NCBI RefSeq assembly: GCF_016592155.1
Contig: NZ_AP024237.1
Span: 1,364,001-1,428,000 of the forward strand
Source of the DNA: Mycobacterium heckeshornense
GTDB taxonomy: Bacteria > Actinomycetota > Actinomycetes > Mycobacteriales > Mycobacteriaceae
Direction: 5' to 3'
DNA: 64,000 nucleotides
Below, one piece after another: positions 1-64,000 of the stretch (positions are counted from its first letter, which is position 1; each line of letters begins with the position of its first letter). Position numbers and translations under genes: made by a program. Below the pieces are notes generated by a model. It searched no databases. It worked only from the letters and a program-made list of their open reading frames with translations, and was not told where the DNA came from.

Positions 1-105
1 GAGGGCCCCCTCGGCGCGCCCGGTGGCGCGACCAACCTTGGCCCAGTGAGCATCGACACGCCGTTGGTCGCCGCGCTACCGCGACGCCGTTCGAGAGAGT
101 GCTAA

Positions 106-984
106 ATGCCCGAGATAGCAAAGAAATACGGAATCCTGGTCGGCGTTGATGGGTCGGCGGAGTCGGATGCCGCCATCCGCTGGGCCGCCCGTGATGCAGT
201 GATGCGTGACGCGCCGATCACCCTGATGCATGTCATCGAGCCAGTCCCAGACTGGCCCACGCCTGACAGGCAAGCGGAGATCGCAGAGGCATGGGAGCAG
301 AACGCTCGCGACGTCATCGAACATGCACGCAAGACCGCCCAGGCCGCCGTCAGTCCATCCGATTGTCCCCAAGTAGACACCGAGGTGGTCCATTCGCCTG
401 TCGTGCCCATGCTCATCGGCGCTTCCCGTCGGGCGCAGATGATCGTGGTGGGTAGCCGGGGGATGGGTGCGCTCGGCCGCTTCCTGCTCGGGTCAGTCAG
501 CACCGGTCTCTTGCACCATGCTCACTGTCCGGTCGCAATCATCCACGCCGATGAAGGCCTCAGCGACGACAACGCGCCGGTTTTGGTGGGCATAGATGGG
601 TCGCCGGCCTCCGAGGGGGCAATCGGGCTGGCTTTCGACGAAGCGTCGCGTCGTCGGGTGCATCTTGTGGCATTGCATGCCTGGAGCGATGTAGGGGTGT
701 TCCCGATCCTCGGGATGGATTGGCGGGGTTATGAAACACAAGGTGCCGAAGTCTTAGCCGAACGCCTGGCTGGTTGGCAAGAACAATATCCCGATGTGCG
801 GGTGGAGCGACGGCTGGTGTGCGACAAGCCGGCCCACTGGCTGATCGAGGAATCCGCACACGCTCAACTTGTGGTGGTCGGTAGCCGCGGTCGCGGCGGA
901 TTCCCCGGCATGCTGTTAGGCTCGGTCAGCTCAGCTCTCGCGCAGTCCGCACAAGCTCCGCTGATCGTTGTCCGGCCAGGGTGA
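106..984 (+). CDS. Universal stress protein, two tandem Usp domains
   Basis: A 292-residue protein made of two UspA domains, the usual size of the mycobacterial Rv2005c/Rv2623 type. Domain 1 opens with [18 protein letters not shown] near residue 10 and has the ATP-binding pattern G-2x-G-9x-G(S) in [17 protein letters not shown]. Domain 2 opens with [13 protein letters not shown] and repeats the pattern in [18 protein letters not shown]. Proteins of this family bind ATP in the cytosol, and several belong to the DosR regulon. The ATG at 106 is chosen because homology starts right after it; the Shine-Dalgarno is weak. It converges on the DUF302 gene with 22 bp between stops. No DosR-like box is visible in the 105 bp available upstream. 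It is one of only two intact USP genes in the window. Confidence 0.93.
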
Positions 985-1006
985 GGCGACTATCGGCTCG
1001 CTGCTG

Positions 1007-1429
1007 TCACGCCTGTCGTGTCTGAGCAGTTTTTTCCAGTGCGCTGATCGCTGCGCGCAGTTTGGCGGCGGCTTGGTCCGCGATTTCCCGCAGAGCTGGC
1101 TGGTCGACCACCTGGACCATGATTTGCGGGTCCATCGCCTCGACGATGACGGCGTCGCCGCCGTTTGCAGCATCGGCCCGCACTACCACATTGCACGGCA
1201 ACAGCTGGCCAATCTGCCGGTCCACATCGAGGGCGCGGTGGGCCAGCGACGGATTGCAGGCACCGAGGATCAGATAGTCCTCCATGTTCTCGCCGAGCTT
1301 TTCTTTGAGCGTGGCTTTGACATCGATCCGGGTCAGGACGCCGAAACCCTGGTCGGCCAGAACCCGGGTGGTGCGCTCGACAGCGGCGTCGAACGACGTG
1401 TGCAGCGTGGTGCTTAGCCCTAATGGCAT
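1007..1429 (-). CDS. DUF302 domain protein
   Basis: A 140-residue soluble protein matching the DUF302 family in length and pattern: N-terminal TLHTSFDAAVERTTRVLADQ, then GFGVLTRIDVKATLKEKLG, then LGACNPSLAHRALD and LLPCNVVVR. The biochemical role of the family is not established. Members often sit beside rhodanese, sulfur-carrier or redox genes. Here it is divergent from an AhpD-like gene, and an 18-bp palindrome lies between the two starts, so shared control is likely. The family assignment is firm; any function would be inference. Confidence 0.85.
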   Translation of the reverse strand: MPLGLSTTLHTSFDAAVERTTRVLADQGFGVLTRIDVKATLKEKLGENMEDYLILGACNPSLAHRALDVDRQIGQLLPCNVVVRADAANGGDAVIVEAMDPQIMVQVVDQPALREIADQAAAKLRAAISALEKTAQTRQA

Positions 1430-1503
1430 TGCGATTCCTTCCTATTCGAAGAACTGGCGATCGTCTAGGCCACCGATTCCTCTACTCGGCTGGACGCCCC
1501 TAG

Positions 1504-1521
1504 AATACCCGTACGGGTATT
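1504..1521. promoter_or_regulatory. 18-bp perfect palindrome, probable operator
   Basis: AATACCCGTACGGGTATT is a perfect 18-bp palindrome. It lies 75 bp before the DUF302 start and 15 bp before the AhpD-like start, in the divergent intergenic region. The ATACCC...GGGTAT form resembles operators of the CsoR/CstR (DUF156) family of copper- or persulfide-sensing repressors, but no such regulator is encoded nearby. The palindrome is seen directly; the regulator is inference. Confidence 0.6.
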
Positions 1522-1536
1522 GATAGTGTACTAGCC

Positions 1537-1917
1537 ATGAGTGAACACAGCCACTACCACGATTTGCTCAACGACCTCAACCCTCAGCACCGTGCTTTGA
1601 GACAGATGATCCCCGAGGTCTACCGGGGGTTTGCCGAAATGAGTAGTGGTGCGCTGACATCGGGTGCGCTGGACAGGAAAGTCAAAGAACTCATCGCGCT
1701 CGCCATCGGCGTCGTCGCCGGATGCGATGGCTGCATCGCCTCACACAGTCAGGGTGCCGCGCGCGCCGGGGCCTCCAAGCAGGAAGCTGCCGAAGCCATC
1801 GGCGTCAGCATCCTCATGCACGGCGGGCCGGCGACCATCTACGGTGCCCGCGCCTACGACGCATTCTGCGAATTCGCCGACGCGGGCGCCAACGCCACGT
1901 CTGGATCGGCCCACTAG
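1537..1917 (+). CDS. AhpD-like carboxymuconolactone decarboxylase-family protein
   Basis: A 126-residue protein of the AhpD/carboxymuconolactone decarboxylase fold. It has the redox pair CDGC followed by IASHSQGAARAGASKQE, the helix that carries the conserved His in AhpD-like peroxidase partners. Such proteins usually act as small thiol-dependent reductants. It starts 15 bp after the palindrome at 1504-1521 and is followed after 12 bp by a DsbA-like gene, so the pair is probably a redox operon. The substrate cannot be told from sequence. Confidence 0.85.
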   Translation: MSEHSHYHDLLNDLNPQHRALRQMIPEVYRGFAEMSSGALTSGALDRKVKELIALAIGVVAGCDGCIASHSQGAARAGASKQEAAEAIGVSILMHGGPATIYGARAYDAFCEFADAGANATSGSAH

Positions 1918-1929
1918 GCAGGATCTGAG

Positions 1930-2544
1930 ATGATGTCGATCGATCTCTATGTCGACCCGATATGCCCATTTGCCTGGGTGACATCGCGTTGGTTACTAAA
2001 TGCGGCTAGCGCCACCGGCCGCAGTGTCGCACTTCGGCAGATGAGTTTGGCGGTGCTTAACGACGGTCGCGAGGTTGCACCCCCGCAGCGTGCCAAACTC
2101 GAGTGGTCCCGTCGCGTCGGCCGGGTATGCGCGGCCGCGACAGACCAAGGCGGGTCCAGCACATTCGGCAACCTCTATGAAGCGTTGGGTGCCCGCATGC
2201 ACCATGGCGACGGGAACTGGGCCGACGCGATGGTCAAGGAGGCGCTGGCGGCGACGAGTTGCAGCTCAGCGCTGGTCGACGCCCTCGACGACCCCGCGTG
2301 GGATGACGCCGTGAAAGCGGCTCATCAACGCAGCCAGGACGCGCTCGGCGGCAGTGGCGGCAGTCCGATCATCGCCGTGGACGGCAGGGGATTCTTCGGC
2401 CCGGTGCTCACGGCGCTGCCCGCTCGAGACGCCGGGATCGCGCTGCTCGACGCGGTAGTGACGGCGGCGTCCACGCCCGAATTCGCCGTACTGCAACGAC
2501 CCCACCAGGGACCACCGTCGACGGCTGGTGCGGAGCGTCGCTGA
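1930..2544 (+). CDS. DsbA-family oxidoreductase (Rv2466c-like)
   Basis: A 204-residue thioredoxin-fold protein of the DsbA/FrnE type. It opens with IDLYVDPICPFAWVTSRW, the position of the active-site motif. The motif here is CPFA, with a single cysteine instead of CxxC. The helical insertion and the late cis-Pro strand (GSPIIAVDGRGFFGPVL) are present. The mycobacterial relative Rv2466c is a mycothiol-dependent reductase, so a mycothiol-linked monothiol mechanism is plausible. Two ATG codons are adjacent at 1930 and 1933; the first is used. It follows the AhpD-like gene closely and is probably co-transcribed. Confidence 0.8.
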   Translation: MMSIDLYVDPICPFAWVTSRWLLNAASATGRSVALRQMSLAVLNDGREVAPPQRAKLEWSRRVGRVCAAATDQGGSSTFGNLYEALGARMHHGDGNWADAMVKEALAATSCSSALVDALDDPAWDDAVKAAHQRSQDALGGSGGSPIIAVDGRGFFGPVLTALPARDAGIALLDAVVTAASTPEFAVLQRPHQGPPSTAGAERR

Positions 2545-2709
2545 TGTGCCATACCGTTCGGTGCCGAACCTGCGGCCCACTCCAAGGGTGCATGCCTAAG
2601 CGTTAATCGCGGCTGCCACAAAAAAGGACGAATAGCCCTTCTCGAGTAGCGGCTCGGGCCGGAAACTGCTTAGCAACTGGGCCGGGGCATAAGCGGAGGG
2701 AAACGTGCC

Positions 2710-3141
2710 ATGCTCAAATTTGTGAAGCGAGTTTGGGTACCGCTGCTTGTCGTGGTGGCGGTTGTCCTCGGTGGTGTGGCCGTCGTGCAGCTTCGCCGCG
2801 TTTTCGGCTCCGAGAAGATCTTTTCGGCGACCGAAAGCAGCGCGAAACCGCTCACGCCTTCCCATGTCAAGCGGGTGACGTATGAGGTTTACGGGCCGAG
2901 CGACACAACGGGAACCGTGAGCTACTTGAACAAGGATGCCCAACCGGAGCAGGCGAACTTCACGAGCCTGCCCTGGATTTACACGCTGTCGACGACAATA
3001 CCGGCGGTGATCGCCAACGTCGTCGCACAGGGCAACAGTGACAACATCAGGTGCCGCATCACGGTGAATGGTGAAGTCAAAGATGAGCAGTCCTCGGCCG
3101 GGCGCCATGCCCAGACATCCTGCCTGGTAAAAGCCGCATGA
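2710..3141 (+). CDS. MmpS-family membrane protein
   Basis: A 143-residue MmpS protein: short cytosolic start (MLKFVKRVW), one membrane segment at about residues 9-28, then a periplasmic beta-rich domain with VTYEVYGPSDTTGTVSYLN and a final Cys in AQTSCLVKAA. MmpS proteins partner MmpL transporters in export of lipids or siderophores. A clear Shine-Dalgarno (GGAGGG) precedes the ATG. Its stop overlaps the mmpL start by 4 bp (ATGA), indicating translational coupling. The cargo cannot be inferred. Confidence 0.93.
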   Translation: MLKFVKRVWVPLLVVVAVVLGGVAVVQLRRVFGSEKIFSATESSAKPLTPSHVKRVTYEVYGPSDTTGTVSYLNKDAQPEQANFTSLPWIYTLSTTIPAVIANVVAQGNSDNIRCRITVNGEVKDEQSSAGRHAQTSCLVKAA

Positions 3142-6059
3142 GCGGCAGCGAGACCCCGCGTCCACGGTTCATGCGAGCGGTCCGCGCGTTCGCGGTGCCA
3201 ATCATAGGCACATGGCTGCTCTTAACGGTCGCCGTGAACGTGCTTGTGCCCCCGATCGAATCGGTCGCGAGAAACCATGCGGTGACCGCGTCTCCGAAGG
3301 ATGCCCCCGCAGAGATAGCCGCGCGGCGCATCGGTGCGACGTTTCACGAGTCGGATTCCGACAGCATCGCGATGATTGTCCTGGAAAGCGACAAAGAACT
3401 CGGCGAGCAGGCGCACCGCTTCTATGACGGCCTGGTGCAAAAGCTGCAGGCCGACCCCAAACACGTGCAGCACGTCCACAACGTGTGGGGAGATCCACTC
3501 ACTGCCGCCGGCGTCCAGAGCCGGGACGGCAAAGCCGCTTATGTCCAACTCAATCTAGCCGGCAACCAGGGCAGCACCCTGGGTAACGAGTCCGTCAAAG
3601 CGGTCCGCGACATCGTCGATGGTTCAGCGCCGCCTAAAGGACTCAAGGTCTACGTCACCGGCCCTGCACCGCTGACAACGGACATGAACGAGGCGGCCGA
3701 CAAGAGCATGTTCAAAATGATGGGTGTAACCGGCCTGGTCATCATGATCATGCTGTTAATCACCTACCGCTCCATCAGCACGGTGCTGCTCATTCTGGTC
3801 ATGGTCGGGTTCGAGATGGGCACGGCCAGAGGGCTTGTCGCGATTCTCGGAAACAACGACCTATTGAAGTTTTCGACGTTCGTCGTCGCGATGCTCTCGT
3901 CGCTTGCCATTGCGGCGGGAACGGACTACGCGATATTCCTGGTCGGGCGTTACCACGAGGCACGCCAAGCTGGCGAAGACCGGGAAACGGCCTACTACAC
4001 CATGTTTCGCGGCACCTATCACGTGATCTTGGGCTCGGGGCTGACGATCGCCGGAGCGACCTTCTGTCTGTACCTGGCGCGACTGTCATATTTCAAAATG
4101 CTGGGTATTCCGTCCGCGCTGGGGCTGCTCGTCGTTATCGCGGGAGCACTCACCGTGGCACCGGCCGTGGTCACCGTGGCCAGCCGATTCGGACTGCTGG
4201 AACCGAAGCGGCTGACCAAGACTCGCGGCTGGCGGCGCATCGGCACCGCAGCCGTGCGCTGGCCGGCTCCGGTGTTTGCAGCCGCGTTAGCCCTCGCCAT
4301 CGTCGGGATCCTCATCATGCCGAGCATGAAGATCAGCTACAACGATCGGTTTTACATCCCCAAGCGTCTGCCCTCGACTGTCGGATATGAGGCTGCCGAG
4401 CGCCATTTCAGCGCCGCCACAATGAACCCCGACATTCTCATGATCGAAAGCGATCACGACATGCGAAACACCGGCGACATGATCATCTTGGACAGGCTTT
4501 CCAAGGATATCTTTCGTGCACCCGGAATCGCGATGGTGCAAAGCATCACCCGGCCGTTGGGCGGGCCGATCGAGCACACGTCAATACCGTTCCAAATCAG
4601 TGCTCAATCGATCCCGATACGAGAAAACCTGCAATTCATGACAGACCGGGCTGCCGACATGCTCAAGATGAGCGACGATCTCGCCGCCACGATCGGGTCG
4701 ATGGAGCACCTGTACAACCTTATGGGCCAGATGAGCAATACGACTCACCACATGCTCGGCAACATGAACGACATGCAGGCCACGCTTGACGAGATGCGGG
4801 GCCATCTGGCCGATTTCGACGATTTCGCGCGGCCATTCCGCAGCTATCTTTACTGGGAGCCGCACTGCTATGACATTCCCGCCTGCTGGGCGTCGCGGTC
4901 GGTGTTCGAGGCAATCGACGGCGTCGACAAGTTCAGCGACAACATGAGGGCGCTTCTTAAGGACGTGGGCAACATCGACGCGGTACTGTCGCAGATGCGC
5001 CAACAGTTCCCGCCGATTATCGCCGTCGCCAAATCCATGCGCGGAAGCCTGCTGACCATGCACAGCAGCTTCTCAGGGCTCATCACCCAAATGTCACGTA
5101 TGACAGATACCGCCAGCGCGATGGGTGAGGCCTTCGACGCCTCCAAGAGCGGCGACTACTTCTACCTGCCCCCGGAAGCGTTCGACAATCCCGACTTCCA
5201 GCGCGGGCTGAAACTGTTTCTGTCGCCGGACGGCAAGGCCGCGCGCTTCATCATCACCCACGACACCGACCCGGCAACGCCGGCGGGTATTTCCGCAGTC
5301 ATGCCGGAACTGACCGCCGCGCATCAGGCGGTGAAGGGAACAGCCCTCACCGACGCCAGGTTCTACCTCACCGGGACGGCGGCGATATACCGCGATATCC
5401 AGGCGGGCTCGCAGTTCGACCTGCTCATCGTCGGAATAGCAGCACTGACCCTGATCTTCGTCGTCATGGTGACGATCACCCGGGCGCTGGTTGCCTCCCT
5501 GGCGATCGTCGGTACAGTGCTGATCTCGCTGGGTGCCGCCTTCGGCCTCTCGGTGCTGGTTTGGCAATACATCTTTGGGCTGGACCTGAACTGGATCGCC
5601 CCGGTGTTCGGATTGATCATCCTTCTCGCTGTCGGATCCGACTACAACCTGCTGCTCGTCTCACGGTTCCAGGAGGAAATAAGCGCGGGACTCAAGACCG
5701 GCATCATCCGCTCCGTGGGCGAAACAGGTCAGGTGGTCACCGCGGCGGGTCTGGTCTTCGCCTTCACCATGATGTCTATGGTCGCCAGCGACCTGCGCTC
5801 CATCGGCCAGGCCGGCAGCACGATTGGCCTCGGCTTGCTGTTCGACACCCTGCTCGTGCGCTCGCTGATGACGCCCTCGATCGCGGCGCTGCTCGGGCGC
5901 TGGTTCTGGTGGCCGCAACGAGTGCGGCCGCGCCCGGCCAGTCAAATGCTCCGCCCCCTTGGGCCGCGTTGGCTAGTTCGTTCTCTGCTGCTGCCCCAGA
6001 ATGCGAACGCGGTGACGACCAAGCCGCAAAAGCCTACCAATTCGGGCGATCCAAAGTAG
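3138..6059 (+). CDS. MmpL-family RND transporter
   Basis: A 973-residue MmpL transporter of the MmpL4/MmpL5 size class. It has an N-terminal membrane helix (residues about 15-35), a first periplasmic domain, five helices from about 190 to 360, a second large periplasmic domain with a Met- and Asp-rich helical hairpin (about 490-620), and a second membrane block from about 755. The proton-relay Asp-Tyr pairs are visible in GTDYAIFLVGRYHE and GSDYNLLLVSRFQEE. It is coupled to mmpS by a 4-bp overlap. The C-terminus ends shortly before an IS21-type remnant but looks complete. Confidence 0.94.
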   Translation: MSGSETPRPRFMRAVRAFAVPIIGTWLLLTVAVNVLVPPIESVARNHAVTASPKDAPAEIAARRIGATFHESDSDSIAMIVLESDKELGEQAHRFYDGLVQKLQADPKHVQHVHNVWGDPLTAAGVQSRDGKAAYVQLNLAGNQGSTLGNESVKAVRDIVDGSAPPKGLKVYVTGPAPLTTDMNEAADKSMFKMMGVTGLVIMIMLLITYRSISTVLLILVMVGFEMGTARGLVAILGNNDLLKFSTFVVAMLSSLAIAAGTDYAIFLVGRYHEARQAGEDRETAYYTMFRGTYHVILGSGLTIAGATFCLYLARLSYFKMLGIPSALGLLVVIAGALTVAPAVVTVASRFGLLEPKRLTKTRGWRRIGTAAVRWPAPVFAAALALAIVGILIMPSMKISYNDRFYIPKRLPSTVGYEAAERHFSAATMNPDILMIESDHDMRNTGDMIILDRLSKDIFRAPGIAMVQSITRPLGGPIEHTSIPFQISAQSIPIRENLQFMTDRAADMLKMSDDLAATIGSMEHLYNLMGQMSNTTHHMLGNMNDMQATLDEMRGHLADFDDFARPFRSYLYWEPHCYDIPACWASRSVFEAIDGVDKFSDNMRALLKDVGNIDAVLSQMRQQFPPIIAVAKSMRGSLLTMHSSFSGLITQMSRMTDTASAMGEAFDASKSGDYFYLPPEAFDNPDFQRGLKLFLSPDGKAARFIITHDTDPATPAGISAVMPELTAAHQAVKGTALTDARFYLTGTAAIYRDIQAGSQFDLLIVGIAALTLIFVVMVTITRALVASLAIVGTVLISLGAAFGLSVLVWQYIFGLDLNWIAPVFGLIILLAVGSDYNLLLVSRFQEEISAGLKTGIIRSVGETGQVVTAAGLVFAFTMMSMVASDLRSIGQAGSTIGLGLLFDTLLVRSLMTPSIAALLGRWFWWPQRVRPRPASQMLRPLGPRWLVRSLLLPQNANAVTTKPQKPTNSGDPK

Positions 6060-6223
6060 TGAAGGCGGCGAGCTCCGATTGCCAACTGCTGCGATCAATG
6101 CCGACGTTGTGGCGAACAGGTGGATTGTCGACGACGCGTGGAAACTGACCCCTGCGCGGCATCCGAATTTTGACCCCTGGTCCGGTCTCCTGGCTCTACC
6201 CGAGCTAGGAGGACCAGAAGGGA

Positions 6224-6908
6224 ATGTTGTCTGTGGAAGATTGGGCAGAGATTCGGCGACTGCGCCGTGCGGAGGGTTTGCCGATCAAGATGATCGCCCG
6301 GGTGATGGGGATATCGAAAACACCGTCAAGGATGCGTTGGCGTGCGATGAACCGCCGAGGTATCGACGGGCGCGGAAGGGTTCGATTGTCGATGAGGTCG
6401 AGCCGCGGATTCGGGAGTTGCTGCGGGCCTATCCGCGGATACCGGCGACGGTGATCGCTGAGCGGATCGGCTGGGACCGCTCGATTCGGGTGCTCTCGGC
6501 GCGGGTGGCCGAGTTGCGGCCGGTGTATCTGCCGCCGGATCCGGCCTCGCGCACCCAGTATGTGGCCGGGGAGATCGCCCAGTGCGATGTGTGGTTTTCC
6601 CCCGATCGAGCTGGCGGTGGGATTCGGGCAGACCCGCAGCGCCAAGCAGCTGCCGGTGCTGACCATGGTGTGCGCCTATTCACGCTGGCTGCTGGCTATG
6701 CGCTGTTGCCGTCGCGGTGTGCTGAGGATTTGTTCGCGGGCTGGTGGCGGCTGATTACGCAGTTGGGTGCGGTGCCGCGGGTGCTGGTGTGGGACGGCGA
6801 GGGCGCGATCGGGCGTTGGCGCGCCGGGCGGGCCGAATTGACCACGGAATGCCAAGCCTTCCGCGGCACGCTGGCGGCCAAGGTGATCATTTGCCGTCCG
6901 GCCGACCC
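6224..6908 (+). pseudogene. IS21-family istA transposase, 5' part, frameshifted and split
   Basis: Begins at ATG 6224 after a strong AGGAGG-type site with MLSVEDWAEIRRLRRAEGL, the helix-turn-helix start of IS21 IstA. Reading frame changes are needed near 6330, 6600 and 6700 to follow the protein through RYRRARKGSIVDEVEPRI, AQCDVWF, PVLTMVCAYSRWLLAM and VPRVLVWDGEGAIGRW. It stops abruptly after RPADP at 6908. The continuation EAKGLIERAHNYLERSF appears at 13341, on the far side of element C. So this gene decayed by frameshifts and was also split by an insertion. No istB is visible. Confidence 0.85.
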
Positions 6909-7090
6909 TCTCTTAACCGGCTAATGGTTACTGGTTGTTGGCTACGACACGCCGTTTTTCCTGGGGTGCTTGATTTGCGTTGAGACGTTAGGCATATGTG
7001 AGTCCCATGGCAGCAGAGCAGACGGTCGAGTCGTTGTGTGCAGTCGAGCGGCAGGGGCGCTGGTCGCTGGTCGGGGCGGGCCGGCTGGCA

Positions 7091-8087
7091 TGGATCTGGT
7101 CAACGACTACCTGAGCTATCTGGCCGATCGCGCTTACTCGCCGCGCACGGTGCGCGCCTACGCGTTCGACCTGCTGGCGTTCGCGCGGTGGCTGGCCGCC
7201 GAGCGCCTTGGGGTCAACGAGGTCACCACGGAGGTGTTGCTGCGGTTCTTGGCGTTCTGCCGGTCGGCGTTGCCGCCGGTCCGGCCGGGCGGCAACGTGT
7301 ACTCGATCCGCGATGGCCGCAACGTCGGCTACGCGCCGACGACGATCAACCGGCGGCTCGCCGCGATCTCGGGGTTGTATTCCTATCGGCAGATGCGGGA
7401 TGGATCGGCGGACAACCCGGTACCGCGCGGGGGTCCGGCACGCCGCGCAGCCGGGGAGGCTAGCGGTCTGCTGGCTCACCTGCGAAAGCCAAAGCAGCGC
7501 TCGCGGTTACGGGTGCGGGAGCCTCGGCGGTTGCCGCGCGGCCTGGACCGCAAGGAGACGACGGCGCTGGTGGGCAGCCTGCGCACCGACCGGGATCGCG
7601 CGATCGCGGGGTTGATGCTGTTCTGCGGGTTGCGCTCGGCCGAGGTGCTGGGTCTTCGGGTCCGCGATATCGACATCGGCGGCTGGGTACGGGTCATCGG
7701 CAAGGGCGACAAGGAGCGCCGAGTTCCGTTGGATCCAGACGTGGCCGCGCTGATCCAGACCTACCTGTTCGCCGAGCGGCCCGAATCAGATTGCGACACA
7801 TTGTTTCTGGTCGCAAGGGCCCCAACCGGGGCGAGCCGCTGACCCCGGCTGGATTGCGCACGATCTTTCGCTACCACCGGGCGAAGGCCGGGGTGCCTGC
7901 CGGGCATCCGCATGCGCTGCGGCACTCGTTTGGCACCGCGCTGGCCGAGGCGGGAGTTGACCTATCGGTACTACAGGCGCTGATGGGCCACGACCACGTC
8001 GACTCCTCGGCCGCCTACATTCACCTGTCCCCGACGCATGTGCGTGCCGCCTACGATGCCGCCCGTGATCGCCAGCGCTCCCACTGA
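7091..8087 (+). pseudogene. TnpA-type tyrosine recombinase of element C, frameshifted
   Basis: A phage-integrase-family recombinase with SAM-like N-domain (DLVNDYLSYLADRAYSPRTV) and catalytic domain: Arg box CGLRSAEVLGL, Lys box GKGDKERRVPL, HALRHSFGT and LMGHDHVDSSAAYIHLS with the nucleophile Tyr. The frame breaks near 7811: the first frame runs through DTLFLV and then into nonsense, and the correct sequence KGPNRGEPLTPAG resumes in another frame. One base appears to be missing after the gtcgc at 7810. The N-terminus may start further up, at ATG 7006, with a second shift near 7080. It overlaps tnpB, as in Tn554-type operons. Confidence 0.8.
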
Positions 8088-9606
8088 GGGGGCTGTTGCC
8101 GCGCGGCGGCCAGCGCCGCGCGGCGAGGAGTTGCTGTCGGGGTATGTGGCCGCGTTGGCGGCCCGTGGTGCGGGGAATCGATCGTTACTGGCAACGGCCC
8201 GCGTGTTTCTGACCCGCTGGCCCGATCCACAGGCCTGGGCCGAGCTGCCGCTGTCGGTGCGGTTGTCGGCCGGTTGGACGGTTCGGCCGCTGTTGAATTA
8301 TCTGATGCTGTCCGGATATCTGCGCCCGGGCTACGACTATCTGCTCGAACGTAAGCTGGCTGCCATCCTACGGGAGGCACACACAAGCCCCTTGGCTGGT
8401 TATGTGACCCGATTCCTTTCCGCAGCAACCGAACTGGGCTACACACCCCGGGTAGCGGCGGGGCTGGCCAGCCAGGTCGCGGTGCGCATGCTGATCCAGA
8501 CCGGCCACCCGCTTACCGAGCTTGACGATACCGATATCGCCGAGTTCAGCGCCGCGATCACCGCCCGCGAACAAGCACATCAGCGGCCACTCCAGCACTA
8601 CCGGACCGCGTTGTATGCCGCCCGCGCTGTTCTGTATCACCTGGGTGGGCAGGTCACCCCAACTGCGAAAAACACCGCGCATCTGCGTTGGCCGTGGCGG
8701 CGTCACTTCGCCAGTGTTCCAACCGGATTGGCTGATTCGCTGGTCGCCTACCTGGAATGCGCCTCGGGCACTCGCACCCGATCGACCGTGTTGGGCATCG
8801 CTAGCCGCCTGGGCCATTTCGCCCAGTTCCTCGCCGACCACGATCCAGCGTTGATCAGCCTGGCCGACCTCGATCGGCAACGTCACATTGAGCCTTACTT
8901 AGCCGCCGTGGCCGCCGCGACCAACCCGCGCACCGGCGCGGTGTTGTCGGCCTCCGAACGGCGCTCGCGGGTGCTGACCGTCGGGCGGCTAATCGACGAC
9001 ATCAACGAATGGGGCTGGGCCGAGGCGCCCGGCCGCAAGCTCGTGTTTGCCCGCGATGTGCCCCGACTGCCCAGGGCGCTGCCCCGCTACCTGCCCCCGG
9101 ACGCCGATCGGCGGCTGTCGCAGGCGCTGCACGCCTCGCCGAACCGGCTGCGCGCCGACGCACTACTGCTGCTGCGCGCCACCGGGATGCGCATCGGCGA
9201 ACTGCTCGACTTGGAACTGGACTGTGTGCATGAGGTTCCCGGCGCCGGGGCCTGGTTGAAGGTTCCGCTGGGCAAGCTCGACACCGAGCGGATGGTGCCC
9301 ATCGACGACGAGACCCTCGAGTTGGTCGACCGCATCGTCGCGCACCGCTCGCCCGGCAAGCCACTGCCACACCCACGCACCGGCAAGCCGGTCCAGTTCC
9401 TGCTCACTCATCAGGGGCGCCGCATATCGGTGGACGTCCTGCGCAACGAACTTGCCCGCGCCGCCACCGAAGCAGGATTGAAATCCGTTACACCACACCA
9501 ACTTCGACACACCTACGCCACCGCGCTGATCAACTGCGGGGTGTCGCTGCAGGCGCTGATGGCGCTGCTCGGACATTATGCGGGTGATCTTGTCAAGTGC
9601 GTCTTG

Positions 9607-11433
9607 TCAGGAGGCGGTTTGATCGAGTCGGGCGAGCAGTCCGTCGAACACTTTCTGGCGGCCGAGCTGTCCTTTTTCGGCAGCGTCGTCGCGTTGTGCC
9701 TGCAGAGTGGGCCGGAAGGCGATGGTGGTCTGAAAGAAGGTGCAGGATTCGCAGATGGATTCGAAGTGGCAGTCCAGGCCGACGGGTCGGGCGCAGTAGC
9801 CGTTACCGAGCATCCGACGGTGCATCTCGGCGCGGAGCTTTCGCATTTCGGCGCCTTCGGCGTCGGCGGGAAGTGCGCGCGGCTGATCGTAGAGGGCCTC
9901 GACCTTTTCGCTGACGGTGAAGTATTCGTCGGCGACGGTGCGATCGGCGATTCGAGCGTAAACGAGCGTCATCCGCATAGATCGGTGACCCAACAGCGCG
10001 GCCAGCGCTTCCAGCGACATACCGCGGTTGATCGCCTGGGTTGCCAAGGTATGTCTGAGACGATGGGGCGAAACACGGCCGATGCCAGCCACTTTCGCGG
10101 TTTCAGCGACGGCCCGATCGACGCGGCCCTCCCCGATGCGTTGGCCGTACTCAACGAACAGGTAGCAGCTGCGCAGGCTGACGGGTCGGGCGGCGAGCCA
10201 TTCGTCGAGGAGATCCTTGAGTTGGGGATGCAACGGAATGTACCGGTCGTTGCGCAGTTTCCCGAGCGGCACGTGCAACCAGTACGCGGCCCCGATCTGC
10301 ACCACGGAATCGACTGTGAGATCGAGGAATTCGCCCTTACGCAGGCCGGTGCGGGCCAGGAACTCCACGCACAGCCGGACAAACGGGTCGTCGGCGGCGC
10401 GCGCGGCCTGCAGCAGCTTGGTGAACGCGGCGTCGTCGAGGAAGCGGGGCAGCGGCTCGTCGCGGATCGGCAGGTCGCCGGCGAACACGAGCACGCGGGC
10501 GGGAATATCGTCGCCGTCCCATTCGGTGAGCCGGTCGAAGCAGGTGCGCAGGGTGCCGAGATGTTCGGCGAGACTGATCTTGGACAACCGGCCGCCGCGC
10601 GCCGAAGGACGGGTGGCCAGGTGCAGCTTGTAGGCCTCGATGTGTGCCCGACGCAGGTCAGCAACACAGACCACCTCGGGGGCGTTCGCGGCCAGCCAGC
10701 CGGCGAACTCCCGCAGCACGCCCTCGACACGCACCATCGTCGAGGCCCGCAGCGACAGCCGCGTCTGGGCGATGTAACCGGTCAGGGTGGCCGCCAGCCG
10801 CGGCGGAACCGCCGCCCACTGGGCGGCCCGCTCAGCCGAGCGGTTTGGGCTGGTCTTGCGGGGCGCGCTGTCGAGGACGCCGAGGTGGAACAGGGTGGTC
10901 TGCGCACCGAACAGCGCCGCGCTCAGTGCTTTGGCGCCGTGGCTGCCGGGTCGGTGACGAGTTATCGCGGCACTCAACGCTTTTCGCTGCTCATCGATCA
11001 CCGGCTGGGTCAGCTGCTCGGGAGTCAGCCCGGCCAGCGCGGCCACCTTGGCCAGCGCCGACCACTGCAGGCGGGTCACGATGGGATCAAACCCGAGCTC
11101 GGTGGAGGTCGCGACGAACCGTTGGTGGAATCCGCGGTGATGATGGGCGGCGACTTCGCCGAGGTAGGGCCGGCACGCCACGAGATAGTCCGGGCTGGGC
11201 CGCAGCCGTCCCGTCACGATCAGCCAACCAACCACCCGTCGATCCTTCAGCGGCAAAGCGCACTGGGTTGCCAGCGGCAACGCAGACCAGCCCGCCACAC
11301 CCACGCGGGTGAAGAACGTGCGGGCCACCGAGGTCACCGGATGTCCGGCGAACATCCCGGCCGCAACCAGGTCGGCCCGATACGCCTCGACGAGCTCTTC
11401 GATGTCGGGGCGATGTGCTGGTGAGCGGTTCAT
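9607..11433 (-). CDS. TnpB-type tyrosine recombinase, element A copy 1
   Basis: A 608-residue recombinase. A long N-terminal region precedes the catalytic domain: Arg box LARTGLRKGEFLDL, Lys in HVPLGKLRNDRYIPL, SPHRLRHTLATQAINRG, then LLGHRSMRMTLVYARI with the Tyr nucleophile. A C-terminal Cys/His tail (YCARPVGLDCHFESICESC) follows, as in Tn554 TnpB. ATG 11433 overlaps the end of tnpA by 4 bp, so the two are coupled. One residue differs from copy 2: Cys in place of Arg in the SLRS(C/R)YLF segment. Unlike the tnpB genes it interrupts, this one is intact, so element A may be able to move. Confidence 0.9.
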   Translation of the reverse strand: MNRSPAHRPDIEELVEAYRADLVAAGMFAGHPVTSVARTFFTRVGVAGWSALPLATQCALPLKDRRVVGWLIVTGRLRPSPDYLVACRPYLGEVAAHHHRGFHQRFVATSTELGFDPIVTRLQWSALAKVAALAGLTPEQLTQPVIDEQRKALSAAITRHRPGSHGAKALSAALFGAQTTLFHLGVLDSAPRKTSPNRSAERAAQWAAVPPRLAATLTGYIAQTRLSLRASTMVRVEGVLREFAGWLAANAPEVVCVADLRRAHIEAYKLHLATRPSARGGRLSKISLAEHLGTLRTCFDRLTEWDGDDIPARVLVFAGDLPIRDEPLPRFLDDAAFTKLLQAARAADDPFVRLCVEFLARTGLRKGEFLDLTVDSVVQIGAAYWLHVPLGKLRNDRYIPLHPQLKDLLDEWLAARPVSLRSCYLFVEYGQRIGEGRVDRAVAETAKVAGIGRVSPHRLRHTLATQAINRGMSLEALAALLGHRSMRMTLVYARIADRTVADEYFTVSEKVEALYDQPRALPADAEGAEMRKLRAEMHRRMLGNGYCARPVGLDCHFESICESCTFFQTTIAFRPTLQAQRDDAAEKGQLGRQKVFDGLLARLDQTAS

Positions 11434-12476
11434 GCCTCGGCCGCCTCACCGGAGGCGACGACCTGCGCCTCGATCGCTTCGGCGGCCCGCAGGTACTCCC
11501 GTTCCAACCAGTCGTTGGCCAGGTGCAGGTAGATGCGGGTGGAGTCGATCGAGGCGTGGCCGGCCTGGGCTTGGATCGCCTCCAGTGCCATCCCCGCCTC
11601 CCGCAGCCGGGTGAAACAGGTGTGCCGCAGCTGATGGCACGTCGCCTGGGTCAGCCCGGCGCGAGCGCGCGCACCGTCGAGGATCTCGTCCAGACCGGCG
11701 GCCGACAACGGCTCGCCACGCCGGGGCCCCTTCAACACCACGAACACCCGATCGGTCGACGTCCGCGGCCGCTCCTGATCCAGATAGTCCCCCAGCGATG
11801 CGAAGAACCGCGCCGATACCGGCACCATCCGCTGCCGACCGCCCTTGCCTTCGGCCACGAACACCCGCCGCTCGCCGGCGTTGACGTCGTCGAGGCGCAG
11901 GCCCAGCACCTCGCAGCGTCGCAGTCCACCCAGCAGCATCGCCTCGACCATGGCCCGGTCGCGGTGGGTGCGCAGCGCCGCCCGCAGCGCGTCGACCTCG
12001 CTTGGCGCCAGCACCCGGGGCAGCGTGCGCGGGGTGCGGATCAACGCCATCCCGCCCTTCCCGCGCCGAGCACCGGGGCGGCGGGCGGCCAGGCTGGTCG
12101 GCACCGGGTTGCGGCTTACGCCGGTGTCACCGCGGGCCGCGAGGTAGGCATACAGGCCACGCACACTGGACAACCGGCGGGCGATCGTGCGCGCCGCCAG
12201 GCCCGGCTCGCCGTCCTCCAACCGCACCACCCGCTCACCCAAACGGGCAGTGCGTTGAAACGCCAAGAACGCGAACACATCTGCGGCGCTCACCTGGGTC
12301 GGTTCCTTGGCAACCACACCGAAGAAGATCTTCAAATCCGAGGCCACCGCCAGCCAAGTGTTCGTTCGGGCCCGTGCCGCAACGAAGGCCAGGTAGTCAT
12401 CCAGCAGCGGATGCCCCAGGGTGATCGCGGCCAACTCCGCCCCACGATGGTGACGGACCAGGCACGGCATGAACAC
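11430..12476 (-). CDS. TnpA-type tyrosine recombinase, element A copy 1
   Basis: Start taken at GTG 12476, preceded by a strong GCAGGAGG site; the open frame extends further upstream into the element end. The 348-residue product has a core-binding domain (DDYLAFVAARARTNTW) and the catalytic boxes GGLRRCEVLGLRLDD, EGKGGRQRMVPV, CHQLRHTCFTRLREAG and GHASIDSTRIYLHL (Tyr nucleophile). All R-K-H-R-H-Y positions are present, so it should be active. It is identical in translation to the copy 2 protein. Coupled to tnpB by a 4-bp overlap. Confidence 0.9.
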   Translation of the reverse strand: MFMPCLVRHHRGAELAAITLGHPLLDDYLAFVAARARTNTWLAVASDLKIFFGVVAKEPTQVSAADVFAFLAFQRTARLGERVVRLEDGEPGLAARTIARRLSSVRGLYAYLAARGDTGVSRNPVPTSLAARRPGARRGKGGMALIRTPRTLPRVLAPSEVDALRAALRTHRDRAMVEAMLLGGLRRCEVLGLRLDDVNAGERRVFVAEGKGGRQRMVPVSARFFASLGDYLDQERPRTSTDRVFVVLKGPRRGEPLSAAGLDEILDGARARAGLTQATCHQLRHTCFTRLREAGMALEAIQAQAGHASIDSTRIYLHLANDWLEREYLRAAEAIEAQVVASGEAAEA

Positions 12477-12985
12477 GGCAACCTCCTGCCGCCAGCATCC
12501 GCGCCCACCCCGCTGGATCACGGCAGACACGCCGAAGATCACCCGTATATCAAACACGTTTCTGCAGAAATGAGCCTGCGCTACGGGCGGCTCTTTGACG
12601 AAACCGTCCGCGCTGACTACGAACGCGCACTCATCCAGGCCAAGGCCCAACTCGGGCCCGTGCTGCCCGAGCGCACCCAGCTGCCCATCACCGACATCAG
12701 CAACGGCAGCAATGACTGGAAGGACACCCCCACGATCAAGGCGCGACTGGCCGGCGGATATTGCCTGCGCACCCCCGCCCAAGGAGCCTGCGCCTACGCC
12801 AACATCTGCGAGCACTGCCCGAACTTCCGCACCGAATCGACCTTCCTATCGATCCTGGCCACCCAACGCGCCGACGCCGCCGCACTGGCCGCCGACGCCG
12901 ACGCCCGCGGCTGGGGCGCCGAAGCCACTCGCCACCGCCGTTTGGTCGAACGCCTCGACCAGGTCATGAACCAAACGGACACGCC

Positions 12986-13288
12986 GTGACCGACGAACCC
13001 GCCGTTCGCGTTGAACGCGCCTGTCAGGCACTGCTGACTACCGGCGAGCCCATCACCTTCGACGCCGTGGCCGCCCACACCGGCATCGGCCGCGCCACCC
13101 TCTACCGGCGACCCGAACTGCGCGCCATCGTCGAACAACATCGCCAACACGGCCGCGAGGCACTCACTCTCACAGGACTACAAGTCCAAATCGACCAGCT
13201 CCGCCCCGCCCTAGAAGCCGTCGCTTCCAAGACACGCCGCCACGAAGAGCAACTCCGAAAACTCCACCGCTCCAACCGAGCCAAATAG
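12986..13288 (+). CDS. TnpC-like small transposition protein (DUF6262 type)
   Basis: A 100-residue protein beginning at GTG 12986, which overlaps the tnpB stop by 4 bp. It has an N-terminal helix-turn-helix-like segment (EPITFDAVAAHTGIGRATLYRRPELR) and a C-terminal coiled-coil rich in Arg and Lys (LEAVASKTRRHEEQLRKLH). This matches TnpC of Tn554-type elements in size, position and pattern; TnpC affects efficiency and orientation of insertion. It is intact although its partners tnpA and tnpB are broken. It is the only tnpC in the window. Confidence 0.8.
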   Translation: MTDEPAVRVERACQALLTTGEPITFDAVAAHTGIGRATLYRRPELRAIVEQHRQHGREALTLTGLQVQIDQLRPALEAVASKTRRHEEQLRKLHRSNRAK

Positions 13289-13340
13289 CCCACCACACCG
13301 CGACCACAAACCACGAGCGACCCGGATTGGCCGGATAACC

Positions 13341-13392
13341 GGAAGCCAAAGGGCTCATTGAGCGGGCTCACAATTACCTGGAGCGCTCGTTT
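13341..13392 (+). pseudogene. IS21-family istA, continuation beyond element C
   Basis: Encodes EAKGLIERAHNYLERSF, the IstA segment that directly follows RPADP in the family. This proves that element C sits inside istA. The frame ends shortly after ERSFT at a stop, so the rest of istA is deleted or frameshifted. I see no gene in 13393-13584. Confidence 0.8.
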
Positions 13393-13584
13393 ACGCGCCG
13401 TTGACATGGATTCAACTGGATGCGATGGCCACAAGGGTGAGTAGCGGGGGCGGCAGGCAGGCCGCCGATGCGATTGCCGGCCCGCCTGCGGCCGCTTGCT
13501 GACTGCTACTGGAGCCCCCGGTACTTTCTCTGCCGTGGGGGAGGACAGGGCTGCGGCGCTGCGCTTCATGAAGCCAACGCGTGT

Positions 13585-14829
13585 TTAGCTCGCGCGTCGG
13601 TCAAGCGGTTCGCCTTGCGGCCCCTGCCTGTCCGCGGCGGTGCCGAGGGTGACCAGCACGACGCGTGTGGCGTTTGCCCTGTCGACGCAGGTCAGCGTCA
13701 CGGTGTCGCCGGGGACCTTCGACAGGATTGCCGCAACCAAAGCGTCAGCACTCGTGATCGTCCGGTCATCGATCCGCGTAATCATCGCACCAGATGTCAA
13801 TCCGGCAACTGCGGCGGGGCTGCCGCTTTCTACATCAATAATCTTGGCGCCGTGGATGTCTCGGTCTTTTACCAACTGCACACCCAGGTAGGGATGCGAC
13901 GCCTTGCCTGTGGTGATCAACTCGGCCGCGACTCGCCTGGCCTGGTCGACCGGAATAGCGAACCCGAGGCCAATTGAACCGCCGGGCAAGATCAAGTTCC
14001 CGATCGTGGCGATCGCCGAATTCAGACCGATGAGTTCGCCGTTGCGGTTGATCAGCGCCCCGCCAAGGCTCCCCGGATTCATCGCGGCGTCGGTCTGGAT
14101 CGCGTCAAGCACGGTTTCGTTGCTTGTCGCATCGGACACGATGGGGACTGGGCGGTGCAGCGCGCTGACTATGCCGGTGGTGACGGTGTTTTCAAGGCCC
14201 AGCGGAGACCCCACTGAGACGACTTTCTGCCCGATCCGCACGTCAGCCGAAGAACCCAGAGTAATCGGCGTGAGTCCGGAAACACCCTCCGCCCGAACAA
14301 CGGCAACGTCACTGGCTGAATCAGCGCCAACCACAACAATCGGCGCGGTGCGGCCATCGGTGAAGACAGCTACTGGTTTTTGCGAAACACCGGCACCTTT
14401 GATGTCGCCGAAAGCCGACAGGACATGGCTGTTGGTCATGATTAGCCCGTCGGCAGACATGACGACACCCGATGCCGCTTGCGATAGCGCACCGGCCCGG
14501 GTCTCGAGTTTTACTACGCTGGGGGCGGCCTTAGCGGCAACCCGCTCCAGGGTGATGTCAGGCAGGTCGGTTACAGGCATGTTAGTTGATGCGCTACCGT
14601 CGGCGCGCTGGCTGCCGAACGGGTCAACGGCCAGCACAACGGTTGCCCCGATGACACCGGAGACCACTGCCACCGCCAATGCGCCGGCCAATAACTTCCA
14701 AGCGCGAAAAATGCCCTGGGGTAACACAGCTGTTGCACCTGGCTCCTCAGCACCCGGAGGGGGCACCACCGCTGTTCCGATCTCCGGATTTCCGGGTGCC
14801 CAGAACCGGTGTGGACGATCCTGGGTCAT
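13585..14829 (-). CDS. HtrA/PepD-like membrane serine protease homologue, catalytic Ser missing
   Basis: A 414-residue protein: short cytosolic N-terminus, one membrane helix (about residues 45-70), an extracytoplasmic trypsin-like domain and a C-terminal PDZ domain (HPYLGVQLVKDRD... GLTSGAMITRIDD). The catalytic His (TNSHVLSAFG) and Asp (ADSASDVAVVRAE) are present. The serine motif, normally NPGNSGG, reads NPGSLGG (codons agc ctt), so the nucleophile position is Leu. It may be a chaperone-like or regulatory pseudoprotease. A Shine-Dalgarno (GAAGGAG) supports ATG 14829. It is divergent from devR with 329 bp between the starts. The mycobacterial relatives are PepD (Rv0983) and PepA. Confidence 0.88.
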   Translation of the reverse strand: MTQDRPHRFWAPGNPEIGTAVVPPPGAEEPGATAVLPQGIFRAWKLLAGALAVAVVSGVIGATVVLAVDPFGSQRADGSASTNMPVTDLPDITLERVAAKAAPSVVKLETRAGALSQAASGVVMSADGLIMTNSHVLSAFGDIKGAGVSQKPVAVFTDGRTAPIVVVGADSASDVAVVRAEGVSGLTPITLGSSADVRIGQKVVSVGSPLGLENTVTTGIVSALHRPVPIVSDATSNETVLDAIQTDAAMNPGSLGGALINRNGELIGLNSAIATIGNLILPGGSIGLGFAIPVDQARRVAAELITTGKASHPYLGVQLVKDRDIHGAKIIDVESGSPAAVAGLTSGAMITRIDDRTITSADALVAAILSKVPGDTVTLTCVDRANATRVVLVTLGTAADRQGPQGEPLDRRAS

Positions 14830-14996
14830 AGTGCTCCTTCACTCGGTCGGTATTGAACATCGGTTGGCTATCCCCCTCGATCTTGAACGCGCCAGGGCGG
14901 GTGGTATTAGAGGCCGAAGTCCCATTCCTGCACCCGCCGAAATGCCTGCATGCGTGGTCCGGTGGCCTGAGTACATTAGGGTCGATCGCGACCAAA

Positions 14997-15016
14997 TTAA
15001 GGACTAACGACCCTGA
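14997..15016 (+). promoter_or_regulatory. Candidate DosR box upstream of devR
   Basis: TTAAGGACTAACGACCCTGA matches 14 of 20 positions of the DosR consensus (TTSGGGACTWWAGTCCCSAA). It ends 142 bp before the devR start, consistent with autoregulation as known for DosR. A weaker half-matching site (AGTCCC) lies near 14918. Confidence 0.6.
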
Positions 15017-15158
15017 CGAGGACGACCTGCGTCTCATATCCTTCGCCAGGATGACCGGCCGACTATTACAACTGTGAATCGCCCGTGGTTACGGGCATGA
15101 TGGAGGTTTACCAGTCAGTCGCCGGCGTGAACGGTAATCGCTTTATGAAAGGGTCGCC

Positions 15159-15806
15159 GTGGTGAAGGTCTTTCTGGTCGACGACCATGAGGTGGTCCGT
15201 CGCGGCATCGTTGACCTGCTCGAATCCGACCCTGAGCTCGAAGTCGTCGGCGAAGCCGGCTCGGTCGCCGAGGCGATGGCGCGGATACCGGCGGCGCGCC
15301 CGGACGTCGCGGTGCTCGACGTCCGGTTGCCGGACGGCAACGGGATCGAGCTCTGCCGTGATCTACTCTCGGATCTACCCGACCTGCGCTGTCTGATGTT
15401 GACTTCGTTCACATCCGATGAGGCGATGCTTGATGCGATTTTGGCTGGGGCCAGCGGGTACGTCGTTAAAGATATCAAGGGCATGGAGTTGGCGCAGGCC
15501 ATCAAAGACGTTGGTGCCGGCAAATCGCTGCTAGACAACCGCGCTGCTGCGGCGTTGATGGCGAAACTGCGCGGCGGCGCTGAACGAACCGATCCGCTGC
15601 TCGGGCTCACCGACCAGGAGCGGACGCTGCTCGGGCTGCTCAGTGAAGGGCTGACGAATAAGCAGATCGCTGCCAGGATGTTCCTCGCCGAAAAGACTGT
15701 GAAGAACTATGTGTCACGATTGCTGGCCAAGCTGGGAATGGAGCGGCGCACCCAGGCGGCAGTCTTCGCCTCCAAGCTGAGCGGCGGTAACCACCCGCCC
15801 CATTAG
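15159..15806 (+). CDS. devR: Response regulator DevR (DosR)
   Basis: A 215-residue NarL/FixJ-type regulator very close to mycobacterial DosR. The receiver domain has Asp8, Asp9, phospho-acceptor Asp54 (VLDVRLPDG), Thr82 and Lys104. The C-terminal LuxR helix-turn-helix contains the DNA-contacting Lys179, Lys182 and Asn183 ([14 protein letters not shown]). Thr198 is conserved, but the position matching Thr205 of M. tuberculosis DosR is Ser. It activates dormancy genes in hypoxia or NO. Start at GTG 15159 gives [11 protein letters not shown] as in DosR. It is followed by devS after 36 bp. Unlike in M. tuberculosis, no USP gene sits directly upstream in the same operon. Confidence 0.96.
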
Positions 15807-17555
<1,749 letters not shown>

Positions 17556-18465
17556 CTACTCAGTACGGTGCGTGCCGGGTTGGCGTGCCACAATCACCGG
17601 CATCCGTGCCGACTGGGCCACTGTTTCAGCGACTGACCCGACCATCATTTCGGCGAATCGACCACGGCCTCGGCTACCGAGGACGAACAGCTGGGCCTCC
17701 TCAGAGCGCTCGACGAGTTGGCGTGCCGGCTTATCGCACACGGCAATTCGGTGCACATCAACATCTGGGTACTGTTCTTGCCAGCCCGCCAGTCGCTCAG
17801 CGAGTAATTTCTTGGTTCATCGACTGTGTCGCAGGCCAATCCACGCCGGGCGCTTCCGATACATCGGCATCGCTCCATGCGTGCAGAGCAACCAGCTGCA
17901 CCTTTCGGCGCGAAGCCTTATCGAATGCGATTGCGGTCGATAGTTCGGACGCTGGGGAGCCGTCGATGCCCACTAGTACCGGCGCCTGCGCTGGGTAGGG
18001 CATCAACGGATCCTCATCGTGGATGATCGCGACCGGACAATGTGCGTGACGGATCAGCCCCATAGCAACCGAACCGGGGTGGCGGCCAAACCACCGCCCA
18101 CTGCCGTGACATCCCACGGTCACAAGTTCCGCCTCTTTGGAAAAGTCGACCAACGTGGGAATGGCAGCTGACGACAGGAGTTCGGTGCGGACTTCGGCAG
18201 GGCCTCCGCGATCGCACGCTTGTGCCACCGTCTTCAGCGCGTCGTCGAGGAGTCGGCGTCCGTGATCTGCTTGCCAGCGCGCCAAACCGGGAGGTAACGG
18301 CGTATCCAGCCATGTTGTCGAAATAGTCGGCGAAATCGCGTGTACGAGCGTGAGCGAGACATTCCGCAGTTCCGCATCACGTGCGGCCCAATCGAGCGCG
18401 ACCCTGGTAGCAGGTAAATCGTCAACCCCCACCAGGATTCCTAAATCCCGATTTCTTAGTGCCAT
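17556..18465 (-). pseudogene. Two-domain universal stress protein, frameshifted
   Basis: Start at ATG 18465 with a near-perfect AAAGGAGGAG site. The first domain (LGILVGVDDLPATRVALDWAA) and start of the second ([20 protein letters not shown]) read well to MNQE near 17815. There the frame ends; the rest ([33 protein letters not shown]) continues in another frame to a stop at 17556. A single small indel explains it. Either a true pseudogene or a sequence error in an A-rich run. It converges on devS with no gap. Confidence 0.85.
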
Positions 18466-18575
18466 GACTCCTCCTTTGAAATGGTGAGCCATTCCACCAA
18501 GCGGTCGCCCACTACGGGAAAGTATGGACTGCAGCCGTGTCGGGTTCAGGGTCGTTCGTCACCCGTCGAATAGCC

Positions 18576-18595
18576 ATAGGGCCCAAGTTTCCGCT
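18576..18595. promoter_or_regulatory. Weak candidate DosR box between USP and acg
   Basis: Core GGGCCCAAGTTTCC matches 9 of 14 core positions of the DosR box. It lies in the divergent region between the USP start (18465) and acg (18716). Weak on sequence alone, but both neighbours are of types known to be DosR targets. Confidence 0.3.
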
Positions 18596-18715
18596 GCATG
18601 GGGTACTGGCGCAAACAGGAAGTCCCATGCAAGTGGAGTCTTTGGGCTCTATCCGCTGTGTGTGTCCCGTGCGAGCCTGAACTGGAAACATTGTTTGCAG
18701 AAAGCGCTGACCGCC

Positions 18716-19696
18716 ATGAACATCCGATTTCCCGACCGGGAGACCGTTCGAACCGCCTTGTCACTGGCTACTCGTGCACCTTCGGTGCACAACACGCAGC
18801 CTTGGCGGTGGCGGGTGGGTAGAGAAAGCTTGCACTTGTACGCTGACCGGACACGGCATCTTCCTAATACCGACCCGGACGGCCGTGATTTGATTCTAAG
18901 CTGCGGAATCATCCTGCATCATTGTGTGACCGCGTTGGCGGCGCTGGGATGGCAATCGAAGGTACAGCGGTTACCGAATCCCGACGACCGGGAACACCTT
19001 GCGGCCATAGAGCTTCACCGCCAGTCTCCCAGTGAAGTTGACATCACACTCGCGGCGGCGATCCCGCGGCGGCGCACCGATCGACGCCACTACAGCTCGT
19101 GGGAAGTGCCAGCTAATTATATCGCTCTCATGGGTGCGCGCGCGGCTCGCGCCGGCGTGATGCTACGCCGAATCGAAGCCCTACCACGGTTACAAACTAT
19201 TGTGGCACAAGCTGTTTGGCAGCATGCAACTGACCACGATTATTTGGCTGAGTTGACCAAATGGAGCGGCAGGTATGCGTCGGTTGCCGGTGTACCAGCG
19301 CGCAGCACGCCACAATCGGACCCAACTGCGCCGTTACCTCCGCGGCTATTCGCGGGTCCCGCGTTGGCGCAGCCGGCTGATACCGATCCCGCCGAAGATA
19401 ACGCTGCGGTGCTCGCACTCGGCACCAAAGACGACACCACGCTGGCACGCCTGCGGGCCGGCGAAGCCACTAGCTTAATCTTGCTGAGCGCGACCGCGCT
19501 TGGGTTGGCTAGCTGTCCCGTCACCGAACCGTTGGAGATTGTCGAAACACGCGATGCTGTGCAGGTCGAGGTTTTTGGGACAAGCGGGTTTCCGCAGATG
19601 CTGCTACGGGTCGGGTGGGCACCGGTCAACGCTGACCTCTTGCCGGTGACTCCACGCCGCCCATTAGCGGACGTCGTGGAGTGGTTCGACGGGTGA
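18716..19696 (+). CDS. acg: Acg-family nitroreductase-like protein
   Basis: A 326-residue protein of the Acg/Rv2032-Rv3131 family, which is a fused, diverged nitroreductase fold that binds FMN but lacks a known substrate; members are DosR-induced. Visible landmarks are SLATRAPSVHNTQPWRW near the start, RRRTDRRHY in the middle, and TALGLASCPVTEPLE and MLLRVGWAP near the end. ATG 18716 is chosen over upstream in-frame starts because the family sequence begins there. It is divergent from a broken USP gene. Confidence 0.88.
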   Translation: MNIRFPDRETVRTALSLATRAPSVHNTQPWRWRVGRESLHLYADRTRHLPNTDPDGRDLILSCGIILHHCVTALAALGWQSKVQRLPNPDDREHLAAIELHRQSPSEVDITLAAAIPRRRTDRRHYSSWEVPANYIALMGARAARAGVMLRRIEALPRLQTIVAQAVWQHATDHDYLAELTKWSGRYASVAGVPARSTPQSDPTAPLPPRLFAGPALAQPADTDPAEDNAAVLALGTKDDTTLARLRAGEATSLILLSATALGLASCPVTEPLEIVETRDAVQVEVFGTSGFPQMLLRVGWAPVNADLLPVTPRRPLADVVEWFDG

Positions 19697-19859
19697 GCAT
19701 TCGACTTCATCAAGCGCAAACGCTGCTATCAGCGAATGACAAGCACTGAGTACTCGGCGTGGCCGAGGATCGGGTGGCCGGTGCGGGCCGACCAACTGGA
19801 CGACCTGATCGACATCGGACCTGCCGATCACAGCGAGCTGCAGCCGGTCGCTTACCGCG

Positions 19860-20085
19860 GCTGTGGATGCGAGCGCGCGCCGCATCGAATTCCGTCTTCA
19901 CCCGAACCGGAGCAAGATGCACCGAGGTGTCGACATGCTCGTGACCGAGCAACGGCTGCATCACCGGCAGATCCACCCCGTCTCGGCCATCGCAGTGCCA
20001 AACGTATGCCGTAACGCATGTGCCACATCAACATCTAACGGCACCCGCCGCTGCCCGGAGCTAACCCGCGCGGAATAGCCGTGAT
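19860..20085 (-). pseudogene. Remnant of a TnpA-type tyrosine recombinase
   Basis: Fragments in two frames: RRVPLDVDVAHALRYG, then MDLPVMQPLLGHEHVDTSVHLAPVRVKTEFDAARAR. They match the Lys box and the LMGH...Tyr region of element C TnpA, with the segment between deleted and the Tyr region altered (VHLAP for YIHLS). It is a degraded relic of another Tn554-like element. Confidence 0.65.
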
Positions 20086-20134
20086 GATTGCAAAACGCCT
20101 CCATGCGCGGTGTCCCGATGCGGCCAGCTTGCGC

Positions 20135-20570
20135 CGAGGTCGGGTGGCCCGTACATGTCGGCGAAGTGGCGGCGACCTCACCAGTGGTCCTTTGCGGTCA
20201 ACGACAATACGATTTCATCGATACCCCTCAGCCGACGCTAGCGCTCCTTGACGATCTGCCGATCAAAGCCGCTATTGGTATCCCGAGGTACCTCGATCTC
20301 CACCGGCCCGATCTCGCTGAGCACCGTCTTGGCCCGGGTGCCATTGCGGGAATTGCCGCTGCCACGCCCAGCCGGGTCATCCTCGTCATAACCCAGATGC
20401 TCGGTCATCTCCGCATCCAGCGCGGTCTCGAGCACGTTCTTGGTCAACTGGTTAAGCAGCTCGTTGGGGTCGACCAGCTCGACGCCCTGTTCCTTCGCTT
20501 GCGCCAGCAGCCGCTCCGCCAGCTGCCATCGATCCGCCTCGATAGCGACGGGATCGAGTGTTTCTGACAT
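20135..20570 (-). pseudogene. IS256-family transposase, N-terminal remnant
   Basis: Starts MSETLDPVAIEADRWQLAER and follows the IS256/mutator N-terminus (LLNQLTKNVLETALDAEM, HLGYDEDDPAGRGSGNSRNG, EIEVPRDTNSGFDRQIVKE). A TAG stop replaces the Gln expected after IVKER; the match continues as RRLRGIDEIVLSLTAK and is then lost near 20135. The catalytic domain is absent. Confidence 0.75.
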
Positions 20571-21065
20571 CCTCAGTCCGTCCCGCCAACCACAGCTCGG
20601 CGTGTCAGACCAAGACCAGATCCACCGTTGTCCAGACAGTCCCTCAGCGTAGTACCGAGCGACGCTGCGGGCGTACCAGATGCGCCAACAACCCAGTCCG
20701 TTCACCCGCCGTTGCCGAGTGCGCTTCCCGGCCTTTGGGCAACAACCACTGGTCTAGCGGGATGCATAATGTCCTCGAGTTCGAATAGTCATCAGTTCGA
20801 AGTGACGTAGCTAGCAATCAATAGCGCTGCAGTGTAGCGCAGTGCCTGCGTGTCGCCGTCACCGATACGAGATTTGTCGCACGCCGAAGATCGTATTTGC
20901 GGTGCGCCGAGACGTTGCCCGAGATCGCGGTTGTAATTCCACGACAACATCAAAAGCTTGTATCGACTCAGATGTGGCGATTCATTGGTATCCTGCCATG
21001 CGATCTCAATCCAAACGGTGTGAGAACTGCTGAGCTAAAAAGCTTTCGGTGCCCACAACTCAGAG
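20571..21065. other. No gene recognised (about 495 bp)
   Basis: Short open frames only, none with family resemblance or a good ribosome site. The left part may hold the terminal repeat of the decayed IS256 copy. AT content is higher than in neighbouring genes. Confidence 0.5.
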
Positions 21066-21233
21066 TCAGCTCTGAAGATTGCAAATCAACAGCGTGCAAC
21101 CGGCATGACCGAGCGTTGAGCGAGACGCGGGGCTGAAGATAGCGCCGAGCGTGCGAGAATCTCGGGGGCCCACCACGAGCAACTGGACAGGGCTTGCATT
21201 GCTGTGCAGATAATCAAGCATGCTGCCTGGGTG
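21066..21233 (-). pseudogene. C-terminal end of a USP gene cut by IS3 copy 1
   Basis: Encodes HPGSMLDYLHSNASPVQLLV, VGPRDSRTLGAIFSP and GHAGCTLLIC before a stop at 21066. It aligns with the C-terminus of the intact USP at 34311 (LEFLARNATPIQLVVVDPRQ). It continues the N-terminal part at 28507-29203: the reading EEH | HPGSML is interrupted exactly by the IS3 element with a CAC (GTG on + strand) target duplication. Confidence 0.85.
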
Positions 21234-21263
21234 TGAATCGCCCTGGGTTTTGTGCACACCGGT

Positions 21264-21369
21264 TTACTTTGCGCCGGTCGGCTGACCGGTGTGGTGTGCA
21301 TGGTAGTCGGCCTCGTATTCGATGGGTGGTTTCAGTCCGAGTCGGTGCATGAGCCGGCTGGTGTTGTAC
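21264..21369 (-). pseudogene. IS3 copy 1 orfB, 3' end
   Basis: Carries the end of the IS3 transposase after the WVHWY position: NTSRLMHRLGLKPPIEYEAD and a short tail. It is identical to 35253-35353 in copy 2. It is separated from the rest of orfB (27293 onward) by element B. Confidence 0.85.
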
Positions 21370-21399
21370 TTATGCGGGTGATCGAGTCAAGTAGGGCGG

Positions 21400-21777
21400 T
21401 CACGAGGCGGTGGTATCGAGGCGGTCGAGGATGCCGTCGAAGATCTTCTGGCGGCCGAGTTGGCCCTTGTTGGCGGCATCGTCGCGCTGGCGTTGCAGCG
21501 TGGGCCGGAACTCGAGGGTGGTAACGAAGAAGCTGCAGGATTCGCAGATGGACTCGAAGTGGCAGTCCATCTCGACCGGTCGTGCGCAGTAGCCGTTGCC
21601 CAGCATGCGGCGGTGCATCTCGTTACGCAGTTTGCGCATTTCGCGGCCTTCGTCGTCGCCGGCGAGTTGATGGGGTTGGCCGTAGAGTAGTTCCACTTTC
21701 TCGGTGACGGCGAAGTACTCCTCGGCGACGGTCTTATCAGCAATTCGTGCGTAAACCATTGTCATGGCTAAGGTTTT
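21400..21777 (-). pseudogene. TnpB of element B, C-terminal part
   Basis: Resumes after element A with KTLAMTMVYARIADKTVAEE, giving the Tyr nucleophile of the recombinase, and runs through the Cys-rich tail YCARPVEMDCHFESICESC to the stop at 21400. Together with 24761-26201 it restores a TnpB of about 606 residues, closely similar to element A TnpB. Confidence 0.87.
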
Positions 21778-21858
21778 GTGTTTGATATACGGGTGATCTT
21801 CGGCGTGTCTGCCGTGATCCAGCGGGGTGGGCGCGGATGCTGGCGGCAGGAGGTTGCC

Positions 21859-22905
21859 GTGTTCATGCCGTGCCTGGTCCGTCACCATCGTGGGGCGGAG
21901 TTGGCCGCGATCACCCTGGGGCATCCGCTGCTGGATGACTACCTGGCCTTCGTTGCGGCACGGGCCCGAACGAACACTTGGCTGGCGGTGGCCTCGGATT
22001 TGAAGATCTTCTTCGGTGTGGTTGCCAAGGAACCGACCCAGGTGAGCGCCGCAGATGTGTTCGCGTTCTTGGCGTTTCAACGCACTGCCCGTTTGGGTGA
22101 GCGGGTGGTGCGGTTGGAGGACGGCGAGCCGGGCCTGGCGGCGCGCACGATCGCCCGCCGGTTGTCCAGTGTGCGTGGCCTGTATGCCTACCTCGCGGCC
22201 CGCGGTGACACCGGCGTAAGCCGCAACCCGGTGCCGACCAGCCTGGCCGCCCGCCGCCCCGGTGCTCGGCGCGGGAAGGGCGGGATGGCGTTGATCCGCA
22301 CCCCGCGCACGCTGCCCCGGGTGCTGGCGCCAAGCGAGGTCGACGCGCTGCGGGCGGCGCTGCGCACCCACCGCGACCGGGCCATGGTCGAGGCGATGCT
22401 GCTGGGTGGACTGCGACGCTGCGAGGTGCTGGGCCTGCGCCTCGACGACGTCAACGCCGGCGAGCGGCGGGTGTTCGTGGCCGAAGGCAAGGGCGGTCGG
22501 CAGCGGATGGTGCCGGTATCGGCGCGGTTCTTCGCATCGCTGGGGGACTATCTGGATCAGGAGCGGCCGCGGACGTCGACCGATCGGGTGTTCGTGGTGT
22601 TGAAGGGGCCCCGGCGTGGCGAGCCGTTGTCGGCCGCCGGTCTGGACGAGATCCTCGACGGTGCGCGCGCTCGCGCCGGGCTGACCCAGGCGACGTGCCA
22701 TCAGCTGCGGCACACCTGTTTCACCCGGCTGCGGGAGGCGGGGATGGCACTGGAGGCGATCCAAGCCCAGGCCGGCCACGCCTCGATCGACTCCACCCGC
22801 ATCTACCTGCACCTGGCCAACGACTGGTTGGAACGGGAGTACCTGCGGGCCGCCGAAGCGATCGAGGCGCAGGTCGTCGCCTCCGGTGAGGCGGCCGAGG
22901 CATGA
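21859..22905 (+). CDS. TnpA-type tyrosine recombinase, element A copy 2
   Basis: Same protein as at 11430-12476. The GTG at 21859 follows GCAGGAGG by 5 bp. The longer open frame to GTG 21778 begins in the element end and is less likely. 348 residues with the complete catalytic set (LRRCEVLGL, GKGGRQRMVP, HQLRHTCF, GHASIDSTRIY). Stop and tnpB start overlap by 4 bp. Confidence 0.9.
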   Translation: MFMPCLVRHHRGAELAAITLGHPLLDDYLAFVAARARTNTWLAVASDLKIFFGVVAKEPTQVSAADVFAFLAFQRTARLGERVVRLEDGEPGLAARTIARRLSSVRGLYAYLAARGDTGVSRNPVPTSLAARRPGARRGKGGMALIRTPRTLPRVLAPSEVDALRAALRTHRDRAMVEAMLLGGLRRCEVLGLRLDDVNAGERRVFVAEGKGGRQRMVPVSARFFASLGDYLDQERPRTSTDRVFVVLKGPRRGEPLSAAGLDEILDGARARAGLTQATCHQLRHTCFTRLREAGMALEAIQAQAGHASIDSTRIYLHLANDWLEREYLRAAEAIEAQVVASGEAAEA

Positions 22906-24728
22906 ACCGCTCACCAGCACATCGCCCCGACATCGAAGAGCTCGTCGAGGCGTATCGGGCCGACCTGGTTGCGGCCGGGATGTTCGCCGGACATCCGGTG
23001 ACCTCGGTGGCCCGCACGTTCTTCACCCGCGTGGGTGTGGCGGGCTGGTCTGCGTTGCCGCTGGCAACCCAGTGCGCTTTGCCGCTGAAGGATCGACGGG
23101 TGGTTGGTTGGCTGATCGTGACGGGACGGCTGCGGCCCAGCCCGGACTATCTCGTGGCGTGCCGGCCCTACCTCGGCGAAGTCGCCGCCCATCATCACCG
23201 CGGATTCCACCAACGGTTCGTCGCGACCTCCACCGAGCTCGGGTTTGATCCCATCGTGACCCGCCTGCAGTGGTCGGCGCTGGCCAAGGTGGCCGCGCTG
23301 GCCGGGCTGACTCCCGAGCAGCTGACCCAGCCGGTGATCGATGAGCAGCGAAAAGCGTTGAGTGCCGCGATAACTCGTCACCGACCCGGCAGCCACGGCG
23401 CCAAAGCACTGAGCGCGGCGCTGTTCGGTGCGCAGACCACCCTGTTCCACCTCGGCGTCCTCGACAGCGCGCCCCGCAAGACCAGCCCAAACCGCTCGGC
23501 TGAGCGGGCCGCCCAGTGGGCGGCGGTTCCGCCGCGGCTGGCGGCCACCCTGACCGGTTACATCGCCCAGACGCGGCTGTCGCTGCGGGCCTCGACGATG
23601 GTGCGTGTCGAGGGCGTGCTGCGGGAGTTCGCCGGCTGGCTGGCCGCGAACGCCCCCGAGGTGGTCTGTGTTGCTGACCTGCGTCGGGCACACATCGAGG
23701 CCTACAAGCTGCACCTGGCCACCCGTCCTTCGGCGCGCGGCGGCCGGTTGTCCAAGATCAGTCTCGCCGAACATCTCGGCACCCTGCGCACCTGCTTCGA
23801 CCGGCTCACCGAATGGGACGGCGACGATATTCCCGCCCGCGTGCTCGTGTTCGCCGGCGACCTGCCGATCCGCGACGAGCCGCTGCCCCGCTTCCTCGAC
23901 GACGCCGCGTTCACCAAGCTGCTGCAGGCCGCGCGCGCCGCCGACGACCCGTTTGTCCGGCTGTGCGTGGAGTTCCTGGCCCGCACCGGCCTGCGTAAGG
24001 GCGAATTCCTCGATCTCACAGTCGATTCCGTGGTGCAGATCGGGGCCGCGTACTGGTTGCACGTGCCGCTCGGGAAACTGCGCAACGACCGGTACATTCC
24101 GTTGCATCCCCAACTCAAGGATCTCCTCGACGAATGGCTCGCCGCCCGACCCGTCAGCCTGCGCAGCCGCTACCTGTTCGTTGAGTACGGCCAACGCATC
24201 GGGGAGGGCCGCGTCGATCGGGCCGTCGCTGAAACCGCGAAAGTGGCTGGCATCGGCCGTGTTTCGCCCCATCGTCTCAGACATACCTTGGCAACCCAGG
24301 CGATCAACCGCGGTATGTCGCTGGAAGCGCTGGCCGCGCTGTTGGGTCACCGATCTATGCGGATGACGCTCGTTTACGCTCGAATCGCCGATCGCACCGT
24401 CGCCGACGAATACTTCACCGTCAGCGAAAAGGTCGAGGCCCTCTACGATCAGCCGCGCGCACTTCCCGCCGACGCCGAAGGCGCCGAAATGCGAAAGCTC
24501 CGCGCCGAGATGCACCGTCGGATGCTGGGTAACGGCTACTGCGCCCGACCCGTCGGCCTGGACTGCCACTTCGAATCCATCTGCGAATCCTGCACCTTCT
24601 TTCAGACCACCATCGCCTTCCGGCCCACTCTGCAGGCACAACGCGACGACGCTGCCGAAAAAGGACAGCTCGGCCGCCAGAAAGTGTTCGACGGACTGCT
24701 CGCCCGACTCGATCAAACCGCCTCCTGA
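22902..24728 (+). CDS. TnpB-type tyrosine recombinase, element A copy 2
   Basis: 608 residues, identical to the copy 1 protein except Arg for Cys in SLRSRYLFVEYG. Arg is also the more natural residue there: in the element B protein the equivalent stretch is GLRTNHLLIEH. Catalytic boxes and the Cys-rich tail are as in copy 1. The stop at 24728 lies about 30 bp inside the element end. Confidence 0.9.
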   Translation: MNRSPAHRPDIEELVEAYRADLVAAGMFAGHPVTSVARTFFTRVGVAGWSALPLATQCALPLKDRRVVGWLIVTGRLRPSPDYLVACRPYLGEVAAHHHRGFHQRFVATSTELGFDPIVTRLQWSALAKVAALAGLTPEQLTQPVIDEQRKALSAAITRHRPGSHGAKALSAALFGAQTTLFHLGVLDSAPRKTSPNRSAERAAQWAAVPPRLAATLTGYIAQTRLSLRASTMVRVEGVLREFAGWLAANAPEVVCVADLRRAHIEAYKLHLATRPSARGGRLSKISLAEHLGTLRTCFDRLTEWDGDDIPARVLVFAGDLPIRDEPLPRFLDDAAFTKLLQAARAADDPFVRLCVEFLARTGLRKGEFLDLTVDSVVQIGAAYWLHVPLGKLRNDRYIPLHPQLKDLLDEWLAARPVSLRSRYLFVEYGQRIGEGRVDRAVAETAKVAGIGRVSPHRLRHTLATQAINRGMSLEALAALLGHRSMRMTLVYARIADRTVADEYFTVSEKVEALYDQPRALPADAEGAEMRKLRAEMHRRMLGNGYCARPVGLDCHFESICESCTFFQTTIAFRPTLQAQRDDAAEKGQLGRQKVFDGLLARLDQTAS

Positions 24729-24760
24729 CAAGACGCACTTGACAAGATCACCCGCATAAT

Positions 24761-26201
24761 GTCCGAGCAGCGCTGCGATCGCATCCAGGCTCATGCCCCG
24801 ATTCACCGCCTGGGTGGCTAGCGTGTGTCGCAGTTGATGCGCGGTGACGTTGCCGATGCCGGCCGCGCCCGCGACGCGGCGCAACGCCGAAGTGACGCGG
24901 TGATGGCTAATCGGCCGTCTGTGTTCGATCAGAAGGTGATTGGTGCGCAACCCATTGGGTCTATGGTTGGCGATCCAGTCATCAAGGAGTTCTTTGAGCT
25001 GTGGGTGCAGCGGGATGTAGCGGTCGTTGTGCAACTTGCCGATCGGGATGCGCAGCCAGTAGGCGGATCCGATCTGCACGACGGCGTCGACGGTGAGGGC
25101 CAGCAGCTCGCTGCGGCGTATCCCGGTGCGGGCAAGCAATTCAACGATCAGCCGAGACAGCGGATCGGCCTCGCTGCGGGTAGCGCGCAGCAACTTGGCT
25201 GCTGCGGCGTCGTCGAGGAACCGCGGCAGCGGCTTGTCGATGATGGGCAGGTCGCCGGGGAACATCAGTGCCCTGGTCGGCGCGTCCGGGTAGCCCCACT
25301 CGGCGATCCGGGTGAGAAAGCAGTGCAGGTTGATCAGCGTGTTCTTGATGCTGACCCGGTTGAGCGGCTTGCCGGTGGATGGCCTGGCGTGCGTGCACAG
25401 CCACGCCTTGAATGCCTCGATGTGTTCGCGCCGGAGATCAGCGCAGCCGGTGACGTCGGGGTGGGTGTCGGCCAGCCAGATTCCGAATCGGCGCAGGTCC
25501 AGGTCTATGTGTCGGACGGTGCTCGGTCGCAGACTCAGCGCGACTTGTGCGAGGTATCGCTGCGCGGTCTCGACGAACTTTATTGGCGCCGTGTCCCATC
25601 CGGTGTCCGAGGATTGGTGTTGCACCGCCGGTGGGCGCAGCGTAGAAATCTGGCCGGCGTGGAAGAGCGTCAGCCGCAAGCGGTGAAAAACCGCGGCCAC
25701 GTTCTTGCCCGCGGTGGGCTTGCCGCGGCGGGCATACGCGGTGAGCATCGCCACACGGGCGGCGTCGAAATGCTCGTCGGTGATCGCGCGCGGTGACACA
25801 CCGGTGATGGCAGTAACCTTCGCCAGGATGTTCCACTGCGCCGCGGTGTCCCTGGCCGAAACGCCGATGCGAGAACAGGCTTCGTTGAACCAGTGGTAAT
25901 CGGCGGGGCAAAACGACCGTGCCGGCAGGCCCGGCCGCAGGTCGGTGCGGCTGAGCAGCTCGGCGTCCACAGTGATGCGGCCAGTGACCATCAGCCAGGA
26001 CGTGAACGAACGCGCCTTGACCACAACGTCGAGCCGCTGCTCGGCGGTGAGCCCATCCCATCCGCCAGCCCGCCGGATCTTGCCCTCGCAGGTGTATGCC
26101 GATCGGGTCGTTGACCGGCCCGTCTTGTGCCCTGAGGCCCGCATCGCGGCCAGATAGTCCTCGACGAGCCAGGAGTCGTCTACCACCACCGACGCGGGCA
26201 T
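24761..26201 (-). pseudogene. TnpB of element B, N-terminal part
   Basis: Begins MPASVVVDDSWLVEDYLAAM at ATG 26201, which overlaps the tnpA stop (TGATG). It runs through the N-domain, the Arg box LARTGIRRSELLAL, RIPIGKLHNDRYIPL and TAHQLRHTLATQAVNRG to AIAALLGH, where element A enters. Without the C-terminal part it lacks the Tyr nucleophile and cannot act. An open frame continues to 22911 only by reading the antisense of element A. Confidence 0.88.
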
Positions 26202-27214
26202 CAGGGTGCCTGCATCGCTTGCGCATCGATCGCCTCGACCGCTCGCCGGTATTCGTCGGCGAGCCAACCGTTGGCCAAGTGCAAGTAAATGCGGGTCGAT
26301 TCCAGCGAGCGATGCCCGGCCTGGGCCTGGATCGCCTCCAACGCCATCCCGGCCTCACGCAGCCGGGTAAAACAGGTGTGCCGCAGTTGATGACAGGTCA
26401 GGTGCTCAATGCCGGCTCGACGCCGAGCACCAGCGATGATCTCATCGAGCCCGGCCGCGCTGAGCGGCCGACCCCGACGTTGGCCCTTGAGCACCACGAA
26501 CACGTGATCGGTTGACGCGGTATGCGGCCGCTCCAGCTCCAGGTAACTGGCCAAAGTGGTGAAAAAGCGCGGTGACACCGGCACGATGCGCTGGTGACCG
26601 CCCTTGCCGTCGGCGATGAACAACCGCTTCTCACCGGGACGCACGTCACCCAGCCGCAGCCCGAGCACCTCGCACCGACGCAGCCCACCCAGCAGCATCG
26701 CCTGTACCATCGCCCGGTCCCGGTGGGTGCGCAGCGCCCTCATCAAGGCGTCGGCCTGATCGGGGTCGATCACCCGCGGCACAGTGCGCGGGGTGCGAAT
26801 CAACGGCACGCCACGCACCGCCCGACTCGGAGTCCGCGTCGACAATCCCTGCGGCACTGGGTTTCTAGAAACAACGCCACGAACGATCAGATACTCGAAC
26901 AGCCCGGCGACCGAGGCCAGCCGCCGCTTGATCGTGCGCGCCGACAGTCCAGCCTCACCGTCGTCAATCCGCACCACTTCCGCGCCACGCCTCGGCTGGC
27001 GCTGGGCAGCGATGAATGACAACACGTCGGCATCGGTGACCTCCTCTGGCGCCTTGGCGACCTCAGTGAAGAACACCTTCAGATCGAACGCGGCAGCCAG
27101 CACCGTGTTCGGGCGCGCCCGGGCTGCGACCATCCCCAAATAGTCGTCGACCAGCTCATGCCCCAGCCGAAGAACGCCACCGCCAACTGGGTGAACCAGG
27201 CAAGGCACGAACAC
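26201..27214 (-). CDS. TnpA-type tyrosine recombinase, element B
   Basis: Start at GTG 27214, preceded by GGGAGG; upstream codons read into the IS3 sequence and are not part of the gene. The 337-residue product has VDDYLGMVAARARPNTV near the start and the boxes GGLRRCEVLGLRLGD, DGKGGHQRIVPV, CHQLRHTCFTRL and GHRSLESTRIYLHL with the Tyr nucleophile. It looks intact and is a close sister of the element A TnpA. Confidence 0.88.
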   Translation of the reverse strand: MFVPCLVHPVGGGVLRLGHELVDDYLGMVAARARPNTVLAAAFDLKVFFTEVAKAPEEVTDADVLSFIAAQRQPRRGAEVVRIDDGEAGLSARTIKRRLASVAGLFEYLIVRGVVSRNPVPQGLSTRTPSRAVRGVPLIRTPRTVPRVIDPDQADALMRALRTHRDRAMVQAMLLGGLRRCEVLGLRLGDVRPGEKRLFIADGKGGHQRIVPVSPRFFTTLASYLELERPHTASTDHVFVVLKGQRRGRPLSAAGLDEIIAGARRRAGIEHLTCHQLRHTCFTRLREAGMALEAIQAQAGHRSLESTRIYLHLANGWLADEYRRAVEAIDAQAMQAP

Positions 27215-27292
27215 GACAACCTCCCGCCCACAGCATCCGCGCCCGCCCCGCGGGACAGCAGCAGACACGCCGAAAATCACCCGCATATCCAA

Positions 27293-28147
27293 ACCAGTGG
27301 ACCCAGTCGGCGGTGAGGTGCTCGACATCGTGCACCGAGCGCAGCGGCCCGGTTGGGAACGGTGAGTCTTTCCGGATCGCTTCGGTCTTATAGAGACCAA
27401 TTATTGTCTCCGCCAACGCATTATCGTAGGCGTCTCCGACCGTTCCAATCGACGGCTTCATGCCGGCGAGCATGATCGTCTCCCCGCAGTGCACCGACGT
27501 GTACTGCGACCCGGCATCAGAGTGGTGAATCGTCGACCCCGCCAGCGGGTGGCCTTCACGGGCCCGCAGCGCTGCGGCCTGACGGAGCGCCGATTCGACG
27601 AACCACGAGTGCTTGGTCGTTGAGCACGCCCAGCCGAGGATCCGCCCGGCGTAGGCATCGACGACGAACGCGGTGTAGACGAACACCCCGGTGACCAGGC
27701 GAACGTAGGTGAAATCGGCGACCAGAAGCCGGTTGGGGGCATCGACGGCGAAGGTGCGATCCACCAGGTCCGGTGCCCGCTGCGCGGCGGGATCGGCCAC
27801 GGTAGTGCGGACCTTCTTGACCCGCCGCACCCCTGCCAGCCGTTGGCCCGCATGAGACGCTCCACGGTGCATTTGGCCACCGGAATGCCCCGTCGTTGCA
27901 GGTGAGCCCACATCTTGGCCGCACCGTAGAGTGACTCGGGCTTGCGGCGACCATCAGCATCGGGGGTGTAGTAGCCGGCCAGGATCTCAGCGACCGTCAT
28001 GTCCCACAAGACCCGTTTCGATGGTGGGCGAGCCTGCCAGGCGTAGAAGGTTCTCGGGGCGATCTTGCAGCCATGCTCGCTCAGCACGCGGCAGATCGGA
28101 GCGACCCCGAACCGAGCACGATGCTCGGCGATGAATTCACAAATCAA
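27293..28147 (-). pseudogene. IS3 copy 1 orfB (DDE transposase), frameshifted and split
   Basis: Reads MICEFIAEHRARFGVAPICR, the HTH_21 region, then loses frame near 27830, where a run has four C in place of the five in copy 2. It continues as VKKVRTTVADPAAQRAPDLV with the integrase core: VADFTYVRL (Asp1), IHHSDAGSQYTS (Asp2) and ALAETIIGLYKTEAI (Glu). It is then cut at WVHW by element B. Overlaps orfA by 4 bp. Confidence 0.87.
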
Positions 28148-28455
28148 CGGTGTCGCGGGTCGCTCTCCCGCGCGAAGAAACTTGTTGCCGCCTTGAGGAT
28201 TTCGATAGTCTGCTCAAGCTCACGGTTCTTCTTACGCAGCTCGCGCAACTCCCGGCTCTCCGCCGTCGATACCCCAGCGGCCTGGCCGTCGTCGATCTCG
28301 GCCTGGCGCACCCACTTGCGCAGGGTCTCCGCGCTCATCCCCAACCGGGCCGAGATGGCCCGCATCGCCGCCCACTCGGTGTCGTACTCGTCGCGATGCT
28401 CCCGGACCAGCCGGACCGCCTTGGCCTTCATGTCCTGGTCGTACCTCGTTGCCAT
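28144..28455 (-). CDS. IS3-family OrfA (helix-turn-helix protein)
   Basis: A 103-residue transposase_8 protein: HTH in EWAAMRAISARLGMSAETLR followed by a leucine-zipper-like coil (RELRELRKKNRELEQTIEIL). In IS3 elements OrfA is joined to OrfB by programmed frameshifting. It is intact, but its orfB partner here is broken, and copy 2 has lost orfA. Confidence 0.88.
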   Translation of the reverse strand: MATRYDQDMKAKAVRLVREHRDEYDTEWAAMRAISARLGMSAETLRKWVRQAEIDDGQAAGVSTAESRELRELRKKNRELEQTIEILKAATSFFARESDPRHR

Positions 28456-28506
28456 CGTGCCATCCTTCCCTCAAAAGAAGGTGTGCACGAAACCCGGGAT
28501 GGTCCA

Positions 28507-29203
28507 GTGTTCCTCGGCGGTGATACTTAGATCGGGGTATCGCCGCCGCCATGGAGCTAGCCAGCGGTCGAGTTGCGCTCGCGCCCAGTGGTTCCCGCTA
28601 CATCCCACGCCGTCGACATGCTCTCGTGCGACCTGGGACGGACGCTCAATCAAAACCCGGACCGGGGCGTTGCGGAGCATTGCTTCCTCAAGGCCATGCT
28701 CTAGGACGGTGCTATTGGCCGGGGACGTGTCCAGGACAACTAGAACTGAGCCAGGGTAAGACTGTGTTGGGTCGGGCCGTTTGTGGACGACGGCGAGCGG
28801 GCAACGTGCAGAAGCGGCCAGCGCTAAGGCCGTAGACCCGATGCGTGCACGGGTGGCACCGCGATGGCCGGTCGAGCCGACGCAAATCATCGCCGCCGAA
28901 CGCGAAATCTCCAGCAATGCGGAGATAGCTCCGCCCTGTGCAATTTCGACCTCGACCTTGACCGGCTTGGCCGTCGACTCCACAACGGTGTTGGCATGGC
29001 GATCGCGAGCTCACCCCTGGCCAAGTCCTGCGCCGCCTGTGCCACATCGGTGCTGCCTGGTTCGATTGCGTACACCAGCCGCAGCGGAATGTCTCGGGCA
29101 GCAGCTTCATCGACTGCCCATAACGCGGCATCGATTGCCCACGTGATCCGTCTATGCCGACGACGACCGAAGTTGGTGCGTAGTTGTAATCCTCACCTGG
29201 CAT
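28507..29203 (-). pseudogene. USP gene, N-terminal part, frameshifted and cut by IS3 copy 1
   Basis: Three frames must be joined: SVVVGIDGS at about 29170, then the segment with RDIPLRLVY and YAIEPGSTDVAQAAQDLARG (near 29080), then ESTAKPVKVEVEIAQGG from about 28983 to the IS at 28507. The order matches the intact USP at 34311 throughout (for example ESTGKPVKVETEIAQ). The C-terminal end lies at 21066-21233. It directly follows the Acg-type gene (15 bp), so it was probably the second gene of a DosR operon. Confidence 0.85.
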
Positions 29204-29218
29204 CGCCGCTTCCCGACT

Positions 29219-30199
29219 TCAATTCTGCAGGCGAAAGACTTCGGTCAACGGTCGCCGCGGAGTGGGCGGCGGCGGCTCTTCCGTAGCGGGCGCCAAGCCT
29301 ACGCGCACCAGTAATTGCGGTCGTAATTCCTCATCGAGTAAGCCTGCAATGAGATCGCGGGTCACTTTCAGCTCGGTGACATGAGTCACGGGGCACGTAG
29401 CCAAGCCAGCCAGTGTGCATTCCAACAAGACTGTGGAAAGCGCTTCGCCTGAAGCTAATGCATCAGCGCGAGTGTCGGTTTCGGTGGATAACACTAAAAT
29501 TGTGGACTGATCTTTGGGTACTTCACTGCGTCTTTCAGCGCGATGCGTGAGCGGGAATCCCCGCTCAACATCCACCCGTTGACTCTCGGCTCCAGAGATC
29601 AGCGAACTATATGGTATCCCCTCTGAAATCTCGAATGGTGAAGTCCACCAATGTAGTTCGTCGTGGTACCGCGAATCATATTGTCGCAACGACTCGGCGA
29701 GCTGTGATCCCCACGCCACTTGTGGACGGACATCCTGAGGCACGACGTCCAGATGGACGGGGCTACCGCTAAGGCTGCGGCGCAGCGCGGACTCGACAAG
29801 ATCCCAGTCTGTTGGTGCCATGAACGGCAACCGATCGGTTCGGCGTGCCCAGAGCGCGCTGGCGCGACGCCGGTCGTCGTCAGTGACGTGATCCAATGGG
29901 GTGAACTGGATGGACGCGAGATGGTTGAGGTTTCCCGGTTTGGGAAACCGCTTGACGTGGGATTGCCAACCGGCTGCAGTCATCGCCACATTCAAGTGGT
30001 CGAGGGCAGCTCCACAGCTGATCAGTGCTTCCCGCCCCGACTGGTCGCTGTCCATCACCCGGGTGGGGTCGAGATAGAGGCGTAGTTCTCTGTGGTCGAA
30101 TACCCACTGCCAGGGCTGGCTGTTATGCAAGGATGGGGCGCGGCATGCAGACCACACCGCGTTTTTGACAACGGCAGTTCCTACCGTCGTGTCAGGCAT
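29219..30199 (-). CDS. Acg/Rv3131-type nitroreductase-like protein
   Basis: A 326-residue member of the Acg family: SACRAPSLHNSQPWQW near the start, ARRTDRLPFMAPTDWD in the middle, LAGLATCPVTHVTELK and LLVRVGLAP near the end. ATG 30199 is preferred to a TTG 12 bp upstream because GGAGG sits 6 bp before it. FMN binding is typical of the family; the substrate is unknown. It is followed by a broken USP gene, the same pairing seen for the other acg. A DosR-like box lies 54 bp upstream. Confidence 0.88.
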   Translation of the reverse strand: MPDTTVGTAVVKNAVWSACRAPSLHNSQPWQWVFDHRELRLYLDPTRVMDSDQSGREALISCGAALDHLNVAMTAAGWQSHVKRFPKPGNLNHLASIQFTPLDHVTDDDRRRASALWARRTDRLPFMAPTDWDLVESALRRSLSGSPVHLDVVPQDVRPQVAWGSQLAESLRQYDSRYHDELHWWTSPFEISEGIPYSSLISGAESQRVDVERGFPLTHRAERRSEVPKDQSTILVLSTETDTRADALASGEALSTVLLECTLAGLATCPVTHVTELKVTRDLIAGLLDEELRPQLLVRVGLAPATEEPPPPTPRRPLTEVFRLQN

Positions 30200-30253
30200 A
30201 TCAACCTCCAACCCCTACCTGTATTCCAGCTTCCACAGACACCGCTGATGTCG

Positions 30254-30273
30254 GGAGGGCCGTTGGTCCTTGG
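30254..30273. promoter_or_regulatory. Candidate DosR box upstream of the second acg
   Basis: Core GGGCCGTTGGTCCT matches 10 of 14 core positions of the DosR box and is nearly symmetric. It is centred about 65 bp before the ATG at 30199. Confidence 0.45.
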
Positions 30274-30368
30274 TGTCGGCGTCATTGGGCCTTGCGCTGC
30301 CGGTCTTAAGCTTGCGGCGTCGCCGTTGACCGTGGATCGGCGAGTGCGCGCTGCTGGCCGCCGATGGC

Positions 30369-31163
30369 TTAGCGGCGCTCGCTGAGCGAGTCCGCGATCG
30401 CGTTTAGCACTTCCGGGTGCTTCAAGAACGGCGTAATGATGTCGACCGGCAATGGGAATACTACAGTCGAGTTCTGGTCCGCCCCGAGCTCCAGTAACGT
30501 TTGCAGGTACCGTAATTGCAGTGATGCTGGGTTCTTTGACAACGTCTCGGCTGCTTCGCGCAGCTCCGCAGAGGCCTGCAGCTCTCCGCGCGCGTTGATC
30601 ACTTTTGCGCGACGTTCGCGTTCCGCCTCGGCTTCGCGAGCCATAGCACGCTGCATCGACTCGGGGATCTCGACATCCTTGATTTCGACCACCCGCACCT
30701 GTACACCCCATGGCTCTGTCTGCTTTTCGATGATGGTTTGAAGATCCCGGTTAAGGTCGTCGCGGTGGGCCAGCAACGTGTCGAGGTCGGCGCGGCCAAG
30801 TAGCGAACGCAGCGTTGTCTGGGCGATCTGAGATGTTGCCACAGCATAGTTCTCGACTGCCAGAATGGCTTTCAGTGGATCTGTGACCTGAAACATCACC
30901 ACAGCATTTACCCGCGCGGGCACGTTGTCGCGGGTAATCACCTCCTGCGGCGGAATGGTCAACGTCACCACTCGCTGGTCCACACGCACCATCCGGTCCG
31001 CCAAGGGAATCAAGAACTTAAGCCCAGGCCGGTAGAGCGGACGCACATGGCCCATCCGAAACACCACGCCACGCTCGTATTCCCGCAGCACGACCAGCGA
31101 CACGAATGTCAATGCGATCACCACCACGATCGCAGCGGAAAAGGCAACTACGATCGCGCTCAC
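30369..31163 (-). CDS. Stomatin/slipin-type SPFH membrane protein
   Basis: A 264-residue protein with one N-terminal membrane helix (residues about 5-27), then an SPFH/band 7 domain (EYERGVVFRMGHVRPLYRPG, VNAVVMFQVTDP) and a coiled helix rich in Ala, Glu and Arg (AREAEAERERRAKVINARGE), ending PLPVDIITPFL. Slipins scaffold membrane microdomains and are often paired with proteases. No NfeD-type partner is next to it. Its GTG start overlaps the upstream gene stop by 4 bp, so it is the last gene of the norB operon. Confidence 0.9.
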   Translation of the reverse strand: MSAIVVAFSAAIVVVIALTFVSLVVLREYERGVVFRMGHVRPLYRPGLKFLIPLADRMVRVDQRVVTLTIPPQEVITRDNVPARVNAVVMFQVTDPLKAILAVENYAVATSQIAQTTLRSLLGRADLDTLLAHRDDLNRDLQTIIEKQTEPWGVQVRVVEIKDVEIPESMQRAMAREAEAERERRAKVINARGELQASAELREAAETLSKNPASLQLRYLQTLLELGADQNSTVVFPLPVDIITPFLKHPEVLNAIADSLSERR

Positions 31164-31795
31164 CGCGGGGGTTCCTCCTTGTGCGCCCAGCTACCTGCCC
31201 ATCGGCCAGAGTACCGGTCGGTCGCAACGGCCGCCCGATCTTCCAGCGCGGACCGGTGTGGCAGATGCTCGGGAGCGTTCGACGGCGTGTTCCAGAGGTG
31301 CCGCGCCAGTGGGAGGCTCACCGTTCCCACCAGCAGAGCCACCCCGCACAGCACCAGCACCTCAGAAAAGGTGTAATGGCCGATTAGCATGGCCAGCGGC
31401 ATGATCACCCCGAGCGCGGCCACCAGACAAGCGATTCCGCGGTGGAACCGCCCGGCGTCCGAGTACGGCCATGGATCAATTTCGCGCGTGATCTCGCGGC
31501 CGTCATTCGAGGTGGTGCACGTCGATTTCACCGGACAGCTGTTACACACCACCGGCGCCGCGCGATAGCGCATCACCCGGTGATGGGGATCGAACGACGT
31601 CGGCCACAGCCACTGGTCTTGTGGGCAAACCCATGCATCGTGGTCGGGCCGGTACACGAATTTCCCGGTGCGCCATCGCGTGGCCTGTTGGGACACCCTT
31701 CTAGCCATCGTGTCGAAGCCCCACGCGACAGCTGCCAAGAACAGCGCGTAGGCGCCAACCATCCACACCGACGCGGCGGGCGCTGTCATCGTCAC
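31160..31795 (-). CDS. Cys-rich membrane protein of the norB operon
   Basis: A 211-residue protein with an N-terminal helix (about 8-26) and two helices near residues 118-160. Between them is a hydrophilic stretch with CPQDQWL and CNSCPVKSTC, five Cys that could bind a metal or Fe-S centre, plus His pairs (DPHHRVM). I do not recognise a named family. It is coupled on both sides: a 4-bp overlap with norB upstream and with the slipin gene downstream. That placement suggests a role linked to NO reduction or its electron supply, but this is inference. Confidence 0.75.
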   Translation of the reverse strand: MTMTAPAASVWMVGAYALFLAAVAWGFDTMARRVSQQATRWRTGKFVYRPDHDAWVCPQDQWLWPTSFDPHHRVMRYRAAPVVCNSCPVKSTCTTSNDGREITREIDPWPYSDAGRFHRGIACLVAALGVIMPLAMLIGHYTFSEVLVLCGVALLVGTVSLPLARHLWNTPSNAPEHLPHRSALEDRAAVATDRYSGRWAGSWAHKEEPPR

Positions 31796-34134
31796 TCCTT
31801 CGCCGGCGCCGAGGGCTCATCGACCCGGGCTGTCTCGGTGTAGAGGGGGTGGTCGGGTAGCTCCTGAGCTGCTGAGCCGGAGTGAAAGTGTCGCAACGCC
31901 GTCAACGCGATATAGATGAACGGCAGCACACCACCGGCGATGAAGATCACGTCTCCGGGGAGTCGCAGCCATTCCAGCAGTGAATTTCCTGGGCGAGTGA
32001 TGTAACCGAGTGAGCGGGCGTCGAAGTAGCTGTCGTTTACTGAGTGGTAGAGCTGCAGCACGCCTAGCGGCAGCAGCGTCGCGAACACCATCCAGGCCAG
32101 GCCAATGTTCATGCCCCAGAAGGAAATCCGAGCCCATTTTTCAGGCCATTTTTCGGCTGGTATCACGTAGCGGAATGCGAACATCGCAAGGCCCACGGCG
32201 AGCATGCCATAGACGCCCATCAGCGCTGCATGACCGTGGTTGGCCGTCAGCGCCGTGCCGATCTGGTAATAGGAGACGACAGGCAGGTTGATCAAGAACC
32301 CGAAGATGCCTGCTCCCAGGAAGTTCCAGAATCCGACGGCAACCAGGAACATCACCGCCCACCGATGCGGGAACGGGTTGCCGTCACCGGACTGCTGGCG
32401 CGACCCAAGCTGCAAGAAGGCCCAGGCCTCGACGGTCAAAAAGGTCAGTGGGATGACTTCGGCGGCTGAGAAGAACGCGCCCAATGCCATGTGCTCGACC
32501 GGGGTGCCGGAGAAGTATAGGTGGTGCATGGTGCCGATTACGCCGCCGGCTGAATACAAGATAATGTCGAGGAAGATCACACCCAGCGCGATCCGTTCGC
32601 GAACTACACCGAGCAGAACGAACATGTAAGCCACCATCACGGTGGTGAACAGTTCAAGGAAGTCCTCCACCCACAGATGCACCACCCAGAACCGCCAAAA
32701 ATCTGCAACGGTGTAGTGAGTGCCGCTGCTGGCCAAAAGCCCGATTGCGTAAAACACGGGAATAGCGAGCCCGGCGAAGAAGAAAAGCCATGGCATGTTC
32801 AGCTTCGATTCCCCGCGTAGCCGGGCCCGCATTCCGCGCCAGATGATCGCGATCCACAAGAACATGCCGATGATCAGCAGCATTTGCCAGACCCGCGGCA
32901 AGTCGAGGTACTCCCACTGCTGGGAAAACAGCGAGCCCTTCGGTATCACCCCATAGATCGACAATGCCTCGCTGATGAGCGAGCCGAACACCACTATGGC
33001 GACCGCGCCGAGCAGACCATAGACCAGCCAGCTCTGCCGGCGCGGCTCACGGCGGGCGATGAACGGTACGAGGAAGATTCCCCCGGCCAGAAATGCCACT
33101 GCGGTCCAAAACAGCGCCAGCTGCACATGCCAGGTCCGGGCCAGGTTGTAGGGCAGCACCCGCGCCAAGTCTAGACCGAAGAAATTGGACAGGTCAGCCC
33201 GGTAGTGCTCGGCGGCGGCCCCCACCAGCGTCTGCGCCAAGAACAACACCGACACGATCGCGAAGAACCAGATCGTCGCCCGTTGCGCCGGCGTCAGGCT
33301 CACCTCGCCGGGTTCGCGAAATGACAGCGTGGAGGCTTGCTCTCCGTGCCAACCGACCTGCTGGCTCCAGCGCCCGTACACGGCGAACAAGATCCCGATG
33401 CCGCCCAGCAGTGCGACCAGCGATAACGCCGACCATACGACGACTTGGGCGGTCGGCCCGTTGTCGACGCGTTTCTCGGGAGGCCAGTTGTTGGTGTAGC
33501 TGTAGTTGTGACCCGGCCGCTGCGCCGCTGACGCCCATGCTGTCCACGCGAAGAATGAAGTCAGATCGTGAATCTCTGCCTGATTGGTGATCATGCGGGG
33601 CCGCAGCCCATACTTCGTGGTGTTGTCCCCGAAGTACGCCGCGTAATGCCGCTGGATGTCGTCGAACGCTTGTGCCTGCTGGTCGGTGAATACCAGCGTG
33701 TTGCTGTCGGGGTTGTAGCGATTGGCGCGGAACTCGGCAACCACGCGGTCGCGAGGGTCCGTCACACCTTGCGCGCGCCACTGATTGGCGACGTCGTCGG
33801 TAGCCATGCGCAGATATTCAGCTGTGTAGTCTGGTCCCAGATAGGCACCGTGGCCCAGTACAGAACCGTATTCCATCAAGCCGCGAGCTTGATAAAGCTC
33901 TTGTCCGCGGGTGATGTCGTCCTTACTGAACAGCAGCCGGCCCGACTGTGTGACTACTTTGTCAGGTAGTGGCATCGAGGCGGTGTAGGTGCGGTAGACG
34001 AGAATGCCCAGCACCAGGAAGCCGAAAACCATCACGAGCGCCACGCCCTGAACCCAGCCCTTGCCGATCAGGGGCTGTGGCGTGGCCTCGTCGGAGGGTC
34101 GAGACGGTGTCGCTTGCACTGCCATTCCCATCAA
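31792..34134 (-). CDS. norB: Quinol-dependent nitric oxide reductase (qNOR)
   Basis: A 780-residue single-subunit NO reductase. The N-terminal helix (about 27-47) and extended periplasmic domain replace NorC as in qNOR; then the heme-copper-oxidase-like core with 12 or more helices follows. Conserved His-rich helices are seen in ARTWHVQLALFWTAVAFLAGG, FWVVHLWVEDFLELF, GVIGTMHHLYFSG and TANHGHAALMGVYGML. It reduces NO to N2O with quinol electrons at the plasma membrane. It is first in a three-gene coupled operon and is divergent from a USP gene, with a strong DosR-like box between the two. Confidence 0.95.
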   Translation of the reverse strand: MMGMAVQATPSRPSDEATPQPLIGKGWVQGVALVMVFGFLVLGILVYRTYTASMPLPDKVVTQSGRLLFSKDDITRGQELYQARGLMEYGSVLGHGAYLGPDYTAEYLRMATDDVANQWRAQGVTDPRDRVVAEFRANRYNPDSNTLVFTDQQAQAFDDIQRHYAAYFGDNTTKYGLRPRMITNQAEIHDLTSFFAWTAWASAAQRPGHNYSYTNNWPPEKRVDNGPTAQVVVWSALSLVALLGGIGILFAVYGRWSQQVGWHGEQASTLSFREPGEVSLTPAQRATIWFFAIVSVLFLAQTLVGAAAEHYRADLSNFFGLDLARVLPYNLARTWHVQLALFWTAVAFLAGGIFLVPFIARREPRRQSWLVYGLLGAVAIVVFGSLISEALSIYGVIPKGSLFSQQWEYLDLPRVWQMLLIIGMFLWIAIIWRGMRARLRGESKLNMPWLFFFAGLAIPVFYAIGLLASSGTHYTVADFWRFWVVHLWVEDFLELFTTVMVAYMFVLLGVVRERIALGVIFLDIILYSAGGVIGTMHHLYFSGTPVEHMALGAFFSAAEVIPLTFLTVEAWAFLQLGSRQQSGDGNPFPHRWAVMFLVAVGFWNFLGAGIFGFLINLPVVSYYQIGTALTANHGHAALMGVYGMLAVGLAMFAFRYVIPAEKWPEKWARISFWGMNIGLAWMVFATLLPLGVLQLYHSVNDSYFDARSLGYITRPGNSLLEWLRLPGDVIFIAGGVLPFIYIALTALRHFHSGSAAQELPDHPLYTETARVDEPSAPAKE

Positions 34135-34226
34135 CCTTCACCGGATAGTGGACGAATTGGTCTGAATTTAACGTGGCGAGGGTCGCGACACACTGGAAAT
34201 CACGGTCAAGGACTAACGGCGCTCAT

Positions 34227-34246
34227 TTCGGGACCAATGTCCCCTG
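34227..34246. promoter_or_regulatory. Strong DosR box between norB and USP
   Basis: TTCGGGACCAATGTCCCCTG matches 16 of 20 positions of the DosR consensus. It starts 92 bp before norB and ends 64 bp before the USP start, so it may serve both. A second partial site (AAGGACTAACGG, near 34208) resembles the one before devR. Confidence 0.8.
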
Positions 34247-34310
34247 CACAGCAGCTGCTCTCGTCCCTACCGTGAGCCTCGAACTGTGCGGTTTCGGGTA
34301 GGAGTCAACG

Positions 34311-35186
34311 ATGGGTGAAACCGGTCCCGCACAGTCGGTCGTGGTCGGGATCGACGGCTCCGCGTCGGCGCAATTTGCAGCGGTGTGGGCCGCGGATGAG
34401 GCGGCCAGTCGAGATATCCCACTGCGGCTGGTGTACGCAGTCGCTTTAGAAAATACCGATCGCCCCGAGTCAACTCGTGAATTTGCCGACGCGCGGTTAG
34501 CTCTTCGCCGCGCGGTCGCCGCCGTCGAATCGACAGGGAAGCCGGTGAAGGTCGAGACCGAAATCGCGCAGGCCCGCCCGATCGTCGCGTTACTCAACTC
34601 CTCGCGATCGGCAGCCATGACCTGCGTGGGCTCAGCCCGCCTCGAACAGCATGCGCGAAGCCCTATCGGCTCTATAGGTTCGGCGTTGATCGCTGCTGCG
34701 CGTTGTCCGGTTGCCGTGGTATATAAGCGAGCACATTCGACACCGCCGCGACGGGGTTTGATCCTCGCGGTCGTCGAGGGTCCAGCGGTCGGCAGTACGA
34801 CGCTGGGCAGCGCCGTTCTCGAGATGGCCTTGCAGGAGGCCCAGCTGCGTAATGGGCCGTTGCGTGTACTGACGGTATGGCCGCCCCACCGCGCAGATGC
34901 GTACGACCTCGGCGGGGCGGCTTTCGAGAATTGGGCTGCACAGGCACAAATCGATTCTGTGCTTTCCCGTTGGCGGCGCAGCCATCCGCAACTTGACCTT
35001 CAGTCGGCGGAGACTCACGGCAGTCTGCCCAACTACCTGGAGTTCCTGGCGAGAAACGCCACGCCTATCCAATTGGTCGTAGTGGATCCACGACAGCCGA
35101 ATGTGACAGGAAGTCTTCTCGCGGCTTCGGGCCGTGCATTGTTGGATGCCGCCGCGTGCTCAGTGTTGAGTTGCGGCCGAGAGTAG
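34311..35186 (+). CDS. Universal stress protein, two domains
   Basis: A 291-residue USP. Domain 1 starts SVVVGIDGSASAQFAAVWAA and has a shortened ATP motif (CVGSARLEQHARSPIGSIGS). Domain 2 is diverged and lacks a clear G-2x-G-9x-G motif (VVVDPRQPNVTGSLLAASGR), so ATP binding may be limited to one half. It is the intact paralogue of the broken gene at 28507-29203. A DosR-like box lies 64 bp upstream. IS3 copy 2 starts 37 bp after its stop. Confidence 0.9.
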   Translation: MGETGPAQSVVVGIDGSASAQFAAVWAADEAASRDIPLRLVYAVALENTDRPESTREFADARLALRRAVAAVESTGKPVKVETEIAQARPIVALLNSSRSAAMTCVGSARLEQHARSPIGSIGSALIAAARCPVAVVYKRAHSTPPRRGLILAVVEGPAVGSTTLGSAVLEMALQEAQLRNGPLRVLTVWPPHRADAYDLGGAAFENWAAQAQIDSVLSRWRRSHPQLDLQSAETHGSLPNYLEFLARNATPIQLVVVDPRQPNVTGSLLAASGRALLDAAACSVLSCGRE

Positions 35187-35252
35187 GAGGAATTCGATCA
35201 ATACGGGTGTCAGATGGAGATCTGAATCGCCCTGGGTTTTGTGCACACCGGT

Positions 35253-35353
35253 TTACTTTGCGCCGGTCGGCTGACCGGTGTGGTGTGCATGGTAGTCGGC
35301 CTCGTATTCGATGGGTGGTTTCAGTCCGAGTCGGTGCATGAGCCGGCTGGTGT
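35253..35353 (-). pseudogene. IS3 copy 2 orfB, 3' exon after the intron
   Basis: Encodes TSRLMHRLGLKPPIEYEAD and the last residues of the transposase, stop at 35253. If the intron splices, it joins 37518 in frame to give WVHWYNTSRLM. Confidence 0.85.
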
Positions 35354-35418
35354 GTAGGGGTCGGACCGCAGCGCCCTGCCGGTCTTTCGACGCGGTGGGT
35401 TTCTGCGGCCCGCCCTCC

Positions 35419-35452
35419 GAACCGGACGTGCATGTCTCCACGCATCCGGCTC
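35419..35452 (-). ncRNA. Group II intron domain V
   Basis: On the minus strand this begins GAGCCGGATGCG and ends CACGTCCGGTTC, the standard 34-nt catalytic hairpin. It lies 65 nt before the intron 3' end and 10 nt after the maturase stop; the hairpin of domain VI follows. Confidence 0.88.
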
Positions 35453-35461
35453 TCCACTTGT

Positions 35462-36910
35462 TCATGCCGCTGGTGCGGTGTCGGTGTCGGGTGGCCAATT
35501 CGCCCATGGTGCAGGGATCTTCGAGCCCCGGTATCGGTAGCGGAGGACCGTCACCGATCGTGGCCGGAACAGCTCGACACGTCGGTCGCTGATCTGCCAG
35601 TCAGGCCAGAAGCGACGGCGTAGCGTTCCCCAGGTCAGGCCGAGGTGTCGTTTACGCAGCCAATACGCAACCCGCATGAATGCGAAGTGGTCGACGTAGC
35701 AGAAGGTGCGTTTAGACACTCCGTGCTTGAAATAGTTGCACCAGCCCCGTAGCACGGGGTTGACCTGCCGGAGCAGGTCGGCGAGTGTGTGATGTTTGTT
35801 GCGGCGCGTCAGTTTCCGGATCTTGCCGGTGATCGAGGCCAGCGATTTCTTCGATGGCCAGGTGTAGACGAACCGCTTGCTGCTGCCCGGTTTGGTTCGC
35901 CGCTGGATGCGGAAGCCCAAGAACTCGAAGCCCTCGTCGATGTGGCAGACCCTGGTTTTCTCGACCGACAAGCGCAGGCTCATCGGTGCGAGTACCGCTT
36001 CGACCTCATCCCATAGTGCTTCGGCATGAGCGCGTGTGCCGTTGATCAGCACCACGAAATCGTCTGCATAGCGGACGATCCGATAGGTGGCGCCTCCGGC
36101 GCGCCGATGCTTGGTGCGCTTCCAGTTCGTATCGAGCGCTTCCCACTGACGCATGAAGTGCTCGTCGAGAACCGACAGGGCGATATTGGCCAGCAGCGGT
36201 GAGAGGATCCCGCCCTGGGGAGTGCCGGTCGGCGTATCCCGATGTACCGCATCCTCGGAGAGGATCCCGGCTTTCAGGAACGCCTTGATCAGCGTGAGCA
36301 CCCGCTTGTCACCGACCCGCATCCGCACCCGATCCATCAGTGCACAATGCGAGATCTCATCGAAGCAGGCCGTGATGTCTGCTTCAAAGACCCACTCGTA
36401 CCCCTTGTTACCCGAGGTGTAGTGGTGGATCTCGGCGATCGCATCCTGTGCCCGCCGTCTCGGCCGAAACCCATACGAGCACGGCTTGAAATCCGCCTCG
36501 TAGATGGGTTCCAGCACCAGCTTCAGCGCTGCCTGCACGATCCTGTCGGCGGTGGTCGGGATTCCCAGGCGTCGCATCTTGCCGTTCGCCTTGGGGATCA
36601 ACTTCTCCCGCACCGCAACCGGTGTGAACCGGCGTTCTTTCAGGTCGCCTTGCAGTTCTGCAAGGAGTTGCACCGCTCGGTCATCGATGGAGGACGGTGT
36701 CACTCCATCGATCCCGGCCGTGCGTGCTCCCTTGTTGCCCCGCACCCTGTTCCACGCCACGACGAGGAACGCTGGGTCATAAACGAGGTTGAACAGATCA
36801 TCAAACCGGCGGCCCGGATCGGCCACCGCCCAACGATGCAGTTTCCGCTGCATCATGCGTACCCGCAGCCACGCCTCATCGACGTCGGGCCACGGCGCGC
36901 CGGTATTCAC
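35462..36910 (-). CDS. Group II intron reverse transcriptase/maturase
   Basis: 482 residues from GTG 36910, supported by GAAGG 6 bp upstream; the open frame extends to 37132 within intron structure. It has RT blocks NKGARTAGIDGVTP, FTPVAVREKLIPKANGK, the QGGILSPLLANIAL block and the catalytic YADDF, then domain X (LRGWCNYFKHGVSK). I see no HNH endonuclease Cys pairs at the C-terminus. It assists splicing and reverse-transcribes the intron during retrohoming. Confidence 0.92.
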   Translation of the reverse strand: MNTGAPWPDVDEAWLRVRMMQRKLHRWAVADPGRRFDDLFNLVYDPAFLVVAWNRVRGNKGARTAGIDGVTPSSIDDRAVQLLAELQGDLKERRFTPVAVREKLIPKANGKMRRLGIPTTADRIVQAALKLVLEPIYEADFKPCSYGFRPRRRAQDAIAEIHHYTSGNKGYEWVFEADITACFDEISHCALMDRVRMRVGDKRVLTLIKAFLKAGILSEDAVHRDTPTGTPQGGILSPLLANIALSVLDEHFMRQWEALDTNWKRTKHRRAGGATYRIVRYADDFVVLINGTRAHAEALWDEVEAVLAPMSLRLSVEKTRVCHIDEGFEFLGFRIQRRTKPGSSKRFVYTWPSKKSLASITGKIRKLTRRNKHHTLADLLRQVNPVLRGWCNYFKHGVSKRTFCYVDHFAFMRVAYWLRKRHLGLTWGTLRRRFWPDWQISDRRVELFRPRSVTVLRYRYRGSKIPAPWANWPPDTDTAPAA

Positions 36911-37517
36911 CAGCGACCTTCGCGCAATGCTCGGCAACCGCGAACAAGCTGGACCCCTTCGCCATGTGACCGGCTTTCCCGGACTCGGACTACTACGGAT
37001 CCTCCGCCCCCACACGACGGCATCGGCCGGCGACGGACCTTCCCGCCGAAACGCTGGATGCGCTCCGGGAAGGGGACCACCGCGTGGGTTCCCACGTTCA
37101 CTGTCAGATCGATCGACGGGCGAGGTGCCCAACTATGCTCCTGCGGCATCGCCACGGCTACGCCGCGGGCCTTCACCGTGACCTCCCGACCGGCGGTACA
37201 AACCGATCGCGGAGTTCCCCGCACCACACCGTGATACGAGTGTGCGCCGCTGCCCAGCCCAGATCCGCCAGATTCGAGCTGGTGGGAACAGACTTGAGGA
37301 GCGTTCAGACGCTGGTTTCTCACGTACACCGTCCCGTCTTGCTTGCCGGACCCGCGTCGTCTGGCAGTGCCGACGCGTCCCGTCGTTGTCAGGGCTGCTT
37401 TCCACCCTCATCGGCGTCCCCCGAATCAGGCTGCCCCCAGCTTCAACCCGCTGCCGCGACAGCGGACAGACGAAGGATTCTCACCTCCATTCGATCCCAC
37501 AGCGCCTCGTGGCGCTC

Positions 37518-38343
37518 TGTACCAGTGGACCCAGTCGGCGGTGAGGTGCTCGACATCGTGCACCGAGCGCAGCGGCCCGGTTCGGAACGGTGAGTCTTTC
37601 CGGATCGCTTCGGTCTTATAGAGACCAATTATTGTCTCCGCCAACGCATTATCGTAGGCGTCTCCGACCGTTCCAATCGACGGCTTCATGCCGGCGAGCA
37701 TGATCGTCTCCCCGCAGTGCACCGACGTGTACTGCGACCCGGCATCAGAGTGGTGAATCGTCGACCCCGCCAGCGGGTGGCCTTCACGGGCCCGCAGCGC
37801 TGCGGCCTGACGGAGCGCCGATTCAACGAACCACGAGTGCTTGGTCGTTGAGCACGCCCAGCCGAGGATCCGCCCGGCGTAGGCATCGACGACGAACGCG
37901 GTGTAGACGAACACCCCGGTGACCAGGCGAACGTAGGTGAAATCGGCGACCAGAAGCCGGTTGGGGGCATCGACGGCGAAGGTGCGATCCACCAGGTCCG
38001 GTGCCCGCTGCGCGGCGAGATCGGCCACGGTAGTGCGGACCTTCTTGACCCGCCGCACCCCCTGCCAGCCGTTGGCCCGCATGAGACGCTCCACGGTGCA
38101 TTTGGCCACCGGAATGCCCCGTCGTTGCAGGTGAGCCCACATCTTGGCCGCACCGTAGAGTGACTCGGGCTTGCGGCGACCATCAGCATCGGGGGTGTAG
38201 TAGCCGGCCAGGATCTCAGCGACCGTCATGTCCCACAAGACCCGTTTCGATGGTGGGCGAGCCTGCCAGGCGTAGAAGGTTCTCGGGGCGATCTTGCAGC
38301 CACGCTCGCTCAGCACGCGGCAGATCGGAGCGACCCCGAACCG
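37518..38343 (-). pseudogene. IS3 copy 2 orfB, 5' exon, truncated
   Basis: Starts inside the HTH_21 region (SERGCKIAPRTFYAWQARPP) because the first 33 or so residues are lost to the IS256 end. Unlike copy 1 the frame is intact (five C at 38060), and the Asp-Asp-Glu motif is complete. It ends at WVHWY where the intron begins. Confidence 0.87.
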
Positions 38344-39247
38344 GGGCGTGTCATTCCATCTGTGTAAGTCCGGGGTGGTCCATCATCGGACCGCCGTTCG
38401 GGCGGACAGAAGGAGTGTTTTGTGACGAAGCTCATGGAGTCGGCGGGCAAGGAGAAGTCGGCGGCTCGCCGGCTGGCGGAGACGTTTTCGGCCGAGACCC
38501 TGGATTCGCTGATCAAGGACGCGGTGAAATCGGGGACCCCGATCGACGGGGCGGACGGTTTGCTGACCGAGTTGACCAAGGCGGTGCTCGAGCGGGCCTT
38601 GCAGACCGAAATGACCCACCATTTGGGGTATGAATCCGGTGACCCGGCTGGCCGCGGGTCGGGCAATTCTCGCAATGGGTCTTCACCGAAGACGGTGACC
38701 ACGGTCAACGGCCCGGTGGATATCGCGGTGCCGCGCGACCGCAACGGCACTTTTGAGCCGGTGATCGTGCCCAAAAGGGCGCGCCGGCTGGGCAACATCA
38801 ATTCGGTGGTGCTGTCGCTGTATTCGCGCGGCATGACCACCCGCGATATCGAGGCACATCTGGCCGAGGTGTACGCAGCCAAGGTGTCACGAGAATTGAT
38901 CTCCAATATCACCGAGGTGGTGGTCGATGAGATCAAGGCCTGGCAATCGCGCCCACTCGATGAGGTCTACCCGATCCTGTATATCGACGGGCTGCGGCTG
39001 CGCATCGCCGACAACGGGGTGGTGGGCACCAAGGTGGCCTATCTGGCCATCGGCGTGGACCTCGACGGGCGTAAACACGCCCTGGGCTGCTGGATCCAAG
39101 ACAGCGAGGGCGCACGGTTTTGGCAGAAGGTCATCATCGACCTGCGCAACCGCGGAGTACGCGACATCCTCATCGCCTGCTGCGACGGGCTGACCGGCTT
39201 GCCTGATGCGATCCGCTCGATCTTCCCCGATACCGTGATCCAAACCT

Positions 39248-39492
39248 CATCTATTAACAATGGATCGGCCGGGATGGTCTCGGCGTTCACCTGCACCACC
39301 ACGGGCAGGGCCCACGCAAACGCGTCACCTTCGAGGTCCACATGCAGACCTGTCCGCCCGTGGTGGCTGCGGGGCGTGGACCGGCCAGCGAGAGCAGCGC
39401 CACCGCTGTGGGCGGTGAGTGCCGAGATGAGGTTCCGGGCAGGCCTCGCGATCGCAGGGTGAACCTTTCACATTGAAAGGGATCCAAGTGCA
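39248..39492 (+). ncRNA. Candidate IS110 bridge RNA region
   Basis: IS110-group elements encode a structured bridge RNA in the 5' non-coding end before the recombinase. This 245-bp end is long, GC-rich and free of a good gene. It contains TGCACCAC (39292-39299), complementary to GTGGTGCA (40803-40810) in the right target flank. The match is short and may be chance. Exact RNA ends cannot be set by eye. Confidence 0.45.
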
Positions 39493-40713
39493 ATGAATCA
39501 GAGTACTCTGCAACGGCCGAACAGCTTCTGGTGTGGGATCGACTGGGGCGGGCGCTTCCATCACCTGTGTGTGCTGGATGGCACCGGCCAGCAGCTGCTC
39601 AGTCGCAAGGTCGCTCACACCGTCGATGGTCTGGCCGTCCTGGTCGGGTTGATTGCTTCGTTCACCGGTGCGGTCCGGATCGCGATCGAGCGGGCCGAAG
39701 GGCTACTGGTCGAATATCTCCAGCACCACTGCGATGCCGAAATTTATTGCGTGTCACCGAAAATCTCGGCGCGAGCACGCGAACGCTATCGGATGGCGGC
39801 CGCCAAGTCCGACGAATTCGATGCCTATGTGTTGGCCGATACGTTGCGTCACCAGTATGCCCAGTGGCGGCCGTTGGCCGTTCCGTCGCCGCTTCTAGCG
39901 GAGCTGACCGCAGTGAGCCGCGATCGTCAACGCATCCTGGATATGCAGGTGGACACCGAGAATCGACTGCGGTCAATCTTGGATGCCTATCATCCGTGCC
40001 CGTTGCACCTGTTTTCTGCACTGGACCGGGACATCACCCTGTCCTTCATCCGCAGCTATCCCACTCCCGTGCAGGCGGGCCGGATCACCGCTGCGCGGAT
40101 GGGCGCGTTCACGTCCCGGCACGGCTACAGTGGCCGGCACAAACCCGAGACACTTGTCGCCCGGATGCAGCCGCATCTGCTATCGGCGAGCGACGGCACC
40201 GTTGCTGGCAAAGCGTTGGCGGCCAAAGCATTCACCGAACAACTGGCTCTACTCAACACCCATTTGCGAGCCCATGACAAACGACTGGGCGAACTGCTCG
40301 AGGCGCACCCGGACACCCCGATCTTCACCAGTTTCCCCGGCATCGGACCGGTCACCGCCGCCGTGTTGATCTCCGAAATGGGTGAGGAGCGCAGTCGTTT
40401 TCCTTCGGCGCCGTCATTGTTGGCAGAGACCGGCTTGGCTCCGGTCACCAAGGTGTCCGGGCGCACACGTCAGGTTCGCTTCCGCTACGCCGCCAACCGG
40501 CGGATGCGGCACGCCATCGACTGGTGGATGTTCGTCGCCGTCCGTGAAGACCTCTGGTCGGCCGACATCTACCAACACGCCCGCGCCGCCGGCCAACCAC
40601 ACCATCGTGCCCTGCGTGGCCTGGGCGCCCGCTGGTGTCGCATCTTGTGGCGCTGCTGGCACGACCACAACCCCTACGACCCGGCCATCCACCACCGCGC
40701 CACCGCCGCCTAA
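39493..40713 (+). CDS. IS110-family DEDD recombinase
   Basis: 406 residues. The N-terminal RuvC-like DEDD domain shows CGIDWGGRFHHLCVLD, AIERAEGLLVEYL and KSDEFDAYVLADTLR. The C-terminal transposase_20 domain shows FPGIGPVTAAVLISEMG and ETGLAPVTKVSGRTR with the conserved Ser. Intact, and probably active. Confidence 0.93.
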   Translation: MNQSTLQRPNSFWCGIDWGGRFHHLCVLDGTGQQLLSRKVAHTVDGLAVLVGLIASFTGAVRIAIERAEGLLVEYLQHHCDAEIYCVSPKISARARERYRMAAAKSDEFDAYVLADTLRHQYAQWRPLAVPSPLLAELTAVSRDRQRILDMQVDTENRLRSILDAYHPCPLHLFSALDRDITLSFIRSYPTPVQAGRITAARMGAFTSRHGYSGRHKPETLVARMQPHLLSASDGTVAGKALAAKAFTEQLALLNTHLRAHDKRLGELLEAHPDTPIFTSFPGIGPVTAAVLISEMGEERSRFPSAPSLLAETGLAPVTKVSGRTRQVRFRYAANRRMRHAIDWWMFVAVREDLWSADIYQHARAAGQPHHRALRGLGARWCRILWRCWHDHNPYDPAIHHRATAA

Positions 40714-41313
40714 CAACCCCACCCCGCCCCCGCGCTGAGCAAAGTCAGCCAGCCGCGGCGATCAATCATGCCCACGACCCGAGGTTGACAGCGGGAGTCT
40801 GCGTGGTGCATGTTATTCGCAATGCGATGCGGTTCGTGTCGTATAAGGACCGCCGCAAGGTCGCCTCGTCGATGCGGGCCATCTATTCGGCGCCCACCGT
40901 AGATGCCGCTGAGCTCGCGCTCAAAGAGTTTGACCGCGATTTCGGTGCGCAATACCCCGGCGCGATCGACGTGTGGCGGGGCGCCTGGCCAGAGTTCATT
41001 GCCTTCCTGGATTACCCGGTGGAACTACGCAAGATCGTGTACACGACAAACGCGATCGAGTCCATCAATTTCCAGCTACGCAAAATCACCAAGAACCGCG
41101 GACATTTCCCGGACAAGGACTCTGCGATCAAGTTGCTGTACTTGGGGTTGCGCAACATCTCCAGCCACAGAGGAGGCTATTCGGGGACGGGAACCTACAA
41201 CTGGACTGTGGCGCTTAACACCCTGGCGAAACTGTTCCCTGGACGGATTCCGTTGTGTTAGAATATAACTCGTTGTCAAGTCACCTCAGACTTACACAGA
41301 AATCGTGACGGGC

Positions 41314-41950
41314 TCGCCCGCATCGGTGTCGCCGTTGGCGCGATGTCACCGATCCGCCCGAACGTGATCTGCGCGATGGACTTCGCATTCGACACCACCG
41401 CCGACGGGCGCACCATAAAAATGCTCAACGTGATCGACGAGTTCACCCGCGAGGCCCTCGCCATCGAGGTTGACCGCGCCATCGACGCCGACGGCGTCGT
41501 CGACGTCTTGGACCGCTTAGCCTTGCACCGAGGGGCACCGTACTACGTGCGCGTCGACCACGGACCCGAATTCATCGCGCATGCGGTCAACGACTGGTGC
41601 CGATTCAACGGCACCGGCTCGCTGTTCATCGACCCCGGCTCACCATGGCAGAACGCCTGGATCGAATCGTTCAACGGCCGGCTCCGCGACGAACTGCTCA
41701 ACTCCTGGCGCTTCGACTCCCTGCTGAAGGCCCGCGTGATCATCGAAGACTGGTTGCCGCGACTACAACGCCAACAGGCCCCATTCCGCCCATGGCGAAC
41801 TCACCCCAACCGAGTTCGCCCTACAGTGGACCACGACCCACCAACCCCAAGCCGCATACCGACTGGACCACCAAACGGGTCCCCCTCACAGCGAGCAGAC
41901 CTAAACCCCAAGCAGCAACCTCGACTTCGGATCAGCCACATACAGTGGCA
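41314..41950 (+). pseudogene. IS3-family orfB remnant of a different type
   Basis: Enters mid-gene (LARIGVAVGAMSPIRPNVI) and carries the integrase core AMDFAFDTTADGRTIKMLNV, YVRVDHGPEFIAHAV and SPWQNAWIESFNGRLRDE. The frame breaks near 41752, where an insertion disrupts EDWRRDYNANRPH, and the tail HGELTPTEFALQW is in a shifted frame. It lacks its 5' part, lost at the IS256 edge. Confidence 0.82.
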
Positions 41951-42303
41951 TAAATGGACTGGCACACCAAGCCATCGGGGTATCGCAATTCTGCTAGCAT
42001 TCGTTAGCTACGGGGTTGTACACGGCGGTGCCGCAGGATGGGAAACCAGCTGGCGCGCTTCAGCGGCCCGCCAGCACGTCGTCTCTACAAGTCCTCGCCG
42101 CGGACCAATTGGTTGTCTGTGCACGATGACTGCTTCGCAGTGCTGAGCGAAAGAGCCTGCCTGCGGCGCTTAATTCGTTCTCGTTGGGTAGCCACCAGGA
42201 GCCATCCAGCAACTTGTCTAATCGCGGTGGCAGTGGCTAGCGGTCTTCGTTGGCAAGGTCGTAGCCGATACAACTGCACGCCCGATGTGTGCGGCGGCAG
42301 CGG
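41951..42303. other. No gene recognised (about 350 bp)
   Basis: Lies between the IS3 remnant and the cydB stop. Small open frames only. In M. tuberculosis cydD follows cydB; I could not see a cydD start here. Confidence 0.5.
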
Positions 42304-43344
42304 TTAGGAAGTATACCGTGCCAGACCGGTCGACGGCGGTATCTGGTCGGGGGAGATCCTCTGCCGGAAAACCCAATACGTCCAGCCCTGGTAAGCGATG
42401 ACAAGCGGAAGCAACGTGAGCGACGCCCACGTCATGATATTCAGCGTGTAGTCGGTCGACGAGCTGTTGTAGATCGTCACGTTCCAGTCTGGGTTGAGTG
42501 TGGACGGCAGCAGGTTTGGATACAGCGAGCCGAACAACAGGACTGCCACCGCAGCGATCACTATTGTCATCGCGAAAAATGCCCAGCCTTCCCGACTGCG
42601 GGCCCACATTAGCGTCACCGCCGTCAGCAGCGCGACGACCGCGACACCCAAAGCTGGCCACGTCCAGGGCTTACCATGGGCAGCCTGGGTCCACAGCCCG
42701 AAACCGCCTATCAGGACGATTGTGGGTGCTGACAGCCATCGTGCAAATCGAAAGGCACTGTCGCGCACCGACCCTGAGGTTTTCAGCGAAGTGAATACCG
42801 CGCCGTAGAACATAAACAGAGTTGCGGTCGCCAACCCGCCGGGCAACGTGTAGAAGTTCAGTATATCTCCGACCGTCGGATGCACCCGGTGGCGCGCGTC
42901 GATCGGCAGCCCGCGCACCAAGATCGCAAACGCAACACCCCATAGGATCGCTGGCAACCAGGACCCGATTGCGATCCCCACATCCGCCCACGAACGCCAC
43001 TGTGGGTCATCGATCTTGCTGCGCCATTCTATGCCGACGATGCGCACGATCATTCCGAACAGGATTGCCAGCAGTGGGAGATACAGTGCTGAGAACAATG
43101 TCGCATACCAGTTGGGAAACGCAGCGAACATCGCGGCGCCAGCAGTGATCAGCCACACTTCATTGCCGTCCCACACCGGACCGATCGTGTTGAGTACCGC
43201 GCGGCGACGAGCTTCCGGATCGCCTGAGCTGCTCACCCCGAAAGGCAGCATCAGCATGCCGACCCCGAAGTCGAAACCCTCGAGGATCAGAAACCCCAGA
43301 AACAGCGCCGCGATGATCACAAACCACAAATGCTGTAATCCCAC
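42304..43344 (-). CDS. cydB: Cytochrome bd oxidase subunit II
   Basis: A 346-residue CydB: MGLQHLWFVIIAALFLGFLI start with GFDFGVGMLMLPFG, then about eight further helices, GPVWDGNEVWLITAGAAMFA in the first repeat, and GWTYWVFRQRI near the end. With CydA it forms the high-affinity quinol oxidase used at low oxygen. It begins 16 bp after cydA. No cydDC genes follow; IS remnants lie on that side. Confidence 0.95.
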   Translation of the reverse strand: MGLQHLWFVIIAALFLGFLILEGFDFGVGMLMLPFGVSSSGDPEARRRAVLNTIGPVWDGNEVWLITAGAAMFAAFPNWYATLFSALYLPLLAILFGMIVRIVGIEWRSKIDDPQWRSWADVGIAIGSWLPAILWGVAFAILVRGLPIDARHRVHPTVGDILNFYTLPGGLATATLFMFYGAVFTSLKTSGSVRDSAFRFARWLSAPTIVLIGGFGLWTQAAHGKPWTWPALGVAVVALLTAVTLMWARSREGWAFFAMTIVIAAVAVLLFGSLYPNLLPSTLNPDWNVTIYNSSSTDYTLNIMTWASLTLLPLVIAYQGWTYWVFRQRISPDQIPPSTGLARYTS

Positions 43345-43360
43345 AGGAGCTCAACCCCTC

Positions 43361-44824
43361 TCAATAGGCGAACGACAGCGGGGCCACTTCGCCCTCAGCG
43401 GGTGGCTGCGGTGGTGCGGGTTCAGCATCGTATTCCTGCGGTCCCTCCACGACGTAGCGGCGCAACAACCAAAACCAGACCACGGCCAGTACCCCGTAGA
43501 TAAGAGTGAAGACCACCAAAGACGTCACAACCGTCGGTATTGGGACATCGGAAACCCCGGCATGAACGGTCAGACGTACGGCTTGATCGCCGGTCGGATT
43601 GGGCACCACAACCCAAGGCTGGCGACCCATCTCGGTGAACACCCAACCCGCCTCAGCGGCCAGAAACGGCGTCGGGACCGTGATGAGGCCGAACCGTCCG
43701 AACCACTGCTGATCGGGCACCCGGCCCCGACGCGTCACCCACAGTGCAGCCAGCGCGAACAAGACCGGGACGGCCAGCAAGCCGATCATGATCCGGAAAG
43801 ACCAATAGGCCACGAACAGGTTTGGCCGATAATCGCCTGGGCCGAAGCGGGTTTGATACTGCTGCTGCAGGTCGTTCACACCCTGTAAGGTGACGCCGCT
43901 GAACTTGCCCTCGGCTAAGAACGGCAGTACGTACAGCGCTGTGACAACGCGCGTGACGCTTTCACAGTTGTTGTGCGTGCCGATCGTCAGGATTGAAAAG
44001 CTGGGGTCGGTTTCGGTGCGGCACAACGACTCCGCCGAGGCCATTTTCATCGGCTGTTGGCGAAACATCAGTTTGCCCTGCATGTCGCCGGTGGGAATCA
44101 GCAACACCACTGCCGCTACGAGAATGAGCCAGCAACTTGCGATGGTGGCTGGCCGGAACATTGTCTGTGCTTGCTCCGCGCCCTGGGCATGCCTATGAGT
44201 GCGGACTATCAACCAGGCCGATACACCGGCGACAAACGTGCCCGCTATGAGCAGCGAGGCCGTGACTGTGTGCAGAAAGGCCCAGATTGCGGTGTTGTTG
44301 GTCAGCAGGGCACCAAAGTCGGTCAGTTCGGCACGGCCGGTGCGTGGGTTGAAACGGGTACCGACCGGGTGCTGCATGAATGCGTTCGCGGCGATGATGA
44401 AGAACGCCGAGATGTTGACCGCGATTGCGACGACCCAGATGCACGCGAGATGTAGCCATCGGGCTAGCCAGCCCCATCCGAAGATCCACAGCCCGATGAA
44501 CGTCGACTCGAAGAAGAACGCGATCAACCCTTCCAACGCCAACGGGGCACCGAAAACATCACCGACGAAACGAGAATACTCACTCCAGTTCATCCCGAAC
44601 TGGAACTCCTGTACGATCCCGGTGGCCACTCCAATCGCAAAATTGATCAAAAACAACTTGCCGAAGAACCTGGTGAGCCGATACCACGCGGTGTTACCGG
44701 TGAGCATCCAGGTGCTCTGCATCACCGCCAGGATCGGGGCAAGACCGATCGTGAGCGGCACAAAGATGAAGTGGTACACGGTGGTGATGCCGAATTGCCA
44801 GCGTGAAACGTCGACGACATCCAT
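43361..44824 (-). CDS. cydA: Cytochrome bd oxidase subunit I
   Basis: 487 residues from ATG 44824, which has a GGGAGGTGG site; the open frame runs on to 44905 without a second site. It has RWQFGITTVYHFIFVPLTIG (His ligand of heme b595), GDVFGAPLALEGLIAFFFES (conserved Glu), WAFLHTVTASLLIAGTF (His of heme b558) and AYWSFRIMIGL (Met ligand). The Q-loop is of the short type. It is an integral membrane quinol oxidase subunit and is co-transcribed with cydB. Confidence 0.95.
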   Translation of the reverse strand: MDVVDVSRWQFGITTVYHFIFVPLTIGLAPILAVMQSTWMLTGNTAWYRLTRFFGKLFLINFAIGVATGIVQEFQFGMNWSEYSRFVGDVFGAPLALEGLIAFFFESTFIGLWIFGWGWLARWLHLACIWVVAIAVNISAFFIIAANAFMQHPVGTRFNPRTGRAELTDFGALLTNNTAIWAFLHTVTASLLIAGTFVAGVSAWLIVRTHRHAQGAEQAQTMFRPATIASCWLILVAAVVLLIPTGDMQGKLMFRQQPMKMASAESLCRTETDPSFSILTIGTHNNCESVTRVVTALYVLPFLAEGKFSGVTLQGVNDLQQQYQTRFGPGDYRPNLFVAYWSFRIMIGLLAVPVLFALAALWVTRRGRVPDQQWFGRFGLITVPTPFLAAEAGWVFTEMGRQPWVVVPNPTGDQAVRLTVHAGVSDVPIPTVVTSLVVFTLIYGVLAVVWFWLLRRYVVEGPQEYDAEPAPPQPPAEGEVAPLSFAY

Positions 44825-44999
44825 CTGCCACCTCCCGGGTTCAGTGCTACGACGTATGGTAGTAAACGACGCCCCCGGCACCAATACTTCGAGTCGACTC
44901 ATCAAGAATGCCTGAGTGGTCCCGGGTCAGCAGCCCAATCCAGAAACGTGGGCTTTCCCGTTTTTCGGGAGACTTCCGAGCGAGGTTTGATCTTGCAAG

Positions 45000-45890
45000 C
45001 CCGGGGAGAGGAAGTTTGCAGTGGCAGCGCACTGGAAGTACCCGGTCGAGCCGCTGCGGTTGATCGACGAGAACCGGGGCATCCGGGTCGGCCGCAAGGG
45101 CGTCGGGCGGATCATGCGCCAAAACGGGCGCAAAGGCGCCTACCTGTGCCGAGGCTGGAAGCACGGGTCGACCTGAAAAACCCAAGCATACCGCCATGCC
45201 GGATTTGCTCGACCGCGACTTCAGCGCCACCGCACCCAATCGCAAGTGGGTCGTCGACCTGACAGGCATCGTCACGCTGGAGGGTTTGCTGTGGTTGGCC
45301 AGCGTGCGCGATGCGTTCTCCACCAAGGTGGTCGGCTGGGACAGCGGCCTGCGCGCCACCATCGAGCTGGTCGTCTCGGCACTTGACTACGTGATCTGGT
45401 TGCGCGATGTCCGCGACGGGCAGCTCGTCCATCACAGCGACAAGGGCTGCCAATATACCTCCATCCGCTTCACCCGAACGGCTGCTCGACGCTGGCATCG
45501 GACCCCCCGCTGGGGGTGTCGGGGATTCGTTCAATAATGCCCTCGCAGAAAACCCGTGGTCGATCATCAAGGTCGAGATGATCTATTGACCCGCAACAAC
45601 TTTTGCTATCCAAGCGGAAGTGTAGGGGGCGTTGTTCCGCTATATCGGCGGCTAGTACAACCCACGCTGCATCCAAGCCGAACCCGGTGGGCTCTCGCCC
45701 GACCAGTACGAGACTGCCGGCAGGAGATCAGCCAGCAGCGCCGACCCCAACCGGCTATCCTCCAACCAGAGGGCACCGATCCCAAATAGAAAAGTCTCTG
45801 GAAAATCGGGGGAACTCCGAAACAAGGCGGACTCAACCATCGGGGGACACGCCACGCTGCTCAAATCGGGCAACGTGCTCAAAAGACAGC
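45000..45890 (+). pseudogene. IS3-family orfB remnant, several frameshifts
   Basis: Frames must be joined: GIRVGRKGVGRIMRQNGRKG near 45075, PDLLDRDFSATAPNRKWVVD from 45196, LVHHSDKGCQYTSIRF, then GVGDSFNNALAENPWSIIKV at 45520 and ALFRYIGG and YNPRCIQAE at 45630. The Asp-Asp-Glu residues can all be seen, but a TAG and at least three shifts make it dead. Both edges are vague. Confidence 0.75.
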
Positions 45891-45896
45891 CCTTGA

Positions 45897-46208
45897 TTAA
45901 GGCTGGTTCTGCGTTGCCATGTCGTCGATGAACGACCGGCGTGATGTGAGCGAATTGGATTCCCAGGGAAGCCGGAAGACGTTACTGTCTAATGCCTTCG
46001 CAGAATGGCCAGCAGCCGGTCGGTCATCGTCATCTTGACTGGGACCCGGAAGCTGCTGGTCGTGCAAATCGCCGACATCAGCATCCTGGCTTTCGCCCAG
46101 TTCGTTGGGCGCCGCAGTGTGTTCGTCGTTGCAATCATCGATCGTTCGAGATTGCTCGGCGATATCAACCTCATCAGCATGCGGTATTGGGTCGGTCATC
46201 GTTGGCAT
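45897..46208 (-). CDS. Hypothetical acidic protein, uncertain
   Basis: A 103-residue frame rich in Asp and Glu (HADEVDIAEQSRTIDDC, PSQDDDDRPAAGH). No family recognised and no good Shine-Dalgarno. It lies about 190 bp downstream, on the minus strand, of a DosR-like box, which is the main reason to keep it. It could be a chance frame. Confidence 0.3.
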   Translation of the reverse strand: MPTMTDPIPHADEVDIAEQSRTIDDCNDEHTAAPNELGESQDADVGDLHDQQLPGPSQDDDDRPAAGHSAKALDSNVFRLPWESNSLTSRRSFIDDMATQNQP

Positions 46209-46721
46209 CCAGTGGATTTGGTTGCTTGCTGGTCGGCCACGTTGTTATCTGGGTGTGCAGTGCCGCGTTTGCGCTGAGCGTCGCCACCTGAAGCCTGCTT
46301 GCAGGCGGTTCAACTAGGCGATCGCTTTCTGCTCTTGGCTTCATCAGGCGTTCCTCGGCTATTCGCTATTTAAGCTGACTCGTTCTGTTCTGGTACATGC
46401 AGGGCCGTAAGTCCCACCCTGGTGGGACCGAAAGGCATCCGCCGGTGCGCTCGTAGGACAAGTGCCGGTTTCCGTTTGATGGGTATACGTTTCGTCGGCA
46501 TCGGTTATGCAGGTCCGATCGACGTTACCCAATATGGGTGTCGTACCGGTCCTAACGAGACGTGTTACGCCGAGCGGTCCAACCGTCACCTTGCAGTGAA
46601 GGAGGTAAGCAGCATGGCTGTTGCTTGGCGCCGGCCTATCTAAAACGAACTTTATGCGGATCGCCCAGGTTCAATCGCGCTGTTGGGCAAGATCATGTAC
46701 AAGGGTTGATGAGGTTCCAGC
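46209..46721. other. Intergenic region with orphan DosR box and a tiny ORF
   Basis: About 510 bp without a convincing gene. On the plus strand, 46614-46643 has a very good AAGGAGG site 7 bp before ATG encoding only MAVAWRRPI. It may be a leader peptide or the start of a gene lost by rearrangement. The DosR-like box at 46402 lies about 200 bp upstream of it. Confidence 0.45.
46399..46418. promoter_or_regulatory. DosR-like box without an obvious target gene
   Basis: The core GGGCCGTAAGTCCC (46402-46415) matches 12 of 14 core positions of the DosR box. It overlaps an 8-bp-arm inverted repeat GTCCCACC/GGTGGGAC (46411-46428). Nearest frames are the 9-codon ORF at 46614 (+) and the uncertain gene ending at 45897 (-). 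Confidence 0.6.
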
Positions 46722-47867
46722 TCACTTCCGATAAGCGGTATCCGCACCATAAGACGCAACCCGGTATACGTCGATCAATCTGCTGAGGTCACTAGCGCTG
46801 ACGATGCCGACTAAACCGCCCGAGGCGACAACCAGAGCACGGTTACCGGATTCCGGCTTTAGATGCTCGAGCAGCGTGGTGAGCGGCTCGTCTGGAGCCG
46901 CCGTGGGCACCTGCGATAACGGTATCGCGGCCTCACGCACCAAAGTCGCGGCGCGTTCGCTTGCTGGTATGCCGCGCAATTGCGCCAAGGTGATCAGTCC
47001 GATGATAGACCCATCGCGGTCTGCGACCGGATACGCTGAGTGGCGATCGCCAAGCAGATAGCGATGAATGAAATCCTCGACCGTGATGTCGGCCGGAGCC
47101 GTGTGCGGTTGGGCGGTCATGACGTCAGCGACGCGCACATTGGCGACGGCTTGTCTGGTTATCACCTGTGTCTCCTCCTCACGGGAAGCGGCGAAGATGA
47201 ACCAGCCGATAAACGCCAACCACACACCCCCTACCAGGGCGCCCGTTAGAAACTCCAGCAGCCCAAAGGCGATCAGGATGAATGCGAGGATGCGCCCGGC
47301 ACGTGCAGCGCCAATCACAGCGCGCACGCTGTCGCCGTAGCGACGCCACAGGTAAGCCTTCAGCACCCGTCCGCCGTCCAACGGAGCGCCCGGTAACAGG
47401 TTGAACACACCCAGCAGCAGGTTGATACCTGCGAGCCACCACGCGACCCCAACCACGATATGGGCAACCCCGAGCTCATCGAGCCCGTAAGCCGTGGCCC
47501 CGAAGACTGCTGCCAGGGCCAGACTCATCAGCGGGCCCGACACCGAGATCCGAAACGCTTCTATGGGTGTCTTCGGCTCGCCTCCCAGACGGGTGACGCC
47601 CCCGAAAAGCCACAGGGTCACGTCGAACACCTTGACGCTGGCGCGGCGTGCGAGAACTGCATGAGTCAGTTCGTGGGCCAGCAGCGACGCGAGCAGTATC
47701 AGCGCACCGCATGCGCCAGCCAGCCAGTAGGCCCCTTTCGGGTAGCCCGGGGTCGTAACGGGCAATGTGGAGGCCAGGCTCCAGGTGAACAGCCAAAGAA
47801 TGACCAGCACGCTCCAGTTAACGCTCACCGGAAAGCCGACGATCCGTCCTATCGGAATACTGCCCAT
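46722..47867 (-). CDS. rip3: Site-2 zinc metalloprotease with CBS domains (Rip3-like)
   Basis: A 381-residue polytopic protease of the Rv2625c type. The zinc-binding HELTH is at about residue 65 in a membrane helix, and the second metal motif [12 protein letters not shown] at about 157. Six helices are followed by two CBS domains (from about 245), [13 protein letters not shown] and [18 protein letters not shown]. Such proteases cut regulators within the membrane; the CBS pair probably senses nucleotides. The M. tuberculosis homologue is in the DosR regulon. Its substrate is unknown. Confidence 0.93.
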
Positions 47868-47902
47868 GTCGAATAACCTCCAAAAATATTGGGAACAAAG
47901 TA

Positions 47903-48059
47903 TTAGTCTTGACGGGCGATCATCACCGGGATGCGGGCTGCGTGTACCACCGCGGTGTCGACCGAGCCGAGTAACATTCCAGCGGATCCGTCGCGTCCGT
48001 GGCTGCCAACGACAACAAGTTGAGCAGACTCAGCTGCTCGAGCAGAGTGCGCGCCGGAT
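47903..48059 (-). pseudogene. C-terminal end of a USP gene cut by an IS256-family element
   Basis: Encodes [40 protein letters not shown] and ARQD before the TAA at 47903. It is the second-domain ATP motif and C-terminus of a USP. A one-base shift separates it from the target duplication GATCGAAC, beyond which the element begins. The N-terminal part is at 49572-50116. Confidence 0.82.
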
Positions 48060-48067
48060 GATCGAAC

Positions 48068-49563
48068 GGTGGCGTCCCAGGAGCGGTGTAAAAGTGGCCT
48101 GGCGTAGGTCCCGCTCGCTTGCGTTCATGATCCTATGCGGTGGCGCTGGCAGGTTCACTTGGGACCATGCCGGTTTCGGGGTTTGTTTCCGAATTCCTTT
48201 GCGGCAGTTCGGTTGGTGGGTCATGCAGCGATCTGCGTAGGTCGGCCAGCAGCCGCAGGCCGGCCGGGGTCATGGTGAATCCGCGCCATCCGGCCGAGGC
48301 GCGGTCGAGCACCGCCCACACCAGTTTGAGGCAGGAGTACTCGCCGGGCAGCCTGCCGATGACCTTGACCCGGCGGCGGGTCTCGCCGAAGGTGCGCTCG
48401 ATGAAGTTCGAATGCCGCACGCGGGTCCAATGCTCGCGCGGAAACCGCAGATAGACCGTCAGCGATTCACGGTCAGCGAGCAGGGCCCGCACCGCCGCCG
48501 GGTAAGAGTCGCGCCAGCGCTTGGCGAACACGTCGATCCTGTTCTGGGCGAGTTTGACCGCCTCGATGCCGGGTTCGACGTCCTCAGGCAGGTCGAAGAT
48601 CGCCCAGTAATCGGCTTTGACGTCGGCCTGCGCATTTTTAGCCACCTTGGCAATGATGTTGCGGGCGCGATGAATTAGGCAGCGCTGCCGCAACGCCGTG
48701 CCCATCGTGCGCTCGACCGCACCGATCAACCCGGGCGCGCCGTCGCTGATCACCAGCAGCGGACACGCCAGCCCACGCTCGCCGAGCCCGGACAGGAACC
48801 CTTCCCACGCGTCGCCGGACTCCGAGGATGCCGCGTCCAGCCCGACGAACACGGGCTTGCCGTCGGTGTCGATGCCCCAGGCGGCCAGCACCGGCTCGGC
48901 CGCGGCGTTTGCGTGATATTTGAAGTGGCTGCCGTCGAGGAACAGGTAATCCAGCTCGACGTCGTCGAGGCGGCGGGCGCTCCATTGTTCGAACTGAGTC
49001 TTGATGTCCTCGCAGATCCGCGACACCGTCGACTTCGACACCGCGGCGGCCTCGCCGAGCGCCTCGACCAAAGTGGCCTCCACGTCGCGGACCGACAGGC
49101 CGCGCACGAACCCGGCGATCACCAGCGACTCCAGGGCGTTGGTCTTGGTCACTCCCTTGCCGAACAGCTGGGAGGCGAACCGCTCGGTGGTGCCGCGCAC
49201 CTTCGGCCGGGCCAGCGTTACCGGTCCCGCGGTGGTCTTCACCGTGGTCGGGCAATATCCGTTGCGCATCCCAGCGCGGGCGTCGTCGCAGCTCGCGGCT
49301 CGCTGGTAGCGGTCCCGGCCGAGGAACTCGCTCACCTCGGCCTCGATCGCGGTCTGCAGCAGCAATCGGGCGCCGAGCCGGGCTACTTCCTCGATCGCAC
49401 CCGCCAGGTCCTCGCCGCCAGCGAACACACCATCAATTTCTGCCTGCAACCGCTGCACAGGCGATACCCTCTTCAACACGGACGTGGGCTCCTTCCATCA
49501 GACTTGCCGGTCTTCGAGGGAACCTACGTCCGGATTCTTTTACACCGCGGGAGGGACACGACC
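48068..49563 (-). mobile_element. IS256-family element, complete
   Basis: 1496 bp, bounded by an 8-bp target duplication. Its ends are about 32-bp imperfect inverted repeats sharing GCGGTGTAAAAG (GGTGGCGTCCCAGGAGCGG and GGTCGTGTCCCTCCCGCGG outermost). It has one intact transposase gene and is inserted in a USP gene. It differs in sequence from the other IS256 types in the window. Confidence 0.92.
48133..49479 (-). CDS. IS256-family (mutator) transposase
   Basis: 448 residues. The N-terminal domain has LLQTAIEAEVSEFLGRDRYQ and MRNGYCPTTVKTTAGPVTLA; the DDE core has YLFLDGSHFKYHANA (Asp), LLVISDGAPGLIGAVERTM (Asp) and FIERTFGETRRRVKVIGRLP (Glu). Full length and uninterrupted. Confidence 0.93.
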   Translation of the reverse strand: MLKRVSPVQRLQAEIDGVFAGGEDLAGAIEEVARLGARLLLQTAIEAEVSEFLGRDRYQRAASCDDARAGMRNGYCPTTVKTTAGPVTLARPKVRGTTERFASQLFGKGVTKTNALESLVIAGFVRGLSVRDVEATLVEALGEAAAVSKSTVSRICEDIKTQFEQWSARRLDDVELDYLFLDGSHFKYHANAAAEPVLAAWGIDTDGKPVFVGLDAASSESGDAWEGFLSGLGERGLACPLLVISDGAPGLIGAVERTMGTALRQRCLIHRARNIIAKVAKNAQADVKADYWAIFDLPEDVEPGIEAVKLAQNRIDVFAKRWRDSYPAAVRALLADRESLTVYLRFPREHWTRVRHSNFIERTFGETRRRVKVIGRLPGEYSCLKLVWAVLDRASAGWRGFTMTPAGLRLLADLRRSLHDPPTELPQRNSETNPETGMVPSEPASATA

Positions 49564-49571
49564 GATCGAAC

Positions 49572-50116
49572 ACAACTCGGCGGCAAAGGGATACGTCAGG
49601 GTAGCGTTCCTGAAAGTCAGTCAAGGCCTCGGCAAGCGTCTTTTCCATCGCCAACCGCAGCTCCAGGAAAGGCGGGATCGACGAATCCGCGCCACTCCAG
49701 GCGTGCAGTGTTACCAACTCCACACCGCGGAAGGAGGCCTCGTCGAACGCGCTCGCAGTTGCCAGCTCCGATGCCTGCGAGCCCTCGATACCGACCAGCA
49801 CGGCTAACCATGAGGGTTGCAGCACGATGGGCCAGCTCGCTGTCGATCTCGGGTCGGTCGCCGTCCTGCATACTATCTTCGGCGATCTTGATCGCCTCGG
49901 CAACAATCGTGTCTTCGTCCTCTGCATCGGTCGGTGGAGTTGGGCGGGAAGAACTATGGGCGGCCAGATGGCGAGCTTGCTTGAGACATGCACGATGGTT
50001 AATCGAACGTTCCGCATCGTTGCCTCACGCGTCGCCCACCGCACTGCCATGGTCGATGACGCGGATCCATCGACACCGACCATGACTCCCGGATGTGTGC
50101 CGCGATTAGATTTCAC
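49572..50116 (-). pseudogene. USP gene, N-terminal part, frameshifted and cut by IS256
   Basis: Starts at GTG 50116 after GGGAGGACA. PGVMVGVDGSASSTMAVRWA is followed by frame loss near 49960 (the segment QDGDRPEIDSELAHRAATLM is in another frame), and the second domain VLVGIEGSQASELATASAFD returns in the first. It ends at VVFD, next to the element. The C-terminal end is at 47903-48059. A DosR-like box sits 68 bp upstream. Confidence 0.82.
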
Positions 50117-50184
50117 TGTCCTCCCTTGGGGGGCTCCGGGCGTCACGACGATGTTTTGACACTAGACGGTGGGTGATCGCCGGT

Positions 50185-50204
50185 CAGGTGGCCTTAGTCC
50201 CAAT
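50185..50204. promoter_or_regulatory. Candidate DosR box before the split USP gene
   Basis: The core GTGGCCTTAGTCCC (50188-50201) matches 11 of 14 core positions; 13 of 20 overall. It is 68 bp before the GTG start at 50116 on the minus strand. Confidence 0.5.
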
Positions 50205-50664
50205 GGGAGCGGCCCTAGGACCTTTCGCCCCGTGCGATCACGCTCGCCGAGCAGCTTGCCGCCGAGCTGCTCGACGCGGCGGACGCGTTCGACGGGCGCC
50301 TGCCCGAGTTGTTCTGCGGATTTCCTCGATCGTGGTTCTGTAGGCCAGTGCCTGCCTGCCCGACCGCGTGCTCGCCGCAGGAATGGCCAGTGCCGCACCG
50401 CTGGTCTGGTCGATCTTTTCTCGGATTGGCCCCGCATGTGCTCCGGCGGAAGCCGGGGATGGCTGCGCAGCTGCCGTTGAGCTGGAACACACTGATCCTC
50501 ATCGAGATGGCACTTCGGTGCGGCAACCGTGAAATTGAGGCCGAAGGTGAAACGGTGACCGCTCAGGGGCTGCCTTGCGGTTGGCGGCTCATCACGCCAT
50601 GACCCAGCCGACGATCGCTGTGGAAATACGACCGAATCGGCGCCAATCGACAAATGGCCCGCAC
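50205..50664. other. No gene recognised (about 460 bp)
   Basis: GC-rich open frames on both strands, without family resemblance, ribosome sites or consistent coding pattern. Possibly a decayed gene. Confidence 0.45.
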
Positions 50665-50665
50665 A

Positions 50666-50685
50666 AAGAGGACCTCAGCCCCTAC
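50666..50685 (+). promoter_or_regulatory. Candidate DosR box before hspX
   Basis: AAGAGGACCTCAGCCCCTAC matches 12 of 20 positions (10 of 14 in the core). It ends 72 bp before the hspX ATG. hspX is the classic DosR target. Confidence 0.5.
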
Positions 50686-50757
50686 TGGACAGCCATGCAG
50701 AACTTGGAAAATCGAAATGACATGTCCCATAAGAAACCAACAACCGAAGGAGGAATC

Positions 50758-51192
50758 ATGGCCGATCTCCCTGAGCGCCGCCGGACTCTCTCGTGGCTGC
50801 CGGACTGGTCCGATTTCTGGTCCGACCTTTGGAACGGGTTTCCGACATTGGCCGCCATACGTCCAAGCCATCTGATGCGGCTCGAGGATGAGATGCAAGA
50901 CGGCCACTATTTGCTGCGCGCCGAACTGCCCGGTATCGATCCGGAAAAGGACGTCGACATCACGGTAAGTAATGGGACGTTGACGATCAAGGCCGAACGT
51001 AGCGAGAAGAAGGAGGCCAAGGGTCGCTCGGAGTTTTGCTATGGCTCGTTCGTCCGAACGGTCACCTTGCCGGCAGCCGCCGACGAGGACAACATCAAAG
51101 CCACCTACGACAAGGGCATCCTGACTGTGGATGTGGCTGTCCCCAAAGAGGCGACGCAGGCCGAGAAGCACATCGCAGTGAAGAGTGGCTAA
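50758..51192 (+). CDS. hspX: Alpha-crystallin-type small heat shock protein
   Basis: 144 residues, the size of mycobacterial HspX/Acr (Rv2031c) and highly similar in the core: HLMRLEDEMQDGHYLLRAEL, GIDPEKDVDITVSNGTLTIK, RSEFCYGSFVRTVTLP and NIKATYDKGILTVDVAV. The N-terminus (MADLPERRRTLSWLPDWSDF) is diverged and Trp-rich. It is an ATP-independent holdase that forms oligomers in dormancy. A strong AAGGAGGAATC precedes the ATG. It has its own promoter region and a hairpin after it. Confidence 0.95.
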   Translation: MADLPERRRTLSWLPDWSDFWSDLWNGFPTLAAIRPSHLMRLEDEMQDGHYLLRAELPGIDPEKDVDITVSNGTLTIKAERSEKKEAKGRSEFCYGSFVRTVTLPAAADEDNIKATYDKGILTVDVAVPKEATQAEKHIAVKSG

Positions 51193-51202
51193 ACCTGCCT
51201 AG

Positions 51203-51241
51203 CCGGTGGCCCTGGCCCCCGGCAAGGTTGCGGGCCACCGG
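51203..51241 (+). terminator. Hairpin terminator after hspX
   Basis: CCGGTGGCCC (51203-51212) pairs perfectly with GGGCCACCGG (51232-51241): a 10-bp GC-rich stem with a 19-nt loop, starting 11 bp after the hspX stop. There is no clear T run, as is common in mycobacteria. I see no gene from 51242 to 51549. Confidence 0.65.
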
Positions 51242-51549
51242 TTACTTCACCGTTGCGGCTACCCAGTCAAACTCACTCTAAGGTCGCTTCGGATACGGCT
51301 AATGACCCCAGGCAGTCAGTGTCGCCGTCGTTATGTTTGTACCGCGGTAATGGTAAATCTTCTACTACCTAGTATCGCATTTCAGATGAGGTGCACAATG
51401 AGTACGGCTCATTACGTTGAGCGAACATGGATAACCGCTGTCGGATGGTACAAGGCTGTGATCGCTGTGGGTCGGCATCATCGGTTAAGCCGATCTCGCC
51501 TACGGAACCGTCGCCAACTGCCGACGCCCGACAACTCGGCGAGCGGATC

Positions 51550-52005
51550 ATGAGTACTTCTTACGGCCAGACTGGCCCGGCGGCAGGAGAATACAGCGCA
51601 GAGGACGACAACCAGCTCCAGCCGGAGGACACCCTCATCGACCGGGGCGTCAGCGACGTGCTCGACGAGGGATATTCGCCGCCCGAGCGACCATATGGGC
51701 GCGGCGCATTTGGGCCATTGGAAAACATCGACCAGTTGCTTGCAGAAGAAGAACATGACCCAGGGTCGCGGATAAATGTGCCGCTCGACAAGGATGAACA
51801 ACAACGTTCCGACGAAGCTGAGCGAGAAACCGAGTTTCCCCGACGAGGCGAGGTTGGTCATGCCCGTGCGGGCCGGCTTGTCGCGCCAGACAAGGGGTTC
51901 GGCGAGGATACAGAGGCAGAGCTGATCGCGGAGGACGTTGGCATCAACGGGGGCGCTGCCTCTGCCGAGGAGGCCGCGGTTCACATCATCGAGGACAAGG
52001 AGTAG
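51550..52005 (+). CDS. DUF5709 domain protein
   Basis: 151 residues, acidic and low in hydrophobics. It shows the family signature DDNQLQPEDTLIDRGVSDVL followed by DEGYSPPERP, and a C-terminal segment ending with AEEAAVHIIEDKE. The role of the family is unknown; many members are stress-induced in actinobacteria. ATG 51550 is chosen because the family sequence begins there; an upstream in-frame ATG at 51427 has no support. Confidence 0.85.
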   Translation: MSTSYGQTGPAAGEYSAEDDNQLQPEDTLIDRGVSDVLDEGYSPPERPYGRGAFGPLENIDQLLAEEEHDPGSRINVPLDKDEQQRSDEAERETEFPRRGEVGHARAGRLVAPDKGFGEDTEAELIAEDVGINGGAASAEEAAVHIIEDKE

Positions 52006-52209
52006 CCCTCGCTGGCGCGGTTGTTTCATTGCCCGCCGCAATGACATGCGTTGCCAAGTTGTGATCCGATCTTCGGGGACGCCACTCAGGTATGACCCCT
52101 ACAGCCTTGCCCAAGGAGTGTACTACTAGAGCGAAATCCCAACTGCTCACTTAGAATTGACGATCTTAACAAAGCGCACGCGGCTGTAAACAGGATCTGG
52201 CAGGCTGCG

Positions 52210-52656
52210 TCAGTGGTCGAGTTCACCAAGTATTGCGTCGACAACCTTAGGAACGGCAGCCGCGACCGCGGGCGTCAGACCGAAACCGTAGCCGGTGTCG
52301 GCGACGTCAACAGTGAACACCACCAGCTCGCCCGGCAACTGGTCGAGTGCCTCACCGAGCGCGCAGGTTCGCGCCAATCCCAGCGAATGTGAGCTCACTG
52401 TCGGAGTGACGTCGAAGTCGTGCAATGACCAACGTCGGACCCGACCCGGCATCAGATCGTCACCCGTAGCCGCGTCCACCACCACTGCTCGCGCTGCACC
52501 TTTCCAGGCGTCCAGGATCGCAGTTGGTTCACCTGTCCCAGTCACTACCCGCATGCTAGGGACGGCATGCTCGCCAATGCACTTGGTTACGGCCAGCCCG
52601 ACACCGTCATCCCGGCGGAAGCTGTTACCGAGGCCGATGACTACAACGTCGGTCAA
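52210..52656 (-). CDS. [NiFe] hydrogenase maturation protease
   Basis: 148 residues from TTG 52656, which overlaps the large-subunit stop by 4 bp; the frame is open to 52734. It has VVVIGLGNSFRRDDGVGLAV, the HyaD/HycI start with the metal-binding acidic residue, and SSHSLGLARTCALGEAL with the conserved His. These endopeptidases remove the C-terminal tail of the large subunit after nickel insertion. It is the last gene of the hydrogenase operon. Confidence 0.88.
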   Translation of the reverse strand: MTDVVVIGLGNSFRRDDGVGLAVTKCIGEHAVPSMRVVTGTGEPTAILDAWKGAARAVVVDAATGDDLMPGRVRRWSLHDFDVTPTVSSHSLGLARTCALGEALDQLPGELVVFTVDVADTGYGFGLTPAVAAAVPKVVDAILGELDH

Positions 52657-53945
52657 TGCCGCTCTACCGTTAACGTGAGGAAATGTGCTGAGCACGAGAT
52701 GCATGGATCGTAGTTGCGAATTCCCCTCTCGCACAACGATGTCAACGTCTCGTCATCGAGTGTTGCATTCGCGGCGACGAGTTGCGCGATGTCATGTTCG
52801 ATAGCGGCCTGATTCTGCGAAGTGGGCGGCACAATCGTCACCGCCCGGATCAGCCCATCGGCGTCGATCTCATAGCGGTGATATAACAGACCGCGCGGCG
52901 CCTCGCTCACGCCGTGCCCAATTCCAGGCCGGGCGGGCACTTCGACGAAGGGCCTTGACGGCTGGTGGTAATCGGTGATGAGGCGCAATGCCTCTTCGAT
53001 CGCGTATACCACCTCGACAGCACGAACAATAATGCTGCGGAACGGGTTTCGGCATTCGCTACCCAGTCGGGCCTCGGTGGCGGCTTGTCGTGCGATTGGG
53101 GACAGCGCAGCGGAATTCAGCGAGTAGCGGGCTAGCGGTCCGGTCAGGTAGCGCCTCCCGTCGAGGGTGGCGTGCAGCGCAGTTGAGTGTGGAACCTGCG
53201 ATTCAACAACGTGGTCGCTGAATTCTACTGCCCCGAACGCAGGTCCCGCGCTGCGGTTGACCACACCATTTTCGATGGCGTAGCGGTTGGGATCGGTCAG
53301 TGCCAGCAGCTCATAATCCAACTCGTGGTCTGGAAAGTCGAAATCGGCTACCGCGCGCACCGTGTAGAGCGCGTCGTCCATCGCGTTGCGCAACATCTCG
53401 GCCAACGGCTGCAGTTCGTCGCGCGAGGGTACCGAGTAGAAGCCGCCCAACCGCACGTTGATCGGATGAATGGCCCGCCCGCCGAGTTGCTCCATCAGCC
53501 GGTTTCCCGCCTTCTTCAGCGCCAGTCCTCGTTCGACAAACTCGCGACGATCCTTAGCCAAACTGATGGCATCCGGGTACCCGAGGAAATCCGGCGCATG
53601 CAGCAGGTATATGTGCAGGACGTGACTGTGGATCCACTCTCCGCAGTACAGCAGCCGCCGCAGCGCGATCAGCTCTGGGTCGATCATGACCCCGCACGCG
53701 TCTTCGATCGCATTGCATGCGCTGACCTGATAGGCGACCGGACAGATGCCGCAGATCCGTGCAGTGATGTCGGGTGGTTCGGTGTAGGACCTGCCGCGCA
53801 GGAACGCTTCGAAGAACCGTGGCGGCTCATAAATTTTTAGCTGGGCACTCTCGACCGCACCGTTGGTCAGCGTGACCCGGAGCGCACCTTCGCCTTCGAC
53901 GCGGGTCAGCGCGCCGACGTCGAGATTGCGCGTTTCGGGACTCAT
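52653..53945 (-). CDS. hyhL: [NiFe] hydrogenase large subunit, group 3b type
   Basis: 430 residues. The nickel ligands are in [17 protein letters not shown] near residue 63 and [18 protein letters not shown] at the C-terminus; the tail after the last Cys pair is the piece cut by the protease. [10 protein letters not shown] at the N-terminus fits the family. The four-subunit set here fits group 3b NAD(P)-linked hydrogenases, such as Hyd3 of M. smegmatis, which is hypoxia-induced through DosR. Coupled to hyhS and the protease gene by 4-bp overlaps. Confidence 0.93.
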
Positions 53946-54700
53946 TGGTCATTTCTTTTCGCGGCGAAGTTCGCGACGTTGAACGTCGAAAAGACCTGCT
54001 CGACTTCGGTATCCGACAATCCGTCGCGGCGCAACACCGGGATTAGTGCCGCACTGTTGGGAGTCGCCATGGGGCCGAAGCACCCATAACAACCTCGGCG
54101 ATATGACGGGCACAACGCGCCACACCCGGCGTGGGTCACTGGGCCTAGGCATGGGGTGCCGTCCGCAACCAGCACACAGGTTACTCCGCGCATTTTGCAT
54201 TCGGTGCAAACGGTTTTCGTCGGCAACCGTGGCTTACGTCCGACGAGCAGCGCGGCAAGCGTGTCGAGTAGTTGGCCGCGGTCGATCGGACAGCCCTGCA
54301 ACTGGAAGTCGACTTTGACGTGCGCCGATGCCGGCGTCGACGTGGCCAGCGTCTGGATATATTCAGGTCGGGCATAGACGACGGAGGTGAATTCCTCGAC
54401 ATCGGCGAAGTTGCGCAGCGCCTGCACACCGCCGGCGGTGGCACAGGCGCCGATTGTGACGAGAACGTTGGATTGTTCGCGAATCTCTTTGATGCGCTGT
54501 TCGTCAGCCGGGGTGGTGATCGAGCCTTCGACCAGCGACACATCGTAAGGGCCGTCTGCAACGGCGCTCGAGGCTTCGAGAAAAGTGGTGATTTGTACCT
54601 GCGCGGCGATGGTGAGCAGTTCGTCTTCGCAGTCCAGGAAGGTCAGCTGGCAGCCATCGCAGGAAGCGAACTTCCAAACCGCCAATGTCGGTGTACTCAT
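53942..54700 (-). CDS. hyhS: [NiFe] hydrogenase small subunit, group 3b type
   Basis: 252 residues. The proximal cluster Cys residues are in [20 protein letters not shown] and [15 protein letters not shown], with [11 protein letters not shown] further on. A C-terminal Fe-S region follows: [33 protein letters not shown] and GCYGCFGP. No Tat signal, so the enzyme is cytosolic. It passes electrons from the large subunit to the HyhB/HyhG diaphorase part. Confidence 0.93.
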
Positions 54701-55555
54701 CTATAGCTCCGGGACCAACAGCAACGGTTCGGCGACATCGTAGCTGACGACGGGCCCATCGCGGCACAGCAGCAGCGGTCCGAGCTGACAGTGGCCACAC
54801 CAGCCGATCCCGCATTGCATATTGCGTTCCAGCGACACCCGAATATCATGAGGCGCCAAGCCCTTATCGAGTAGGGCCTGGGCGCTGAACCGCATCATCA
54901 GCTCTGGCCCGCAGATCAATGCGGTGGTGCGCTGAGGATCTAGCGTCAGGCGGCGCAAAGGCTCGGTGACTAATCCGACCCTCCAGCGCCAACCCGGGCC
55001 GGCCGTATCGACGGTCAAGTACACTTCCAGCCGCGGGTGTTGTGCCCACTCGGCGGCCTCGGGGAGGAACAGGAAACGTTCCGGTGTACGTGCCCCGGCG
55101 ACCAGCACCACTCGGCCGAATCGAGACCGCTCCGCCAGCGCCTGCACGATCACCGGCCGCAGTGGTGCCAGTCCGCAACCGCCGGCGACGATCACCAGGT
55201 CACGGCCAAAGCATGACGCCAGGTCCCAGCTGGTGCCGAATGGTCCGCGAACCCCGACAACCGTGCCCGGCTCGGCGTCATGCAGGGCACGGCTGACCGC
55301 ACCGACCAATCGGACAGTGTGACCGATGCTGCCGTCGCCGTTGGACGGAATTCCGCTGATTGACATCGGTATCTCACCAACACCGAACGCGTACAACATT
55401 GTGAACTGGCCAGGCTGCAGCGGCGCCAACCGTTCACTTGACGGTTCCAGCCAGATGGTGGCCGACTCGATGTTCTCGATGATTCTGCTCCGCACTCGGT
55501 GTGGGACCGGTGCCATCGCAGAGGCCGGAGACGGCCATGCGGCCAGGTCAGGCAT
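54701..55555 (-). CDS. hyhG: Hydrogenase FAD/NAD(P)-binding subunit
   Basis: 284 residues of the ferredoxin-NADP reductase type. The FAD site is in [20 protein letters not shown], the NAD(P) site in [18 protein letters not shown], and the C-terminus binds a [2Fe-2S] cluster ([20 protein letters not shown]). It exchanges electrons with NAD(P)H. It overlaps hyhB by 8 bp and abuts hyhS. Confidence 0.92.
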
Positions 55556-56678
55556 GGGCGATTCCGGGATCTTGCCCTTGCTGCCAGCTATCGTCGTCGG
55601 CCAGACCGGCCAGGGCGTTCATCTCCTCGGTGATGTCGATCCCAGTGGGGCACCATGCAATACAGCGTCCGCACCCCACGCAGCCGGTACTGCCGAACTG
55701 GTCGTGCCAGGTTCCCAGCTTGTGGGTAATCCAATGTCGATACCGTGACTCACCCGACTGCCGGACGCTGTCGGGATAGATGTATGTGAAGTCGAATTCG
55801 TAGCACGACGCCCAATGCATCCAGCGCTCGGCGTGCTCGCCGGACAGGTCGGTGACGTCCTCGACGCTGGTGCAAAAGCACGTAGGGCAGGCCATAGTGC
55901 AGTTCCCACATGTCAGACACCGGCCGGCAACGTCTTTCCAGCGCGGTGACTCGCGGGAAACCACCAGCAGTTCACGCAGGTCGCCTTCCGGCATTTGGCG
56001 ACCCATCCTATGTGCCGCGTCGCCGACTGCGCTTCGCGCCGAATCGACTTCGTTTTGCTCCGCGTCCCGGTAAGGTAGCGCAGCCAGCACGTCGGCGCCA
56101 TCGTCGCTACCGACATCGACAAGATAGTGACAGCCGTCGGCGTCGATGCATTCGGTAAGGGCGAGGTCGTAGCCGGGTCCCACCGCGGGGCCGGTTCCCA
56201 TCGACGCGCAGAAGCACAACCCGCCCGGTTCGGTGCAGTTGACCGCGACCACGAAGATCTGTCGTAGCCGGCCTACGAAGCCTTGGTCCGGATGTGCGCC
56301 GACGCCCAGGACGCCGTTGAGGATCTTGATTGCGGCCAGGTCGCAGGCACGGACCCCGATGAACGCATAACGTGGTTGCTCGTCGGGTTGAGTTCCGTCT
56401 GATGACCACAGCCGCTGACGGGGCGGGTGCAGGAACTGTTTCCACGACTGCGGACCGGCCGAGTGCCCGAACCGGGCGTCGTCATCACGGCGCCGAAGCC
56501 GGTACCGGCCGGGACCGACATCCACACCCCATCCGCGCGGCAGATCGTCGGCGGAGGTCAGCTCGCCCAGCACAATCGCGTTATCCGACCGTCGGGAGCC
56601 CACCACGCAATAGCCACGGTCGATCAACGTGGATATCAGTTGCTCTAGCCCAGTGGCGTCGATCACCGCGCTCGCCAT
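55548..56678 (-). CDS. hyhB: Hydrogenase 4Fe-4S subunit
   Basis: 376 residues from ATG 56678 (AGGATAGAAG upstream). The N-terminal domain has YAFIGVRACDLAAIKILN; the C-terminal ferredoxin region has CLTCGNCTMACPTCFC and CVGCGRCIAWCPTGIDITEE, two 4Fe-4S clusters. First gene of the operon hyhB-hyhG-hyhS-hyhL-protease. The 5' region holds only a poor DosR-like match near 56818. No hypABCDEF genes are in the window. Confidence 0.92.
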   Translation of the reverse strand: MASAVIDATGLEQLISTLIDRGYCVVGSRRSDNAIVLGELTSADDLPRGWGVDVGPGRYRLRRRDDDARFGHSAGPQSWKQFLHPPRQRLWSSDGTQPDEQPRYAFIGVRACDLAAIKILNGVLGVGAHPDQGFVGRLRQIFVVAVNCTEPGGLCFCASMGTGPAVGPGYDLALTECIDADGCHYLVDVGSDDGADVLAALPYRDAEQNEVDSARSAVGDAAHRMGRQMPEGDLRELLVVSRESPRWKDVAGRCLTCGNCTMACPTCFCTSVEDVTDLSGEHAERWMHWASCYEFDFTYIYPDSVRQSGESRYRHWITHKLGTWHDQFGSTGCVGCGRCIAWCPTGIDITEEMNALAGLADDDSWQQGQDPGIAHA

Positions 56679-57330
56679 GACTTCTATCCTGCCGCCCGGT
56701 TGGGCGGAATGCACGGGAGTTGCGGCAAAATCCTGTCGGACGGTGGTGCGGCATCGGGTGTATGCGTGACCTCAGCTCCAGTCTGCAGTCGTACATACCA
56801 GCAGTGGGCAAATTTGGGCCTATGGGTAGTCCGCGACGGCGGCGAATCGGCGTTTGCCGGGCTAGGTCAGCGTGGCCTCATGCACCGGATGAATGGAGCA
56901 GCTTGATCAGCTGCTGGCCGGTTGCTGCCAGCTGGAACCGCTGCTGTCGCTCATTGTCGAGGGGGTTCGGATCTCCATCTCGGTGTCACGCTGCATGAGA
57001 TCGTCGACGCGGCGATGCAGCTGACAAGCCCCCTACGCGACTCTGCGTTTACACCGATCCGAGGGCGGTGACTATCAGCACGCAGCACGGCCGGGTGTTC
57101 TCCGACTGCGAGCAGAGCGTCGCGCGTTTGTTGGTCTCTGTGGCGGCGTTCACGATCGACGTGGCTGTTCAAGCGAGAACGGGCCGCAGCCAAATGGATG
57201 AAGACCAGCCGCAAGATCACCTGCGCTGCTGTCGCTCGATCAGCAGACCAGCGTGCTGCAACTGGTTGCAAACCAGGTAGCGGGGTGGCCAAGGCCGAGC
57301 AGGCGATACACCGACTCCCGCCGGCCCAGA
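56679..57330. other. Non-coding region, possible GAF-domain remnant (about 650 bp)
   Basis: No intact gene. On the plus strand at 56895-57060, MEQLDQLLAG, SLIVEGVR and LGVTLHEIVDAAMQLT can be read across frames and resemble the start of the first GAF domain of DevS-type proteins. The rest is unrecognisable. It could be a decayed sensor kinase gene. Confidence 0.3.
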
Positions 57331-57336
57331 TCTAAC

Positions 57337-59302
57337 CCGAAGTTCCCCCTGGTGTGGAGCGGTTTAGTGGGTTGAGCTGGGGTTTTGTGTTGGTGTGCTG
57401 ACTACGCGAGTCCGTGGCGGTGTGAGACGCCGAGTAGTTCGAAGGCTCGCCGCTGTAGTGGGGTGGGGTTGGTGATCTTGGTGAATGCCGGCAGGTCGTC
57501 GGTGGGCTGGATGTGGTTGGCGCAGATGGTGGCCAGGTCGGCGAGCAGGCTGGTGAAGCTGTGCACCGGGTAGTCGTTTTCGGTGCGTTTGCGCGCTGCC
57601 TTGGCCAGCGCTTGATCGGAGCGTTGGGCGGGAGCGACGGGGTCGGCACGTTTGGCGGCGGCGGCGGGTTTGTCGTTGTCCTGGAAAAGGATTGGTGCGA
57701 GGGCTTGTTTCATGTGCCAGCTGATGTAGTAGGACAGCATCCGTAGGAGCATGTGCGCGCGCACCCGATCGGCGAGGCGGTGCCGGATGGGTCGCACGTC
57801 CAGTTCGGTGTTGAGGGTGCGGAAGAACCGTTCGACGTCGGCGAGGTCCTTGTAGCGCAGCACGACCTCGTCGCGCTGCAGTGTCTGGTCGGGCAGGCTG
57901 GTGCGGAGCACGTAGATGCCGTCGAGGGCGGCCTCGGCGGCGATGGCGTCCTGGTTGCGGGAGAAACTGAACGCTTCGTCGGTGATTTGCAGGTCAAAAT
58001 GCTTGGCCATCTTGAACTTGTTGCGCACCTTGCCCACCCGCAGCGCGATCTTGTCCCGCCCGCGTAGTGGTCGTTTGGCGCGGCGGGTGGCCTCGGCGAT
58101 GGTCTGTAGTTCGTGTTCGGTGGCCGCCAGCAGCTCGCCGCGTTTGCGGGCACGCTCATCAGCCAGGGCGGGGTTGTGGCAGCACACCAGCCGCTCGCCG
58201 GGGTAGTCGGGGTGGGTGATCTCGAACAGGTTCTGCTCGTCGAACAGCGACAGCTGCAGCGCCCCGTCGTCGACCAATGCCTTGATCTGCGGGGCGCGCA
58301 GCGCGCTGATCCAATCCAACTGCGCCGGGTGCAGCTCGTCGCGGATGCGCGCGCTGGTGAGCATGCCCCGATCCCCCACCAGGGCGATGGTGGTCAGCCC
58401 GAACCGGGTCTTGAGCTTGGTGATCTGGGCGCCCAGGGTTTTCGGGTCGGCGGTGTTGCCGTCGAACACCTCAATGGCGATCGGCACCCCGGCTGGTGAG
58501 CACAGCAGCCCGTAGACGATCTGCAACCGGCCTTTGACCCCGTCGCGGGCATGCCCGATTTTCCCTAACGGGCAGGTGTGGCCCTCGAACGCCGCCGAGG
58601 ACACGTCATAGAGCACCAGGGTTCCGTTGGCCAGATGCCGTGCGGCCAACGAGTTTTCGATGGCATCCTGGCGCTCGACCACCCAGTCCATCGCGTCATA
58701 CAGGTCATCCTCATCGGCACCCGCCACGCCCAGCACCGCACCCAGGGTGCTGGTGGCGGTCTCGATGCGCAGCCCGCGCGCCATCGCCAGCTTGGAGCCC
58801 GGCTCGATCACCGACGCGGCCAGCATGGCGCACACCAAGTCCCGGTTACGCGACGGGGCGGGGTCGATCAGCTCGGCCATGCCCAGCTTGGCGGCGGTGC
58901 CCAACACCGCGGCCACATGCCCGTGCGGCAGGCTGCGGGTGATGTCAAACGCCCCGGCCAGATCGCCCGTCCCCGGCAGGCCCTTGAGCGCGCGCTGCAG
59001 TTTGTCCACCTTGTGCTCGGGCCAGCGCGACAGGTTGGCCAGCGTGCGGGTTTTCACCTTGCCGTTCTCGCGGTAACTTTCGCGCAACAGCACCGCCGGC
59101 GGTGATCCACGGTTGGGCACCCGCGTCACGTACATGATTACTTTCTAGCACAACAGCAGTACGAAAGTAGCGAATTTAGAAAATGACACGCCGAACAAGT
59201 CTTGCGAATACATGATTACGCCTTGCCGGCACATGAACACTGAAACACCTGCTCACAAAGCAGAAAGGAAATCAGCCCCCTCTCAGAAGGGGGGAACTTC
59301 GG
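57337..59302 (-). mobile_element. IS1634-type element, complete
   Basis: 1966 bp with inverted ends CCGAAGTTCCCCC (left) and the same read inward from 59302. It is flanked by the duplication TCTAAC (57331-57336 and 59303-59308). One intact transposase gene. Confidence 0.9.
57402..59135 (-). CDS. IS1634-family transposase
   Basis: 577 residues of the IS4-related DDE group. The N-terminus MYVTRVPNRGSPPAVLLRES is typical; the catalytic Asp regions are TLVLYDVSSAAFEG and TIALVGDRGMLTSARI, and the late Glu region is YKDLADVERFFRTLNTELDV. Full length and not interrupted. Confidence 0.92.
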   Translation of the reverse strand: MYVTRVPNRGSPPAVLLRESYRENGKVKTRTLANLSRWPEHKVDKLQRALKGLPGTGDLAGAFDITRSLPHGHVAAVLGTAAKLGMAELIDPAPSRNRDLVCAMLAASVIEPGSKLAMARGLRIETATSTLGAVLGVAGADEDDLYDAMDWVVERQDAIENSLAARHLANGTLVLYDVSSAAFEGHTCPLGKIGHARDGVKGRLQIVYGLLCSPAGVPIAIEVFDGNTADPKTLGAQITKLKTRFGLTTIALVGDRGMLTSARIRDELHPAQLDWISALRAPQIKALVDDGALQLSLFDEQNLFEITHPDYPGERLVCCHNPALADERARKRGELLAATEHELQTIAEATRRAKRPLRGRDKIALRVGKVRNKFKMAKHFDLQITDEAFSFSRNQDAIAAEAALDGIYVLRTSLPDQTLQRDEVVLRYKDLADVERFFRTLNTELDVRPIRHRLADRVRAHMLLRMLSYYISWHMKQALAPILFQDNDKPAAAAKRADPVAPAQRSDQALAKAARKRTENDYPVHSFTSLLADLATICANHIQPTDDLPAFTKITNPTPLQRRAFELLGVSHRHGLA

Positions 59303-59505
59303 TCTAACTCCCGACGAGGGCGATAGGCTCGTCATCGCTGCCGGGATGAGTCAACAGGTGGCAGGTTTGAGCGGTAAGCAGGTGCTGGCCGACGGCTCCG
59401 CAACTGGCGGAGTGTTCCGCAACGACACGCCGTTATCACCCATTTGTTCAAGCCCCCGAACGAGTCAGCGACTTCGCCGGCGGCGCCGCAGGGCCGCTGT
59501 CGTGA

Positions 59506-59769
59506 TCACCGCTGGGCTTCAGGTACCTGGTACTGTTGGACATAGCTGACGACGTCGTTGAGGGTTCGTAGCGACGCATAATCCGTTTCGGGAATGTCGA
59601 CATGCAGTCGTTTGTGGATGCCGAGCAAGAAGTTCAGCCAATCCATCGAATCCAGATCCACCTGGTCCCGAAGCAGTGCGTCGTCGCGGATTTCGTCCGG
59701 CTCCACCTCAGGCGCTATGGCGGTCAATACCGACAACACTTCTGCGCGAAGACGGTTGGTGGTCGTCAT
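59506..59769 (-). CDS. Acyl carrier protein
   Basis: 87 residues, acidic. The phosphopantetheine site is the Ser in DQVDLDSMDWLNFLLGIHKR. It lies 7 bp after the E2 gene and is therefore part of the dehydrogenase operon. An ACP is not a normal partner of 2-oxoacid dehydrogenases, so its load is unclear; a link to the acyl-CoA ligase is possible. Confidence 0.88.
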   Translation of the reverse strand: MTTTNRLRAEVLSVLTAIAPEVEPDEIRDDALLRDQVDLDSMDWLNFLLGIHKRLHVDIPETDYASLRTLNDVVSYVQQYQVPEAQR

Positions 59770-59776
59770 GGCGTTG

Positions 59777-60970
59777 TCATTTCTCTAGGGCGTCGGGATG
59801 TTGGAGGAACTCGTCGATGGCTGCGAGGAACAACGCCCCGCGATGCCCATCGGTGGCACGGTGATCCGCCGAGAGCGCGGTCTGCACGGTGGTGATGACA
59901 CGGATTCCGCCGTCGATCACGCAGACTCGCTGCGCCGGTTTGCCGAAACCCACCAGCGCGACCTGGGGCGGGTAGATGACACCGAAAACTGCGTCCACCC
60001 CGCGATCTCCGAGGTTGGTGACGGTAATGGTCGGATCCGACATCTCCGAGCTGCGCAGTGAGCCCGCCCGCGCCCGGGCAACCAGGTCGGTCAGGTCACT
60101 CATCAAGTCGTCGAGCTTCTTGTCGGGGACGTCGTGGATGGCCGGGGCGACCAGCCCGCCGCCGCGCAAGTTGATCGCCACCCCGACATGTACGCCTTGG
60201 CCCGGCTGGAACTTGCCGCCTTGCCAGAACCCGTTGAACTCACCGAACTGTTGGGCCGCCAAGCCGACCGCCTTCAACTGCAGCACCGCCGGCAGCACAC
60301 GTTCGGTGATGGATCGCTCCGCATTTCGCTCAGTTAGCCACGCTAGTGCTTTTTCGAGCTGAATTTCCTGCAGCAAGTAGTAGTGCGGAATTTCGCGTTT
60401 GGACCGACTCATCGCGGCAGCGATCGAGCGCCGCATCCCGGCGGCGCGATCTGCGGCTGTGTACTTAGGCTGCGGTTGTTTAGCCGACGCGGCGGCGTGC
60501 TCGACGTCGTGGATGGTGACCGCTCCCTGCGGGCCGGTGCCGGCGACGGCGGCGACGTCGATGCCGAGCGATTCGGCCAGCCGACGTGCAGCGGGCGATA
60601 CCCAGCGCCGCCGATGCGGGGCCGCCTCCTGGCCCGCGACCGCCGGTGTGGGCTGAGCCGCTGCCGCTGCCGGTGGTTGCGCAGATGCCTTGGCCCGTCG
60701 CGCCGCGGGCTTGCGCGGTGCCGGTACGGATTCTCCGGTCTCCAGCAGAGTGGCCAACACCGTTCCCACTCCGACGGTTTCGCCGACAGGGACCAACAGC
60801 TCGTGGACGATGCCCTCGTGCCAGCATTCGACTTCCACCGCAGCCTTGGTCGTTTCCACGACCGCGACCACCTGGCCCCGGGCGACCTTGTCGCCCGGCT
60901 TGACGAGCCACTCGTCGAGTGTCCCCTCGTCCATATCCGCGCCGAGTGCGGGCATTTTGAACTCGATCAC
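59777..60970 (-). CDS. 2-oxoacid dehydrogenase E2 (dihydrolipoyl acyltransferase)
   Basis: 397 residues from GTG 60970, overlapping the E1 beta stop by 4 bp. One lipoyl domain with the lipoylated Lys in [16 protein letters not shown]; a Pro/Ala linker; a subunit-binding domain ([20 protein letters not shown]); and the acyltransferase domain ending [20 protein letters not shown] with the catalytic His and Asp. Transfers the acyl group to CoA. No E3 gene is seen nearby, so a shared dihydrolipoyl dehydrogenase is likely used. Confidence 0.92.
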
Positions 60971-61944
60971 GAGCTTTCCCCGAGCAGGTTGTTCACGGCG
61001 GCGACGATCTTGTCCGGCTGCGGCAGCGCCGCCTGTTCGAGGTGCTTGGCATACGGTATCGGCACTTCGGCGGTGCACACGCGGGCGATCGGAGCGTCCA
61101 GGTCGAAAAACGCGCCCTCGACGATTCGTGCGCTCACCTCCGCGGCCAGACTGCCGGTGCGCCAGGCTTCGTCGACCACCACGGCGCGGTGGGTCTTGCG
61201 CACCGACTCCAGAATTGTGTCGGTGTCCAGCGGCCGCAGCACCCGCAAATCTATGACCTCGCAATCGATTCCGGAAAGCGACAATTCGTATGCCGCGTCC
61301 AGCGCCTTGGGCAGTGATCCCCCGTAGGCGATCACCGTGGCATCGGATCCGCCGCGGCGCACCGCCGCACTGGAGATGTCTGTGGGCGTCAGTGCGTCGA
61401 CGTCAGTAGAGGTGTTGTAGAGCTGGACGTGTTCGAAGATCACCACCGGATCGGGGTCGGCCAGCGCCGGGCCGAGCATGCCGTACGCGTCGGCCACCGT
61501 CGCCGGCGCGACCACCTTGATGCCCGGGATATGGGCGTACCAGGGTTCCAGGCTGTGCGAGTGCTGGGCGGCCAGCTGGCGACCCGCCCCGGTAGCCATC
61601 CGGATGACGAGCGGAACCGAGAACTGGCCGCCGGACATATGGCGCAGCGTCCCAGCGGTATTGACCACTTGGTCGAGGGCCAGCAGGCTGAAGTTGACGG
61701 TCATGACCTCCACGATGGGGCGAAGCCCGCCGAGCGCGGCACCGACTCCGATACCGACGAACCCCAGTTCCGACAACGGTGTGTCGCGCACCCGCTCGGG
61801 GCCGAACTCGTCAAGCAGGCCCTTGGAGGCGGCATAGGTTCCGCCGTAGCGGCCGACGTCTTCTCCCATCAGCATCACCCGGGGATCGTCGCGCAACGCG
61901 TCGCGCAAACCGTCGTGCACCGCCGTGCGGTAAGTGGTCTTCAT
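60967..61944 (-). CDS. 2-oxoacid dehydrogenase E1 beta subunit
   Basis: 325 residues from ATG 61944, overlapping E1 alpha by 4 bp. Landmarks are [40 protein letters not shown] with the conserved Glu, [20 protein letters not shown], and [16 protein letters not shown] near the end. Pairs with E1 alpha to bind thiamine diphosphate. The set resembles pyruvate or acetoin dehydrogenase; the substrate cannot be fixed. Confidence 0.93.
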
Positions 61945-62918
61945 GAGGCCGGCTCCGCTACCGGTGTCAGCACGTCGCGTTCGAGGTCCTCGACGCTCTC
62001 CCATGTTCCGGCTTCCGCGTAGGCCACCGCCTCCTGCACTTCGCGGTCGGCGGCCTGCTCGATCGCCGCGACGTCGGCGGCATCCAGGATGCCGTCGCGC
62101 AGGCACTGCTCGGTGAACGCCGGAATCGGGTCGCGTTTGCGCCACTGCTCGACTTCGGCTTTGTCCCGGTACAGTTCGGGATCGAACATCGAATGCGGGC
62201 GGAACCGGTAGGTGCGGAATTCGATGAAGAACGGGCCGCCGGCGTTGCGGATGTGCTCCACACCCTGCCGGGTGGCGTTGTGGCAGTCGATGACGTCCAT
62301 CCCGTCTGCTGCGATGCTTTCCACCGTGTACGAGGCCGCTTTAACCGTGAGGTCGGTCTGCGCTTGGGCACGCTCAAGCGCGGTGCCCATCGCGTAGAAG
62401 TTGTTCTCGCACAAGAACAGCACCGGCAACTGCCACAGCGCGGCCATATTCAGCGACTCGTGGAACGCGCCTTCGGCGACCGCTCCGTCGCCGAAGTAGC
62501 AGGCCGTCACCCGGTTGCGCTGCAGCATCGAGTCCGCCAGGGCCAAGCCCACAGCCAGCGGCAGACCGCCGGCCACGATGGCATTGCCGCCGTAGAAGCG
62601 GTTAGCCGCGTCGAACAGGTGCATCGACCCGCCCCGCCCGCGCGAGCAGCCCTCCTGCTTGCCGAACATCTCGGCCATGATCGACGTCATGGGGATGCCG
62701 CGCAGCAGCGCATGGCCATGCTCGCGATAAGTGGCCACGACCGCGTCGTCGGGGGTCAGGGCCCGCAGTGATCCCGCGGCGACCGCCTCCTCCCCGACGT
62801 AGAGGTGCAAGAATCCGCGAATCTTGGCTTCCCCGTAAAGCTCCGCGCACTTTTCTTCCATGCGGCGCACCCGCACCATGTCCGACAGCATCGCGTGAGC
62901 CAGTTCTCTATCGGTCAC
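61941..62918 (-). CDS. 2-oxoacid dehydrogenase E1 alpha subunit
   Basis: 325 residues. Thiamine diphosphate motif [20 protein letters not shown] followed by [28 protein letters not shown] near the N-terminus; [11 protein letters not shown] and the phosphorylation-loop-like [17 protein letters not shown]. The GTG start at 62918 overlaps the ligase stop by 4 bp. Decarboxylates the 2-oxoacid and passes the acyl group to E2. Confidence 0.93.
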
Positions 62919-64000
62919 AGCGCTACCTCCTGACCGGTGTGCTGCGCCGATACCTCCATGGCGGAGGTGTCTCCCTCGGGCAGGCCCAGCTCGCGGGCCT
63001 TAAGCAGGCGGCGCATGATCTTGCCACTGCGGGTGTGTGGCAGCGTGTCGACGAACTCGATCTCCTTGGGAGCCACGGCCGCCCCGAGCCGTTTTCGCGC
63101 GTGCCCGAGCAGTTCACGGCGCAGTTCGTCGTTCTCGGGGCATCCGGTTTTCAAGACAACGAATGCCTTGACAACCTCCCCGACGGTGGGATCGGGCTTG
63201 CCGATCGCCGCTGCTTCGGCCACGGCGGGATGACTGGTCAGCGCGTTCTCCACCTCGGTCGGCCCGATCAAGTGCCCGGCCGACTTGATCACGTCGTCGG
63301 CTCGGCCGACGAACCAGAAGTATCCGTCGGCGTCTCGCTTCACCAGGTCACCCGTCAAATACAAGCTGTCGGTGAAGCACTTGCGGTACCGCTCGTCTTC
63401 ATGCAGGTAGCCGCGGAACATCGACGGCCAGCCGACCTTAAGGGCGAGCTCACCCTCGACGCCCGGCTCGTCGATGACCGTGGCAGTGCCGTCGTCGTTG
63501 TGGCGCACCACATACGCGTCGACTCCGGGAAGCGGCCGGCCCATGGATCCGGGTTTAATGTCGAACGCCGGTGTGTTGGCGATCATGATGCCGCCGGTCT
63601 CCGTCTGCCACCAGTTGTCGTGAATCGGCAAGCCCAGCACCTTCTTTCCCCAGACAACCGCCTCGGGGTTCAGCGGCTCGCCGACGCTGGCGATAAACCG
63701 CAGCTGCGAAAAGTGGTAGTTTTTGGGCAGTTCCGGCCCGGCTTTGATCAACATGCGCAGCGCGGTCGGGGCGGTGTACCACACCGTCACCCGGAGGGAC
63801 TGCAGAATCCGGTACCAGCGTTCGGCATCGAATTCGGCCTCGTCGACAATCGAGGTGACGCCGTGCAGCAGCGGGCTAATGACGCCGTAGGACATGCCGG
63901 TGACCCAACCTGGGTCCGCTGTGCACCAGAAGACATCGTCAGGGTGGAGATCGAGTGCGTACAAGCCGGTGATGTAGTGCATCGCGACCGCGCCGTGCAC
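62915..64000 (-). CDS. AMP-forming acetate/acyl-CoA ligase, C-terminal part (cut by window edge)
   Basis: The 361 visible residues hold the later half of an acetyl-CoA synthetase-type enzyme: [37 protein letters not shown] (A5-type motif), [20 protein letters not shown] (A7-A8), [17 protein letters not shown] and the catalytic Lys in [16 protein letters not shown]. The N-terminus lies outside the window. First visible gene of a tightly coupled operon (ligase, E1 alpha, E1 beta, E2, ACP). Confidence 0.92.

Follow-up and report, generated by a model that had tools for sequence, protein, structure and literature searches.

Element A, a Tn554-related transposon of about 2.97 kb that occurs twice in the 64-kb stretch of Mycobacterium heckeshornense DNA analysed here (the window), probably uses as its attachment site the codons ending in the histidine of the [L/V/A][G/D]H box in recombinase genes of other mobile elements, with TnpB as the likely reader and a harbour, rather than damage, as the gain. 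Both copies in the window are inserted at the His codon of an LLGH box, in different tyrosine-recombinase genes.

Structure of element A and its insertion sites

Element A consists of adjoining tnpA and tnpB genes bounded by 15-bp inverted ends with one mismatch (TATGCGGGTGATCTT/TATACGGGTGATCTT in copy 1, which starts with TAT at 9577 and ends with CCCGTATA at 12549). The two copies are inverted to each other and 99.9% identical. The original prediction had located the element correctly, with each outer end about 15 bases off. Pfam assigned a Phage_integrase domain to both TnpA (366-plus aa) and TnpB (608 aa); the closest NCBIfam models are of the XerC/XerD type, with scores under their cut-offs, and the PDB relatives of TnpB are XerA/XerD. 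By gene content and hosts, A is a predicted member of the Tn554-related transposons with two tyrosine recombinases. The gap between tnpB and the end of the element is approximately 30 bp in A and B; C codes for a DUF6262 protein there. No tnpC was seen in element B (21371..27287), which has the same end sequence as A; their TnpA proteins are 68% identical, and their TnpB proteins 44% identical over residues 10-483 and 75% beyond.

Element C sits in an IS21-type istA-like gene (read by eye), just 5′ of a PEAKGLIE motif. Copy 2 is the innermost of three nesting levels, an IS3-family element containing B containing A, and the IS3-family unit (21233-28510) recurs at three more places in the genome.

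Features of the two insertion loci (positions in the window)
Feature	Position	Strand	Basis or remark
Element C (tnpA, tnpB, tnpC) carrying A	6913..13338	+	ends TTAACCGGCTAAT / ATTGGCCGGATAA
C tnpB, 5′ portion, host gene of copy 1	8038..9576	+	Phage_integrase match
Left junction, C tnpB codons for ALLGH with CAT last	9562..9576	+	junction reading
Element A copy 1	9577..12549	-	in tnpB of element C; repeats, junctions
A tnpB copy 1, 608-aa tyrosine recombinase	9607..11433	-	Pfam Phage_integrase 4.6e-26
A tnpA copy 1, tyrosine recombinase	11430..12530	-	Pfam; open frame extends beyond element, start codon unfixed
Right junction TCAAACAC	12550..12557	+	constant tnpA-side bases, then His codon continuing into host
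C tnpB, part after A, with Tyr (VSAEMSLRY)	12555..12989	+	read from sequence
C tnpC (DUF6262)	13004..13288	+	Pfam PF19776 2.7e-07
IS3-family element carrying B carrying A	21234..28506	-	rve domain; shared unit
Element B (tnpA, tnpB) carrying A	21371..27287	-	inserted in IS3 OrfB at W/YN
B tnpB, part after A, with Tyr (KTLAMTMVY)	21403..21783	-	read from sequence
Element A copy 2	21786..24758	+	in tnpB of element B; lower end about 21786
B tnpB, 5′ portion, host gene of copy 2	24759..26267	-	Phage_integrase match
B tnpA	26201..27287	-	Pfam; start codon unfixed

As originally proposed, the two copies have the same junctions (GGACAT/TATGCGGGTGATC on the left, CCCGTATA/TCAAACAC on the right) and different host sequence beyond the right one, GTTTCT in C and AAAACC in B. 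The two junctions share just 2-3 bases, CA(Y), and the His codons on either side of A lie 2981 bases apart, which is no multiple of 3. In the window, the tnpB-side host pieces cover the Phage_integrase profile as far as its position 156 (of 172) and stop at LLGH. At all tyrosine-recombinase sites read, the insert has a single orientation. The tnpA-side TCAAAC is constant in A, so that the idea of this 6-bp piece as a record of the previous site was not borne out; L064 differs in these bases, and more distant relatives are variable.

The junctions show the ends TATRCGGGTGATC, which TnpA and TnpB would join to the target, abutting the codon stretch that finishes with the His of the box, the probable attachment site, with no base deleted. 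A few constant bases (TCAAAC in A) remain next to tnpA, and the bases next to tnpB are those of the target itself. The strand-exchange steps would be those of Tn554 and related elements. Insertion would cut the catalytic Tyr off the rest of the host recombinase, leaving a dead protein.

Copies and relatives across genomes

The M. heckeshornense genome contains nine copies of A, all inside C-type or B-type tnpB genes and all with the junction GGNCAT/TATGCGG. Five C and four B copies were recognised among its 57 PF00589 matches, and every one carries A. The sequence CTNCTCGGNCAY occurs 91 times in this genome, 82 of them outside PF00589 matches, and A is found at none of these 82. Uninterrupted C-type genes of other genomes display the empty site, and C::A and B::A occur at several different flanks. 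Across the nine copies of A there are 8 variable columns; the SNPs are few and conflict on the choice between movement of C::A as a whole and separate entry of A into each C copy.

A scan of genome contigs for relatives provided 131 loci, 80 of which were taken up. In the TnpB tree the LGH clade comprises 19 rows (support 98). Its census, which extends to other genomes and to plasmids, counts 26 distinct loci, of which 20 interrupt a GH box, one lies in an unrelated gene and five are unreadable; two internal fragments (L049, L050) and three partial copies of uncertain clade, whose length did not suffice for the tree (L108, L113, L114), were left out. The 20 interrupted genes are 18 tyrosine recombinases, four of which were judged by eye on a single side, and two ISL3 transposases. 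Among the 21 readable sites, 20 are thus GH boxes. When the tnpB-side flank pieces were searched in the frame ending in GH or DH, chosen by hand, 14 of 16 matched Phage_integrase, each of the 14 matches stopping at position 156 of the 172 in the profile, bearing out the prediction of repeated insertion at LLGH-type codons in unrelated loci. The other two pieces belong to L077, in an ISL3 gene, and to L043, a decayed copy in a CocE/NonD-like hydrolase gene, whose piece had no Pfam match. L051, read early on as a tyrosine recombinase, had no convincing family match and was therefore entered as unread; the tnpA-side junction of L042 is rearranged.

The target is broader than originally proposed. 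LLGH holds for the window copies, but the interrupted box varies elsewhere (LMGH, MLGH, LLDH, ILDH, QVGH, QAGH). Likewise, the tnpB genes of relatives, as in C and B, are indeed hit, but so are other tyrosine recombinases, ISL3 DDE transposases and one hydrolase gene; the host genes are diverse, with TnpB, LLDH/ILDH and QVGH/QAGH types. At the DNA level, a weight matrix for the 16-bp core expects a site every 1-4 kb or so for L039, L060, L064, L068 and L043 and every 0.3 kb for the ISL3 site; with a 48-bp matrix, the ISL3 and hydrolase sites fall in the background. The weight matrix thus failed to explain the fidelity of insertion.

Mycobacterium sp. SM1 carries at least seven copies of A in five host genes (those of L064 and L068 look related), six of which are 99.8-99.9% identical to the remaining one (L038). 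Copies longer than 2.8 kb are present in at least 6 of 396 genomes of the genus (G000, G251, G083, G186, G045 and G048), and broken or partial copies in a few more among the matches listed. A DNA search with A matched 214 of the 396 genomes at E≤0.001, although most listed matches, of about 30-150 bp, look like chance. No further A-like TnpB was found at E≤1e-120 in the family sample (2 of 401 genomes matched) or the order sample (4 of 397), these counts including the genome itself and the others being 49-68% identical. The viral contigs searched gave three distant matches (24-31% identity).

Alternative explanations for the target choice

The original prediction interpreted the insertions as a satellite or competitor strategy. 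On this reading A would be adapted to disabling related transposons through loss of their Tyr nucleophile, and might live as a satellite of its targets. All insertions read in tyrosine-recombinase genes do lie 5′ of the Tyr codon, no C or B copy recognised in the genome is free of A, and A lacks the tnpC present in C. The Leu codon of A's own LLGH is TTG in all six A-subclade copies read, as if spared self-insertion; among 25 rows of uninterrupted C-type genes, which include near-duplicates, 23 have CTC. Yet A encodes both recombinases itself, two relatives of the LGH clade (L012 and L052) retain CTC in their own box, and the ISL3 transposases that are also hit are no rivals with the same ends. 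Moreover, A-carrying C and B are found at several different places; insertion therefore did not stop their spread, and the elements hit go on multiplying, by themselves or with help in trans. We thus regard such a strategy as unlikely. A's insertion should inactivate the host recombinase, a real effect but only a putative purpose. The likely gain for A would be a landing place rather than damage, because the box is present in nearly every tyrosine recombinase and these genes are mostly dispensable, multicopy and carried on plasmids or transposons.

A could instead insert genome-wide at a short degenerate motif, only the insertions in dispensable mobile genes persisting. The GGNCAY DNA core recurs, even at the hydrolase-gene site, and neutrality of insertions in mobile genes is plausible. 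Under this alternative, however, insertions between genes, in prophages and in hypothetical genes should also survive, yet the single readable exception to the GH boxes is the one noted above; even in boxes off the DNA motif (LLDH, ILDH, LMGH) the insertion point is the same codon as elsewhere, and related outgroup elements do persist beside ordinary genes. Selective persistence is accordingly an improbable source of the pattern. Far less probable still is a single insertion of A followed by homologous recombination or gene conversion into a second recombinase gene. Chimeras exist: L003 has a C-type left side, A and a B-type right side, and L005 is a B copy in which A is directly preceded by C-type sequence. 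As a secondary process, recombination does take place within A. In the window, however, both flanks of each copy derive from one host gene, and other hosts of A are different genes. Between G000 and SM1, host B is 97.5% identical and the A inside it 92.9%, which speaks against an origin of copy 2 by recombination from copy 1; against G045 the values are 81% for B and 90% for A. These discordant divergences refute a single insertion as the main cause and indicate that B::A arose separately in different genomes. We favour site-specific integration into a box present in nearly every mobilome, the harbour being itself mobile.

Sister clades and known elements

Target class follows the TnpB tree, with seven changes among the labelled rows for six classes, the labels being mostly by eye; with the 32 unlabelled rows as a class of their own, there were 15 changes, compared with 44 on average after shuffling. 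The boxes used by sister clades differ from that of A, being W/YN of IS3 OrfB (all 10 rows of one clade, support 100), IS3 OrfA and IS21 IstA. C-type relatives insert in DDE transposases seven codons before a Glu, judged by eye to be the catalytic one (codon 8 in 23 of 24 right flanks), and four of five left pieces match rve, ending at 100-101 of 102. In the 19-row outgroup, the recombinase-box pattern was not found in the flank pieces tried. Since related clades use other boxes, target choice looks lineage-specific and probably resides in TnpB. There may even be a guild of transposon-hunting transposons, a reading to which we give slightly less than even credence, in which the long recombinase of each Tn554-related clade recognises the codons of a single active-site box in one class of recombinase or transposase (tyrosine-recombinase His box and ISL3 LGH, DDE Glu motif, IS3 W-Y-N and OrfA, IS21 Asp region). 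On this reading the clades switch boxes in evolution, and the A subclade has changed the codons of its own box so as to avoid inserting into itself.

A shares with Tn554-related elements site-specific insertion in one orientation and no target duplication (the 2-3 shared junction bases; the empty sites). The unique insertion site of Tn554 is radC. Homing introns and group II introns are inserted in conserved codons of transposase genes and thus resemble A in choosing a highly conserved gene part. The window holds one example, a group II intron at 35354-35454, the only Rfam hit at gathering score between 5000 and 40000; introns splice out, sparing the host product, whereas nothing suggests this for A, which has no Rfam match. 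The TIR hunters IS4321/IS5075 likewise home in on other mobile elements through one of their features; they and the Tn5053 type use DDE enzymes and seek terminal repeats or res sites, not catalytic-motif codons. As far as the available text goes, Tn5053-type 'res-site hunters' resemble A in such homing (PMC7765201). GInts and strand-biased circularizing integrative elements are described in the accessible part of their report as having paired tyrosine recombinases and few chosen sites, like A, and a 6-bp footprint that travels with the element, but other gene sets and no preference for recombinase active-site codons (PMC10214605). RIT elements are also tyrosine-recombinase transposons, some reported inside a Tn6049-related transposase gene, but have three recombinases and, in the text available, no codon box (PMC3414803). 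Actinobacterial Tn554-related transposons were described in 2012 by Van Houdt et al. (PMC3414803); in the portion available, these share with A adjoining short and long tyrosine recombinases, with or without TnpC, and several identical copies per genome in Mycobacterium, Rhodococcus, Streptomyces and others. TnpC-less members are listed within the family, and Tn554 itself has a unique site; several similar attB sites are called possible, the target sites not being analysed in that portion (PMC3414803). By gene content and hosts, A and B would fit the TnpC-less type and C the TnpC type.

A literature search found no account of this target choice for Tn554-related transposons. One clade corresponds to one box while the ends are nearly unchanged, thereby providing a natural series for locating the target-choosing part of a tyrosine recombinase. 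The finding offers a rule for the destinations of little-studied actinobacterial transposons, with the enzyme core of other transposons as the landing ground; elements inserting in such boxes would both hold mobile DNA in check and travel with it as passengers.

Insertions of element A and their host genes

Element A, a ~2.97-kb transposon related to Tn554, codes for recombinases of 608 and 366-plus aa, both of the tyrosine type according to Pfam, between inverted termini of 15 bp with one mismatch. As originally predicted, it is present twice in the window, copy 1 inside the tnpB gene of element C and copy 2 inside that of element B, both of which are other Tn554-related elements. The 4.96-Mb genome of M. 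heckeshornense, a single contig with the window at 1364001-1428000, contains nine copies, all with GGNCAT directly followed by TATGCGG, five in C-type and four in B-type hosts. Copies longer than 2.8 kb were found in 6 of 396 genomes of the genus, and relatives also occur on Rhodococcus plasmids and in assembled genomes.

The proposal that insertion recurs at LLGH-type codons in other loci was borne out: the GH box, the conserved His box of the host recombinase or transposase gene, is the site at 20 of 26 loci, with one insertion elsewhere and five loci unread (L051, L065, L067, L069 and L074). This count excludes, as repeat host types, seven loci in M. heckeshornense and L038 and L063 in Mycobacterium sp. 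SM1, while L070 and L071, from two assemblies, may be one kind of insertion. Flanks were taken wherever the contig permitted, and 16 tnpB-side pieces, the window's two and fourteen of other loci, were compared with Pfam using a host frame that we picked for each. Fourteen of these (window C and B, L037, L039, L041, L042, L052, L057, L060, L062, L064, L068, L070 and L072) match Phage_integrase, and all 14 matches stop at position 156 of the 172-position profile. In the fifteenth piece, L077, the match is to DDE_Tnp_ISL3, as far as position 104, and the opposite flank resumes at 107 of 240; L076, a short piece without Pfam match, has the same box by eye. The sixteenth, L043, is decayed, without Pfam match and CocE/NonD hydrolase-like (TIGR00976, E 7e-10, below the model cut-off). 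Four loci (L012, L071, L073 and L119) have a single readable side that resembles, by eye, the post-box part of a tyrosine recombinase, with nothing in Pfam and at best E 0.1 in PHROGs. The right junction of L042 is rearranged.

The original prediction had set insertion of copy 2 against its origin by homologous recombination from copy 1. B is 97.5% identical between M. heckeshornense and SM1 and the A inside it 92.9%, while against a further genome, G045, the values are 81% for B and 90% for A. These divergences disagree between genomes, and the placements of A are not one event. SM1 has seven copies of A in five host genes, and six of them show 99.8-99.9% identity to the seventh, at L038; the host genes of L064 and L068 look related.

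Nested and chimeric elements in M. heckeshornense

By eye, the gene interrupted by C is istA-like, of the IS21 type; its left piece has no Pfam match. B lies in the OrfB of an IS3-family element, so that the second nest is three levels deep. C contains tnpC (DUF6262, Pfam); none was seen in A or B. By eye, some relatives in the clade of A (L012, L069, L119; L065, L070) have, between tnpB and the terminus, an additional small open frame coding for a ~100-aa protein or a Cys-rich one, at the place of tnpC in C. The tnpA gene of the window copy of C is split by a frameshift, and its 361-aa frame is intact in C-type copies at 2754642, 2953242 and 3957960. A 3-bp GTG repeat flanks both ends of the IS3::B::A unit in the window; none was seen by eye at the other three such units. 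In the second window copy of the IS3-family host, a group II intron has entered OrfB at the W-Y-(N) codons, within a few bases from the position of B in the other copy. Open frames between the two nests appear, from their translations, to code for a response regulator and a sensor kinase of GAF type, together with a universal stress protein and a nitroreductase, a set reminiscent of a dormancy regulon.

Window positions of features in and around the two nests
Feature	Position
tnpA of C, window copy	6970-8087
Genes between the nests	15143-19719
GTG repeats flanking IS3::B::A	21234, 28506
Second copy of the IS3-family host of B	35223-38343
Group II intron domain V	35354-35454
Group II intron RT/maturase	35462-37132

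Hosts were typed by score and frame length among 57 PF00589 matches, plus fetched loci, and within this set no C or B without A was recognised. One of the five C-type hosts, L003, is chimeric, its left half being C-type and its right half B-type, and the B copy at L005 has C-type sequence immediately before A; the nine copies thus represent only two independent host genes. The chimeric units are joined inside or just before A. Copies of A are shown to act as recombination points joining unlike transposons. C-type left ends lie at four distinct flanks (window, L001 = L005, L006 and L003).

Recognition of the target

The LLGH box aligned with the box of solved Xer-type recombinases. In tyrosine recombinases the His of this box is a catalytic residue, shortly ahead of the Tyr. 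Variants are LLGH, MLGH, LMGH, LLDH, ILDH, QVGH and QAGH. CTNCTCGGNCAY occurs 91 times in M. heckeshornense, 8 times with A and once more within a PF00589 match; the remaining 82 occurrences lie outside such matches and lack A. The ninth copy of A has ATGCTCGG instead. Leaving out each target in turn, a 16-bp weight matrix gave one site per 305 kb for L041 and L052, per 25-68 kb for C, B and L038, per ~1-4 kb for L039, L060, L064, L068 and L043, and per 0.3 kb for L077. A 48-bp matrix, which takes in protein homology, gave 30 kb or rarer for tyrosine recombinases and background level for L077 and L043. A short motif is therefore insufficient to explain the fidelity of insertion.

Junctions of A-type insertions are precise, in a single orientation at the tyrosine-recombinase sites read, with no bases deleted relative to empty C-type sites; uninterrupted C-type genes mostly read CTCGGNCAY, then directly GTCTCG or similar. 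By analogy with Tn554, TnpA and TnpB would carry out site-specific insertion; a 6-bp footprint is left by Tn554 movement (PMC10214605). The tnpA-side bases are constant in A and the boxes are lineage-specific. A and B have the same ends, and their TnpA proteins are 68% identical compared to 44% for most of TnpB, which points to TnpB as the candidate reader of the box. The Leu codon of A's own box is TTG in 6/6 A-subclade copies read, and CTC in L012, L052 and 10/10 more distant relatives; among C-type genes without an insertion it is CTC in 23/25 rows, some of which are near-duplicates. TTG is suggestive of self-avoidance, which would concern one lineage only.

Targets of related clades and the role of the box

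On an 80-row TnpB tree, made by a quick method with identical proteins (e.g. L071 and L072) entered once, target class tracks descent, with 7 changes among labelled rows and six classes, the labels being our own, mostly by eye, and 32 rows unlabelled. Treating the latter as a seventh class gave 15 changes; 200 shuffles averaged 44.0, and none of them was as low. The clade of A (19 rows, support 98) comprises 12 tyrosine recombinases, 2 ISL3 and 5 unlabelled rows, one of which, L070, was subsequently read (Phage_integrase); L042, L043, L051, L057 and L119, too partial for the tree, were assigned from similarity to A. The IS3 OrfB W|YN class falls entirely in one clade (10/10, support 100), IS3 OrfA makes up 12/13 of another (support 99) and IS21 IstA 11/12 of a third (support 86), with another IstA row, L104, elsewhere on a long branch. 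Among their flanks, Pfam found rve in L090, weak rve_2/3 only in L088, HTH_Tnp_1 in L053 (below cut-off in L046 and L097), Mu-transpos_C_2 in L079 and on the right of L044, whose left held nothing telling, and weak rve only in L081. The recombinase/transposase-box pattern was absent from the 19-row outgroup in the pieces tried. Of ten flank pieces, eight from this outgroup and two from L116, itself not a member, five had no match and three had ordinary domains (PDH_N, Sigma70_r2, DUF6228); another had an IS110 transposase starting 80 residues away from the junction, and the last, from L116, matched rve weakly.

C-type elements have 32 distinct readable flanks, five more being too short. Eight of the 32 were dropped, being either reversed readings of tnpA-side ends or internal matches with one mismatch, and none of these has Glu at the eighth codon. 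That codon is Glu (GAA/GAG) in 23 of the 24 kept, all but L170 (chance ~2.7% per position); in L153 the motif contains a stop codon. In the boxes PxxxGxVE, PWxNGYVE and xxDNAxxE, judged by eye, this Glu would be the third catalytic residue of DDE transposases. Of five left pieces tried, four have an rve match that reaches position 100-101 of 102; the window's own has none. In M. heckeshornense the right-hand motif is present for the C-type copies of the window, L001 and L006. L003 has lost its own C right half; by eye, the intact stretch of the window's other IS3 copy reads PVAKCTVE at the corresponding site, with a Glu at codon 8 that is not the catalytic one.

The transposon family itself is already known, and the accessible part of its description leaves target sites open (PMC3414803); among titles and abstract openings, with subscription journals little covered, no account of the target choice of A was found. 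The original prediction saw in this choice a strategy that disarms competitors. A hit enzyme does lose its Tyr, so the disarming itself is real. Since all recognised copies of C and B in M. heckeshornense carry A yet occupy several places, and transposases of ISL3 type are targets as well, it is more likely that the box is favoured as a landing place than that A evolved to disarm rival transposons.
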